Virus record (IMG/VR): IMGVR_UViG_3300009481_000030
Location: 1 to 41,600 of that record
Origin: a virus
Strand: one strand, 5' to 3'
DNA length: 41,600 nucleotides
This document shows, in pieces, positions 1 to 41,600 of this stretch. The notes below the pieces were generated by a model. The model was not told where the DNA came from. It was given only the letters and a program-made list of their open reading frames with translations, and did not search any database. The position numbers and the translations under genes are program-made. Numbering within the stretch: position 1 is the stretch's first letter; each line of letters starts with the position of its first letter.

Positions 1-35
1 AGTTCGTCGCTTTGGATCTTTTCAAAATTACTCAT
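1..35 (-). CDS. 5' end of a leftward gene, cut by window edge
   Basis: The start codon reads leftward from base 35 and only the first eleven codons are present (MSNFEKIQSDE). An AAAGGG-type ribosome binding site lies just upstream on the minus strand. It sits 35 bases after the stop of the preceding leftward gene, so it probably shares that gene's promoter. Too little is visible to assign a function. Confidence 0.55.
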   Translation of the reverse strand, partial: MSNFEKIQSDE

Positions 36-70
36 CGTATCCCTTTCGTGGAACGTGGAAAGCTAAAACG

Positions 71-229
71 TTACTTGTACTGAGAAGCCAACGCCTGAAT
101 CATTTCGTCTTCATCGACCAACATCTGAAAAGTGTGATCACCAATCGTAACAGCCAAAACAGTTGAGCCGATTGGGCGAGCTTGATTTTGATCAAGAGTT
201 TCAACCGTAGCATTTTCGATCTGAATCAT
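71..229 (-). CDS. Small leftward protein, 52 aa, unknown function
   Basis: A 52-residue acidic protein beginning MIQIENATVE and ending ALASQYK. The frame stays open upstream to a start at 262, but that ATG lies only five bases after the -10 box. The ATG at 229 has AAAGGA about six bases upstream and leaves a normal leader of about 30 bases, so it is the better start. The protein has no membrane segment or recognisable motif. The consensus promoter at 269-296 drives it. No family is recognised; its position suggests an early accessory protein. Confidence 0.65.
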   Translation of the reverse strand: MIQIENATVETLDQNQARPIGSTVLAVTIGDHTFQMLVDEDEMIQALASQYK

Positions 230-268
230 TCCGTTTTCCTTTGTGTCGTTCTCGTGTGTCATGCTTAT

Positions 269-296
269 ATTATAACAAGTTTCGCCGGGTTGTCAA
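269..296 (-). promoter_or_regulatory. Consensus sigma70-type promoter P1 (leftward)
   Basis: On the minus strand an exact TTGACA (complement of 291-296) is followed by a 16-base spacer and an exact TATAAT (complement of 269-274). It directs transcription leftward into the gene at 229-71. The AGCAT element just after the -10 box and the AAAGGAAA ribosome-binding segment recur in the other left-end promoters. Confidence 0.85.
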
Positions 297-321
297 TCCC
301 TATTCCGGGATTTTTTTGGAA

Positions 322-417
322 TTACTTCCAAGGGTGTCGCCGTGCATCTTGAATGCCAAGCCCGAAAATCGGGACAAGAATCAGAGACATGGCGATTGTG
401 ATAATGAGCGTTTCCAT
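322..417 (-). CDS. 31-aa putative single-pass membrane micro-protein
   Basis: The minus-strand frame from ATG at 417 to TAA at 322-324 encodes 31 residues: METLIITIAMSL followed by ILVPIFGLGI and a charged tail QDARRHPWK. A hydrophobic stretch at residues 4-22 followed by basic residues fits one membrane helix with a cytoplasmic positive end. An AAAGGAAA ribosome site precedes it and the consensus promoter at 458-485 lies about 40 bases upstream. It is one of three comparable genes here, each with its own promoter, which argues that it is real. Function unknown; a phage membrane effector is one possibility. Confidence 0.65.
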   Translation of the reverse strand: METLIITIAMSLILVPIFGLGIQDARRHPWK

Positions 418-457
418 TTCGTTTTTCCTTTGCGACGTTGTTGCTTTGTATGCTTCT

Positions 458-485
458 ATTATACATACTTGCCGAAAATTGTCAA
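458..485 (-). promoter_or_regulatory. Consensus sigma70-type promoter P2 (leftward)
   Basis: Exact TTGACA (complement of 480-485), 16-base spacer and exact TATAAT (complement of 458-463) on the minus strand. The -35 box begins only six bases after the stop codon of the upstream gene (492-494), so this is a compact gene-promoter-gene arrangement. The transcript leader carries AGCAT and a CAACAAC-type segment before AAAGGAAA. Confidence 0.85.
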
Positions 486-491
486 CCCTGT

Positions 492-563
492 TTAGCTATC
501 CAATTCAACAATTGCCTTGAAAACTGAAAGAGTAACAATGATTTTGAAGATGATAAGAAGCAT
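492..563 (-). CDS. 23-aa putative membrane micro-protein
   Basis: The minus-strand frame from ATG at 563 to TAA at 492-494 encodes 23 residues, MLLIIFKIIVTLSV then FKAIVELDS. Residues 2-19 are strongly hydrophobic and compatible with a single membrane helix or amphipathic segment. AAGGAAAC lies seven to ten bases before the start, and a perfect promoter lies at 596-624. Its small size makes a chance frame possible, but the promoter, leader and ribosome site all match those of the neighbouring genes. Confidence 0.6.
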   Translation of the reverse strand: MLLIIFKIIVTLSVFKAIVELDS

Positions 564-595
564 GTTTGTTTCCTTGTCGTTGTTTGTATGCTCCC

Positions 596-624
596 ATTAT
601 ACTTATATTATCGGCAATTGTCAA
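596..624 (-). promoter_or_regulatory. Consensus sigma70-type promoter P3 (leftward)
   Basis: Exact TTGACA (complement of 619-624), 17-base spacer and exact TATAAT (complement of 596-601). It directs the 23-residue gene at 563-492. The leader again contains AGCAT just past the -10 box, then CAAACAACGACAAGGAAAC before the start codon. Confidence 0.85.
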
Positions 625-736
625 GCCCACTCTCCACATATTCCAGATTTTTTTCCAACTTTTCGTAAACCCTTACCAGTAAAGGACTTACGCCGATTTC
701 TGCCGGGGCATTTTTTGCCTTTTGTCAACGCCACCT
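625..736. other. Gene-free stretch between left-end cassettes
   Basis: No credible gene is seen on either strand. A TTGACA-like box occurs on the minus strand (complement of 723-728) but no -10 box is found at a suitable distance. A weak GGCA/TGCC hairpin with a T run lies around 705-722 and could act as a minor terminator. Confidence 0.4.
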
Positions 737-760
737 CTAAGGGATTGGATCAGGTAATAC
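737..760. repeat. Short dispersed repeat, copy 1
   Basis: Plus-strand text CTAAGGGATTGGATCAGGTA continuing to 760. It matches the copies at 798-821 and 1104-1129 at most positions, with a shared GGGATTGG core. This copy is not attached to a surviving gene; a remnant of a lost gene cassette is one explanation. Confidence 0.6.
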
Positions 761-797
761 TTGCCCCCTTCAATACTGCCCCTTACCGATACAGCCA

Positions 798-821
798 CTA
801 GGGGATTGGTTAGGCTAGTAC
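798..821. repeat. Short dispersed repeat, copy 2
   Basis: Plus-strand text CTAGGGGATTGGTTAGGCTA continuing to 821. It contains the stop codon of the leftward 85-residue gene (810-812), so the repeat forms the 3' end of that gene. The shared core is GGGGATTGG. Confidence 0.65.
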
Positions 822-1067
822 ACTCTCATCACACCACTGCCATTCTGGTGGAGGCATTAGCTCATCCAGTTGTGTGGTGTAGCTGATACCATGCTTATCT
901 ATATCGTACTGTGCTACAGTACCATACTCAGTGTAGTCACCTACTACCAATGCCCATAGTACACCATCATCATCAGGTGATTCAGTAATGTAGTATTCCC
1001 ACATGTTACTTAGTATTGCGTGTGCTATCACGTTGAGTGTAGCGTTACCTTTGCGTATCTGTCTCAT
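810..1067 (-). CDS. 85-aa leftward protein, unknown function
   Basis: Encodes MRQIRKGNATLNVIAHAILS and continues through an acidic aromatic middle (MWEYYITESPDDDGVLWALV) to a short tail ending ESVLA. An AAGGA ribosome site lies about eight bases before the start. No membrane segment or family motif is recognised. It follows the 54-residue gene after a 64-base gap with no promoter of its own visible, so it is likely read from promoter P4 as the third gene of a short operon. Its stop codon lies inside a short repeat also present downstream of the preceding gene. Confidence 0.7.
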   Translation of the reverse strand: MRQIRKGNATLNVIAHAILSNMWEYYITESPDDDGVLWALVVGDYTEYGTVAQYDIDKHGISYTTQLDELMPPPEWQWCDESVLA

Positions 1068-1103
1068 TGTGTGTGTCCTTATGTGTGTAATGTGTAACGT
1101 GAG

Positions 1104-1129
1104 CTATAGGGGATTGGATAGGGTAAGAC
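1104..1129. repeat. Short dispersed repeat, copy 3
   Basis: Plus-strand text CTATAGGGGATTGGATAGGG continuing to 1129. It lies two bases beyond the stop of the 54-residue leftward gene (1132) and upstream of the 85-residue gene, so two of the three copies abut gene ends. Confidence 0.65.
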
Positions 1130-1131
1130 TA

Positions 1132-1296
1132 CTATGCTGCTTCCATACTGTATTCATACTCAGCATGTAAACGCTGCTTAGTATTATATACTGGTATACC
1201 ATCAATAACTAATTCGTAGTGTTCACAATGTAGATTGTGTACCAACTCAATCAGTGTACCATCTACCCACATAGCCTTAAGTATTTCGTAATCCAT
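1132..1296 (-). CDS. 54-aa leftward protein, unknown function
   Basis: The frame begins MDYEILKAMWVDGTLIEL and ends EYEYSMEAA. Its ATG overlaps the TAA of the upstream 102-residue gene in a TAATG junction, the classic arrangement for translational coupling. No separate ribosome site or promoter is needed. The protein is acidic and aromatic with two histidine/cysteine residues (HNLHCEH) that might bind metal, but no family is recognised. Confidence 0.65.
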   Translation of the reverse strand: MDYEILKAMWVDGTLIELVHNLHCEHYELVIDGIPVYNTKQRLHAEYEYSMEAA

Positions 1297-1604
1297 TACG
1301 CACCTACCAATTCATTCAAGGAATCTTTAGTCCACTTACTAGGAATACCTAGCTCATCACAGTTACTAGGACAACCACACTCAATCCACATCTTAGCAGA
1401 GCTAAGCAACTCACTTAGCTTAGCGTATGGTGAGTAATTGAATACCATAGCGTTACCAATGGGATCAATCACATAAGCAATCAGCTTAACGAGAACAACG
1501 TTGCCCTCTGGATCAAGCTCACTAATCCTATCAATAGTGAGCGTGTGATCTTCCAGACCATAGTCATCAGATTGGAAGATAGTTTTAACAGATTCAGTTT
1601 TCAT
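1296..1604 (-). CDS. 102-aa leftward protein, unknown function
   Basis: Begins MKTESVKTIFQSDDYGLEDH and ends SLNELVGA. It is preceded by AAAGGAAAA and by consensus promoter P4 at 1635-1663. The C-terminal half contains CGCPSNCDELG, a cysteine cluster (C-x-C-x3-C) that could be structural or metal binding. It heads a three-gene operon with the 54- and 85-residue genes and overlaps the next start in TAATG. No family is recognised; it is likely an early phage accessory protein. Confidence 0.75.
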   Translation of the reverse strand: MKTESVKTIFQSDDYGLEDHTLTIDRISELDPEGNVVLVKLIAYVIDPIGNAMVFNYSPYAKLSELLSSAKMWIECGCPSNCDELGIPSKWTKDSLNELVGA

Positions 1605-1634
1605 CTTAGTTTTCCTTTCGTTTAAGATGCTTTC

Positions 1635-1663
1635 ATTATACTATATAGATCGGCATTTGTCAA
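1635..1663 (-). promoter_or_regulatory. Consensus sigma70-type promoter P4 (leftward)
   Basis: Exact TTGACA (complement of 1658-1663), 17-base spacer and exact TATAAT (complement of 1635-1640). It drives the three-gene operon 1604-810. The leader begins GAAAGCAT and ends AAAGGAAAACTAAG before the ATG. Confidence 0.88.
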
Positions 1664-1676
1664 GGGTAATCTTGAA

Positions 1677-1775
1677 TTAATTACCAAGAATATTAAAATA
1701 AATAATGTGTCCAATCAAACCTGCAAAGGCTGTTACTGTGCCGATTGTTACGATTGTTGTTGCGATGATTGTCAT
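1677..1775 (-). CDS. 32-aa putative membrane micro-protein
   Basis: The minus-strand frame from ATG at 1775 to TAA at 1677-1679 encodes 32 residues, MTIIATTIVTIGTVTAFAGL then IGHIIYFNILGN. Nearly the whole peptide is hydrophobic or small, as for a single membrane helix. AAAGGAAAC precedes the start and a perfect promoter lies at 1810-1837. It is similar in size and character to the 31- and 23-residue genes, although the sequences are not clearly homologous. Function unknown. Confidence 0.62.
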   Translation of the reverse strand: MTIIATTIVTIGTVTAFAGLIGHIIYFNILGN

Positions 1776-1809
1776 GATTGTTTCCTTTGTTGTTGTTTGT
1801 TATGTTCTT

Positions 1810-1837
1810 ATTATATAATATATATCGTCATTGTCAA
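1810..1837 (-). promoter_or_regulatory. Consensus sigma70-type promoter P5 (leftward)
   Basis: Exact TTGACA (complement of 1832-1837), 16-base spacer and TATAAT (complement of 1810-1815, within TATATAAT). The leader continues AAGAACATAACAAACAACAA then AAAGGAAAC, closely resembling the P3 leader. Confidence 0.85.
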
Positions 1838-2160
1838 GAGTAATCTTGAATAATTCTAGAATAATATCTAAGTATTTTACTTACCCCCTATCACCCCCAC
1901 CCATACCTGTTTCTCAATACCCCCTATGCTACCCTGTAGATATTAGCATAAGTATATTTACTAGAATACCTATCCTACCATAAGGGGTACTTTTATCTTC
2001 AAATACTTAAGTTATCCATCTTTCCAAAAAGGCCGGGGTGGTGCAAACACAATTCGCCCTCTCAGATCTCAATGTATTACCCAAACCTCCCTAATCGCCC
2101 CATGTTTCCTAGCACCATATCGCCCCTATATGCCATAATGTAGTGTTTTTTTATTCCAAT
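1838..2160. other. Divergent intergenic control region
   Basis: No gene is supported on either strand. The plus strand has many C runs (CCCCCTATCACCCCCACCCA near 1886) and few G, so the strands differ in composition. It separates the leftward consensus promoters from the first rightward late-type promoter. The palindrome CCAATTGG (2156-2163) directly abuts that promoter and could be an operator. A replication origin is possible but no repeat array supporting one was seen. Confidence 0.5.
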
Positions 2161-2161
2161 T

Positions 2162-2171
2162 GGTGTATAAT
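2162..2171 (+). promoter_or_regulatory. Late-type promoter L1 (-10 only)
   Basis: GGTGTATAAT lies 35 bases before the first rightward gene. No TTGACA-like box lies 16-18 bases upstream. It is one of six similar sites, all in gaps ahead of rightward genes. The motif recalls T4-type late promoters, which have a -10 element only and are read by a gp55-type sigma factor. Confidence 0.6.
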
Positions 2172-2206
2172 AAGACGGGCTACTATTTTTTAAAAAAGGA
2201 GACGAC

Positions 2207-2389
2207 ATGTCTGATTGCTGCAACAACAAGAAAAAGCATGGAAATAAGGTAGATTCTCAATTGAATTGCAAAGCAACTGCTGAATTAGACAGTCAGATTG
2301 TTGATGATCTTATGGCCGAAGATGCATCCCTCAAAGATTTACTAGAAACAGACACCCAAGAAGAAAATGCGGACCAAGATGACAGCTAA
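2207..2389 (+). CDS. 60-aa acidic protein, unknown function
   Basis: First gene of the rightward region, with a strong AAAAAAGGAGACGAC leader before the ATG. The N-terminus MSDCCNNKKKHGNK is basic and has a double cysteine. The rest is strongly acidic and ends TQEENADQDDS. No fold or family is recognised. Its 3' end overlaps the next gene by 11 or 23 bases depending on that gene's start, suggesting coupled translation. It may be a small regulator or virion component; the sequence does not decide. Confidence 0.65.
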   Translation: MSDCCNNKKKHGNKVDSQLNCKATAELDSQIVDDLMAEDASLKDLLETDTQEENADQDDS

Positions 2390-3215
2390 ATTCAGTCATG
2401 CGGCAGTGGAACTAGGATGTGCCTACCACGGAAGGATCTTTGAGATAGAACTCCAAGGGACAGAAGCCCTAATGGAGCACAATGACTTCATAAGACGAGC
2501 CATTGAAAACAACGTATTCACCAAAGAAAGCCTGTTCAGCAAGGTATTCACCACTGACCACCAATTTTTCTACCTGTTAGAGAAGTACGAAAAAACCCCC
2601 GGCCCCGTAGAAGACCGCCTACTCCTATATGAGAGGGGTGTTGGCAGCATTGAAATTTCAGATGGTGTCACAGTTCTCAAGAGAGATATAGTTGTAGCTT
2701 GGGGGACTAGTCCCAATGAAATGTACCCCGCAGATTCACAACCCATACCATTTACTAATGAGGAAGAGAACAGCCTAACATATATTATAGTATCATCCGC
2801 ATTCCCTGCGACTTATTCCGAGGCCCTAGCCGCCCCCCACACACTGATATCGTCTCAACACGAACCGTTCCTACCGCATCCTGTAGAACTACAGGAAAAT
2901 TCTTTCTTAGGAAGGAAAGATGACGTTATTCAGGCCATTGATATGTCAGAATTCCCCACCATAGAGGGGATGCCTAATGCAATCGTAGAGTCGATCAGCA
3001 AATCACAGAGGCAAATCCAGCTAAAAGCAAGGAGATTAGATCTAACCCGCAAGAATTCTGTCGTTGGAGCACCAGTTGTTAGATTAACACCTGAGTTTTC
3101 TGATAAAGACAAACCACCAGCCCAGAAGGGTTGTATTATATATAACACGGACAAGGAATGCTTGCAGTTTTACAACGGAGAAAAATGGCTTACAGTTAGG
3201 GGGGTAGAAGAATGA
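2367..3215 (+). CDS. Putative virion protein with fibre-type C-terminal motif
   Basis: A 282-residue protein starting MRTKMTAKFSHAAVELG; the second methionine at 2379 is an equally possible start, as neither has a strong ribosome site. Most of the length is unrecognised. The last 25 residues contain IIYNTDKECLQFYNGEKW, which matches the 'IYNT...LQFYNG..W' motif common at the ends or repeats of phage fibre and adhesin-like virion proteins. It overlaps the sigma-factor gene by four bases. A structural or attachment role is inferred from this motif alone. Confidence 0.6.
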   Translation: MRTKMTAKFSHAAVELGCAYHGRIFEIELQGTEALMEHNDFIRRAIENNVFTKESLFSKVFTTDHQFFYLLEKYEKTPGPVEDRLLLYERGVGSIEISDGVTVLKRDIVVAWGTSPNEMYPADSQPIPFTNEEENSLTYIIVSSAFPATYSEALAAPHTLISSQHEPFLPHPVELQENSFLGRKDDVIQAIDMSEFPTIEGMPNAIVESISKSQRQIQLKARRLDLTRKNSVVGAPVVRLTPEFSDKDKPPAQKGCIIYNTDKECLQFYNGEKWLTVRGVEE

Positions 3216-3733
3216 AGATACCCCCAAGTATGACACACCAGCAGGTTGTAGATCAAATACAGGTCGTTGTTAATAGAATCGCCCCCAAGTACACATTCTA
3301 CGGATATGAGGCAGACGATCTCAAACAAGAAGCCTTTATAATCTGTATGGACGCACTCGATAGGTACGAAGACGGTAGACCACTAGAGAATTTCCTATCT
3401 GTACATCTATCCAATAGGCTGAAGAACTTTGTTAGGGATAATCACTACACCAAGGACGAAGAGGAGAAAGCCCGCGTAGTAATGCCCGGACAACTTGCCA
3501 ACGAAGAATATATAATAGGAGACGACTCACGACGCTTGGATGTAGATGATTTTTACTCTACAAAACTGGACTGGAAGGATATGACCCACATAATTGACAT
3601 AAAACTCCCAGCCCAACACAGAGCAGACTATTTAAAGATCGTACATGACGTATATGTTCCTAAAAAACGTAAGGAAGAAGTACTACAGGTCATATATGAC
3701 ATACTAGAGGAGCATGGCTATGCGGAAGGGTAG
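3212..3733 (+). CDS. gp55-like late sigma factor (region 2 only)
   Basis: A 173-residue protein. Residues 30-80 carry a pattern typical of sigma70 region 2: YGYEADDLKQEAFI, then ALDRYEDGRPLENFLS and NRLKNFVRDNHY, matching the 'DLxQEg...aldrfd...f...l...i...r' core-binding and -10 recognition segment. There is no region 4, so a -35 contact is not expected. Size and domain content resemble T4 gp55 (185 residues), which directs polymerase to -10-only late promoters. It lies in the first rightward unit, ahead of packaging and head genes whose gaps carry a TGTGTATAAT motif. A role in late transcription is a well-supported inference; a different DNA-binding role is less likely. Confidence 0.75.
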   Translation: MKIPPSMTHQQVVDQIQVVVNRIAPKYTFYGYEADDLKQEAFIICMDALDRYEDGRPLENFLSVHLSNRLKNFVRDNHYTKDEEEKARVVMPGQLANEEYIIGDDSRRLDVDDFYSTKLDWKDMTHIIDIKLPAQHRADYLKIVHDVYVPKKRKEEVLQVIYDILEEHGYAEG

Positions 3734-4505
3734 ACTTAGTAACGAAGAGGCCCGTTTCATCACACAAAACGCAGAAAGACTCAGCGTGGATGAAATAGCA
3801 ACTGAGTTGCAACGTGATCCAGAGAGTATTAATTCTTTCATAAAAAGGAAATTAAAGTTGGGCCTTTCCCGCGAAGAGGAAGCAGCCTACTCACTAGAGG
3901 ATAGACCATACTGGGCGGAGCTTAAGCAGCAGTTTACGGAGGATGAGCTAACATTGTTTAAGTACCATTGGGCGAGGATTATCTCCCAGTTTAAAGATGA
4001 CGTGTTTCCCACGGAGGAGTTGCAGGTGGTTGACGTGATTAAGCTTGAGCTTCTCATGAATCGCTGCTTAAAGGGCAACAAAGAGAACATTGACCAGATT
4101 AGTGCGTTTGAAGCAATGATACAGGAAGAGAGAGCCTGCGACCCCGACCAACAAGACAGGGACCGTATTTTGAACTTGGAGCGTCAGGTGTCCAGCCTGA
4201 GAGCCGCACAGGAGTCCTTGAATAGGGATTACCGCGACTTGCAGACCAAGAAGTCGTCCATGCTTAAGGAGATGAAGGGAACCAGAGAGCAGAGAATTAA
4301 GCGACTGGAAGACTCAAGGCAATCCTTTACGGCTTGGGTAATCCACCTCATGCAAAACCCGGAGGTCATACATAAGTACGGTGTTGAAATGGAGAAGATG
4401 AGACTATCCATGAACAAAGAAGAGGAAAGATTATCGCAGTTTCACAGGTACGAAGATGGGCAAATAGATCAGCCCTTCTTGACGCCTGACACTGTGCAGG
4501 ACTAG
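3720..4505 (+). CDS. Probable small terminase subunit (HTH plus coiled coil)
   Basis: The 261-residue protein starts MRKGRLSNEEARFI. An ATG six bases earlier is possible, but GGAG lies seven bases before this one. Residues 5-45 form a helix-turn-helix-like segment (LSVDEIATELQRDPESINSF). A long charged region at about 140-205 is predicted coiled coil (many E, R, K and L), followed by an acidic tail. A DNA-binding N-terminus, a coiled-coil centre and a position upstream of the large terminase fit a small terminase subunit, though four to five genes intervene. An alternative is a transcription regulator acting with the adjoining sigma factor. Confidence 0.55.
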   Translation: MRKGRLSNEEARFITQNAERLSVDEIATELQRDPESINSFIKRKLKLGLSREEEAAYSLEDRPYWAELKQQFTEDELTLFKYHWARIISQFKDDVFPTEELQVVDVIKLELLMNRCLKGNKENIDQISAFEAMIQEERACDPDQQDRDRILNLERQVSSLRAAQESLNRDYRDLQTKKSSMLKEMKGTREQRIKRLEDSRQSFTAWVIHLMQNPEVIHKYGVEMEKMRLSMNKEEERLSQFHRYEDGQIDQPFLTPDTVQD

Positions 4506-4529
4506 TACCTAACTCAGGAGAGGAATTAG

Positions 4530-5543
4530 ATGAAGAAGGCTATTATTTTTGGCGTTACGGGACAAGACGGAAGCCATTTGGCAGATCTACTTTTGTCAAA
4601 GGATTATGAGGTGGTGGGCGTTGTGAGAAGGAGCAGCGTAGACACTACTGGAAGAATTAAGCATCTAACAGAAAATGACAATTTCAAACTGGTGCATGGA
4701 GACATCACAGATGCGAGTAGCGTAATCAGTATCTTGAGAGATAACGAGAATGTAGATGAAGTCTACAATTTAGCAGCGCAATCGCATGTGGGAATCTCTT
4801 TTAAGCAACCCGGATTAACTTGGGATATTACTGGAAAGGGATGTTTCAATATCTTACAGGCTATTGTAGATTTGGATATGTTGGGATGCAGATTCTACCA
4901 AGCATCTTCAAGCGAGATGTTTGGTGATTCATACGATGTCGATAAGGATGGAAACAAATACCAAAACGAGGATACGAAATTTCTACCTCAGTCACCATAT
5001 GCTATAGCCAAATGTGCAGCACATTACGCTGTCCGGTTATTCAGGGAAGCATACGGACTCCACGCGAGTGCAGGAATACTATTTAATCACGAGGGACCAA
5101 GGAGGGGCGAAAACTTCGTAACCCGTAAAATTACCAAATGGATAGGCGACTTTGTTAAAAGCGGAAAAGATAAAAATTTTCCAAAGCTCCGTTTGGGTAA
5201 TCTAGAGGCGTTCCGAGATTGGGGATACGCCGGAGATTACGTTGAGGGAATGTGGATGATGCTTCAGCGGGATGAGCCTGACGACTACGTTATATGCACA
5301 GGCGAGACACATACGATTAAAGAGTTTTTGGATTGTGCCTTCGGACATATAGGGATAGACGACTGGGCTGAGTTTGTAGTAATAGACCCTGAGTTTTACA
5401 GACCAGCCGAAGTTGACTATCTAAGGGGAGACTCCTCACTGGCTAACAGAAATCTAAACTGGTTTCCTAAGCATAGCTTTGAGGATCTTGTTCACCTGAT
5501 GATGGAGCACGATCTAGATGAAAATATACAAAGTATACCTTGA
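4530..5543 (+). CDS. gmd: GDP-mannose 4,6-dehydratase
   Basis: Converts GDP-D-mannose to GDP-4-keto-6-deoxy-D-mannose, the precursor of GDP-fucose, GDP-rhamnose and perosamine. The 337-residue length fits the family. The NAD(P)-binding motif GVTGQDG is at residues 8-14, the catalytic segment ASSSEMFG carries S127 (usually Thr) and E129, and YAIAK gives Y157 and K161. The segment ILFNHEGPRRGENFVTRKIT is a Gmd hallmark. GGAGAGG precedes the start. It sits between the putative small terminase and nuclease genes, and no partner sugar enzyme is visible in the window. The likely use is modification of host surface sugars, virion glycosylation or supply of a nucleotide sugar; the sequence does not decide. 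Confidence 0.93.
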   Translation: MKKAIIFGVTGQDGSHLADLLLSKDYEVVGVVRRSSVDTTGRIKHLTENDNFKLVHGDITDASSVISILRDNENVDEVYNLAAQSHVGISFKQPGLTWDITGKGCFNILQAIVDLDMLGCRFYQASSSEMFGDSYDVDKDGNKYQNEDTKFLPQSPYAIAKCAAHYAVRLFREAYGLHASAGILFNHEGPRRGENFVTRKITKWIGDFVKSGKDKNFPKLRLGNLEAFRDWGYAGDYVEGMWMMLQRDEPDDYVICTGETHTIKEFLDCAFGHIGIDDWAEFVVIDPEFYRPAEVDYLRGDSSLANRNLNWFPKHSFEDLVHLMMEHDLDENIQSIP

Positions 5544-5766
5544 CCTATCCTTAGTGATAACAGTCCTAATTAAATTCAAACTTCAAGAGTACAACTCACC
5601 GTTTCCGATAGTCTTTGTAGAGGCTGGCGATCCAGACGAAGCTTGCTTTCTTGCCACGTCTGGACTGATGAAAACTATTTTAAATCAGGACTCATCTATT
5701 GAAACGAGGATACTCTGTAGAGAAATACGCCACGATATCCGGGTTTTAAGAGCGGTATGTCAATGA
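5518..5766 (+). CDS. 82-aa protein, unknown function
   Basis: Overlaps the end of gmd by 26 bases and the start of the HNH gene by 10, so it is packed into a coupled gene string. It begins MKIYKVYLDLSLVITVLIKF. The N-terminal part is hydrophobic but probably folds as beta strands (KVYLDLSLVITVLIKFKLQE), followed by FVEAGDPDEACFLATSGLM and a basic C-terminus. The ribosome site (GGAG, 11 bases upstream) is weak, as expected for coupled translation. No family is recognised. Confidence 0.6.
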   Translation: MKIYKVYLDLSLVITVLIKFKLQEYNSPFPIVFVEAGDPDEACFLATSGLMKTILNQDSSIETRILCREIRHDIRVLRAVCQ

Positions 5767-6029
5767 GAAGGAATTACCAAGACCCCGTATATAAAGAGTG
5801 GAGAAGTAAGGTATACAGAAGAGATGGCAGGAGATGCCAGATGCCCGGATGCAAGTCCAAATATAAAATTCAGGCACACCATATAAAGAAATGGTCAAGA
5901 GCAGCCTCTTTAAGATACGACATTGATAACGGAATTACCCTTTGCAAAAGCTGTCATGACTCGATCAATGGAGCGGAGTCTCATTACGAGTCCCTGTTCT
6001 CTGAGATAGTGAGGAGTAAAAATGGTTAA
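5757..6029 (+). CDS. HNH endonuclease
   Basis: A 90-residue nuclease of the compact HNH type. Zinc-binding pairs are C27-x4-C32 and C63-x2-C66. The HNH core is H41-H42 (AHHIKKW), N58 (DNGI) and H67 (CKSCHD). Such proteins are frequently encoded next to phage terminases and can assist packaging-linked DNA cleavage; some are selfish homing nucleases. Its position in a string of overlapping genes leading to the large terminase favours the packaging role. The start could also be the ATG six bases downstream. Confidence 0.88.
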   Translation: MSMRRNYQDPVYKEWRSKVYRRDGRRCQMPGCKSKYKIQAHHIKKWSRAASLRYDIDNGITLCKSCHDSINGAESHYESLFSEIVRSKNG

Positions 6030-6525
6030 ACACAGCAAAGCACCAGATTTTTTTGTTATCAAAGATACTAGAGAGCAAGAAGGGTATTACTTTGGTAAAT
6101 ACAACACCTGTGCAGGCATGGTCGAGAGAAAACTTGACACTGGAGACTACAGCATTGAAGGTCTTGAGGATAAGATATGCGTGGAAAGAAAAGGGTGTGT
6201 GGAAGAACTGGCTCAGAATCTAGGACAGAAAAAACATGCATTTTTAAACGAGGTGGAGAGAATGAAACCCTTTCCACATAAGTTTATGGTTCTTGAGTTC
6301 TCTTTGGAAGATTTGATTAATTTCCCTGAGAATTCAAGGATACCAGAAAAGAAAAAAGCTTCTGTAAAGATAACAGGAAAATATTTACTTAAGTGTTTAT
6401 TGGAATTCCAGCTTCATGACGGCATCCACGTCCTCTTTTGCGGCAACAAGCATAACGCTTTTTTAGCTGTCAGCAGTATTTTCAAAAGAGTGAACGAGAT
6501 GTATACCACAGGGAGAAAAAAATGA
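6022..6525 (+). CDS. ERCC4 (XPF-type) nuclease domain protein
   Basis: A 167-residue protein with the XPF/ERCC4 nuclease signature: DTREQ at residues 15-19, LDTGDYSIEG around G41-D42 and VERKG with E55-R56-K57. In the family the ERK motif is usually followed by an aspartate three residues later; here that position is E61. The fold is a metal-dependent endonuclease acting on branched or structured DNA. It has no helicase or obvious HhH2 domain, so it is a minimal nuclease. GAGGAG precedes the start, and it overlaps the HNH gene by eight bases and the next gene by four. A plausible role is resolving branched phage DNA before packaging. Confidence 0.82.
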   Translation: MVKHSKAPDFFVIKDTREQEGYYFGKYNTCAGMVERKLDTGDYSIEGLEDKICVERKGCVEELAQNLGQKKHAFLNEVERMKPFPHKFMVLEFSLEDLINFPENSRIPEKKKASVKITGKYLLKCLLEFQLHDGIHVLFCGNKHNAFLAVSSIFKRVNEMYTTGRKK

Positions 6526-7169
6526 CAGACCCAACTGGGGAAGTTCATTCTTATGGGGTAGACATTGCTAATAGGGAAATATATCTACACGGACAGCATG
6601 GAGCATTTGAGGAAGATCCGGGTGTTGATTACCGGATGGCCTCTACGTTCATAAAAAATATAAGACATCTAGACGCCAAAACCCATAGTTCTATATTGAT
6701 TCATATGCACAGCATAGGGGGCAATTGGAATGACGGCATGGCTATTTATGATGCCATATCTATGTGTCGCTCATACGTGACCATTCTCGCTTATGGACAA
6801 GCCGAGTCTATGAGCAGTATAATTCTACAAGCTGCCGATGAGCGAATTATGACACCTAACTCGTATTTTATGTGCCACTTTGGGTCAAGCGGTATGGTGG
6901 GCGATTATCAAAGCGTCCAGAATGCGGTCAAGTTTGAGCAGTCCATGACAGACGCGATGCTTGAGATATATACCGAACAGTGCGTAAACGGAAAATTTTT
7001 CAAGGAGCACTATAAAACAGTAACCCCCGAAAAAGTCAAGGGCTTTATACGGAGAAAAATCTCCGCAGGGGATTGGTATCTAAACGCTCACGAGTCAGTC
7101 TACTACGGGTTTGCTGACGGAGTAGTAACAAGCAAGAAGTTTGGTAACGGACATATCACGAGAAGATGA
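6522..7169 (+). CDS. ClpP-like serine protease (S14 family)
   Basis: A 215-residue ClpP-fold protease. The pattern SIGGNWNDGMAIYDAI matches the ClpP oxyanion strand, GQAESMSSIIL gives nucleophile S96, FMCHFGSSG gives H119, and GDWYLNAHESVYYGFAD gives D184, so the S-H-D triad is intact. Phage ClpP-like proteins often act as head maturation proteases. Here, however, a separate prohead protease is fused to the scaffold at 11463, so this one may have another target. It overlaps the ERCC4 gene (ATGA) and the terminase gene by four bases each. Confidence 0.85.
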   Translation: MTDPTGEVHSYGVDIANREIYLHGQHGAFEEDPGVDYRMASTFIKNIRHLDAKTHSSILIHMHSIGGNWNDGMAIYDAISMCRSYVTILAYGQAESMSSIILQAADERIMTPNSYFMCHFGSSGMVGDYQSVQNAVKFEQSMTDAMLEIYTEQCVNGKFFKEHYKTVTPEKVKGFIRRKISAGDWYLNAHESVYYGFADGVVTSKKFGNGHITRR

Positions 7170-9148
7170 ACAAAGTAAAAAAAATAGATGAAGCTTGGCT
7201 AGGAATTGATATACCAGACAAGGACATATTCAATCCATCCCAAATGCTGAAAGCCTCGGAAGATGACTTCCACCTAAAGCTTACTTGGTTGATGACACAG
7301 CCAGAGTACTTTTCTTTTTTGTGTAAGGAAATCCTAAACATACACCTTCTTCCATCACAGGCTTGGATGCTTAAGGAGATGTGGGGTAGGAAATTCCCTA
7401 TGCTGATAGCAAGTCGTGGGTTTGGTAAGTCTTTCATACTTTCTTTATACGCTATACTCAGGGCGCTGCTACTACCTAGGAGAAAAGTAGTTGTCGTTGG
7501 TGCTGCCTTTCGCCAGTCCAAAGTTCTGTTTGAATATATGGAGACAATATGGCGAGACGCTCCCATGCTTAGAGACATATGTGATAATAACAGTGGGCCG
7601 AGAAGAGATGTTGACAGATGCGTCATGCGGATTAACGAAAGCACCGTTACATGTCTACCTCTTGGCGATGGGCAGAAAATCAGAGGCCAGCGAGCCAATG
7701 ATATTATTTCTGATGAATTTGCTTCCATCCCCAGAGATATTTTCGAGAATGTCGTCGCTGGTTTTGCCGCAGTAAGCGCCGACCCCGTTGAAAATGTTAA
7801 GAGGCTTGCGGCAGAAAAGAGAGCTGCCGAATTGGGGGTCTCTACTCCACAGGCTGAGTCCGAAGAGGTCGAGGGTAAGGATAACCAGATTATATTATCG
7901 GGTACTGCGTACTACGACTTTAACCATTTCGCTACCTACTGGAAAAAGTGGAAGTCTATTATTAAAAGTCGGGGATCGAGGGCTAGACTTAGAGAAGTTT
8001 TTGGTGGCGAAGACGCCCCAGAGAATTTCGACTGGACACAATACTCCATAATTAGAATACCCTATGAGCTTCTGCCAGAAGGATTTATGGATGCTGACCA
8101 AGTTGCAAGATCCAAGGCCACAGTTCACACCGGTATATACCAGATGGAGTTTGGGGCGTGCTTTACCAGAGACTCTCAAGGGTTCTTTAAAAGATCTCTA
8201 ATAGAGTCCTGCGTAGTGTCTAAAGAAAACACAATCAAAGACAGCTTGGGCGGTGAAATAGATTTTGAAGCTACGCTAATTGGTGACCCGAACAAGAAAT
8301 ATATTTTTGGTGTTGACCCCGCTTCGGAGGTTGACAACTTTAGTATAGTGGTACTTGAAGCCAATCCAGATCACCGCAGGATAGTCCATTGCTGGACAAC
8401 AACCAGATCAGAACACAAAGAAAAGGTCAAGAAAGGCCTATCCAGAGAAACAGATTTCTACGCCTATTGCGCCAGAAAAATCAGAGATCTCATGAAGCTA
8501 TTTCCCTGTATCCATATAGCGATGGACGCTCAGGGTGGAGGTATAGCTGTTATGGAATCCTTACATGATAACGACAAGATACAAGAGGGAGAGTTGGCGA
8601 TTTGGCCAGTTATAGATGACGACAAACCAAAAGATACAGACGATGAGAGGGGTCTTCACATATTAGAAATGTGTCAGTTTGCTAAATATGAGTGGTTGGC
8701 GGAGTCAAATCATGGCATGAGAAAAGATTTTGAGGATAAGGTTCTCATATTTCCATTCTTTGACGCTATCACACTCGGGTTATCCACATCAGATGATGCG
8801 ATAAAGGGAAGGATGTTTGACACTCTCGAAGAGTGTGTTATGGATATTGAGGAGCTGAAGGACGAACTGTCCATGATTCAGATAACACAGACAGCAAACG
8901 GCAGAGATAGATGGGACACCCCAGAGGTTATTGTCGGAGCTGGCAAGAAAAGCAAGATGAGAAAAGACCGTTATTCAGCACTGCTCATGGCCAATATGGC
9001 GGCAAGGGTATTACAGAGAACACCAGCCCCACAAGAGTATAGATTCTACGGCGGGTTTGCTACCGATGGGGGCTTTAGACAAAAAAGTAACGAAGAGCCT
9101 TACTCTGGTCCTAGCTGGTTTACGGACAACATGAAGGATATTTATTAA
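7166..9148 (+). CDS. terL: Terminase large subunit
   Basis: The DNA packaging motor and end-cleaving nuclease, 660 residues. The ATPase Walker A motif is SRGFGKS at residues 83-89. Walker B with the catalytic glutamate is DIISDEF, with D183 and E184. The C-terminal RNase H-like nuclease begins at YIFGVDPASE with D384, and a further acidic residue D454 lies in HIAMDAQGGG. The length is typical of T4-gp17-like large terminases. Translation is coupled to the upstream protease gene by ATGA. It ends the first rightward unit; a late-type promoter follows at once. Confidence 0.95.
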   Translation: MNKVKKIDEAWLGIDIPDKDIFNPSQMLKASEDDFHLKLTWLMTQPEYFSFLCKEILNIHLLPSQAWMLKEMWGRKFPMLIASRGFGKSFILSLYAILRALLLPRRKVVVVGAAFRQSKVLFEYMETIWRDAPMLRDICDNNSGPRRDVDRCVMRINESTVTCLPLGDGQKIRGQRANDIISDEFASIPRDIFENVVAGFAAVSADPVENVKRLAAEKRAAELGVSTPQAESEEVEGKDNQIILSGTAYYDFNHFATYWKKWKSIIKSRGSRARLREVFGGEDAPENFDWTQYSIIRIPYELLPEGFMDADQVARSKATVHTGIYQMEFGACFTRDSQGFFKRSLIESCVVSKENTIKDSLGGEIDFEATLIGDPNKKYIFGVDPASEVDNFSIVVLEANPDHRRIVHCWTTTRSEHKEKVKKGLSRETDFYAYCARKIRDLMKLFPCIHIAMDAQGGGIAVMESLHDNDKIQEGELAIWPVIDDDKPKDTDDERGLHILEMCQFAKYEWLAESNHGMRKDFEDKVLIFPFFDAITLGLSTSDDAIKGRMFDTLEECVMDIEELKDELSMIQITQTANGRDRWDTPEVIVGAGKKSKMRKDRYSALLMANMAARVLQRTPAPQEYRFYGGFATDGGFRQKSNEEPYSGPSWFTDNMKDIY

Positions 9149-9150
9149 CT

Positions 9151-9160
9151 TGTGTATAAT
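9151..9160 (+). promoter_or_regulatory. Late-type promoter L2 (-10 only)
   Basis: TGTGTATAAT followed by CCTATAGAAA, in the 64-base gap before the portal gene. No TTGACA box is present upstream. The downstream CTATAG element also follows site L4, so it may mark the transcription start region. Confidence 0.68.
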
Positions 9161-9212
9161 CCTATAGAAACAATCCAATTACATTCCAACTCAATTGATT
9201 GAAAGATAAAAA

Positions 9213-11423
9213 ATGAGCGACAACAATAACTTTATCACTTGGGACGACAACGACCCAGACAGCAAGGCCACTGCTTTTTCGCGGTTTTCCGACAGTATTG
9301 ATTCATACAGTGGTCTGTCTAAGTCTACAGGCGGTCATTATAGGAATTTCGTAGATATTGAGCCAAATAGGTCTGTTAGACCCGGATTTACTAGTCAGGA
9401 TTACTATGCCTTCAGGCCAACAGAGGATGTCCCCAGCCAGCAGCGTAAAGCAATCAAGATGTGCATGGACGCATACGAAAAGGTTGGAATAATAAGAAAC
9501 ATTATTGACCTTATGGGAGATTTTGGTAGTCAAGGCATTAACCTTATACACCCCAGCAAGAGTGTTGAAAAGTTTTACCAGCAGTGGTTTAATAAGATTA
9601 ACGGAAAGGAGAGATCGGAGAGGTTTCTCAACAACTTGTATAAAACAGGGAATGTAATTTTATATCGCAGCAACGCAAACATCACCCCTGAATTAAGCAA
9701 GTATATGAAGTCACTTGCCAACGACATCAAGGTAGATGTTCCTAATCTAGAGAGAAACGTCATTCCGTGGAGATATAACTTCTTTAATCCCACGACAGTA
9801 AAGATGCAAGATGGAGGCTTATCTCTATTCTTGGGGCGAAAAGCTCTCACCATTTCAGCAACCAGCTTTCACGACAACTTTAAGAACGGACAGATACCAT
9901 CGGATGTATTAGAAACTCTACCCCCCAACGTCAAGCGGAGCATCAAGAGGGGTGACAGGGAGATCCCCCTAGACCCAGAGCGGATTTCAGTTTTTCACTA
10001 TAAGAAAGATGACTGGAAACAGTGGGCCAACCCCATGATATTCGCTATACTTGATGATATTATCATGCTTGAAAAGATGAGATTGGCAGATTTATCAGCT
10101 TTAGATGGTGCCATTTCTAATATTAGACTATGGACTCTTGGTAGTTTAGATCATAAAATCCTACCAAATAAAGCTGCTATCAATAAGCTTAGAGACATCC
10201 TGTCTAGCAATGTTGGGGGCGGGACTATGGAGCTTGTTTGGGGGCCTGAGCTTAGCTATACAGAGTCTAATAGTCAGGTATATAAATTCCTAGGTTCTGA
10301 AAAGTATACATCGGTTCTCAATAGTATATATGCTGGCCTTGGCGTCCCCCCCACCTTAACGGGTATGGCCAATAACGGAGGCGGCTTCACTAATAACTTT
10401 ATATCTCTAAAAACACTGGTAGAGCGATTGCAGTATGGCAGAGATCTATTGTTACAATTCTGGAAGAAAGAGATCGAAATAGTCAGGAAGGCCATGGGCT
10501 TTCGTTATGGTGCCCATGTTCATTTTGACCAGATGAGCCTATCTGATGAGTCCGCTGAGAAAAATCTACTTATCCAGCTTGCGGATAGAGACATTATCAG
10601 CCATGAAACTATCCTTGAGAGATTTAAGGAAATACCAGACGTGGAGAAAATTAGGCTCAAACGGGAAGTCAAAGAAAGAGACAAGGATGGATCACCAGAC
10701 AAAGCTGGCCCTTACCACAACCCCCAACACGAGAATGACCTAGAGAAGATCGCCTTGCAGTCTGGAAAGGTTAAGCCTCAAGACGTTGGTGTTGACTCTA
10801 CTGTTCCTGACGACGTAATGTTCCCACAAAAGCAGGAGGGTCCGGGGTTTAAGGGTGACAAGAAAGCACCCAAGGATAAAAAAGATAATGGCAGACCTCC
10901 CCTCAAGCAGGATGACGGACCAAGAAAGAAGCGGACTGAAACTCCCAAATCTAAGCCGGGGCTTGCTGAAACCATCGTATGGGCTGAGGCGGCTTGGAAC
11001 GAGGTGTCATCTGTAGTCAACAATGCTTTCCTAAGCATCAAGGGAAAGAAAAATCTAAGACAGCTCACTAAGGCGGATGTGTCTGATCTGGAAAAGGTCA
11101 AACTGGATGTATTTACAAATATACCAACTATGGAAAAGGTGAGCGACGACACCGTGTATAAGATATTATCTCAAGATCTAAAGGCTCCACAGGATTTTAG
11201 CGAAGTTCTTGTGTCTCACGAGGTGAGTCCCGAAAGCATGAGCATAGACAACTACAGGAGAAATATAGTTGGTCTGTATGTTGAGTACGTTAGCCAATCA
11301 GACTTTAAGTATAGAGACCCCAAGACTGGGGAAATATACTATTTCGAGAGACGTGGCGTGTATAAAAAGAATGGAAGAACACTAGTCTTTGTGTCTAAAA
11401 GTGATGTTAAAACCAATAATTAA
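9213..11423 (+). CDS. Portal protein
   Basis: A 736-residue protein immediately after the large terminase, with the usual portal pattern: GIIRNIIDLMGDFGSQGINL in the wing/stem region, SVLNSIYAGLGVPPTLTGM and GFTNNFISLKTLVERLQYGR. It forms the dodecameric vertex ring through which DNA enters. An unusual extension runs from about residue 500: a lysine/proline-rich linker (GDKKAPKDKKDNGRPPLKQD) and then a folded C-terminal segment with DPKTGEIYYFERRGVYKKNG. This may contact DNA or scaffold. The ribosome site (GAAAGA) is modest. Confidence 0.85.
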   Translation: MSDNNNFITWDDNDPDSKATAFSRFSDSIDSYSGLSKSTGGHYRNFVDIEPNRSVRPGFTSQDYYAFRPTEDVPSQQRKAIKMCMDAYEKVGIIRNIIDLMGDFGSQGINLIHPSKSVEKFYQQWFNKINGKERSERFLNNLYKTGNVILYRSNANITPELSKYMKSLANDIKVDVPNLERNVIPWRYNFFNPTTVKMQDGGLSLFLGRKALTISATSFHDNFKNGQIPSDVLETLPPNVKRSIKRGDREIPLDPERISVFHYKKDDWKQWANPMIFAILDDIIMLEKMRLADLSALDGAISNIRLWTLGSLDHKILPNKAAINKLRDILSSNVGGGTMELVWGPELSYTESNSQVYKFLGSEKYTSVLNSIYAGLGVPPTLTGMANNGGGFTNNFISLKTLVERLQYGRDLLLQFWKKEIEIVRKAMGFRYGAHVHFDQMSLSDESAEKNLLIQLADRDIISHETILERFKEIPDVEKIRLKREVKERDKDGSPDKAGPYHNPQHENDLEKIALQSGKVKPQDVGVDSTVPDDVMFPQKQEGPGFKGDKKAPKDKKDNGRPPLKQDDGPRKKRTETPKSKPGLAETIVWAEAAWNEVSSVVNNAFLSIKGKKNLRQLTKADVSDLEKVKLDVFTNIPTMEKVSDDTVYKILSQDLKAPQDFSEVLVSHEVSPESMSIDNYRRNIVGLYVEYVSQSDFKYRDPKTGEIYYFERRGVYKKNGRTLVFVSKSDVKTNN

Positions 11424-11430
11424 AAAAAAT

Positions 11431-11440
11431 TGTGTATATT
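11431..11440 (+). promoter_or_regulatory. Late-type promoter L3 (-10 only)
   Basis: TGTGTATATT in the 39-base gap before the protease/scaffold gene, preceded by an A-run and not by a TTGACA box. It is the shortest gap that carries the motif. Confidence 0.6.
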
Positions 11441-11462
11441 CTCTTAGGAGAGGTAAGACACC

Positions 11463-12953
11463 ATGAAAATATACAAACAAGAACAGTTAGACGGAATTTC
11501 TAATCTAATAGAATCCAAGTCGTCTGTTGCTTATTGTGCTCCAGCCTCAGTGGTTTCAAAAGAAGCTAGTGAAGACTTGGCACTTGCCAGCGACAACCCG
11601 ACGATCAAGAAGTTATTAGCTCAAAGTAATCCAGATCAGATAGACCTATTTTACCTCGAATCCGTTTTGGTCTCCACTGGATGGAATAAGAATGATGACG
11701 TTTTTGACATTGGAGAGACTTGGGCTGCTAGGAATACGCCAGAAGATAAACAATTCAATTTCATGCACAATGAGAATGATATTATCGGGCACATTACGGG
11801 TAGTTACATACTAGATAAAGAAGGAAATAGAATTTCTGGTGATAGCGAAGAGGCTCCTACAAGCTTTGATATTATCACAGAAGCTGTACTCTACAATAGC
11901 TGGACTGATCCTGAAAATAGAGAAAGAATGGGACAGATTATTGCGGAGATCGAAGAGGGAAAATGGTTTGTATCCATGGAGTGCTTATTTGCGGGTTTTG
12001 ATTACGCTCTCGTAGACCCCAAGGGCAAGTCAAAACTATTAGCAAGAGATGAATCGTCAGCATTTCTTACTAAGCATCTAAGGGCTTATGGCGGAACCGG
12101 AGAGTACGAGGGCTATAAAATTGGTAGGGCTTTAAAACAAATTTCTTTTTCTGGCAAGGGGCTAGTCTCCAAACCAGCAAACCCTAGAAGTATCATTTTA
12201 AACTCTAGCAGAGCCTTTCAAGTTAACGAGAGTGACATTATCACTAGTATTTCAATAGGAGATGTTCAAATGTCCGATAATAATCTTTTAGAGAAGCAGG
12301 TTGCAGACCTTCAGTCTGAACTCGCCGCAGCTAAAGAACAAAATGAAGCGATGAAGCAGAATATCGAAGCCGCAAAAGATAAAGAATTTGCTGCTACGGT
12401 TGAAGCTTTTGAAGCAGAAGTAAAGGAGAAGAGTGGAGCCATTGCTGAACTTGAAGAAACCATCAAGTCTACACAGGCAACCATTGCCGAGTTGGAAGAT
12501 TCTCTTGCCAAAAAGACAGACGAGTTAGTAGAAGCCCAACAAGCCGTTTCTGACATGAAGCAAGCAGAAAGAGACCGTGGTCGTCTTTCAAGCTTGGTGG
12601 AAGCTGGTTTTGATGAAGCCGAAGCTCAAGATTCACTGTCTCTTTACGAAGCTCTTGACGACGATGCTTTTGAAGCTATCGTGGCCAAGTGGTTCGACAA
12701 GAAGAAGAAGAAGAAGGACGAAGAAAAAGAGAAGGATGAAGATGCTAAGGCAGAAACATCCGAAGAAGACGAAACCCCAGTCGCTGAAGAGGCTACGGAA
12801 GAAACCGAAGCAGAAGAAGTTACTGAGGAATTGTTTGATGAGGTGGAATCAACTGAGGCTACTCTTGTCGATGCCTCTGATGAACAGGACGAGCTTTCCG
12901 CAACGCGAGCAAGCGTAGCAGAATGGCTTACAGAAAATGTTTTGGGCAAGTAA
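11463..12953 (+). CDS. Prohead protease-scaffold fusion
   Basis: A 496-residue two-part protein. Residues 1 to about 260 resemble a herpes-assemblin-fold prohead protease: H102 in FNFMHNENDIIG and S171 in KWFVSMECLF are the likely His/Ser pair, and ISFSGKGLVSKPANPRS is a typical end of the domain. From about residue 270 the protein is a long coiled coil rich in Q, E, A and L (EKQVADLQSELAAAKEQ), then a lysine cluster and a strongly acidic tail, typical of a scaffold. GGAGAGG precedes the start. The fused layout is like lambda gpC, in which the scaffold is also made alone from an internal start. Confidence 0.8.
   Translation: MKIYKQEQLDGISNLIESKSSVAYCAPASVVSKEASEDLALASDNPTIKKLLAQSNPDQIDLFYLESVLVSTGWNKNDDVFDIGETWAARNTPEDKQFNFMHNENDIIGHITGSYILDKEGNRISGDSEEAPTSFDIITEAVLYNSWTDPENRERMGQIIAEIEEGKWFVSMECLFAGFDYALVDPKGKSKLLARDESSAFLTKHLRAYGGTGEYEGYKIGRALKQISFSGKGLVSKPANPRSIILNSSRAFQVNESDIITSISIGDVQMSDNNLLEKQVADLQSELAAAKEQNEAMKQNIEAAKDKEFAATVEAFEAEVKEKSGAIAELEETIKSTQATIAELEDSLAKKTDELVEAQQAVSDMKQAERDRGRLSSLVEAGFDEAEAQDSLSLYEALDDDAFEAIVAKWFDKKKKKKDEEKEKDEDAKAETSEEDETPVAEEATEETEAEEVTEELFDEVESTEATLVDASDEQDELSATRASVAEWLTENVLGK
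12270..12953 (+). CDS. Scaffold protein from an internal in-frame start
   Basis: An in-frame ATG at codon 270 of the fusion gene is preceded by ATAGGAG eight bases upstream, a good ribosome site inside a coding region. The product would be 227 residues, starting MSDNNLLEKQVADLQ. MSDNN also begins the portal protein and looks like a genuine N-terminus. The start falls at the junction between the protease domain and the coiled coil. By analogy with lambda C/Nu3 it would make free scaffold in excess over protease. Not proven by sequence alone. Confidence 0.55.
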   Translation: MSDNNLLEKQVADLQSELAAAKEQNEAMKQNIEAAKDKEFAATVEAFEAEVKEKSGAIAELEETIKSTQATIAELEDSLAKKTDELVEAQQAVSDMKQAERDRGRLSSLVEAGFDEAEAQDSLSLYEALDDDAFEAIVAKWFDKKKKKKDEEKEKDEDAKAETSEEDETPVAEEATEETEAEEVTEELFDEVESTEATLVDASDEQDELSATRASVAEWLTENVLGK

Positions 12954-12982
12954 ATCATTAAACAAGAACAGGAGATAACACA

Positions 12983-13453
12983 ATGGCTCTAAAAGCAGAT
13001 AGATTAGAACTCCAAACGGATATTAGCTTTTTCTATAATGACACAGCTACTACTCGTGGTGGAGTTGTTGTCCACGGTTCTACGGCTGGCTCAGGCGCAG
13101 CTATGGATCAGGGTGTCAACTTAGTAGAAGAGAAAGCCGCAACCGCTAGCGATACGGTAGTGGGCATTCTCCTCAATGATGTTGTTAATAAAGACCTTAC
13201 CAGAACTCACCTTAATTTCCATAAGGATGAGGTTCAGAAGGGTGGAAAAGTTACCATTCTTCGTAAAGGCTACGTTGTAACTAACAGAATTACAGGCACA
13301 CCATCGGCTGGTGACCCAGCTTATGCATGTCACGTCACTGACGGTAATATCCGCAAGGATTCTCCCGGCAGTTCGGGTAACCTTCTGGTTGGCAGATTCC
13401 TCTCGTCTGAAGACGAAGATGGTTATGCCAAGGTCGAAATTAACGTACCCTAA
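12983..13453 (+). CDS. Probable capsid decoration protein
   Basis: A 156-residue protein between the scaffold and major capsid genes, the standard place for a head decoration or stabilisation protein. It starts MALKADRLELQTDISFF and has a beta-rich, glycine-rich pattern including VVGILLNDVV, GGKVTILRKGYVV and NLLVGRFLS. This resembles small trimeric decoration proteins (gpD/DUF2190-like: 'G..T..V..G.v'). A strong AGGAG site precedes it. The role is inferred from position and composition. Confidence 0.65.
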   Translation: MALKADRLELQTDISFFYNDTATTRGGVVVHGSTAGSGAAMDQGVNLVEEKAATASDTVVGILLNDVVNKDLTRTHLNFHKDEVQKGGKVTILRKGYVVTNRITGTPSAGDPAYACHVTDGNIRKDSPGSSGNLLVGRFLSSEDEDGYAKVEINVP

Positions 13454-13482
13454 GAGTACCTAAACATAAAAGGAGATAAACA

Positions 13483-14490
13483 ATGCCTACGAATAATAGA
13501 CCTAGTGACGAATTCATCGCTCTACTCCGCCAAACCGGTGATAGCGATGTTAGTGTGGCAACCGCCGCACAGAGAGAGTTCGCAAAGGCTTTAGAAATGC
13601 CTTTACGAAAAGGAGTTTTGGTTGGTAATATCCTTGGTAACATTTTTGAGACAATCAATGTGGAACCGGGAAGTACAACTGAATTTCCGTTAGATTTGAT
13701 TTCACCGGGACTCGAAGGTGAGCACATTGCTTACACGAACCCCGGACACGGTAGAATTCCAGAACGTAGCGTCGAAGGCGATTACGTCATGATTCCCACC
13801 TATAGTATCGCATCCTCAATTGACTACTTGCTCCGCTATGCACGCGAAGCTCGCTGGGATATTGTTGGTCGAGCTATGCAGGTTATGGAAGCTGGCTTCG
13901 TCAAGAAGATGAACGACGACGGATGGCACACTGTGCTGGCCGCTGGCGTTGACCGCAACATTCTGGTTTATGACGCCGACGCAACTGCGGGTATGTTCTC
14001 TAAGAGACTTGTTTCTCTTATGCAGACCGTTATGCGACGTAACTCTGGTGGCAACAGCGCTTCCGCTGGCCGTGGTCGCCTCACTGATCTCTACGTTAGT
14101 CCAGAAGCGTTGGAAGATGTACGCAACTGGGGTATGGATCAGATCGACGAAGTGACTCGCCGTGAGATTTACACCGCTAACGAAGGTGGAGCACCTATCA
14201 CCAGAATCTTTGGTGTAAACCTGCACGACCTTGACGAGCTTGGAGAAGGTCAAGAATATCAAGACTTCTTCACAAACGAACTGGGCGGTGCCGTTCAGAG
14301 TGCCGACAAAGAACTTGTCGTAGGACTCGATCAGTCATCCAATGACAGTTTCGTTATGCCCGTCAAACAGGCCCTCCAAGTCTTTGAAGACCCAGCTCTT
14401 CACAGACAGCAGAGAGCAGGTTTTTACGGTTGGGCTGAGCTTGGTTTTGGTGTTCTGGACAATAGACGAGTCATTCTTGGCTCATTCTAG
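13483..14490 (+). CDS. Major capsid protein
   Basis: A 335-residue protein with the strongest ribosome site of the region (AAAAGGAGATAAACA). Its codons are more GC-rich and regular than its neighbours, as expected of a very highly expressed gene. Patterns such as NVEPGSTTEFPLDLISPG, VMIPTYSIASSIDYLLRYAR, GRLTDLYVSPEALEDVRNW and RAGFYGWAELGFGVLDNRRV fit an HK97-fold capsid protein with E-loop, spine helix and A-domain. It lies after the scaffold and decoration genes and before a strong terminator. The family assignment is from overall pattern and context. Confidence 0.88.
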   Translation: MPTNNRPSDEFIALLRQTGDSDVSVATAAQREFAKALEMPLRKGVLVGNILGNIFETINVEPGSTTEFPLDLISPGLEGEHIAYTNPGHGRIPERSVEGDYVMIPTYSIASSIDYLLRYAREARWDIVGRAMQVMEAGFVKKMNDDGWHTVLAAGVDRNILVYDADATAGMFSKRLVSLMQTVMRRNSGGNSASAGRGRLTDLYVSPEALEDVRNWGMDQIDEVTRREIYTANEGGAPITRIFGVNLHDLDELGEGQEYQDFFTNELGGAVQSADKELVVGLDQSSNDSFVMPVKQALQVFEDPALHRQQRAGFYGWAELGFGVLDNRRVILGSF

Positions 14491-14517
14491 TCCCTAGCTC
14501 CAACTACACCCGCCTTG

Positions 14518-14553
14518 GAGCCACCTCCATTTACTTGGGGGTGGCTCTTTTTT
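14518..14553 (+). terminator. Rho-independent terminator after the capsid gene
   Basis: An 11-bp stem, GAGCCACCTCC (14518-14528) with GGGGGTGGCTC (14537-14547, one G-T wobble), an eight-base loop and six T. It closes the portal-to-capsid unit. The next late-type promoter begins one base after the T run. Confidence 0.92.
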
Positions 14554-14554
14554 A

Positions 14555-14564
14555 TGTGTATATA
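14555..14564 (+). promoter_or_regulatory. Late-type promoter L4 (-10 only)
   Basis: TGTGTATATA followed by ACTATAGAAC, directly after the terminator. It restarts transcription for the fibre region. The CTATAG sequence downstream matches that at site L2. Confidence 0.65.
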
Positions 14565-14607
14565 ACTATAGAACGTGTTCTTTTAGGATTACATATAGGA
14601 GACAATA

Positions 14608-15069
14608 ATGGCCGCACTATCGGATTATTTAGAATCAGGACTATTGCACCACATTTTCAGGGGTGAAACGTTTGCCAAACCTACAGAGGTAGCCATAGCC
14701 CTCACAAGCGGCACCCCCCTTGACTCCCAAACGGGAGCTACTATCCTAGAGCTTTCAAGCGGAGATGGGTCGATTTCTACCAATTACGGCAGAGCTACCT
14801 TGGGTAGCCCCGCTGTTTTGCCAGACACTTGGCTATACACATCTGACGACCACGCTCAGGGTAGCGGAGTTATTAGAAATAGTGGGCAAATAGTATTTGG
14901 CACCGCACTAACTGATTGGGGCTGGGTTTCTGGTGTTGCCCTGTGCGACACTAGCAATTACGCTTCTGGCAACGTATTGATGCACGCTGCCCTTGACAAC
15001 CCACGTATCATATATACTGGAGATAATGTTAAGTTTGACGCATTGACCTTAGAAATCAGTTTCAAGTAG
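14608..15069 (+). CDS. Small virion protein, fibre-associated family
   Basis: A 153-residue protein beginning MAALSDYLESGLLHHIFRGE. The 'SxYLExxLLxHIF' start followed by PTEVAIALTSGTPLDSQTG and a GRATLGSP segment is a pattern I associate with small phage structural proteins often annotated as tail-fibre proteins. The rest is beta-rich. TAGGAG precedes the start. It is the first gene after the capsid terminator and stands ahead of the giant fibre gene, so it may link the fibre to the virion. Confidence 0.6.
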   Translation: MAALSDYLESGLLHHIFRGETFAKPTEVAIALTSGTPLDSQTGATILELSSGDGSISTNYGRATLGSPAVLPDTWLYTSDDHAQGSGVIRNSGQIVFGTALTDWGWVSGVALCDTSNYASGNVLMHAALDNPRIIYTGDNVKFDALTLEISFK

Positions 15070-15079
15070 GGATTAGGCA

Positions 15080-18000
15080 ATGATTCTAACCAAGCTCAAG
15101 CTGGTAGAGAATATAGTCAGTGAAATATCTGACAACTCTACTGGCCAGATATCGCCGTATGATGTCAGGCATAACCTGCTGGACATTGTAGATTCCGTAC
15201 ATAACCTTACGGAACAAAGCGATTTAAACGCCAAAAACTTCTCTACCCCCGCATTAAGAACAACTAGGGCTGGCCAAAAGACTATCGCCAACCTCCACTT
15301 GCAGGGGTATAACAGCGTAGACAATACTGCTGTGGGTTATTCTGCGTTATCCGCAAACTACACCGGCGAGAAAAATACAGCCATAGGCTCCCACGCAATG
15401 GGTTGTAGCCTGTACGGCGACTATAATGTTGCTGTTGGTAACCACTCTTTGGCTGGGAATATATTTGGTTCTGGCAACGTGGCTCTGGGTAATCACGCCC
15501 TACACTTCAACAAACAGGGCGATTACAATATAGCCATAGGTCATAGCGCTGGCTATTATATTGACCAAAACTCTAGCTACAACTTCTACGTAGCCGCTCA
15601 CGCATACCAAGAAGCTGAGATATGCGCTGACCCATCCGGCCTTGGACTCAAGCCCCTCCTCTTTGGGGATCTCAAAAACAATCGCTTGGGGATAGGGGTC
15701 AAAGAACTTGATGGATATGGAGTTCTTCAGGTAGCTGGAGACATCACGCCGTCTGGTACAGATCAGTACAAATTGGGCCATGAGCAAAGAAGATGGAAGT
15801 CTGTCCATGTTTCAGATGTTGTAGATTATCCAGACCACAGCAATTTATCGTTTACTGTAAGCACTAGAACCAATGACGACTACTTGCCTTCATACACCAC
15901 CCAAGATGTAATGTATCTTTCTAGTGGGGCGTATGTGGGCATAGGGACCGCTGCCCCATCTGGATCTCAGGGGGTACTCACCACCAAGGGTAACGTTGTA
16001 CCTCTTCTTGACAATACATATTCCCTCGGCTTTGGCGGAGCTTCACCCCTGAAGTGGAAGCATGGCTTTTTCCAGAACATCACAGTTAGCGGCACCGCCA
16101 ACATTGAAGACGCTATATACAAAACGATTACAGACTGTACATATGACTGTAGAACGCTCTACTTAGCGTCCAGCGGTTTATGCGAATCAGAAAACCCATG
16201 CGGATACCTAAGTGATGAGTCCCTAGAGGGTGGCGGGTTTGTACTTCAGTCCAGCGGCACTAACTACAGAAGAAATTACGAATTCACCTACCGCTCACCA
16301 GATAGCACCCTAACATGCCTTGAAGGCGACAGCCCATTCACAAGATCGACTTGGCGTAGTAATATTTCTATGGAGGTTGCTCCCTCCGGTCACGTCAAGG
16401 TGGACAGGGTGATAGGTAGAGACAATGTAGCCCTCAATACTACTAATAACTGTTTTGGATGGTTCCTTAAAAAGGATACTGATGTCATACGAGAGGGCGT
16501 GCTTGGTAGGAACGAAAGGCAAAGGATTGAGCACGATGGAGATGGTGGCACGTTCACTTTAAGTTATGGCGGTGTTACAACCACCGCAATAGCGTACAAC
16601 GCGAATGCGGCCACTGTTGAATTAGCGTTAGAAGCATTATCAAGCATATCTGATGGTGATATCATTGTTACGGGTGGCGGCGATAGCCGGGTATGGGAAG
16701 TTCAGTTTACCGGAACCCTTGCTTTCACCAATGTTGGAATGATCACTATTGATTCTTCCAGCCTAACCAAGGGTGGTGTGGCTCAAGCTGGAACTACCTT
16801 CGGCTTTGTTTACCTTGGTCAACGAAACCTTCAGGATGGTAATGACTCCATCGGGTATATCAGGTTTAGAGGTAGCACAAATGTTACAGGGGGTACTTTT
16901 GATGTAAGGCTGTATATAGACACATGCCCATACGGTGTCTCATGCGCTGCAACTGAAGATCCGATGGACGAAATTTGCGTAGTACAGGGGATTCCATACA
17001 ATGCCTCGCAAGCAGAGATAGCTGCGAGAATATCAACGAAAATCCGCCAGAAGTACCCCCACCTCCTGCAAATGACTCTTACTCCCACTAATTATGAATA
17101 CGCTTACGCTCATAGGCGAGTTCAAGACTATACTGGCAATCTCCGCGACCCCAACGCTACCCTTATAACAAATAATTACATATACATGCGGGTGATTTCG
17201 GGATGGACCGAGGATTTAGATGCTAACAGATATAAAGATGGAAGTAATAGAGGCTTCCAAATCGGAGATAAAGCCGGGCCTAGACGAATACAGTGGTACG
17301 GGCAACATAGGGGTGTTAACCTAGGCGTTATTGATGACAACCTAGTAAAGACAAACAATGGAACTTACCGTCTTGAATATGCAGCCGCTGGAGCTGCGCT
17401 TGGGAGAGGCGGTTCGATGACTGATAATAACTATAACTGGTTCAACCAAAGAAATGCCACGGCGGTGGCGATGGCCAAGAAGAGACATTATTTTTGGGCT
17501 TGGCTTATAAAATCAGACGCAACCAACGTGAATACTCATCGTGTTCCAACACATAATTACTCAGTATATGCCAACAGACAGAGTGGAAGTGTACCAGCTT
17601 ACTTAGACGTTCAGATGTCTCCAGAAGATATCAAGAACAAGCTTCAAACAGCGTGGGGGGTCAATGTCAGAGTTGAAGCCCTCAACGACATACCAGACTC
17701 AACTGCTGGCGACGCCACTTACGAAGAGGGTCATGGGTGGTACAAAGATAGCGTTGGCGCAGGGGATTACTACACTAGCCCCAGAGCTATGGCTCAGTGT
17801 GGCATTAAGATAACCCTGCTTGACGCAGCAAATCAAAACAACAGCATCTTAATGACGCCAGCTCACCCACACGTCCATCCTCTCGCTGAAATTGGTGTTG
17901 ATAATACCGACGAGGCAAGTACTAGAACGCCGGGCTACCATCATCAGTGGTACGAAGGGATTATGTATAAATGGCTCCAAGAGAAATCTAACACGGCTGT

Positions 18001-20626
18001 GTCGGCAGTTAACGCCGTATCTTACGTGGTACATCATGGATCTGCTGATATTTCCAGCGAGGTGGTTTCTAGGGACGTTGTTTATCTAGCTCAAGAACAC
18101 CTAATTAAACCCAACCCTCTAACCCCAGCCGGAACGCTAGCCAATGTTACTGATGTTAACTTCGTTGCCGCCTCCGGTGATGAAAGTGACTATTTCGTAA
18201 CGTACTCCTCGTTAGAGTCGGGTGTTGCCAACCCCTTGCGTGTTGGTCAGCGTTTAGTTTCTAGATCCAAGAATAAAAAGCTAGACAGTGGGTACAACCC
18301 ACCCCTAGAGAAAACACATGGGTTTACTCAGGAGTATGTAGACGAAGCCAACAGACTCGCTTTCAATGGTCAGCGTAAAGATAGATATTCTCTAAACGCA
18401 TATGACGACACAGCCCGACCAATCAGTGCTTTTACCATGATGAGGTCTAACGACCCCGGACTCGTGGGAATTACTGATATATTTCCGGGGGCAGACCTCA
18501 TACTTCCAGAAACCATCTTTAACATCCAAAGTACTGGTGACGCAATAGCTAGGGTTACAGGTGGTAACCAAGATAAAGTCTCCTTACAGTTGCTATCTGG
18601 CAGCAACGACCCAGAGAATGGCATGGAGCTTGAGTATCTACCATTATCTCGCAGGGTTGACCTAAGCCTATTCCAAGACTCTGAAAAGACAGTTGTTATC
18701 ACTATGGATAACAGCAACAACTACGTAGGTATTGGAACTGTTACGCCTCATGAGCGATTAACTATTGCATCCGGCTTGGACGGAACCGCCGTTCTCAGTA
18801 TGGAGCAACATCCTGTAGACTACGACCCAGACGCCACCAGTAACTATGGAAAAATCTTTGTTGGCAACAAGGATGTAACGGGGGCGCAGTTTAATCAAAG
18901 CCAGTCTATATACTTTATGGACGATGCTGGCAATAAGTTTGATCTCACGTTAAACAAGTGGGACGTTACCGATGGTAGGGCTGTTTATACGGATGAAAAT
19001 GAGAACACATATATTGGCCTATATTCGCCAGATAGAAGAGACGATGTTGTTTCTCAGGGTCAATACAGAAACACCACCCTTGGCCATTCCGCCCTACACG
19101 AAATTACCACCGGCGATGATAACATTGCCATTGGTGTTGATGCTGGCAGGGAGCTTACAGTTGGTAGCAAAAACGTAATATTGGGCAATCATTGTGGTGA
19201 TGCCTTAGTTGAAGGTAGTGAAAATGTAGTATTGGGATACAAGGCGTTACAGAACTCAACAAGTACAGTATCCAACAGTATTATAATTGGTGGAGAGGGT
19301 ATTGGCGATAGCCTTGAAAGTAGCTACAACTTTATACTTGGTGCTGGAGACGATCAGATTCTACTTCAGGGGACGATGGGTCCAACAGAGGCTGACCGAC
19401 ACCTATGGGTTCCGAAGCACAGGTTCTCAGTCTACGATGGTGCTATGGTCGATAGCCTGTCCTTCAGGCATGATTCAAATACATTTGGCGGCATTAACGG
19501 CCCAGCCGGTGTGATTGAGAAGAAAGATGGGGCGGGTAATAATTACCCAACTGGAGGTATAGAGTTTAAGTTTACTAGTGACACAGAGTCCAAGAGCCTG
19601 TTCTTGTTGCGTCACCATGTGGCGGCAATGGATGAAACTACAAACTATTTCACACCAGATCCAGAAAGACCATACGCAGAGCTTTTGGGTGACTTAAAAC
19701 TCAAGGGGGCCATTAGATTCCGAGACGGAACCTCTCTTGAAACCGCAGGTAATGTGATTGATGCCGGTAGTGGTATTAAGTCAATTCAGAACCCCGGAGA
19801 AAACAAAACGTTCCACTTGGACTTCGAGAACAAGCTGGAAGAACACGACACCTTTTCCACGGTCACTGACACCAATTCGTTCTTAGCTATTAGCACCGAC
19901 AACCTTGTTGGCAAGATCAGCCTTGCGGATGTGGGAAAAGTTCTTGAGGCTGGACGGCCTAGAATCTTCGATTGTGGAGCCGGTGGTCAAAACCATGTGT
20001 TTACCAATACTACCACAATTGACTCCAATAGCTGCTACAATAACTTCTTTGGGTACAAGGCTGGAAACGAGCTAACAGACTGCGACTACTCCAACTTTAT
20101 TGGTGTGGAGGCGGGTGCCAAGGGTGCAAATAACGACCACTCCAGTTTCATTGGCTACAGAGCTGGCTTTGAAGCAGACACAGCAGATAACTCAGTCTTT
20201 ATTGGTCCAAATGCTGGGTATAGAGCCGATGGGTCGAGAATGTCTGTCCTAATTGGTAACTCTGCTGGCTTGAACGCCGCGAGTAGTAGGTCTGTTGGTA
20301 TTGGAGACAACGCCCTAGAAAGCGTCACTGGGGAAAAGAACATAGAGCTTACCGTGGGTATTGGTGGGGCCAGTACAGACAGGCTTATTAATGGAACCAA
20401 AAGCAACAAGATTAACATTGGTGACTGTTTAGCCGGAGACATGGCGACTAGAAAGCTGTCGATTGGGGCCGCACACGTCGAACCCACAGCCATTCTGGAA
20501 GTTTCCGCCCCGGCTACAGACGCAACAGCTAGACTACAAGAATGGAAAAATTCAAGTGGTAACGTAGTAGCATATTTGGACCAGAATGGAAACTTGCATA
20601 TAGACGGTACTGTCCAGACATTCTAG
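15080..20626 (+). CDS. Giant fibre protein 1 (1848 aa) with YadA-type repeats
   Basis: A fibre or adhesin-like virion protein. The N-terminal anchor, residues 17-40, has DNSTGQISPYDVRHN and is shared with the protein at 23296. YadA/Hep_Hag-head-like repeats ('NTAVGYSAL', 'NTAIGSHAM', 'NVAVGNHSL', 'NIAIGHSAG') occur at about 80-175, 1330-1425 and 1645-1755. Residues 485-580 hold a domain with GGTFTLSYGGVTTTAIAYNA. Between them lie cysteine pairs (TDCTYDC; CPYGVSCA) and an unassigned region of about 700 residues. The C-terminus (residues about 1800-1848) carries LQEWKNSSGNVVAYLDQNG, a common trimeric-fibre ending. Confidence 0.82.
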   Translation: MILTKLKLVENIVSEISDNSTGQISPYDVRHNLLDIVDSVHNLTEQSDLNAKNFSTPALRTTRAGQKTIANLHLQGYNSVDNTAVGYSALSANYTGEKNTAIGSHAMGCSLYGDYNVAVGNHSLAGNIFGSGNVALGNHALHFNKQGDYNIAIGHSAGYYIDQNSSYNFYVAAHAYQEAEICADPSGLGLKPLLFGDLKNNRLGIGVKELDGYGVLQVAGDITPSGTDQYKLGHEQRRWKSVHVSDVVDYPDHSNLSFTVSTRTNDDYLPSYTTQDVMYLSSGAYVGIGTAAPSGSQGVLTTKGNVVPLLDNTYSLGFGGASPLKWKHGFFQNITVSGTANIEDAIYKTITDCTYDCRTLYLASSGLCESENPCGYLSDESLEGGGFVLQSSGTNYRRNYEFTYRSPDSTLTCLEGDSPFTRSTWRSNISMEVAPSGHVKVDRVIGRDNVALNTTNNCFGWFLKKDTDVIREGVLGRNERQRIEHDGDGGTFTLSYGGVTTTAIAYNANAATVELALEALSSISDGDIIVTGGGDSRVWEVQFTGTLAFTNVGMITIDSSSLTKGGVAQAGTTFGFVYLGQRNLQDGNDSIGYIRFRGSTNVTGGTFDVRLYIDTCPYGVSCAATEDPMDEICVVQGIPYNASQAEIAARISTKIRQKYPHLLQMTLTPTNYEYAYAHRRVQDYTGNLRDPNATLITNNYIYMRVISGWTEDLDANRYKDGSNRGFQIGDKAGPRRIQWYGQHRGVNLGVIDDNLVKTNNGTYRLEYAAAGAALGRGGSMTDNNYNWFNQRNATAVAMAKKRHYFWAWLIKSDATNVNTHRVPTHNYSVYANRQSGSVPAYLDVQMSPEDIKNKLQTAWGVNVRVEALNDIPDSTAGDATYEEGHGWYKDSVGAGDYYTSPRAMAQCGIKITLLDAANQNNSILMTPAHPHVHPLAEIGVDNTDEASTRTPGYHHQWYEGIMYKWLQEKSNTAVSAVNAVSYVVHHGSADISSEVVSRDVVYLAQEHLIKPNPLTPAGTLANVTDVNFVAASGDESDYFVTYSSLESGVANPLRVGQRLVSRSKNKKLDSGYNPPLEKTHGFTQEYVDEANRLAFNGQRKDRYSLNAYDDTARPISAFTMMRSNDPGLVGITDIFPGADLILPETIFNIQSTGDAIARVTGGNQDKVSLQLLSGSNDPENGMELEYLPLSRRVDLSLFQDSEKTVVITMDNSNNYVGIGTVTPHERLTIASGLDGTAVLSMEQHPVDYDPDATSNYGKIFVGNKDVTGAQFNQSQSIYFMDDAGNKFDLTLNKWDVTDGRAVYTDENENTYIGLYSPDRRDDVVSQGQYRNTTLGHSALHEITTGDDNIAIGVDAGRELTVGSKNVILGNHCGDALVEGSENVVLGYKALQNSTSTVSNSIIIGGEGIGDSLESSYNFILGAGDDQILLQGTMGPTEADRHLWVPKHRFSVYDGAMVDSLSFRHDSNTFGGINGPAGVIEKKDGAGNNYPTGGIEFKFTSDTESKSLFLLRHHVAAMDETTNYFTPDPERPYAELLGDLKLKGAIRFRDGTSLETAGNVIDAGSGIKSIQNPGENKTFHLDFENKLEEHDTFSTVTDTNSFLAISTDNLVGKISLADVGKVLEAGRPRIFDCGAGGQNHVFTNTTTIDSNSCYNNFFGYKAGNELTDCDYSNFIGVEAGAKGANNDHSSFIGYRAGFEADTADNSVFIGPNAGYRADGSRMSVLIGNSAGLNAASSRSVGIGDNALESVTGEKNIELTVGIGGASTDRLINGTKSNKINIGDCLAGDMATRKLSIGAAHVEPTAILEVSAPATDATARLQEWKNSSGNVVAYLDQNGNLHIDGTVQTF

Positions 20627-20641
20627 CCTAGGAGATAAAGA

Positions 20642-21754
20642 ATGCCGCTTGTCTTGGCAGATAGAGTTAAGGAAACATCAGTTACCCTTGGCACAACTAA
20701 AAACCTTGTTCTTGGGGGTACTTTTGGGGCGTACCAAACATTCGCAGTAGGCGTTGGTGATGGAAATACGACATATTACGTCATAGAAAACAACACTAAT
20801 TTTGAGGTGGGCATAGGAAAGTACACCGCCAGTAGCAACACGCTATCAAGAGACACCGTTTTACACAGCAGTCTCAATGGGGCGAGGTTAAATCTAGCCG
20901 GAGTCTCTATTGTTTTTGTTAGCTACCCGGCAGATAAGAGTTTTATTATTAACGAGGACGGGGTTGCCTCTGGTGTATCATCAAACTATACGGGGGTAGC
21001 ATTTCCAGATGGAACATTACAGGAGACGGCCACATACCTGCAAGGTACGGGTGTTACAGAGACAATACCATACTGGACAAGCAATATAAACCTTAGTCAG
21101 GACATTAAACTAAAGTGGAAACCAACTGACAGCAAGCTACTGGTTGATGGCAACGGAGACTTTACTGGTCGTCTCAATGTAGGAAACAAAGCTTCCATAA
21201 CGGGGGATTTTACATTAATCAGAAACTCTGCTGGCAACTTTTTTCACGCCTATGTTGACAACGAGAAGGACACCAGAATTGGGCTACACCTTACCAATGA
21301 ATCAGCACCAACTTGGAAACTTGGCTTGAAGTCGTCTTCCTCTACTTTTTCCATGGCCCCAGATCAGGGTTATATGTATGGTAGAAACGGAAGTGTTGGA
21401 ATGTACTCAAGTAGCGACAGTGCGTTACTGATGCATTACACTACCGGATTGTGGATCAAGCATAAGGGTTCAGATCTAGTCAATGTTGATAAGGATGAGG
21501 GCGTAGTCCTAGACAATGCGGGACAAACCACCACCGCCCTCACTGTAAAGTCGGCAATTTTGCAGACGGCTAATTTGCAAGAATTCAAAGACAGTTCTAG
21601 TACTATTTTGGCCTCTTTTAGTCACAACGGAGCTTTGGTGTTTGATTCCCAGATAGTAGACACAGATGCCCCAAACAAGGCCCTTTACTACAGCTCCACA
21701 AAGAATAAGCTGGTTTTTAAAGATAGTTCAGGTATCGTAAATGAACTCCATTAG
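20642..21754 (+). CDS. Fibre protein 2, short, DRVKE-type anchor
   Basis: A 370-residue protein. The N-terminal 100 residues (LADRVKETSVTLGTTKNL, then FEVGIGKYTASSNTLSRDTV and VFVSYPADKSF) are a well-known phage fibre N-terminal domain, also present in degraded form in the protein at 24260. The middle is beta-rich. The C-terminus has FKDSSSTILASFSHNGALVF, similar to the ending of fibre protein 1. AGGAGA precedes the start, 15 bases after the giant fibre gene. It probably assembles with that protein. It lacks long repeats. Confidence 0.75.
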   Translation: MPLVLADRVKETSVTLGTTKNLVLGGTFGAYQTFAVGVGDGNTTYYVIENNTNFEVGIGKYTASSNTLSRDTVLHSSLNGARLNLAGVSIVFVSYPADKSFIINEDGVASGVSSNYTGVAFPDGTLQETATYLQGTGVTETIPYWTSNINLSQDIKLKWKPTDSKLLVDGNGDFTGRLNVGNKASITGDFTLIRNSAGNFFHAYVDNEKDTRIGLHLTNESAPTWKLGLKSSSSTFSMAPDQGYMYGRNGSVGMYSSSDSALLMHYTTGLWIKHKGSDLVNVDKDEGVVLDNAGQTTTALTVKSAILQTANLQEFKDSSSTILASFSHNGALVFDSQIVDTDAPNKALYYSSTKNKLVFKDSSGIVNELH

Positions 21755-21796
21755 TAACCACCCTTAAGACATAACCACCGCTAACTTAAAACAAAG

Positions 21797-21808
21797 TGTG
21801 TATAAATA
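21797..21808 (+). promoter_or_regulatory. Late-type promoter L5 (contains TATAAATA)
   Basis: TGTGTATAAATA in the 95-base gap before the gene at 21850. It contains TATAAATA, the exact T4 late -10 element, and has no TTGACA box upstream. Confidence 0.7.
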
Positions 21809-21849
21809 ACTGAGACCTGTTTACATAAAGACGATTAAGGAGAGAATAA

Positions 21850-22218
21850 ATGGCCATTTTTTCAGTTGAAATTGCTGACGCAGACGTTGCTCGCGTTTTG
21901 GACGCAATAGCAGGAAATTACCGTCGTCAAGAAACTATTCCAAACCCATCCTATACAGGCGATGTCGAAGCTGTGGATGGTAATGGAGACCCCATTTTGG
22001 ACGAGTATGGAAACCCAACGTACACTGAACCGGTGGATGAAAATGGAGATCCAATCCCTGAATATATTGACAATCCAGAAAGCAAGCCCGTTTTTGCGAA
22101 CAGAATAGTGAGGGAGTTCCTCACAGGTCACGTTGAGGCGTTTGAGTTGGAATCAGCCAAAAGAGCAGCCGCCGAGGCTGTGGATGCAACCGTTGACATC
22201 GTTGACCCGCAGGCGTAG
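21850..22218 (+). CDS. 122-aa protein, probable virion component
   Basis: Starts MAIFSVEIADADVARVLDAI with AAGGAGAGAATAA before the ATG. The middle has DG/NG turn repeats (VDGNGDPILDEYGNPTYTEP, then VDENGDPIPEY) resembling the C-terminus of the protein at 36193. The C-terminal third is helical (VREFLTGHVEAFELESAKRA). Small proteins with this 'IxDAdVxRVLDA' start are common in phage structural operons, but I cannot name a function. A neck or baseplate part is likely by position. Confidence 0.62.
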   Translation: MAIFSVEIADADVARVLDAIAGNYRRQETIPNPSYTGDVEAVDGNGDPILDEYGNPTYTEPVDENGDPIPEYIDNPESKPVFANRIVREFLTGHVEAFELESAKRAAAEAVDATVDIVDPQA

Positions 22219-22221
22219 TGA

Positions 22222-22374
22222 ATGTTTGGTCATCACGCATTTTCTGACTCCCCAATGCCTCATGACAATGGAAGGTCAGTCAATATCAATCTCAGCATGA
22301 ATACGAAAGAATCTTTTATTTTTACGATCATGAAGAAGATCTCTTCTATATTAAGCATACAGAAAGAGTCCTAG
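22222..22374 (+). CDS. 50-aa small protein
   Basis: A complete small frame, MFGHHAFSDSPMPHDNG and so on, ending LSIQKES. Its start follows the preceding stop by three bases and it fills an otherwise empty 227-base gap. The MFG.xAFS start resembles tiny proteins seen in other phage structural operons. The ribosome site (AGG in GCAGGCG) is weak, so translation may be coupled. The C-terminal half is mildly hydrophobic. Function unknown. Confidence 0.45.
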   Translation: MFGHHAFSDSPMPHDNGRSVNINLSMNTKESFIFTIMKKISSILSIQKES

Positions 22375-22375
22375 A

Positions 22376-22441
22376 ATGCAAGAGATTGTAGAAATTACTT
22401 TGTCAATACAACAAATATACGCAATAACCTTAACAAGGTAG
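22376..22441 (+). CDS. 21-aa possible micro-protein
   Basis: The frame MQEIVEITLSIQQIYAITLTR starts one base after the preceding stop and ends four bases before the next start. AAAGAG lies eight bases upstream. Packing this tight suggests it is translated, possibly only to couple the flanking genes. It is short enough to be chance. Confidence 0.3.
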   Translation: MQEIVEITLSIQQIYAITLTR

Positions 22442-22445
22442 AGTT

Positions 22446-22751
22446 ATGGCTAGTGAGATACATGTAGACGATGTTGGAACTAGGTTCCTAATAACGGTTC
22501 AAGACGATGGTGTCGCCGTAGATATCTCCTCAGCCACGGCGAGGCAAATTAACTTTAAGAAGCCTAGTGCCACGGTGCTGAACAGAACAGGTTCTTTATT
22601 TACGGATGGGACTGATGGCAAAATGTACTATGACGCAGTTGCCGGAGATTTAGACGAAGCTGGAGATTATAAAATTCAGGGGAAAGTAATCTTCAGCGTT
22701 GGGACTTTCTCAACTGATGTAAAAAAATTCAAAGTCCATTGTAACATATAA
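22446..22751 (+). CDS. BppU-N-like small fibre/baseplate protein
   Basis: A 101-residue protein beginning MASEIHVDDVGTRFLITVQD. The pattern 'IHVxDxGTxFxITVxDxgxxVDISxAT...KP.G/S...T...DG.dGkxxY...aGDLdeaGdykiQ' is a widespread small beta-sandwich module in tail or baseplate proteins, often compared with the BppU N-terminal domain. AAGG lies near the start. It precedes a neck-type gene and the second fibre module, so it may attach fibres to the particle. Confidence 0.65.
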   Translation: MASEIHVDDVGTRFLITVQDDGVAVDISSATARQINFKKPSATVLNRTGSLFTDGTDGKMYYDAVAGDLDEAGDYKIQGKVIFSVGTFSTDVKKFKVHCNI

Positions 22752-22761
22752 GGTATAAGAA

Positions 22762-23280
22762 ATGTCTTGGCAAGGTCAGATATCAACAATAATTAGACAC
22801 CTAGTAAACGACATTGATTCGTCTACTTACAAATATACCGATAAGCGAATAGAAACCACCGCATTAGTTGCGGCCCAACTTGTGACTCTAGAAGTCGATT
22901 TAGGCAACACCTACACGATCAATGTTGAGCAATGCGCCCTCAGTCCAGACCCAACAGAAACAGCCACTAGAGACAACGCCTTTATAAATCTTGTCTCTAT
23001 AAAATCTGCCTGTATCATACTAGGTAGTGAAGTTCGCACAGAATCCTCAAACGCTATATCAATTAAAGATGGGCCGTCAGCCATAGATCTAAGAGGCGTT
23101 GCGTCCACATTGATTGTATTATACAAAGAACTATGTGGAAAGTATGACAAGATGTTACTAGATTACCGAGCTGGTAACAGCATAGCTGGACAAGCCATAC
23201 TTGGCCCCTACAGTCCGGGAAGCGATTATGCTGGCCGTAACCAAGGCCACTCGGGTCAACGTGGCGGATATTTACATTAA
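22762..23280 (+). CDS. Probable head-tail connector (neck) protein
   Basis: A 172-residue, mostly helical protein beginning MSWQGQISTIIRHLVNDIDS. The features 'YTDKRIETTALVAAQLVTLEV' and SIKSACIILGSEVRTESSNA resemble adaptor proteins that bind under the portal ('Y.D..l...l..AA'). The C-terminal tail is glycine-rich and flexible (GRNQGHSGQRGGYLH). AAGG precedes the start. Assignment rests on pattern and on its place among head and tail genes; exact role uncertain. Confidence 0.55.
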   Translation: MSWQGQISTIIRHLVNDIDSSTYKYTDKRIETTALVAAQLVTLEVDLGNTYTINVEQCALSPDPTETATRDNAFINLVSIKSACIILGSEVRTESSNAISIKDGPSAIDLRGVASTLIVLYKELCGKYDKMLLDYRAGNSIAGQAILGPYSPGSDYAGRNQGHSGQRGGYLH

Positions 23281-23295
23281 CAAGGAGACTATTCG

Positions 23296-24240
23296 ATGAC
23301 CATAAGATCAAAGACAGATATCAGGACAAACATTGCGGCAGATCTTGCTGACAACAATGCTGGGCTTATATCAGCTCAGGATGTAAGAAAAAATATAGAC
23401 GACATCGCCCACTCTATCAACTCCATTGTTGGCAGTGGTAATCACAACACTGAATTTCCATTTACGGGAGACAATGTTAGAGCAAAGATAACTGGCGGCA
23501 GCTACGGCATGTTTATTGCTGAATCTGGCGTGAATTTTCCCAACGGTGGTGGAACCCAGTATGTTCCATACCCCGGACCAGAGGGCATTGATCACAACGT
23601 ACTGGCAAATAGAAATGCAGACAACGCATCGCACACTCAGTACCTATGTATTGATGGAAGCCGACCCATGGCTGGGAATCTACCCATGTCAAACAACAAC
23701 TGGATTGGAGCTTCTGGGTATATTGGCTCTGGCCTTAAATTTACAGCACACCCCGATCTAGGTAGGGAAGATATTCATGTAGGACTTTCAGGGAATTTTG
23801 TTTTCCATGATGGGTCAAGATTTGACACCGCAAAAGCCACGGCCAAAGCTTGGATCAATTTTGACGGAAGTGGTACCAGCACATATGGCACACCAGTTGT
23901 TAATTCGTCGTATAATATAGACTCTATAGAATATATGGACGCCGGTAAGTACAGAGTAGCTTTTACCTCCGGCACCTTCAAGGATAATACGTATATAGCT
24001 GTTGGAAATAGTAACTCAAGATCCACCGCTTCTAGCAAAGAAGATTTTGAAATTAATACGGTTGGTATGGTTGCCAGATCTGGCGACGATGCAGAGGTCT
24101 TGCGTAGCCTGACATTCTGCGTTCTCAACGCCGCCGGTAATTATGTTGACTCTGAGGTGAATGACCTAGTGGTTTATGGTCTTGGTTCGGGCACAACGGC
24201 GGAGCCAACACCAACTATTATTACAAAACCTGCACCGTAA
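23296..24240 (+). CDS. Fibre protein 3, short, DVR-type anchor
   Basis: A 314-residue protein with AAGGAG before the start. Residues 10-45 (LADNNAGLISAQDVRKNIDD) are homologous to the N-terminus of giant fibre 1. The C-terminal half has KAWINFDGSGTSTYGTPVVN and GKYRVAFTSGTFKDNTYIAV, a beta domain common at the ends of phage fibres. The tail is proline/threonine-rich (TTAEPTPTIITKPAP). It is followed by giant fibre 4 and probably forms a complex with it. Confidence 0.75.
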   Translation: MTIRSKTDIRTNIAADLADNNAGLISAQDVRKNIDDIAHSINSIVGSGNHNTEFPFTGDNVRAKITGGSYGMFIAESGVNFPNGGGTQYVPYPGPEGIDHNVLANRNADNASHTQYLCIDGSRPMAGNLPMSNNNWIGASGYIGSGLKFTAHPDLGREDIHVGLSGNFVFHDGSRFDTAKATAKAWINFDGSGTSTYGTPVVNSSYNIDSIEYMDAGKYRVAFTSGTFKDNTYIAVGNSNSRSTASSKEDFEINTVGMVARSGDDAEVLRSLTFCVLNAAGNYVDSEVNDLVVYGLGSGTTAEPTPTIITKPAP

Positions 24241-24259
24241 TCTCACAAGGGATAAATAA

Positions 24260-27200
24260 ATGAGTCACATAGTTGTACTTTCAGATAGAGTTAAAGAACT
24301 CAGCTATACTACCGGTACAGGCCCAATGGCGCTCAACGGTGCGGCAACTGGGTTTAGCTCCTTTGGCTCTTATTATGACCATAATGCTCCCCTCTTTTAC
24401 GCAATCACGGATGGGACAAATTATGAGGTAGGTTCTGGCCTTTACCAAAGCGCCGCTTACGACGCTGGTGATGGTATTACAGAAAACCAACTTGTCAGAT
24501 TTCCAATGCGAAGCAGCAATTCGCACAGTAAGGTAGACTGGTCTGACGGCACGAAAGAAATCTATGTTACCTATCCCGCAACCCATTCCGTGTACACCGG
24601 GTCAGGTCTAGGGACATTCCCAGCACCCCAAGCTAGCGGTCTTGCTTTTTGGGAAACTTCTAATTTACTCAACTACGATAATAATATCGTGTGGGATTCT
24701 ACCAACAAGAGGGTTGGTATTGGAACCGGAACCCCTCAGTATTCAATGGATATTGGCGGTCATGGGGCTTCTTCAGCAGTTCAAGCTTCTGGTTTTATCG
24801 TTGGCACATCAGGTATATTCTTTCCTAGCGGAACAAGCATTCCCGGATATAGTGGTGGCCGTCAGATTGAACACTTTATAAGAAACGAGCTAGACCAGAG
24901 TGCTCTTGACGCAGGCCTGATCGGTGGCTCAACAGGGTCATCTGCTGTCCTTGAACTGAGCGGCATTGTAAACCAGTATATATTCCTTAAGCAGCAAAGT
25001 AAGGGTCTGGTTCTTGCTGGACCAGCGAGTGGTTGTGAAGGCTCTTGCTCTCCCGCCTATCCCTCTTTCCGATTCTTAACCCTAGAAGATATCCCAAGTC
25101 TGGCAAGTCTTTACGTAACACCCCACGACACCGCAGCAAAGGGTGGAGTGGCTATATGGCATGAAGATAAGATTATTGGCTATGACCCATCGTTCATTTG
25201 GGATAGCGGGTTCAACAAACTAGGTGTTAACGTTCCACTCCCGACTTACACCCTTGATGTTGGTGGAGAAGGGCGAGTCCGAGGTGCTTTGCAGGTAGAT
25301 ACCGGATTAAACGTTGGTGAGAACACCGTCATGAGCGGCAACCTTCAGGTCAGAGGTAATCTTGACGTTGTTGGTACAACTACTTATATAGATAGTGAAA
25401 CTGTCACGGTTTTAGATAAAAACTTAGAACTTGGCTCTTTAAGTGGTGATGCTCGCTGGACAGACGCTCAGATTGATGGGGGCGGTCTGATTCTCAAGAC
25501 AACAGACTCAACCGGTGACAAGCTATGGATCTGGAAAGACGCAACAGACGCTTGGACTACTAGCGGTAATATAGACGTTAGCGGAATTACTGGTCTCACG
25601 GCTGGTAGTGGCTTGAGCCTCACATATAATTCAAATGGTCAATTACTCAACCTCAATGTAACAGATGTTTTCAGAATCAATTCAAATGACAGTACCGAGA
25701 GGGAAGTAACGCAAGACGACAAGATTGTATTCAAGGGTGTTAGCGGGATCGCAACATCTACTGATATTTCAGCGTCCAATCCTAATACGTTGAATGTATT
25801 CTTTGATCCCACTGAGCTGTCTGGCATACTTAACAGCGCGGCTTCCACCGCCGCAGACGACCTAACTACCGCCAACTTTACGGCTGCAACATTAGTTACA
25901 GAGCCAGAGGGTCTAAACTCTAGCGACAACGACACCAGCATACCGACGACAGCAGCAGTTAAAGACTATGCAGACCTAGTATCTGGCCTTTTACCGTTAG
26001 CCGGAAGTGGTCTCATTCTAACTACAGACAATAGGCTCCATTTTGCGGACCCCAACAGCCTGACAAGCATGCTTGACGGCGACATTGTTTCCAATGACCA
26101 ACTGCTCATCTTTGATGACGATCCGGGTGTTTGGAAGTCTGTCACCATTGAAGAACTTCAAGATGAGATTCAGGCTGGTAACATAGTCGCAGCGGGTAGT
26201 GGTCTTATTATTGACGGCGACAAGAAGGTACACCTCTCTGACCCGGCTAACTTGACCAGCATGCTGGATGGAGATATTATTGCTAGTGACCAATTACTCA
26301 TCTTTGATAATGATCCCGGCGTTTGGAAGTCTGTCACTATTGAAGAACTGCAAGACGAAATTCAGGATGGGAATGTAATCACTGCTGGGAGCGGCTTGAT
26401 TCTTGACAGTGAAAAGCAAATGCACCTCTCTGATCCAGCCAACTTGACCAGTATGGCCGATGAAGATATTGTCTCTAGTGATCAACTTCTCGTTTTTGAT
26501 GACGATCCGGGTGTCTGGAAGTCTGTTACCATCGAAGAACTTCAAGACGAGATGCAGGGCGGGAATATAATCACTGCTGGAAGTGGCTTGGTTCTTGACG
26601 GTGAAAAACAAATGCACCTCGACGATCCAGCAAACCTCACTAGTATGCTTGACGGAGACATTGTTGCCTCTGATCAGATGCTGATCTTTGACGATGATTC
26701 TGGAAAGTGGAAGACGGTTACAATAGAAGAGCTTCAGGATGAGATCGACCCCGGCGACGGTGGCGGAGGTTGGTTTAAATACGTAGACATCGACGATGCC
26801 GACTCCGGTAGCTGGGGAACTTCCAATATCGAGGCAGAGACTGACGCCACCCTCAAGCTAGTTGCCGGTTCTGGTATTGAGCTTGGAAGTAGAGACTCAA
26901 CAGAAAACGCAATCAGAATATATAATACTGGTATGCCGTATGTGTCTGGTATGCTGGTACATGCATCCGGCGCTCTCGATTCCAGAATTACAACCGTAAC
27001 AGATGCTAACACACTGCTCATCAATGCCTCTGGAGCCGCCATTTCTGGATGGGCAAACAACCGCTATGACACTAACGCCACTACGTTCCACGCTTCTGGC
27101 CATGCAATCTCTGGTTGGGCTGGTAGTCTCGTTGACGGCATAGTTTCGTATCATGCTTCCGGGCATGCAATCTCTGGTTGGGCAAACAACCGCTATGACA

Positions 27201-30200
27201 CAAATAGAGCCTTGATTAACGCATCTGGAGCGGCCATATCTGGCTGGGCTAACAATCGTTATGATACTAACGCTACTACGTTCCATGCTTCTGGCCACGC
27301 AATCTCTGGTTGGGCTGGAACCCAATTCAGAACAGCCGGAAGCGGTTTAGCCCTTCATGGCGTTAGCATGGTTCTTCAAGACCCAGATACAGATTATGAT
27401 GCTGTCACAGCAGGCACTACGGTGGGTGCAGACCAAGTTCTAGTATGGGATGATAGCGATTCACGTTGGAAGCACATGTCTCTAACCGAGATGAACGCTG
27501 AAATGCTTGATAGTGCACACATAGACGATGAAGAGGTTGATGTATCAACTGATTACGTTCTCTTCTTAGATGGTGGCGTGAACGGGGCTATTAAGAAGGA
27601 AAGCTGGGCTGATTTTGCAGCCAAAATAGCTGGGACAAACATAGGTTCGTCAAATGGTCAATTGACCGGTGGCGCAGGCGGAGCTGGTGGTGAGACTAAC
27701 CAAAACGCTTGGTCTTATGTCAAGATTAATGGGGGGGCAGACACAACCAACGGACCAACAATCGACGCTAGCGAGAAGACAGATACCGTTGATTTTAGTG
27801 GTGTTAAAGGTGTTGAAATCACCTCTGTAACATCTTCCGATTCCGTTGTGTTCTCAGCAGCACCTGCTTCTGGCTGGACTAATTACCTAGTTGCCCACTC
27901 TGGCGCTGCCATTTCTGGGTGGGCTGGTGATCAGGTTGCAGCAAACACGGCCTTGATTAACGCATCCGGGGCAGCAATCTCCGGCTGGGCTGGCGATGAG
28001 ATTACAGCAAACACGGCCTTGATTAACGCATCCGGGGCAGCAATCTCCGGCTGGGCCAGTGATCGTATTGATGTCAACACAGGGTTGATCAACGATAACA
28101 CTAGCTTAGTTAACAATTTGGACTTCTTCAAGATAGTCAAGGTTACTGACACAGATGGTGGCGGCTGGGGAACTTCTGATATAAACGCAGATACGGCTGA
28201 TGAGACGCTTAGCATTGTTGGCGGCAGTGGTATTGAGTTGGGTACAATTGATGGTACAGATAACAAGCTTCGCATTTACAACACCGGTATGCCTTACGTG
28301 TCTGGTATGCTTGTTCACGCTTCCGGCTCACTGCGTGACGCAATTACAGCAAACACAGCCCTTGTAAATGCATCTGGAGCTTCGATTTCTGGGTGGGCTG
28401 GTGATCAGATTACAGCAAACACGGCGTTGATTAATGCGTCTGGAGCATCCGTCTCAGGATACGCCGCAAGCTTTGGCATATTCAAGACGGTTGAGGTTGA
28501 CAACACAGATACAGAATACACTTGGGATGACACCACATCCGTTGCTGACGCTGTAACTGATACTCTTAAGCTAGTTTCTGGTTCGGGTATAGAACTGTCA
28601 GCAGATGCAGAGCTTGATTCCATAAGAATATACAACACGGGCATGCCATTTGTCTCAGGAATGTTGGTCCACGCCTCTGGGGCATTGAACGACAAGATAG
28701 ATGGAACGTCTAATATCACTGCCGATTCTGGCGTTATTCGGGTTGGTAATGAAATCAGGCTTGAACCCAATACATTAGTTCATTTGGATGGGTTTGATGT
28801 TGGTCTTGCCGATCAGGACTTTAAATTTCTTTCTATTGGCACAGACGATGAGAAATGCTGGGGTGCCAATAATGGCTCTCAAAATATATACCGGATGCTG
28901 ATTGGCTATAAAGCTGGCAGATGGGATAAAGGGAGCGATGGCGTCCAGACTGGGAATTCGCATGCCAATATGATAGGAGCTTTTGCGGGGTACGATTCAG
29001 ATGGCTGTAATGATACCAATGCGTTGGGTCGTTCAGCGGGATCTGATGCCCGGATGCTTCCTTATAGTAACATAATAGGCTACTATGCTGGTTTTCATGC
29101 CACAGGCTGTAGTACGTCTAACATGATAGGCCGCGAAGCTGGTCGTCAGGCAACTGGTTGTGACTACACTACTATGATTGGTTTGCAGGCTGGGATGCAT
29201 TCAAAAGATTCTGAAAGTGGCATCATGATTGGGAATGGGGCTGGGTTTAAAGCGTTAATGACGTTGGATACCATTATGTTAGGCCGAAGCGCAGCAAGCG
29301 GCGTTAACTCATGCGTGTCCAGTGTCGCCATTGGTTATCAAGCCGGGGCGGAGGCAGTAAGTTGCAAGCATGACAGCATGATTGGTTCTCAAGCTGGGTA
29401 TGAGGCGACCAACGGCCTAAGCAACAACATAATGGGCTACCAAGCGGGGTATCAAGGAAGTTGGAATCAATACACCAACATGATTGGAGCCACTGCTGGT
29501 TACGGGTCGTACAACAACGAGTACGCCGACCTAATGGGCTATGGCGTTGGTAGGGAGTCAACACGTCTCGATTTCACATCCGCCATTGGTTATCACGCCA
29601 TGTATAGGGCAGAAGATGTCGAGTCCACAGTCGCCATTGGTTATTACGCCGGTGCGCACTCAAAAGATGCACTTAAGTCTGTATTTCATGGTCGGCATGC
29701 GGGGTATGGGACCAGCGGGGTTATCAACGCGATTGCTATTGGTCCATCCGCCATGTATAAGAGTGATCACCGCATTATGGCAAAAGATGAAAATGGTACA
29801 GCCACTGAGTTTGACTCCGACAACAGAGTCAACTCATACGCCATATCATTAGGTCAGCAAAGTTTTCAAAAGTCCCAGAGGGTTGTAAATAGTATTGCCA
29901 TTGGTCGCAGAACCCTTGAGATGTCGAGACCATTCATAACCAACTGGGCCGATGACGATCATATCATAAAGGACATGTACGGTAACGTCCTTGATTACAC
30001 GAACTTTGCCGCTTTTGGAACTAAGAACGATGTTGCTATTGGCTACCAAGCGATGTCCCAGTCAAGGTTTACAGAGTCTAATATAGCTATTGGCGAGCAC
30101 TCCATGTCGAATGTGGGGCAGGTTAATATGAGGGGCGGCAAGTCGCGTACCTACCTCGGCAGGGAAAGCTGGCAGACAGAGCCGACAGCTCAAGAGTATA

Positions 30201-30967
30201 AGAGCGCTGGAGCAAAACACAACATTGCGATAGGCACATGGGCAGGGTACATTGGTGGTGATTTCTCAGATCGTGTCGGCGTCTACAAAAATCAGTACAA
30301 TACATTTATTGGATACAGGGCCGGTGAGGCAGGTAATTGGAAGCCCCATCAAAACTGCGGAATCATATTAGCTGGATCAGACGGTGATAATGTTATCGAA
30401 TCTGCCGGTGTGAATAAATTCAATCTATTCAACACCATTTCCGGGGATCATGCTCACACTGGAGCGAGTGCTTGCTCTGTCAGGATTGGCGATGTCACGG
30501 TTGTATCTACCCCCGGCGCCACACTACACATAAAACCAAAATTAACAACCCAATTCCCCTTAAAGGTTGACACCACGTCTACCGAGGGTAGGCCCCTAAT
30601 TATAACCGTAAACAAACACAATATCAACCTAAACAAGGGTGGTGCGCACTTCAACGGGAGTTCATACATCCAGCGTATTGATGGTCTTAGCTCCAACAAT
30701 ACCTCGGCACAATCTGTGTATGCGAGACCGGAAAACCCAATTGTTAACTCCCGTGGATGGCTATGTGTTCCATGTTTCGACGCAAGGAACCAGTCCGGCT
30801 CCAAAAAGGGAGCTATACTACCAAAAGCGTCTGAGAACAATGGTATGGTGGCCTTCTTGTGGGCTGACAACAACAACATGTTTCACGTGTACGCAATGGG
30901 TAATTACTGGTGGAGATCTATCGACCCGTTCCATAAAAACCACGGTTTCGGAAACTGGCATAACTAA
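24260..30967 (+). CDS. Giant fibre protein 4 (2235 aa), DRVKE-type anchor
   Basis: The largest complete protein. The N-terminal domain (LSDRVKELSYTTGTGPMALN, later KEIYVTYPATHS) is the same fibre anchor as in the protein at 20642. A 64-residue unit (DQLLIFDDDPGVWKSVTIEE) repeats four times at about residues 600-830. Then comes a repeat (RIYNTGMPYVSGMLVHASG) seen three times, mixed with 22-residue INASGAAISGWA units. From about residue 1540 to 2050 there are YadA-like repeats (NMIGAFAGY, SVAIGYQAGA, SAIGYHAM). The last 35 residues (FLWADNNNMFHVYAMGNYWW) may be the receptor-binding tip. AAGGGA precedes the start. Confidence 0.82.
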   Translation: MSHIVVLSDRVKELSYTTGTGPMALNGAATGFSSFGSYYDHNAPLFYAITDGTNYEVGSGLYQSAAYDAGDGITENQLVRFPMRSSNSHSKVDWSDGTKEIYVTYPATHSVYTGSGLGTFPAPQASGLAFWETSNLLNYDNNIVWDSTNKRVGIGTGTPQYSMDIGGHGASSAVQASGFIVGTSGIFFPSGTSIPGYSGGRQIEHFIRNELDQSALDAGLIGGSTGSSAVLELSGIVNQYIFLKQQSKGLVLAGPASGCEGSCSPAYPSFRFLTLEDIPSLASLYVTPHDTAAKGGVAIWHEDKIIGYDPSFIWDSGFNKLGVNVPLPTYTLDVGGEGRVRGALQVDTGLNVGENTVMSGNLQVRGNLDVVGTTTYIDSETVTVLDKNLELGSLSGDARWTDAQIDGGGLILKTTDSTGDKLWIWKDATDAWTTSGNIDVSGITGLTAGSGLSLTYNSNGQLLNLNVTDVFRINSNDSTEREVTQDDKIVFKGVSGIATSTDISASNPNTLNVFFDPTELSGILNSAASTAADDLTTANFTAATLVTEPEGLNSSDNDTSIPTTAAVKDYADLVSGLLPLAGSGLILTTDNRLHFADPNSLTSMLDGDIVSNDQLLIFDDDPGVWKSVTIEELQDEIQAGNIVAAGSGLIIDGDKKVHLSDPANLTSMLDGDIIASDQLLIFDNDPGVWKSVTIEELQDEIQDGNVITAGSGLILDSEKQMHLSDPANLTSMADEDIVSSDQLLVFDDDPGVWKSVTIEELQDEMQGGNIITAGSGLVLDGEKQMHLDDPANLTSMLDGDIVASDQMLIFDDDSGKWKTVTIEELQDEIDPGDGGGGWFKYVDIDDADSGSWGTSNIEAETDATLKLVAGSGIELGSRDSTENAIRIYNTGMPYVSGMLVHASGALDSRITTVTDANTLLINASGAAISGWANNRYDTNATTFHASGHAISGWAGSLVDGIVSYHASGHAISGWANNRYDTNRALINASGAAISGWANNRYDTNATTFHASGHAISGWAGTQFRTAGSGLALHGVSMVLQDPDTDYDAVTAGTTVGADQVLVWDDSDSRWKHMSLTEMNAEMLDSAHIDDEEVDVSTDYVLFLDGGVNGAIKKESWADFAAKIAGTNIGSSNGQLTGGAGGAGGETNQNAWSYVKINGGADTTNGPTIDASEKTDTVDFSGVKGVEITSVTSSDSVVFSAAPASGWTNYLVAHSGAAISGWAGDQVAANTALINASGAAISGWAGDEITANTALINASGAAISGWASDRIDVNTGLINDNTSLVNNLDFFKIVKVTDTDGGGWGTSDINADTADETLSIVGGSGIELGTIDGTDNKLRIYNTGMPYVSGMLVHASGSLRDAITANTALVNASGASISGWAGDQITANTALINASGASVSGYAASFGIFKTVEVDNTDTEYTWDDTTSVADAVTDTLKLVSGSGIELSADAELDSIRIYNTGMPFVSGMLVHASGALNDKIDGTSNITADSGVIRVGNEIRLEPNTLVHLDGFDVGLADQDFKFLSIGTDDEKCWGANNGSQNIYRMLIGYKAGRWDKGSDGVQTGNSHANMIGAFAGYDSDGCNDTNALGRSAGSDARMLPYSNIIGYYAGFHATGCSTSNMIGREAGRQATGCDYTTMIGLQAGMHSKDSESGIMIGNGAGFKALMTLDTIMLGRSAASGVNSCVSSVAIGYQAGAEAVSCKHDSMIGSQAGYEATNGLSNNIMGYQAGYQGSWNQYTNMIGATAGYGSYNNEYADLMGYGVGRESTRLDFTSAIGYHAMYRAEDVESTVAIGYYAGAHSKDALKSVFHGRHAGYGTSGVINAIAIGPSAMYKSDHRIMAKDENGTATEFDSDNRVNSYAISLGQQSFQKSQRVVNSIAIGRRTLEMSRPFITNWADDDHIIKDMYGNVLDYTNFAAFGTKNDVAIGYQAMSQSRFTESNIAIGEHSMSNVGQVNMRGGKSRTYLGRESWQTEPTAQEYKSAGAKHNIAIGTWAGYIGGDFSDRVGVYKNQYNTFIGYRAGEAGNWKPHQNCGIILAGSDGDNVIESAGVNKFNLFNTISGDHAHTGASACSVRIGDVTVVSTPGATLHIKPKLTTQFPLKVDTTSTEGRPLIITVNKHNINLNKGGAHFNGSSYIQRIDGLSSNNTSAQSVYARPENPIVNSRGWLCVPCFDARNQSGSKKGAILPKASENNGMVAFLWADNNNMFHVYAMGNYWWRSIDPFHKNHGFGNWHN
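26060..26748 (+). repeat. Four-copy 192-bp tandem repeat inside fibre 4
   Basis: Copies begin at 26060, 26252, 26444 and 26636, exactly 192 bases (64 codons) apart; the fourth is cut short after EELQDEI. Each encodes LTSMxDxDI followed by QLLxFDDDPGVWKSVTIEELQ (with variants). Copies differ at many synonymous sites, so they are not recent duplicates. Confidence 0.9.
27939..28056 (+). repeat. Exact 52-base direct repeat, 66-base period, in fibre 4
   Basis: The 52 bases at 27939-27990 recur without change at 28005-28056. They encode one 22-residue unit of the shaft (NTALINASGAAISGW). Exact identity, unlike the diverged units around it, points to a recent unit gain or a gene-conversion event. 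Confidence 0.85.
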
Positions 30968-31017
30968 TAATCCTAAAGGACAGTAATATTTAACACCAAC
31001 TATTTGGAGAAAATAAC

Positions 31018-31275
31018 ATGGCTGATGTAGCAATTAATGTAAGCGGAACAACAGAAAGGAACGGCTCGGTGGTTGTTGGTGCTCCTAGAGGAGCAGGCAC
31101 CGGCGCTCTTGGTTCCAAGTATACGTTGTTGCCCGGAGATTCAACAGACATGGTAAACAAGGGTGCGTTCTACGGTCACAATGATGCGTTAGAGCCGACT
31201 GTCCTTGATACCAAGTATGATGGCCGGTTCGACGACGTTAGATACTATTCTGGTGATAGACCTGCTGACGCATAA
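31018..31275 (+). CDS. 85-aa virion-region protein, unknown
   Basis: Starts MADVAINVSGTTERNGSVVV after TTTGGAGAAAATAAC. It is glycine/alanine-rich and has no helix-forming core (GAPRGAGTGALGSKYTLLPG), suggesting a small, partly disordered virion protein. It follows the second giant fibre and precedes neck-type genes. No promoter motif was found in its 50-base upstream gap. Function unknown. Confidence 0.6.
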   Translation: MADVAINVSGTTERNGSVVVGAPRGAGTGALGSKYTLLPGDSTDMVNKGAFYGHNDALEPTVLDTKYDGRFDDVRYYSGDRPADA

Positions 31276-31285
31276 GGAATAAACC

Positions 31286-31774
31286 ATGCCCATTAGTGTC
31301 CCGCAAAGTGTTTTTGATAAATACTACGATGTCATCGACTCGACTTTTGATATCTTTGGCGTTACGTGCCAATTAGTTTCGATAGAAAAGGTTGAGGAGA
31401 TCATATATTCGCCAGACAATAACATCCCTGATAGGAACTCTATCAACGCTCATAGAAACAGGGGAGGTGGCGGCTACGACAGGGGAACAAAGACTATAAA
31501 AGAAGTAGAGTCATTTACGGATATAAAGCTCAAAGTCTATTGGGACGCAAAGGACTGGGTTGGTGTCGCTGGAAACATTAAAGCTCAAGATAACACAATA
31601 CAGACTATAGGATTAATGAAAGACTTACCAAAGATACTAAAAGCAAAAGAACTTATAGTACACAAGGGCATAAAAGACTACGGAGAGATGAGGTTCCAGA
31701 GAAACGGGGCGCACATTCCAATAGGGTTAAAACAAGATAGATATTTTTCCTGCTTATGGCAGAGGACCACATAA
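31286..31774 (+). CDS. Probable neck / head-completion protein
   Basis: A 162-residue protein beginning MPISVPQSVFDKYYDVIDST with AAGGAA upstream. The pattern 'FDIFGVTCQLVSIEKVEEII...NIPDRNSINAHRNRGGGGYD' and the beta-rich second half (DIKLKVYWDAKDWVG) are compatible with a head-closure or stopper protein placed under the portal adaptor. It overlaps the next gene by a single base (TAATG). Assignment is by position and weak pattern only. Confidence 0.5.
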   Translation: MPISVPQSVFDKYYDVIDSTFDIFGVTCQLVSIEKVEEIIYSPDNNIPDRNSINAHRNRGGGGYDRGTKTIKEVESFTDIKLKVYWDAKDWVGVAGNIKAQDNTIQTIGLMKDLPKILKAKELIVHKGIKDYGEMRFQRNGAHIPIGLKQDRYFSCLWQRTT

Positions 31775-32415
31775 TGACGATTAGTATCGAGCTGGTTGAG
31801 TCTCTGGCTTCTTTCACTAAAAAGGTTAATGCCGGAATTGCAAGCCACTTAAACAAAAGACTTAGATCAAAACATAGCTATATAACTTCGAGAGTCAGGG
31901 GTTATGTCCAGATGTGGATTAGGGCACAGCCAGAACTGCTGGATCTAGCCACAAATTACGGGACAGCAGGTTCTCTCGCTAGTCAGCTTGGGTTTACTTA
32001 TGGAAGTAGTAGGGGGGTTGCGGATTTGGTGGCCGTGGCGGTTGCCGCATCCGTTGAAGTTCACGTCCAAAAATTTGATTCAAACTTAAACGGAGGAGTT
32101 TTTGTAAAGATACAACCAAGAGATTTTGCAAACCTTGTTGGGGTTGGTGGGGCATCTATACCAATAGCGGGAGGTTCACTGCCTTGGCTGGAATGGCTTT
32201 TGCAAGAGGGGCACACAACGCTTATTGTGGGGTACGAGTACAACCCACAAACTGGTCTTGGTAGATCAAAAGCTGGAAATATGAAAGCTGGAGGGTCTTG
32301 GAGAGTCCCACCGCAGTATGCGGGCACGGTAGATTCAAACTTTATCACCAGAGCACTTGTTGGCCCCGCTCAAGCAAAAGACATAACTAGAATATTCAAA
32401 GCTATTTTTAGGTAA
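31774..32415 (+). CDS. Probable tail completion / minor tail protein
   Basis: A 213-residue protein. The start at 31774 (MTISIELVESLASF) is chosen because it forms a TAATG junction with the previous stop and has AGAGGA eight bases upstream; an ATG 18 bases earlier is possible. The N-terminal half is helical and basic (KRLRSKHSYITSRVRGYVQM). The middle has beta segments, followed by IPIAGGSLPWLEWLLQEGHT and a glycine-rich GRSKAGNMKAGGSWRVPP. The 'SLPWLEWLLxG' pattern occurs in phage neck/tail-completion proteins. Exact role uncertain. Confidence 0.52.
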   Translation: MTISIELVESLASFTKKVNAGIASHLNKRLRSKHSYITSRVRGYVQMWIRAQPELLDLATNYGTAGSLASQLGFTYGSSRGVADLVAVAVAASVEVHVQKFDSNLNGGVFVKIQPRDFANLVGVGGASIPIAGGSLPWLEWLLQEGHTTLIVGYEYNPQTGLGRSKAGNMKAGGSWRVPPQYAGTVDSNFITRALVGPAQAKDITRIFKAIFR

Positions 32416-32421
32416 TTTACA

Positions 32422-33408
32422 ATGTCTACAGAACAACATTTCAACCTAAAAGGCATAGATGATATCTTTGACACAACTCTAAGCAATGAGTTGCAAGATA
32501 ATATTGTTGAGTTTTTAGATTGGGCGTTGTTACAAAAGGGAAATTATTACAATGTTACAGTTGGTGAGCTATCGCCCCAAGGCTATGACTATAGCAAACT
32601 AAGGCCTTCATCAAATGAAAACTATGCTTCTGGAGTAGCTTGGGAAGGCTCTAGGAAAAACTGGGTGTGGCAAAGCGGGGTAGCTTCTTCGCCGTCGCCT
32701 TTAGTTGGAGACAATAATACGATTCCGGGGATATCAGGCGTCTATGTAGACGATACGTTTTACGCATCTAATACCGTTGGGACGTATGCCCACAACGTGG
32801 ACTATTTTAACGGCAGGGTGGTTTTTGATTCAGCGATCCCCACGACAAGTAAAGTGCAGGTAGAGCATAGCTACAAGTGGATTAATGTTGTGTATGCTAA
32901 CAACTTGCCATGGATTAGAGAGATACAATATAGAACTTATGACCAGAATGGGGAATTCCTACAGACTGGAAAGGGACGATGGGAACAACCGGCTGAAATG
33001 AGGGTTCAACTACCCGCAATAGCAGTTGAGGTTGTACCAAGGAGAGGAATGAGGGGTTACCAATTAGGTGGTGGGCAGTACATAAATACTGACGTTTTAT
33101 TTCACTGCTTGGCGGAGGATGAGCTTACTAGAAATAAGCTAGTGGATATTGTCTCGTTGCAGAACGAGAAAAAAATCTTTATGTTTGACAGCAATTCTAT
33201 AGCCTCAAGCGGAGATTTCCCCCTAGATTATAGAGGTTTTCCAACATCCGGGGCTTTAAGATACCCGGACTTGGTAAATAAACACTATAAGGATGGTGGA
33301 AGCCTCAGATTGGCTAATGCATCAATACAGGGTATGGATGTTATAAATAGCAATTTTTCCGCAGGTATAGTCAAGTTGACAACTGAGGTAATTAGACCAA
33401 AGATTTGA
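32422..33408 (+). CDS. Virion protein, probable neck or tail terminator
   Basis: A 328-residue protein between the completion-type gene and the tail tube gene. The start MSTEQHFNLKGIDDIFDTTL has only a weak AGG upstream. It contains several beta-rich stretches (GVYVDDTFYASNTVGTYAHN; STSKVQVEHSYKWIN type) and MRVQLPAIAVEVVPRRGMRG. The C-terminal pattern FHCLAEDELTRNKLVDIVSL resembles the core of tail-terminator-like proteins that cap the tube. A head-tail joining or tail terminator function is an inference from order. Confidence 0.5.
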   Translation: MSTEQHFNLKGIDDIFDTTLSNELQDNIVEFLDWALLQKGNYYNVTVGELSPQGYDYSKLRPSSNENYASGVAWEGSRKNWVWQSGVASSPSPLVGDNNTIPGISGVYVDDTFYASNTVGTYAHNVDYFNGRVVFDSAIPTTSKVQVEHSYKWINVVYANNLPWIREIQYRTYDQNGEFLQTGKGRWEQPAEMRVQLPAIAVEVVPRRGMRGYQLGGGQYINTDVLFHCLAEDELTRNKLVDIVSLQNEKKIFMFDSNSIASSGDFPLDYRGFPTSGALRYPDLVNKHYKDGGSLRLANASIQGMDVINSNFSAGIVKLTTEVIRPKI

Positions 33409-33413
33409 GTTTT

Positions 33414-33423
33414 AGTGTATAAT
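33414..33423 (+). promoter_or_regulatory. Late-type promoter L6 (-10 only)
   Basis: AGTGTATAAT followed by AAAATAGAG in the 54-base gap before the tail tube gene. No TTGACA box lies upstream. A dedicated promoter fits the high copy number needed of a tube protein. Confidence 0.62.
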
Positions 33424-33462
33424 AAAATAGAGTTTTTCTAACTTTCTACAGGAGAGAATAAT

Positions 33463-34629
33463 ATGGCCGCTAATAACAGAATTTTCTACGCCTGCCAAGC
33501 CGTAGGGATCAGGGAATGCTTCGTCACTGGCGATCCAGTAATGATCCACGGCGTTCAGAGCGTCGGAATAACAACAAACTTCAATCTGGAGCAAGCTTTT
33601 GAGCTTGGTATGATCCAGATTTACGAAAACATCGAAGGGCTTCCAGACGTAGAAGTTACTCTGGAAAAAGTTCTTGATGGATATCCCCTAATGTATCACC
33701 TCGCTAGTCCCACACCAGAGAGTGTAGGTATGGTGGGTAGATCAAAAGAGAGAAGCTGTCTAAGCTTAGGTATCTACAGCGATGCTATTGACGCTGTTTC
33801 AGGTGTCCCACCCGTCGAAGTTTACTGTTCCGGCATGTATATCGGAAACGTGAGCTACACCGTTCCAGTTGATGGAAACGCAACTGAGTCGATGACTCTT
33901 CAGGGTAACCATAAAGAGTGGCTGACTAGCAATCAAAACCTCACTAAAGCAATCACTGAAACCCTAGCCAAAATTGACGCTGCTCCGCAGGGCAAGGGTT
34001 CAGATGAGCCTAAAGCTTACACCCAAGCTAGTGGTGGTATTCAACGTAGAGAAAATGTTAGAATTGACAAGTCTGAATTTCCAGTGGCCGTCTACGGATG
34101 TAGTGGATCTGGTATCGGCAATGGTTGGGACGCAACTGGCAAAGTACCGAGAGTGCATTTCCAGAACTTCTCAGTCAGTACAGACTTCTCCCGTGAAGAC
34201 ATCCTTGAGCTTGGTCGTAAGATTCCTTACTACCGTGCTCCCGGATTCCCAATCGAAGTTACGACTGAGCTTGAAGCAATTGCGATCTCTGGCGACTTTG
34301 TTTCAGCGTATGAAGCTGGTAATCCCAATTTCTGGACTACCGGGCACGCTGATTACAATCCCTCAGCTTCTGGTGACAACACCGGACAAGAGGCGATTAG
34401 GATTTCACTGCAAGATGGTACTTGGTTAGACATGGGTAGAAAGAACAGACTCTCATCTGTAAGTTATGGTGGTGGTGACGCCGCCGGTGGCAATGTAAGT
34501 ATTTCTTATAGCTACACCAACTTTAACGACTTGGTTGTCTTGCATCCGCAAGACCCATACCAGAGTAGTTACACCACTCAGCAGAAGAAGTTCGTTGAGC
34601 ATACAACTACTGACAAATACGAAGAGTAA
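33463..34629 (+). CDS. Tail tube protein with two tube domains
   Basis: A 388-residue protein just upstream of the tape-measure module, with a strong ACAGGAGAGAATAAT leader. The segment QSVGITTNFNLEQAFELG (residues 32-49) followed by a G-L-P-x-V-E-V-T pattern is typical of tube proteins. The same pattern recurs at 234-272 (QNFSVSTDFSREDILELG, then GFPIEVTTELE). Each copy is followed by a beta segment, so the protein appears to be two fused tube domains, as in phage T5 pb6, which forms trimeric instead of hexameric rings. There is no sheath gene, which favours a siphovirus. Confidence 0.78.
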   Translation: MAANNRIFYACQAVGIRECFVTGDPVMIHGVQSVGITTNFNLEQAFELGMIQIYENIEGLPDVEVTLEKVLDGYPLMYHLASPTPESVGMVGRSKERSCLSLGIYSDAIDAVSGVPPVEVYCSGMYIGNVSYTVPVDGNATESMTLQGNHKEWLTSNQNLTKAITETLAKIDAAPQGKGSDEPKAYTQASGGIQRRENVRIDKSEFPVAVYGCSGSGIGNGWDATGKVPRVHFQNFSVSTDFSREDILELGRKIPYYRAPGFPIEVTTELEAIAISGDFVSAYEAGNPNFWTTGHADYNPSASGDNTGQEAIRISLQDGTWLDMGRKNRLSSVSYGGGDAAGGNVSISYSYTNFNDLVVLHPQDPYQSSYTTQQKKFVEHTTTDKYEE

Positions 34630-34631
34630 GT

Positions 34632-34652
34632 TTGGTGGGCTTTTGCCACCAA
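34632..34652 (+). other. Hairpin after the tail tube gene
   Basis: A 7-bp stem, TTGGTGG (34632-34638) with CCACCAA (34646-34652), two bases after the tube stop codon. No T run follows, so it is unlikely to be a full terminator. It may protect the tube mRNA 3' end or partly limit read-through. Confidence 0.6.
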
Positions 34653-34661
34653 GGACAAAAT

Positions 34662-34706
34662 AGGGCCAACTGCGATAGCTAACTAGGATAGCAAGTACGC
34701 GGCCTT
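34662..34706 (+). other. Structured leader element, possible regulatory RNA
   Basis: AGGGCC (34662-34667) can pair with GGCCTT (34701-34706). Inside, GCG (34672-34674) can pair with CGC (34698-34700), and GCTA (34678-34681) with TAGC (34689-34692). This gives a three-part stem of about 45 bases just before the ribosome site of the 17-codon leader frame. No known riboswitch is recognised. Confidence 0.4.
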
Positions 34707-34728
34707 ATTTAAGGAAGGAATATAACTT

Positions 34729-34782
34729 ATGAAAGACTCAAAGCACTCCCGTTTCGTGAGGTATCGGAATGAACCAACATGA
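34729..34782 (+). CDS. 17-aa leader peptide upstream of the pre-tape-measure gene
   Basis: The frame MKDSKHSRFVRYRNEPT has an AAGGAAGGA ribosome site nine bases upstream, stronger than that of the gene it overlaps. It ends in TGA at 34780-34782, 14 bases inside the next gene (start 34769). Such an arrangement can couple translation of the downstream gene. The peptide is basic and no function is suggested. Confidence 0.42.
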   Translation: MKDSKHSRFVRYRNEPT

Positions 34783-35818
34783 GCGGGAGTACTTTATATC
34801 TAGGATACGCTCCGGCAATGTTATTATTAGGAAGAAGGGTCTTAAGCTAATTATAACTCCGCCAACCTTGGATCAAGCAATTGATTCGTGTGCGGTATAT
34901 GACGATGCATACCGCCACGCGGAAGTCGAGGGCGTAATGACTGAATCGGAAATGGAACAGTGGATGATTCAGAAGGGATTTTGGTCCCATGAGGATGAAG
35001 AGAAGATAGAAGGACTGAAAAAGGAAGTAGAAAGATGCAAAATTGAAATATATAATGCAAGAAACAACGAGGAACTAGCCGCTAGGATTAGGCTGTATAT
35101 TAGAGCGGGGGAGCAGCAGATGATAGGGCAGCTCTCCAAAAAAAGAATATACAGCTCTAATACCTGTGAGGGTAGAGCCACTGTTGAGAAGTTTTGTCAC
35201 TTGATTCGTACATGTACAATGTTAGATGACAAGATTTACGATTTTGAAGAATTATCCGTAGAGTATGTAATGTCCTGTTTTCAGGATGAACTTTGTTCAG
35301 ATACAGAACTGAGAGAATTGGCTAGGAATGAACCTTGGAAATCATTGTGGGTGATGCGCGAAGCGGCCAACGCCCCGCTGTTTCCAAACCATGTTGGAGA
35401 TTTAGAACTGACCAATAATCAAAAAGGGCTAATCATCTGGTCTCAAACGTATGATAATATACAAGAGTCCCTAGATTGCCCTTCTAAGGATGTTATAGAG
35501 GATGACGACATGCTTGACGGATGGTTTATTGTACAGGGACAGAAAAGAGATAAGGAGAAGTCTGAGCAGGAATTCGAGAACTCAACCCGGAATGAGAAGA
35601 TTAAGAATTCTCCCGAAGTGTTTATTTTTGCAAACACCGAAAGAGATAAGGACAGAATAGATAATATGAATGATGTAGGTGGCAGGGTGGTTAAAGCCCA
35701 AAGGGAAGCTTTAATGAAAAGGGGTTCAGGCTCTACTGCCCAAAACGAATTCCAAGACGAGAAAATAAAATTTAATCAGATGAGTAACCAACAATTCAAA
35801 GGAAAATTTGGAGGGTAA
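34769..35818 (+). CDS. Pre-tape-measure protein A, probable tail assembly chaperone
   Basis: A 349-residue protein starting MNQHEREYFISRIRSG with GAGG eight bases upstream. It lies between tube and tape measure, where phages encode tail assembly chaperones. Residues 54-96 (EGVMTESEMEQWMIQKGFW, then a charged helix) and a later CHLIRTCTMLDD segment match the protein at 36193, so the two are paralogues. The C-terminal third is charged and flexible and ends SNQQFKGKFGG. It overlaps the 17-codon leader frame. Chaperone role inferred from position. Confidence 0.58.
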   Translation: MNQHEREYFISRIRSGNVIIRKKGLKLIITPPTLDQAIDSCAVYDDAYRHAEVEGVMTESEMEQWMIQKGFWSHEDEEKIEGLKKEVERCKIEIYNARNNEELAARIRLYIRAGEQQMIGQLSKKRIYSSNTCEGRATVEKFCHLIRTCTMLDDKIYDFEELSVEYVMSCFQDELCSDTELRELARNEPWKSLWVMREAANAPLFPNHVGDLELTNNQKGLIIWSQTYDNIQESLDCPSKDVIEDDDMLDGWFIVQGQKRDKEKSEQEFENSTRNEKIKNSPEVFIFANTERDKDRIDNMNDVGGRVVKAQREALMKRGSGSTAQNEFQDEKIKFNQMSNQQFKGKFGG

Positions 35819-35819
35819 A

Positions 35820-36191
35820 ATGGACAAAAATGATTACGTTGATTTAGTCAGGCAGAGGTCAGACTATAAGCAGCAGAGGCAAGATAAGTATAAGGTAGAT
35901 TCAAAAGACAGACTATCTAAGATACTTAAGAAGAAAATCGAAACAACCATGATTGGGGCTTTGAGTAGTCTTGAAGAACACTTTGGCTTTTTGTGGGATT
36001 CCCCCCAAGGCGAAACTCTTTCTGAGGAGCAAGCCGTTATGAGGGATCTTTTCCAAAAGGTAAGGTCGGAGATACTAGACAAAGGAAACAATCAAGCCCG
36101 CAACGTAGATGCAGAGTTAGCACAATACGAAGTGGAGTGGTTGAAATATTCGATGAAAATACCTGTAGTTTCTAAAAATGAGGAGGAATAA
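35820..36191 (+). CDS. Pre-tape-measure protein B, 123 aa
   Basis: The start at 35820 (MDKNDYVDLVRQRSDYKQQR) is chosen because GGAGG lies five bases upstream; an ATG four codons earlier lies inside the preceding gene. A basic N-terminal helix (YKQQRQDKYKVDSKDRLSKI) is followed by a helical body with LFQKVRSEILDKGNNQARN and an acidic end. No family is recognised. It sits between two paralogous genes, so it may be a partner of both in tail assembly. Confidence 0.58.
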   Translation: MDKNDYVDLVRQRSDYKQQRQDKYKVDSKDRLSKILKKKIETTMIGALSSLEEHFGFLWDSPQGETLSEEQAVMRDLFQKVRSEILDKGNNQARNVDAELAQYEVEWLKYSMKIPVVSKNEEE

Positions 36192-36192
36192 G

Positions 36193-37059
36193 ATGGCCAA
36201 GGAAAAAGAAAAGACCGTAGATGTTAAGATTGGGGACAGAGTGGAAAAGGTTGTCGTTAGACGACCCGGAAACACCGTCATGAATCAGGCCCAGAAAGTT
36301 GGAGCCAAGGTTTGGACAGAGTGTGTTCGGGATGGAATTATGACAAAAAAAGAGCTAGAGAACTTCATGAAAGATCAGGGCATCTGGAATGAAGGAAAAG
36401 ATCTAGAGCAGGAAAAGATAGTAAAGAAAATATCTTCCCTTGAAAAAGAGCTTTATTTTGGTGGTAAGACAGGGAAGATGAAAGCCTCCAAAGGCAAGGA
36501 GATAGCCATCAATATGAGGAGAGAAAGAATTAAGCTGCGTAACCTTCTAGCTCAGAAGTTGGGACTAGAACAAAACACAGCGGAAGCTCTCTCTGAAAAC
36601 GCCAAGTTTGATTTCTTGGTTGCAAGCTGTACTTTTCGTGAGGATGGTGCCACGAAAGTGTATGCAAACATGGAAGAATATAATGCCAAGGCGGATGAAG
36701 AAATCGCTTTCGAGGCTGCTACAGCGTTAGCGGCTTTGACATATTCCGTTGATAAAGATTTTGAAGAAAAGCTACCAGAAAATCAGTTTCTCAGGAGGTT
36801 TAAGTTTGTCGATGAAGACCTTAGCTTGGTAAATACCGATGGTGAGACTGTTGACACTGACGGCAAGCGTATTGACGATTCCGGCTACTACCTCAATGAG
36901 GATGGCTTAAGAACCGACCAAGATGGCAACCCCTTGGACGAGAATGGGAACTTTGTCCCTACCGTAGTCTACCTAGACGATAATGGAAAACCCATTAAAA
37001 TCGAGGAGGACGAAGAAGTTACAGAAGCACCAGAACCAGAAGACAAAACGGAAAGATAA
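36193..37059 (+). CDS. Pre-tape-measure protein C, paralogue of A
   Basis: A 288-residue protein. The start at 36193 (MAKEKEKTVDVKIGDRVEKV) has GAGGAGG upstream and follows the previous stop by one base. Residues 47-88 (DGIMTKKELENFMKDQGIWN) and SENAKFDFLVASCTFREDG match protein A. The C-terminal 75 residues hold DG/NG turn repeats (VNTDGETVDTDGKRID; LDENGNFVPTVVYLDDNGKP) and an acidic end. A tail assembly chaperone or tape-measure partner is likely by position. Confidence 0.58.
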   Translation: MAKEKEKTVDVKIGDRVEKVVVRRPGNTVMNQAQKVGAKVWTECVRDGIMTKKELENFMKDQGIWNEGKDLEQEKIVKKISSLEKELYFGGKTGKMKASKGKEIAINMRRERIKLRNLLAQKLGLEQNTAEALSENAKFDFLVASCTFREDGATKVYANMEEYNAKADEEIAFEAATALAALTYSVDKDFEEKLPENQFLRRFKFVDEDLSLVNTDGETVDTDGKRIDDSGYYLNEDGLRTDQDGNPLDENGNFVPTVVYLDDNGKPIKIEEDEEVTEAPEPEDKTER

Positions 37060-37095
37060 ATGGATAGTGTGGTCGAATATCACAAAGGCTAAACA

Positions 37096-40000
37096 ATGTC
37101 TAAATTCGTACTGACTGCACAACTCCAGCTACAAGCACCAACAAACGTAGCTAATGTTTCGCGGCAGATCCAGCAACAATTGCGAGGAGCAACGGTTCCT
37201 GTAAATGTTCAGGGGTCTAGGCAAGCTGCAACCCAGCTTAATAAGGTAAATGCGGCCACTAAACAGGTGACCTCATCAGCCGGTAAGATGGGAGCAGCTT
37301 TCGCGGGGTCCATTAAGCGTTTTGCGGCGTTTTCTATAGCTACGAGGGCCATAGGCCTTTTAACTCGTGGCCTTGGTGATGCTGTATCTGAAGCAGTTGC
37401 ATTTGAGCGTGAGCTAATCAAGATCTCGCAGGTTTCTGGGAAAACCATGCAGGAACTGAAAGGTTTGACTGGTACAATCAGTAACCTTTCTACTGCTTTG
37501 GGGGTCAGCTCAAAGTCATTAATTGGCGTCAGTAGAATCTTAACTCAGGCGGGTCTTTCCGCCTCAGACACTGAAGTTGCACTCTCAGCTTTAGCAAAGT
37601 CTTCTCTTGCCGCCACCTTCGACGATATTACACAGACCGCTGAAGGTGCTGTTGCTGTACTGAATCAGTTCAAGCAGGGGGCTGGAGCGTTGGAAGCACA
37701 GCTTGGTGCTATCAACGCCGTTGCCGGTAAATTTGCTGTTGAAGCCGGTGACTTAATATCTGTTATTAGACGTACCGGTGGTGTCTTTAAGGCCGCTGGT
37801 GGTGATCTAAACGAACTGATCGCCGTCTTTACATCCGTTAGAGCAACGACTCGTGAATCTGCCGAGTCTATCGCTACCGGTTTGAGAACTATTTTCACCA
37901 GAATTCAGCGACCAAAGACAATTGAGTTCCTAAAAGAGTATGGGGTTCAGTTGACAGACTTGGAAGGTAAGTTCGTTGGTCCGTATGAAGCTGTTCGTAG
38001 GTTGAGCAACGCTCTATCTGGATTAGAGCAAGGAGACCTAACGTTTATCAAGATAGCTGAACAGCTTGGTGGATTCCGACAAATCGGTAAAGTTCTCCCG
38101 TTGCTTAACGAGTTTTCCACCGCTCAAAAGGCGTTGAATGTAGCCCAAGAGGGAAGCTCGTCTCTAGCCAAAGATGCCGCCACCGCACAGCAGGCTCTCG
38201 CTGTACGTATCACCAAAGTGAAAGAAGAATTCATGGAGTTGATGCGTGGAATTGTCGGGAGTGAGTCCTTCCAGCTTATGGCTAGTGCTGCACTCAATAT
38301 GGCATCTGCTCTGATTAAGATGGCTGATGCTATTAAGCCACTCCTTCCCCTTCTTGCTGGCCTGATGGCCTTTAAGGTCGCCAAAGGTTTCGGCGGGTTT
38401 ATGGGCGGAATGATGGGTGGTATGAAGGGTGGCAGCATGAGGTTTAATAGGGGTGGCCTAGTCCCCGGATCTGGCAACACAGATACCGTACCCGCACTTC
38501 TCACCCCCGGAGAGTTTGTCATCCGTAAGAGTAGCGTGGGGGCCATTGGTGCCGAAAACCTAGCTGGTATGAATCGCTACGCCGCCGGTGGTAAGGTTAG
38601 GGTAGGGCGTGGAGCGTATAACCAAAATGCAAAAGCAGGCAAGAAGCCGATTAAACAACCCACCTTTAAGCTATCTCCACCCGGAACCGGCATAGGGGCG
38701 TTTGTGCAACAGCCAGCTCAGGGTACAGACGGTACAAAAAAAGCTACTAAAGATGCATTTGTAATACCACCCAGCAACGTTCTGGCTAAAAAATACGCAG
38801 CACAGGCAACAGGAGGTCAAATTCCTCCAGATGGATTTAAGGCAACCTTTTTGGGGGGCGCATACCCCACCTTTTATCCGGGGAAAGATGGAGCATCCAA
38901 AAACAAACTCATGCAGTCGGCTGCGTACAACCAAGCTATTCGTGGCGGTGTAAAGAATGCGATCTCAAGCGGATTAACTAAGATAGTAGAAACAGTGACA
39001 TCTCAAAAATTGCTTGATATTCCACCGGCCCTTGACTCCAACGAGGGTCTCCTGCAAGGGGCTATTTCCAACGCCACTAGTGATGTGAAGCTGACTTCTT
39101 CTATCGAGGGCTATCTGTTTGAGGGAATGATAACCGCTCTGACCGGAGCTGTTGCTGCTGGCGAGGGTGCCTTTTTTGACTTCCCAAGACGAAGTATTAT
39201 GGGTAGCAAAGAAAAGTTAGGAGCACTTTTTGGAGCAAACGTTGCGGGAATACAAAAAGCAGAAGCCAAGAGAGACGCTGCCAAGCTTGATGGTACACGA
39301 GGGATGACCAAGAAGGTTATCAACGACCTTCTTTCTGGAAATTTAGCAGAGGGTCTGGCAGGCGTTATGATGTACAACAAGGGTGGGCAAGTTGGAACCG
39401 ACACTGTACCGGCACTACTAACACCCGGAGAATTTGTTGTTAACAGAAAGTCTGCACAATCCATCGGGTACGCCAATCTATCCAATATGAACCGTTACGC
39501 TGCCGGTGGTAAGGTTAACGCAGGGCGTAATGCTTATGGAGGAGCGTTGGGAAGGGCTGGAGTTAGCTTTGGGTCGTTATCTGGAGGAACAAGTGATGCT
39601 GCTATCACTGGTAAAACACAGATACTCGCTGACTCGCTCAGTAAGGCGGGGATGAGCTTTAATCAGATAATTCAAGTCTTAGGCAAATTTAACACCGCTC
39701 TCGCAGGGGGAGCCACCAATCAGCAAGCATTAACTACATCCCTTAAGGGTAGTGGTCTTGGTCTCGTAAAAAACACGGCCACACAAGCAGCGAATACCGC
39801 TGCAACCAGCAGCAACACTGCGGCTGAAAATATGAACACCAAAGCGGATCTCGCGGCTGCGGCGGCATCAAACAAGAAAGCCCAAGCCGACATGGGCGGT
39901 GCCGGTATGATGAAGGGCATGATGATGATGAGCATGGTGTCTATGGCTGGCTCTATGGTTGACGCTGACACCACAATGGGTAAAATTACGAATCGCTTTA

Positions 40001-41600
40001 CCAATTTGGCTATGCAGCTTATGATGGTCATGATGGCTCTTGAAGCTTTTGGTATTTCTTTAAACAAGGCGAGTATCATGAACCTCATGAGTGGTAAAAC
40101 CCTCGGAGGTAGAAGCCTAGGTGGAATGGTTGGCGGTAGCAAGGGTAGGATGATGAGTACTGGTGCAGGAGCATTTGGTAGGGGCGGGCCGCAGTACGTC
40201 AAAGGTACTGGACTTAGAGGTATGGGGTCAAACTGGTCAAGATCGGGGGGTATGACGTTTAGTAAGGGCATGGGCGGATTCAAGGTCGGAGGCAAAGGCC
40301 TCATGGGCGGAGCCAAAAGTATGATGGGCGGAGGAATGAGAATGGCCGGTGGAGGACTCCAAGCTGCACTTGGCGGCATAACATCCGCTGCCGCCCCCGT
40401 TGCTGGAGCACTTGCAGCCATAGCCGCTCCGGTTGCTGTTGCTACCCTTGGGTTTAAGTTATTCGCCGGAGTTATTGACGACCTAAACAATTATGCCGAA
40501 AAAAGAAAGAAAGCAGTAGAAGAGGGCAATGTTGCTGAAGCTCAGAGAATATCTGGCCTACAAGCTGGTAGCAAAGCGGCAGATAAGCTAGGTGTGGCAA
40601 TGGTTGCTGGTGGGGCTGCTATTGGCTTTGCTTTTGGCGGTCCTTTTGGGGCTGCTATTGGAGCTGCTGTTGGTGCAGTTGCTGGCCTGACCGTTAAGAT
40701 TCTTAACGATCTCATCCCCGGTATGGACAAAATGCTGGTCACTATGATGAGCTGGTTTGGTGGTGACACTTGGGACACCATTCAGGCCAGAGCCAAGGTA
40801 GAAGCTCAGGCAGCAGCGATGACTAAACAGTTGGCCGCTGCCAGCAAGGAAGCCGCCGAGTCTTTGCAGGCTGTTAGGGATGGCAATATGACCCTTGCTG
40901 AGGCGATGCAGGGGGGTTCAATCCAAGCGGCTGAGCAAGCTTTCCTCGGTAGACGCAAGGGCGTTCAAGAGTTTGAATCGGCTAACATGGATAACTATAG
41001 CACCGGAGCCGGGGCTTACGGTAGGGATGTTTGGGCGAATCTATCCCTTGGGTGGGGGGAGAGTTCCGAAGAGAAAAATACAAGACTCGGAGAGGAAGAG
41101 AAAGCAAAACGGGCAGAACTAGACAAGCAGGGCGATGAACTAGTAAAATCAAACAAGCCCTTTATCACCATGATGATGAGACAAGCTGCTGCCACGGGCC
41201 AAAGCTGGGATCAAGTTCTTGACGAGCTGCAACAAAGAATCCCCGGAACCGCTGCCCATATCATCAAAAAGGGTCAAGGCGATTTCATAAGGGAGATGGG
41301 AAACATAACCAAAGAGATGGAAAGGTTTAAGAAAGCTTTTGCCGCAATGAATCTTGGTTTGCGAGACGTTACCGCCACGGCTGGAGCCGCTGCTTTGGGG
41401 ATCACAAGCTTTGGTAAGAATATGCAGGTTGGTGCTATTCCCGCTGAGCAGTCCATGTCATTACTGGAGGCTGCTGCTACTGATGTTGGTGCTGCCCTAA
41501 CCGAAGCTCAGGTAGACACGGCCATGAAGGATGTTAGCGACACCATGAAGGCTTTTGGGGCAACTAAGGATCAGGTGGATAAGTTTACAGAGAACATGGG
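37096..41600 (+). CDS. Tape measure protein, 3' end beyond window
   Basis: Open from ATG at 37096 (AAAGG eight bases upstream) to the last base, 1501 complete codons, with no stop. It starts MSKFVLTAQLQLQAPTNVAN. Residues about 85-330 (AFERELIKISQVSGKTMQEL, AAGGDLNELIAVFTSVRATT, RTIFTRIQRPKTIEFLKEYG) match the TP901-type tape-measure N-terminal domain. Two copies of the TDTVPALLTPGEFV motif follow. Two hydrophobic segments lie at about 1092-1125 and 1166-1205. The protein sets tail length and travels down the tail lumen. Regions rich in M and G (MGGMMGGMKGG) separate the domains. Confidence 0.93.
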   Translation, partial: MSKFVLTAQLQLQAPTNVANVSRQIQQQLRGATVPVNVQGSRQAATQLNKVNAATKQVTSSAGKMGAAFAGSIKRFAAFSIATRAIGLLTRGLGDAVSEAVAFERELIKISQVSGKTMQELKGLTGTISNLSTALGVSSKSLIGVSRILTQAGLSASDTEVALSALAKSSLAATFDDITQTAEGAVAVLNQFKQGAGALEAQLGAINAVAGKFAVEAGDLISVIRRTGGVFKAAGGDLNELIAVFTSVRATTRESAESIATGLRTIFTRIQRPKTIEFLKEYGVQLTDLEGKFVGPYEAVRRLSNALSGLEQGDLTFIKIAEQLGGFRQIGKVLPLLNEFSTAQKALNVAQEGSSSLAKDAATAQQALAVRITKVKEEFMELMRGIVGSESFQLMASAALNMASALIKMADAIKPLLPLLAGLMAFKVAKGFGGFMGGMMGGMKGGSMRFNRGGLVPGSGNTDTVPALLTPGEFVIRKSSVGAIGAENLAGMNRYAAGGKVRVGRGAYNQNAKAGKKPIKQPTFKLSPPGTGIGAFVQQPAQGTDGTKKATKDAFVIPPSNVLAKKYAAQATGGQIPPDGFKATFLGGAYPTFYPGKDGASKNKLMQSAAYNQAIRGGVKNAISSGLTKIVETVTSQKLLDIPPALDSNEGLLQGAISNATSDVKLTSSIEGYLFEGMITALTGAVAAGEGAFFDFPRRSIMGSKEKLGALFGANVAGIQKAEAKRDAAKLDGTRGMTKKVINDLLSGNLAEGLAGVMMYNKGGQVGTDTVPALLTPGEFVVNRKSAQSIGYANLSNMNRYAAGGKVNAGRNAYGGALGRAGVSFGSLSGGTSDAAITGKTQILADSLSKAGMSFNQIIQVLGKFNTALAGGATNQQALTTSLKGSGLGLVKNTATQAANTAATSSNTAAENMNTKADLAAAAASNKKAQADMGGAGMMKGMMMMSMVSMAGSMVDADTTMGKITNRFTNLAMQLMMVMMALEAFGISLNKASIMNLMSGKTLGGRSLGGMVGGSKGRMMSTGAGAFGRGGPQYVKGTGLRGMGSNWSRSGGMTFSKGMGGFKVGGKGLMGGAKSMMGGGMRMAGGGLQAALGGITSAAAPVAGALAAIAAPVAVATLGFKLFAGVIDDLNNYAEKRKKAVEEGNVAEAQRISGLQAGSKAADKLGVAMVAGGAAIGFAFGGPFGAAIGAAVGAVAGLTVKILNDLIPGMDKMLVTMMSWFGGDTWDTIQARAKVEAQAAAMTKQLAAASKEAAESLQAVRDGNMTLAEAMQGGSIQAAEQAFLGRRKGVQEFESANMDNYSTGAGAYGRDVWANLSLGWGESSEEKNTRLGEEEKAKRAELDKQGDELVKSNKPFITMMMRQAAATGQSWDQVLDELQQRIPGTAAHIIKKGQGDFIREMGNITKEMERFKKAFAAMNLGLRDVTATAGAAALGITSFGKNMQVGAIPAEQSMSLLEAAATDVGAALTEAQVDTAMKDVSDTMKAFGATKDQVDKFTENM
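38448..38604 (+). repeat. Tape-measure TPGEFV module, copy 1
   Basis: Encodes GGLVPGSGNTDTVPALLTPG, then EFVIRKSSV and a NLAGMNRYAAGGKV segment. It matches copy 2 at 39373-39516 across about 45 residues. This motif recurs in many phage tape measure proteins. Confidence 0.8.
39373..39516 (+). repeat. Tape-measure TPGEFV module, copy 2
   Basis: Encodes NKGGQVGTDTVPALLTPGEF, then VVNRKSAQSIGYANLSNM and NRYAAGGKVN, about 930 bases after copy 1. The two copies share order and core residues but differ in many codons, so the duplication is old. Confidence 0.8.

Follow-up and report, generated by a model that had tools for sequence, protein, structure and literature searches.

The window, the whole stretch of DNA analysed here (41,600 bases long, from IMG/VR), has a leftward arm at its left end followed by a rightward arm. 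On the minus strand at the left end lie five early-type sigma-70 promoters directed leftward, TTGACA-16-TATAAT at 1810–1837, 458–485 and 269–296 and TTGACA-17-TATAAT at 1635–1663 and 596–624; all five match the two hexamers at 12 of 12 positions with spacings of 16 or 17, as a reading of the sequence without database searches (below, the sequence-only reading) had described. In the gap between the two arms (~2030–2100) a block, GGGGTGGTTcaaACACAAT...ATGTATTACCCAATCYYCC, is conserved in about ten relatives and is a candidate cos, pac or origin. The plus strand of the rightward arm carries the gene of a small sigma factor of 173 aa (3212–3733) that has a sigma-70 region 2, a disordered linker and a small C-terminal helical domain; the gene of a 263 aa protein with an HTH and a long coiled coil (3714–4505), which overlaps the sigma gene end; and, after the major capsid gene, an intrinsic terminator with a 13-pair stem (14517–14554).

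The window is a member of a large uncultured bacterial virus family. A search of the viral contig collection (IMG/VR) gave at least 598 relatives of its terminase, from which 80 loci were kept, and 20 contigs of terminase relatives were read entire or nearly entire; most of the relatives, like the window itself, are fragments. Since the phage records searched yield only distant matches to this terminase family, gene control in the family has gone unstudied. One relative, VFHP01000009.1 (L122), encodes a terminase 79% identical to that of the window and is binned in a SAR202 MAG, which makes it a candidate host link, and the 136 kb relative G002 has planctomycete-type PSCyt2/PSD1 and DUF1501 genes at its contig end (L086:964-4567) that are either phage-carried cellular genes or a contig artefact. 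Because these two indications disagree, we claim no host.

Six promoter-like sites precede rightward genes on the plus strand of the window, and all of them lie in intergenic gaps at the positions given by the sequence-only reading. The site that heads the sigma operon (2156–2179) has GGTGTATAAT at 2162–2171 and no clear TAGA element; the one before gene 9213 (9145–9168) has TGTGTATAAT at 9151–9160 and TAGA at 9165–9168; the one before gene 11463 (11425–11448) has TGTGTATATT at 11431–11440 and TAGG at 11445–11448; the one before head gene 14608 (14549–14572) has TGTGTATATA at 14555–14564 and TAGA at 14569–14572; the one before gene 21850 (21791–21814) has TGTGTATAAA at 21797–21806, which contains TATAAATA; and the one before gene 33463 (33408–33431) has AGTGTATAAT at 33414–33423 and TAGA at 33428–33431. 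The distances to the next start codon are 35, 52, 22, 43, 43 and 39 nt, respectively, within the 22 to 52 originally noted, and none of the six has a TTGACA box at a usable spacing. A TTGACA before the 33414 site lies 36 nt from the TATAAT and was rejected as a -35 box. Of the six, only the 9151 site matches TGTGTATAAT exactly; a single base differs in those at 2162, 11431, 21797 and 33414, and two bases differ in that at 14555.

Plain mismatch counting is too weak to establish such sites, as the TGTGTATAAT pattern with at most one mismatch matches both strands of the window 8 times against 3.3 expected, a modest excess, and we rejected it as proof. The comparison with relatives is far stronger and decides the matter. 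A 14-nt position weight matrix (PWM) was rebuilt from 33 sites of relatives with the window sites excluded, although those sites had been chosen with a first model that had seen the window; under it the six sites are the top six of the plus strand, with scores from 11.9 (the 21797 site) to 20.0 and the next best at 4.9, and 0.26 such sites are expected per strand by chance in simulated windows. In a wholly window-free expectation-maximization (EM) model of bipartite form, five of the six rank first on the plus strand and the 21797 site ranks seventh, which makes it the weakest claim of the six. We regard the six window sites as confirmed to be real and conserved.

Motif discovery in the intergenic gaps had been suggested as a check, and a de novo run in the relatives' contigs, many of them fragments, gives ATTTTGTGTATAAT-N4-TAGA. 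An EM run on 161 rightward gaps from 14 contigs, the window included, found ATTTTGTGTATAAT with a score of 224 compared to 37 in shuffled gaps, ahead of the Shine-Dalgarno motif, and a site is present in only about one third of those gaps; a 24-nt run without the window returned as its best motif ttATTTTGTGTATAATttatTAGA, that is, TTTTGTGTATAAT-N4-TAGA. The conserved core is GTGTAT. Enrichment in gaps over coding sequence, which the sequence-only reading had required, is also found: pooled over 21 contigs and above a score of 9, there are 78 sites in plus-strand gaps (49.5 kb) and 64 plus-strand sites in 621 kb of coding sequence, so that the gaps are about 15 times denser, and 14 sites lie in minus-strand gaps; these counts are not independent, because some of the contigs are near duplicates.

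The TAGA element was overlooked in the sequence-only reading, and it is placed where a transcript start is expected. When sites were selected on their -10 part only, 51 of 62 distinct sites had a T at downstream offset 5, and TAG begins at this offset in 23 of the 62 compared to 0–5 at other offsets; in the window, where the gaps are unrelated to one another, TAG is found there at four sites out of six. With the last base of the motif at -7, TAGA spans -2 to +2, and so a G or an A is predicted at +1, 7 bases past the motif. This predicted position agrees with the range of 6–8 bases given beforehand for transcript starts. No position in the -35 region of the 62 distinct sites shows conservation above about 0.3 bit.

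The placement of these sites is also conserved. Orthologs of gene 9213 are preceded by a site in 20 of 20 relatives, as are those of gene 11463 (also 20 of 20). The count is 0 of 20 for the terminase gene, gene 12983 and the capsid gene; the terminase and capsid genes lie inside operons. The gap after the capsid gene carries a site in 18 of 20, mostly continuing from the terminator T tract, and in the window the T tract of the 14517–14554 terminator forms the T-rich upstream part of the 14555 promoter. Since the terminator abuts the next late-type promoter (14517–14572 in the window, and in most relatives), capsid transcripts should end where a new unit begins. A GTGTAT-core site heads the sigma operon, ~780–1005 nt upstream of the sigma gene, in 14 of 15 relatives (the fifteenth contig is truncated). 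Two relatives extend as far as the 33414 site, and its counterparts there score 16.3 and 9.7. The leader of gene 9213 (9165–9205) has two direct repeats, AATYCAATTA, ~11 nt apart in nearly all relatives, a possible RNA or DNA operator.

The terminase stop codon provides a natural experiment, in which the promoter is placed immediately behind the stop codon of an essential gene or within it, and the core and start site are kept. Among the distinct relatives, 28 carry the motif after the stop, and their next-to-last codon is usually ATT, ATC or GTT. The other 38 have no motif after the stop, and their last codons are always GTG TAT, giving TGTGTAT within the gene, so that in about half of the family GTGTAT is found in the last two codons of the terminase rather than just after its stop. 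The Val codon at this end is GTG in 38 of 38, compared to 9% among other Val codons, and TAG stands at the same offset in 13 of 32 sites of the stop-codon class; relatedness inflates all of these terminase counts. The two arrangements are almost mutually exclusive, which is what a requirement for one promoter at this point would produce.

The strand split of the window is repeated in its relatives, where, for example, TTGACA/TATAAT promoters in gaps number 14 versus 1 by strand in G005 and 5 versus 0 in G003. The early/late switch that the sequence-only reading suggested is partly supported, in that two promoter classes, separated by strand and by gene class, are confirmed in the window and its relatives. 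What the sequence shows is the motif with its start-site element, its conservation and placement, the strand split and the sigma gene; timing and the assignment of factors are inferred.

ORF 3212–3733 matches Sigma70_r2 at 6.2e-8. In its AlphaFold model (pLDDT 72.5) region 2 forms three helices and is followed by a disordered linker and then by three small helices, and a Foldseek search with this model returned sigma region-2 structures, none below an E value of 0.001. Region 4 was not detected in the 173 aa, and the small C-terminal domain could be a degenerate form of it. The sigma family is conserved in 26 relatives, and exactly one sigma-70 region-2 protein is encoded in each of the three records searched (the window and the 73 kb and 136 kb relatives). 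Because of this single sigma and the two-class split, an early/late switch by the phage sigma is the best reading.

We consider it highly probable that the rightward sites are single-element late promoters whose GTGTAT is read by the phage sigma with host core polymerase, and that host sigma-70 serves the leftward early genes. Host sigma-70 would first transcribe the small leftward genes from their TTGACA/TATAAT promoters. The phage sigma (3212–3733), on host core RNA polymerase, would then recognize GTGTAT at -15 to -10, within a -10 region that is T-rich and TATAAT-like, make no use of a -35 box, start transcription at TAGA ~7 bases downstream, and so switch on the genes for packaging, head and tail, which run rightward and would be late. 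As its own operon is headed by one such site, the sigma would also amplify itself. Elimination and co-occurrence are the only links between this sigma and these promoters. We found no clear sigma-70 promoter upstream of the sigma gene in the window that could start the loop. Throughout the relatives listed, the sigma operon head site (2162–2171 in the window) has either TATAAT or TATTAT, unlike the other sites, as if it were also read by host sigma-70; because it always keeps these hexamers, and is without TAGA in the window, a weak reading by host sigma-70 might possibly seed the first sigma.

The conservation of that hexamer is one of two points in favor of a different explanation, that the sites are extended -10 promoters of host sigma-70 with timing set by an activator or by DNA replication and not by a phage sigma; the other is that many of the sites contain a perfect TATAAT, so some may indeed be read by the host factor. 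We nevertheless think this explanation improbable for the class. The TG is shifted by one base from its place in an extended -10 (G-15 T-14 and not T-15 G-14), and the last base of a -10 hexamer is normally among the most conserved for sigma-70, yet here T-7 is a T in only 41 of 62 sites whereas GTGTAT is kept (a core partly enforced by the score cut-off), and on these grounds we rejected assignment to the extended -10 class. The early promoters of the same genome, moreover, have perfect -35 and -10 hexamers.

A two-part late factor, in which the region-2-only sigma acts with the HTH/coiled-coil protein (3714–4505) replacing region 4 or serving as co-activator, seems comparably doubtful. The two genes overlap, and they are adjacent in most relatives. 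The HTH protein is conserved (~70% identity across relatives, better than the sigma), one member matches Sigma70_r4_2 at 0.0018, and all 25 members match a D5-like regulator family through the HTH. However, an HTH would find no -35 sequence to read in these promoters, and Foldseek matches of the protein are only weak, with the HK97 small terminase among them; a fold search gave no significant match to identify it as either region 4 or TerS. Since its gene lies in the packaging operon and the weak matches include that small terminase, TerS is at least as likely an identity, and we leave the protein undecided between a TerS-like protein and a transcription co-factor. We would give an equally small chance to a bolder combination, that an undescribed two-subunit late initiation factor, made up of the region-2-only sigma and the HTH/coiled-coil protein whose gene overlaps that of the sigma, reads GTGTAT plus the start-site element, and that selection for the promoter at the terminase stop dictates how the terminase protein ends in half of the family.

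Promoters of ~23 bp for a phage RNA polymerase, single-subunit (T7-type) or multisubunit, are brought to mind by the length of the conserved block (about -20 to +2) and its fixed spacing to TAGA, but they are very unlikely, as neither a T7-type polymerase (in a search that had no positive control match) nor a multisubunit one (with a positive control that did match) was found in the window and the 73 kb, 136 kb and 41 kb relatives, while a sigma is present in every record searched for one. It is just as improbable that the sites are a conserved non-promoter element of the gaps, such as an RNA processing site or regulator operator, for although conservation by itself does not prove initiation and some leaders have further conserved repeats, the sites directly follow a terminator T tract, lie a short distance from gene starts, are -10-like in composition and have a start-site element at the canonical 7 nt together with a cognate sigma gene.

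No description of a GTGTAT...TAGA promoter class was found in the literature searched. With a predicted start base, such a class makes the transcription units of all these contigs readable, and it is directly testable, since host core polymerase and a single protein of 173 aa suffice.

Functionally, the system has three sequence features of single-element late promoters read by a region-4-less sigma: one conserved -10-region element upstream of the presumed late genes, no conserved -35, and a phage sigma with region 2 in which no region 4 was detected. In phiEco32 (Kuravirus), middle/late promoters consist of a single, highly conserved element, tAATGTAtA, without a -35 and with starts 6–8 bp downstream, and gp36, a sigma without region 4, is established with such single-element promoters; its late genes run rightward and its early genes leftward from promoters of sigma-70 type (PMC8948821). 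The window shares with it the single element, lack of a -35, downstream start, region-4-less sigma and strand layout. The cores, however, have only TGTATA in common, the window having GTGTAT(A), preceded by a T-rich part and followed by the start element TAGA; the window sigma has no detectable kinship with gp36 beyond region 2 (hhalign probability 0.4%, single sequence versus profile); its gene is in the rightward late cluster and not, as in phiEco32, in a leftward middle cluster; and gene contents are unrelated. In phage 7-11 the sigma gp47 controls late genes from fixed promoter positions (PMC8948821), and in both respects the proposed system of the window is similar, but the 7-11 promoter is bipartite, GTAAtg-(16)-aCTA, and its sigma has region 4.

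T4 late promoters have a single -10-region element and no -35 conservation (PMC2988020), and T4 and the window are alike in this one element, in the AT-rich melting region and in a small region-4-less sigma (PMC2988020). The T4 late element TATAAATA that the sequence-only reading pointed out does lie inside one site (at 21801), but its frequency is at chance level (21801 and 33342, against 2.1 expected). The hint of a T4-like late system is not borne out, and we rejected membership in the T4 gp55 late family on consensus, sigma homology and the lack of a detected clamp gene: the core is GTGTAT and not TATAAATA; the window sigma cannot be recognized as a gp55 (hhalign gives a probability of 8% against the deposited sequence), with one of 26 sigma family members weakly matching the late-sigma PHROG; and searches for a clamp gene of gp45 or beta type in three records, which may be incomplete, detected none, the first of the searches having no positive control. 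The window system, judged by its sequence, appears to work like the phiEco32 gp36 or T4 gp55 promoters, but the sequence tests of membership place it in neither family.
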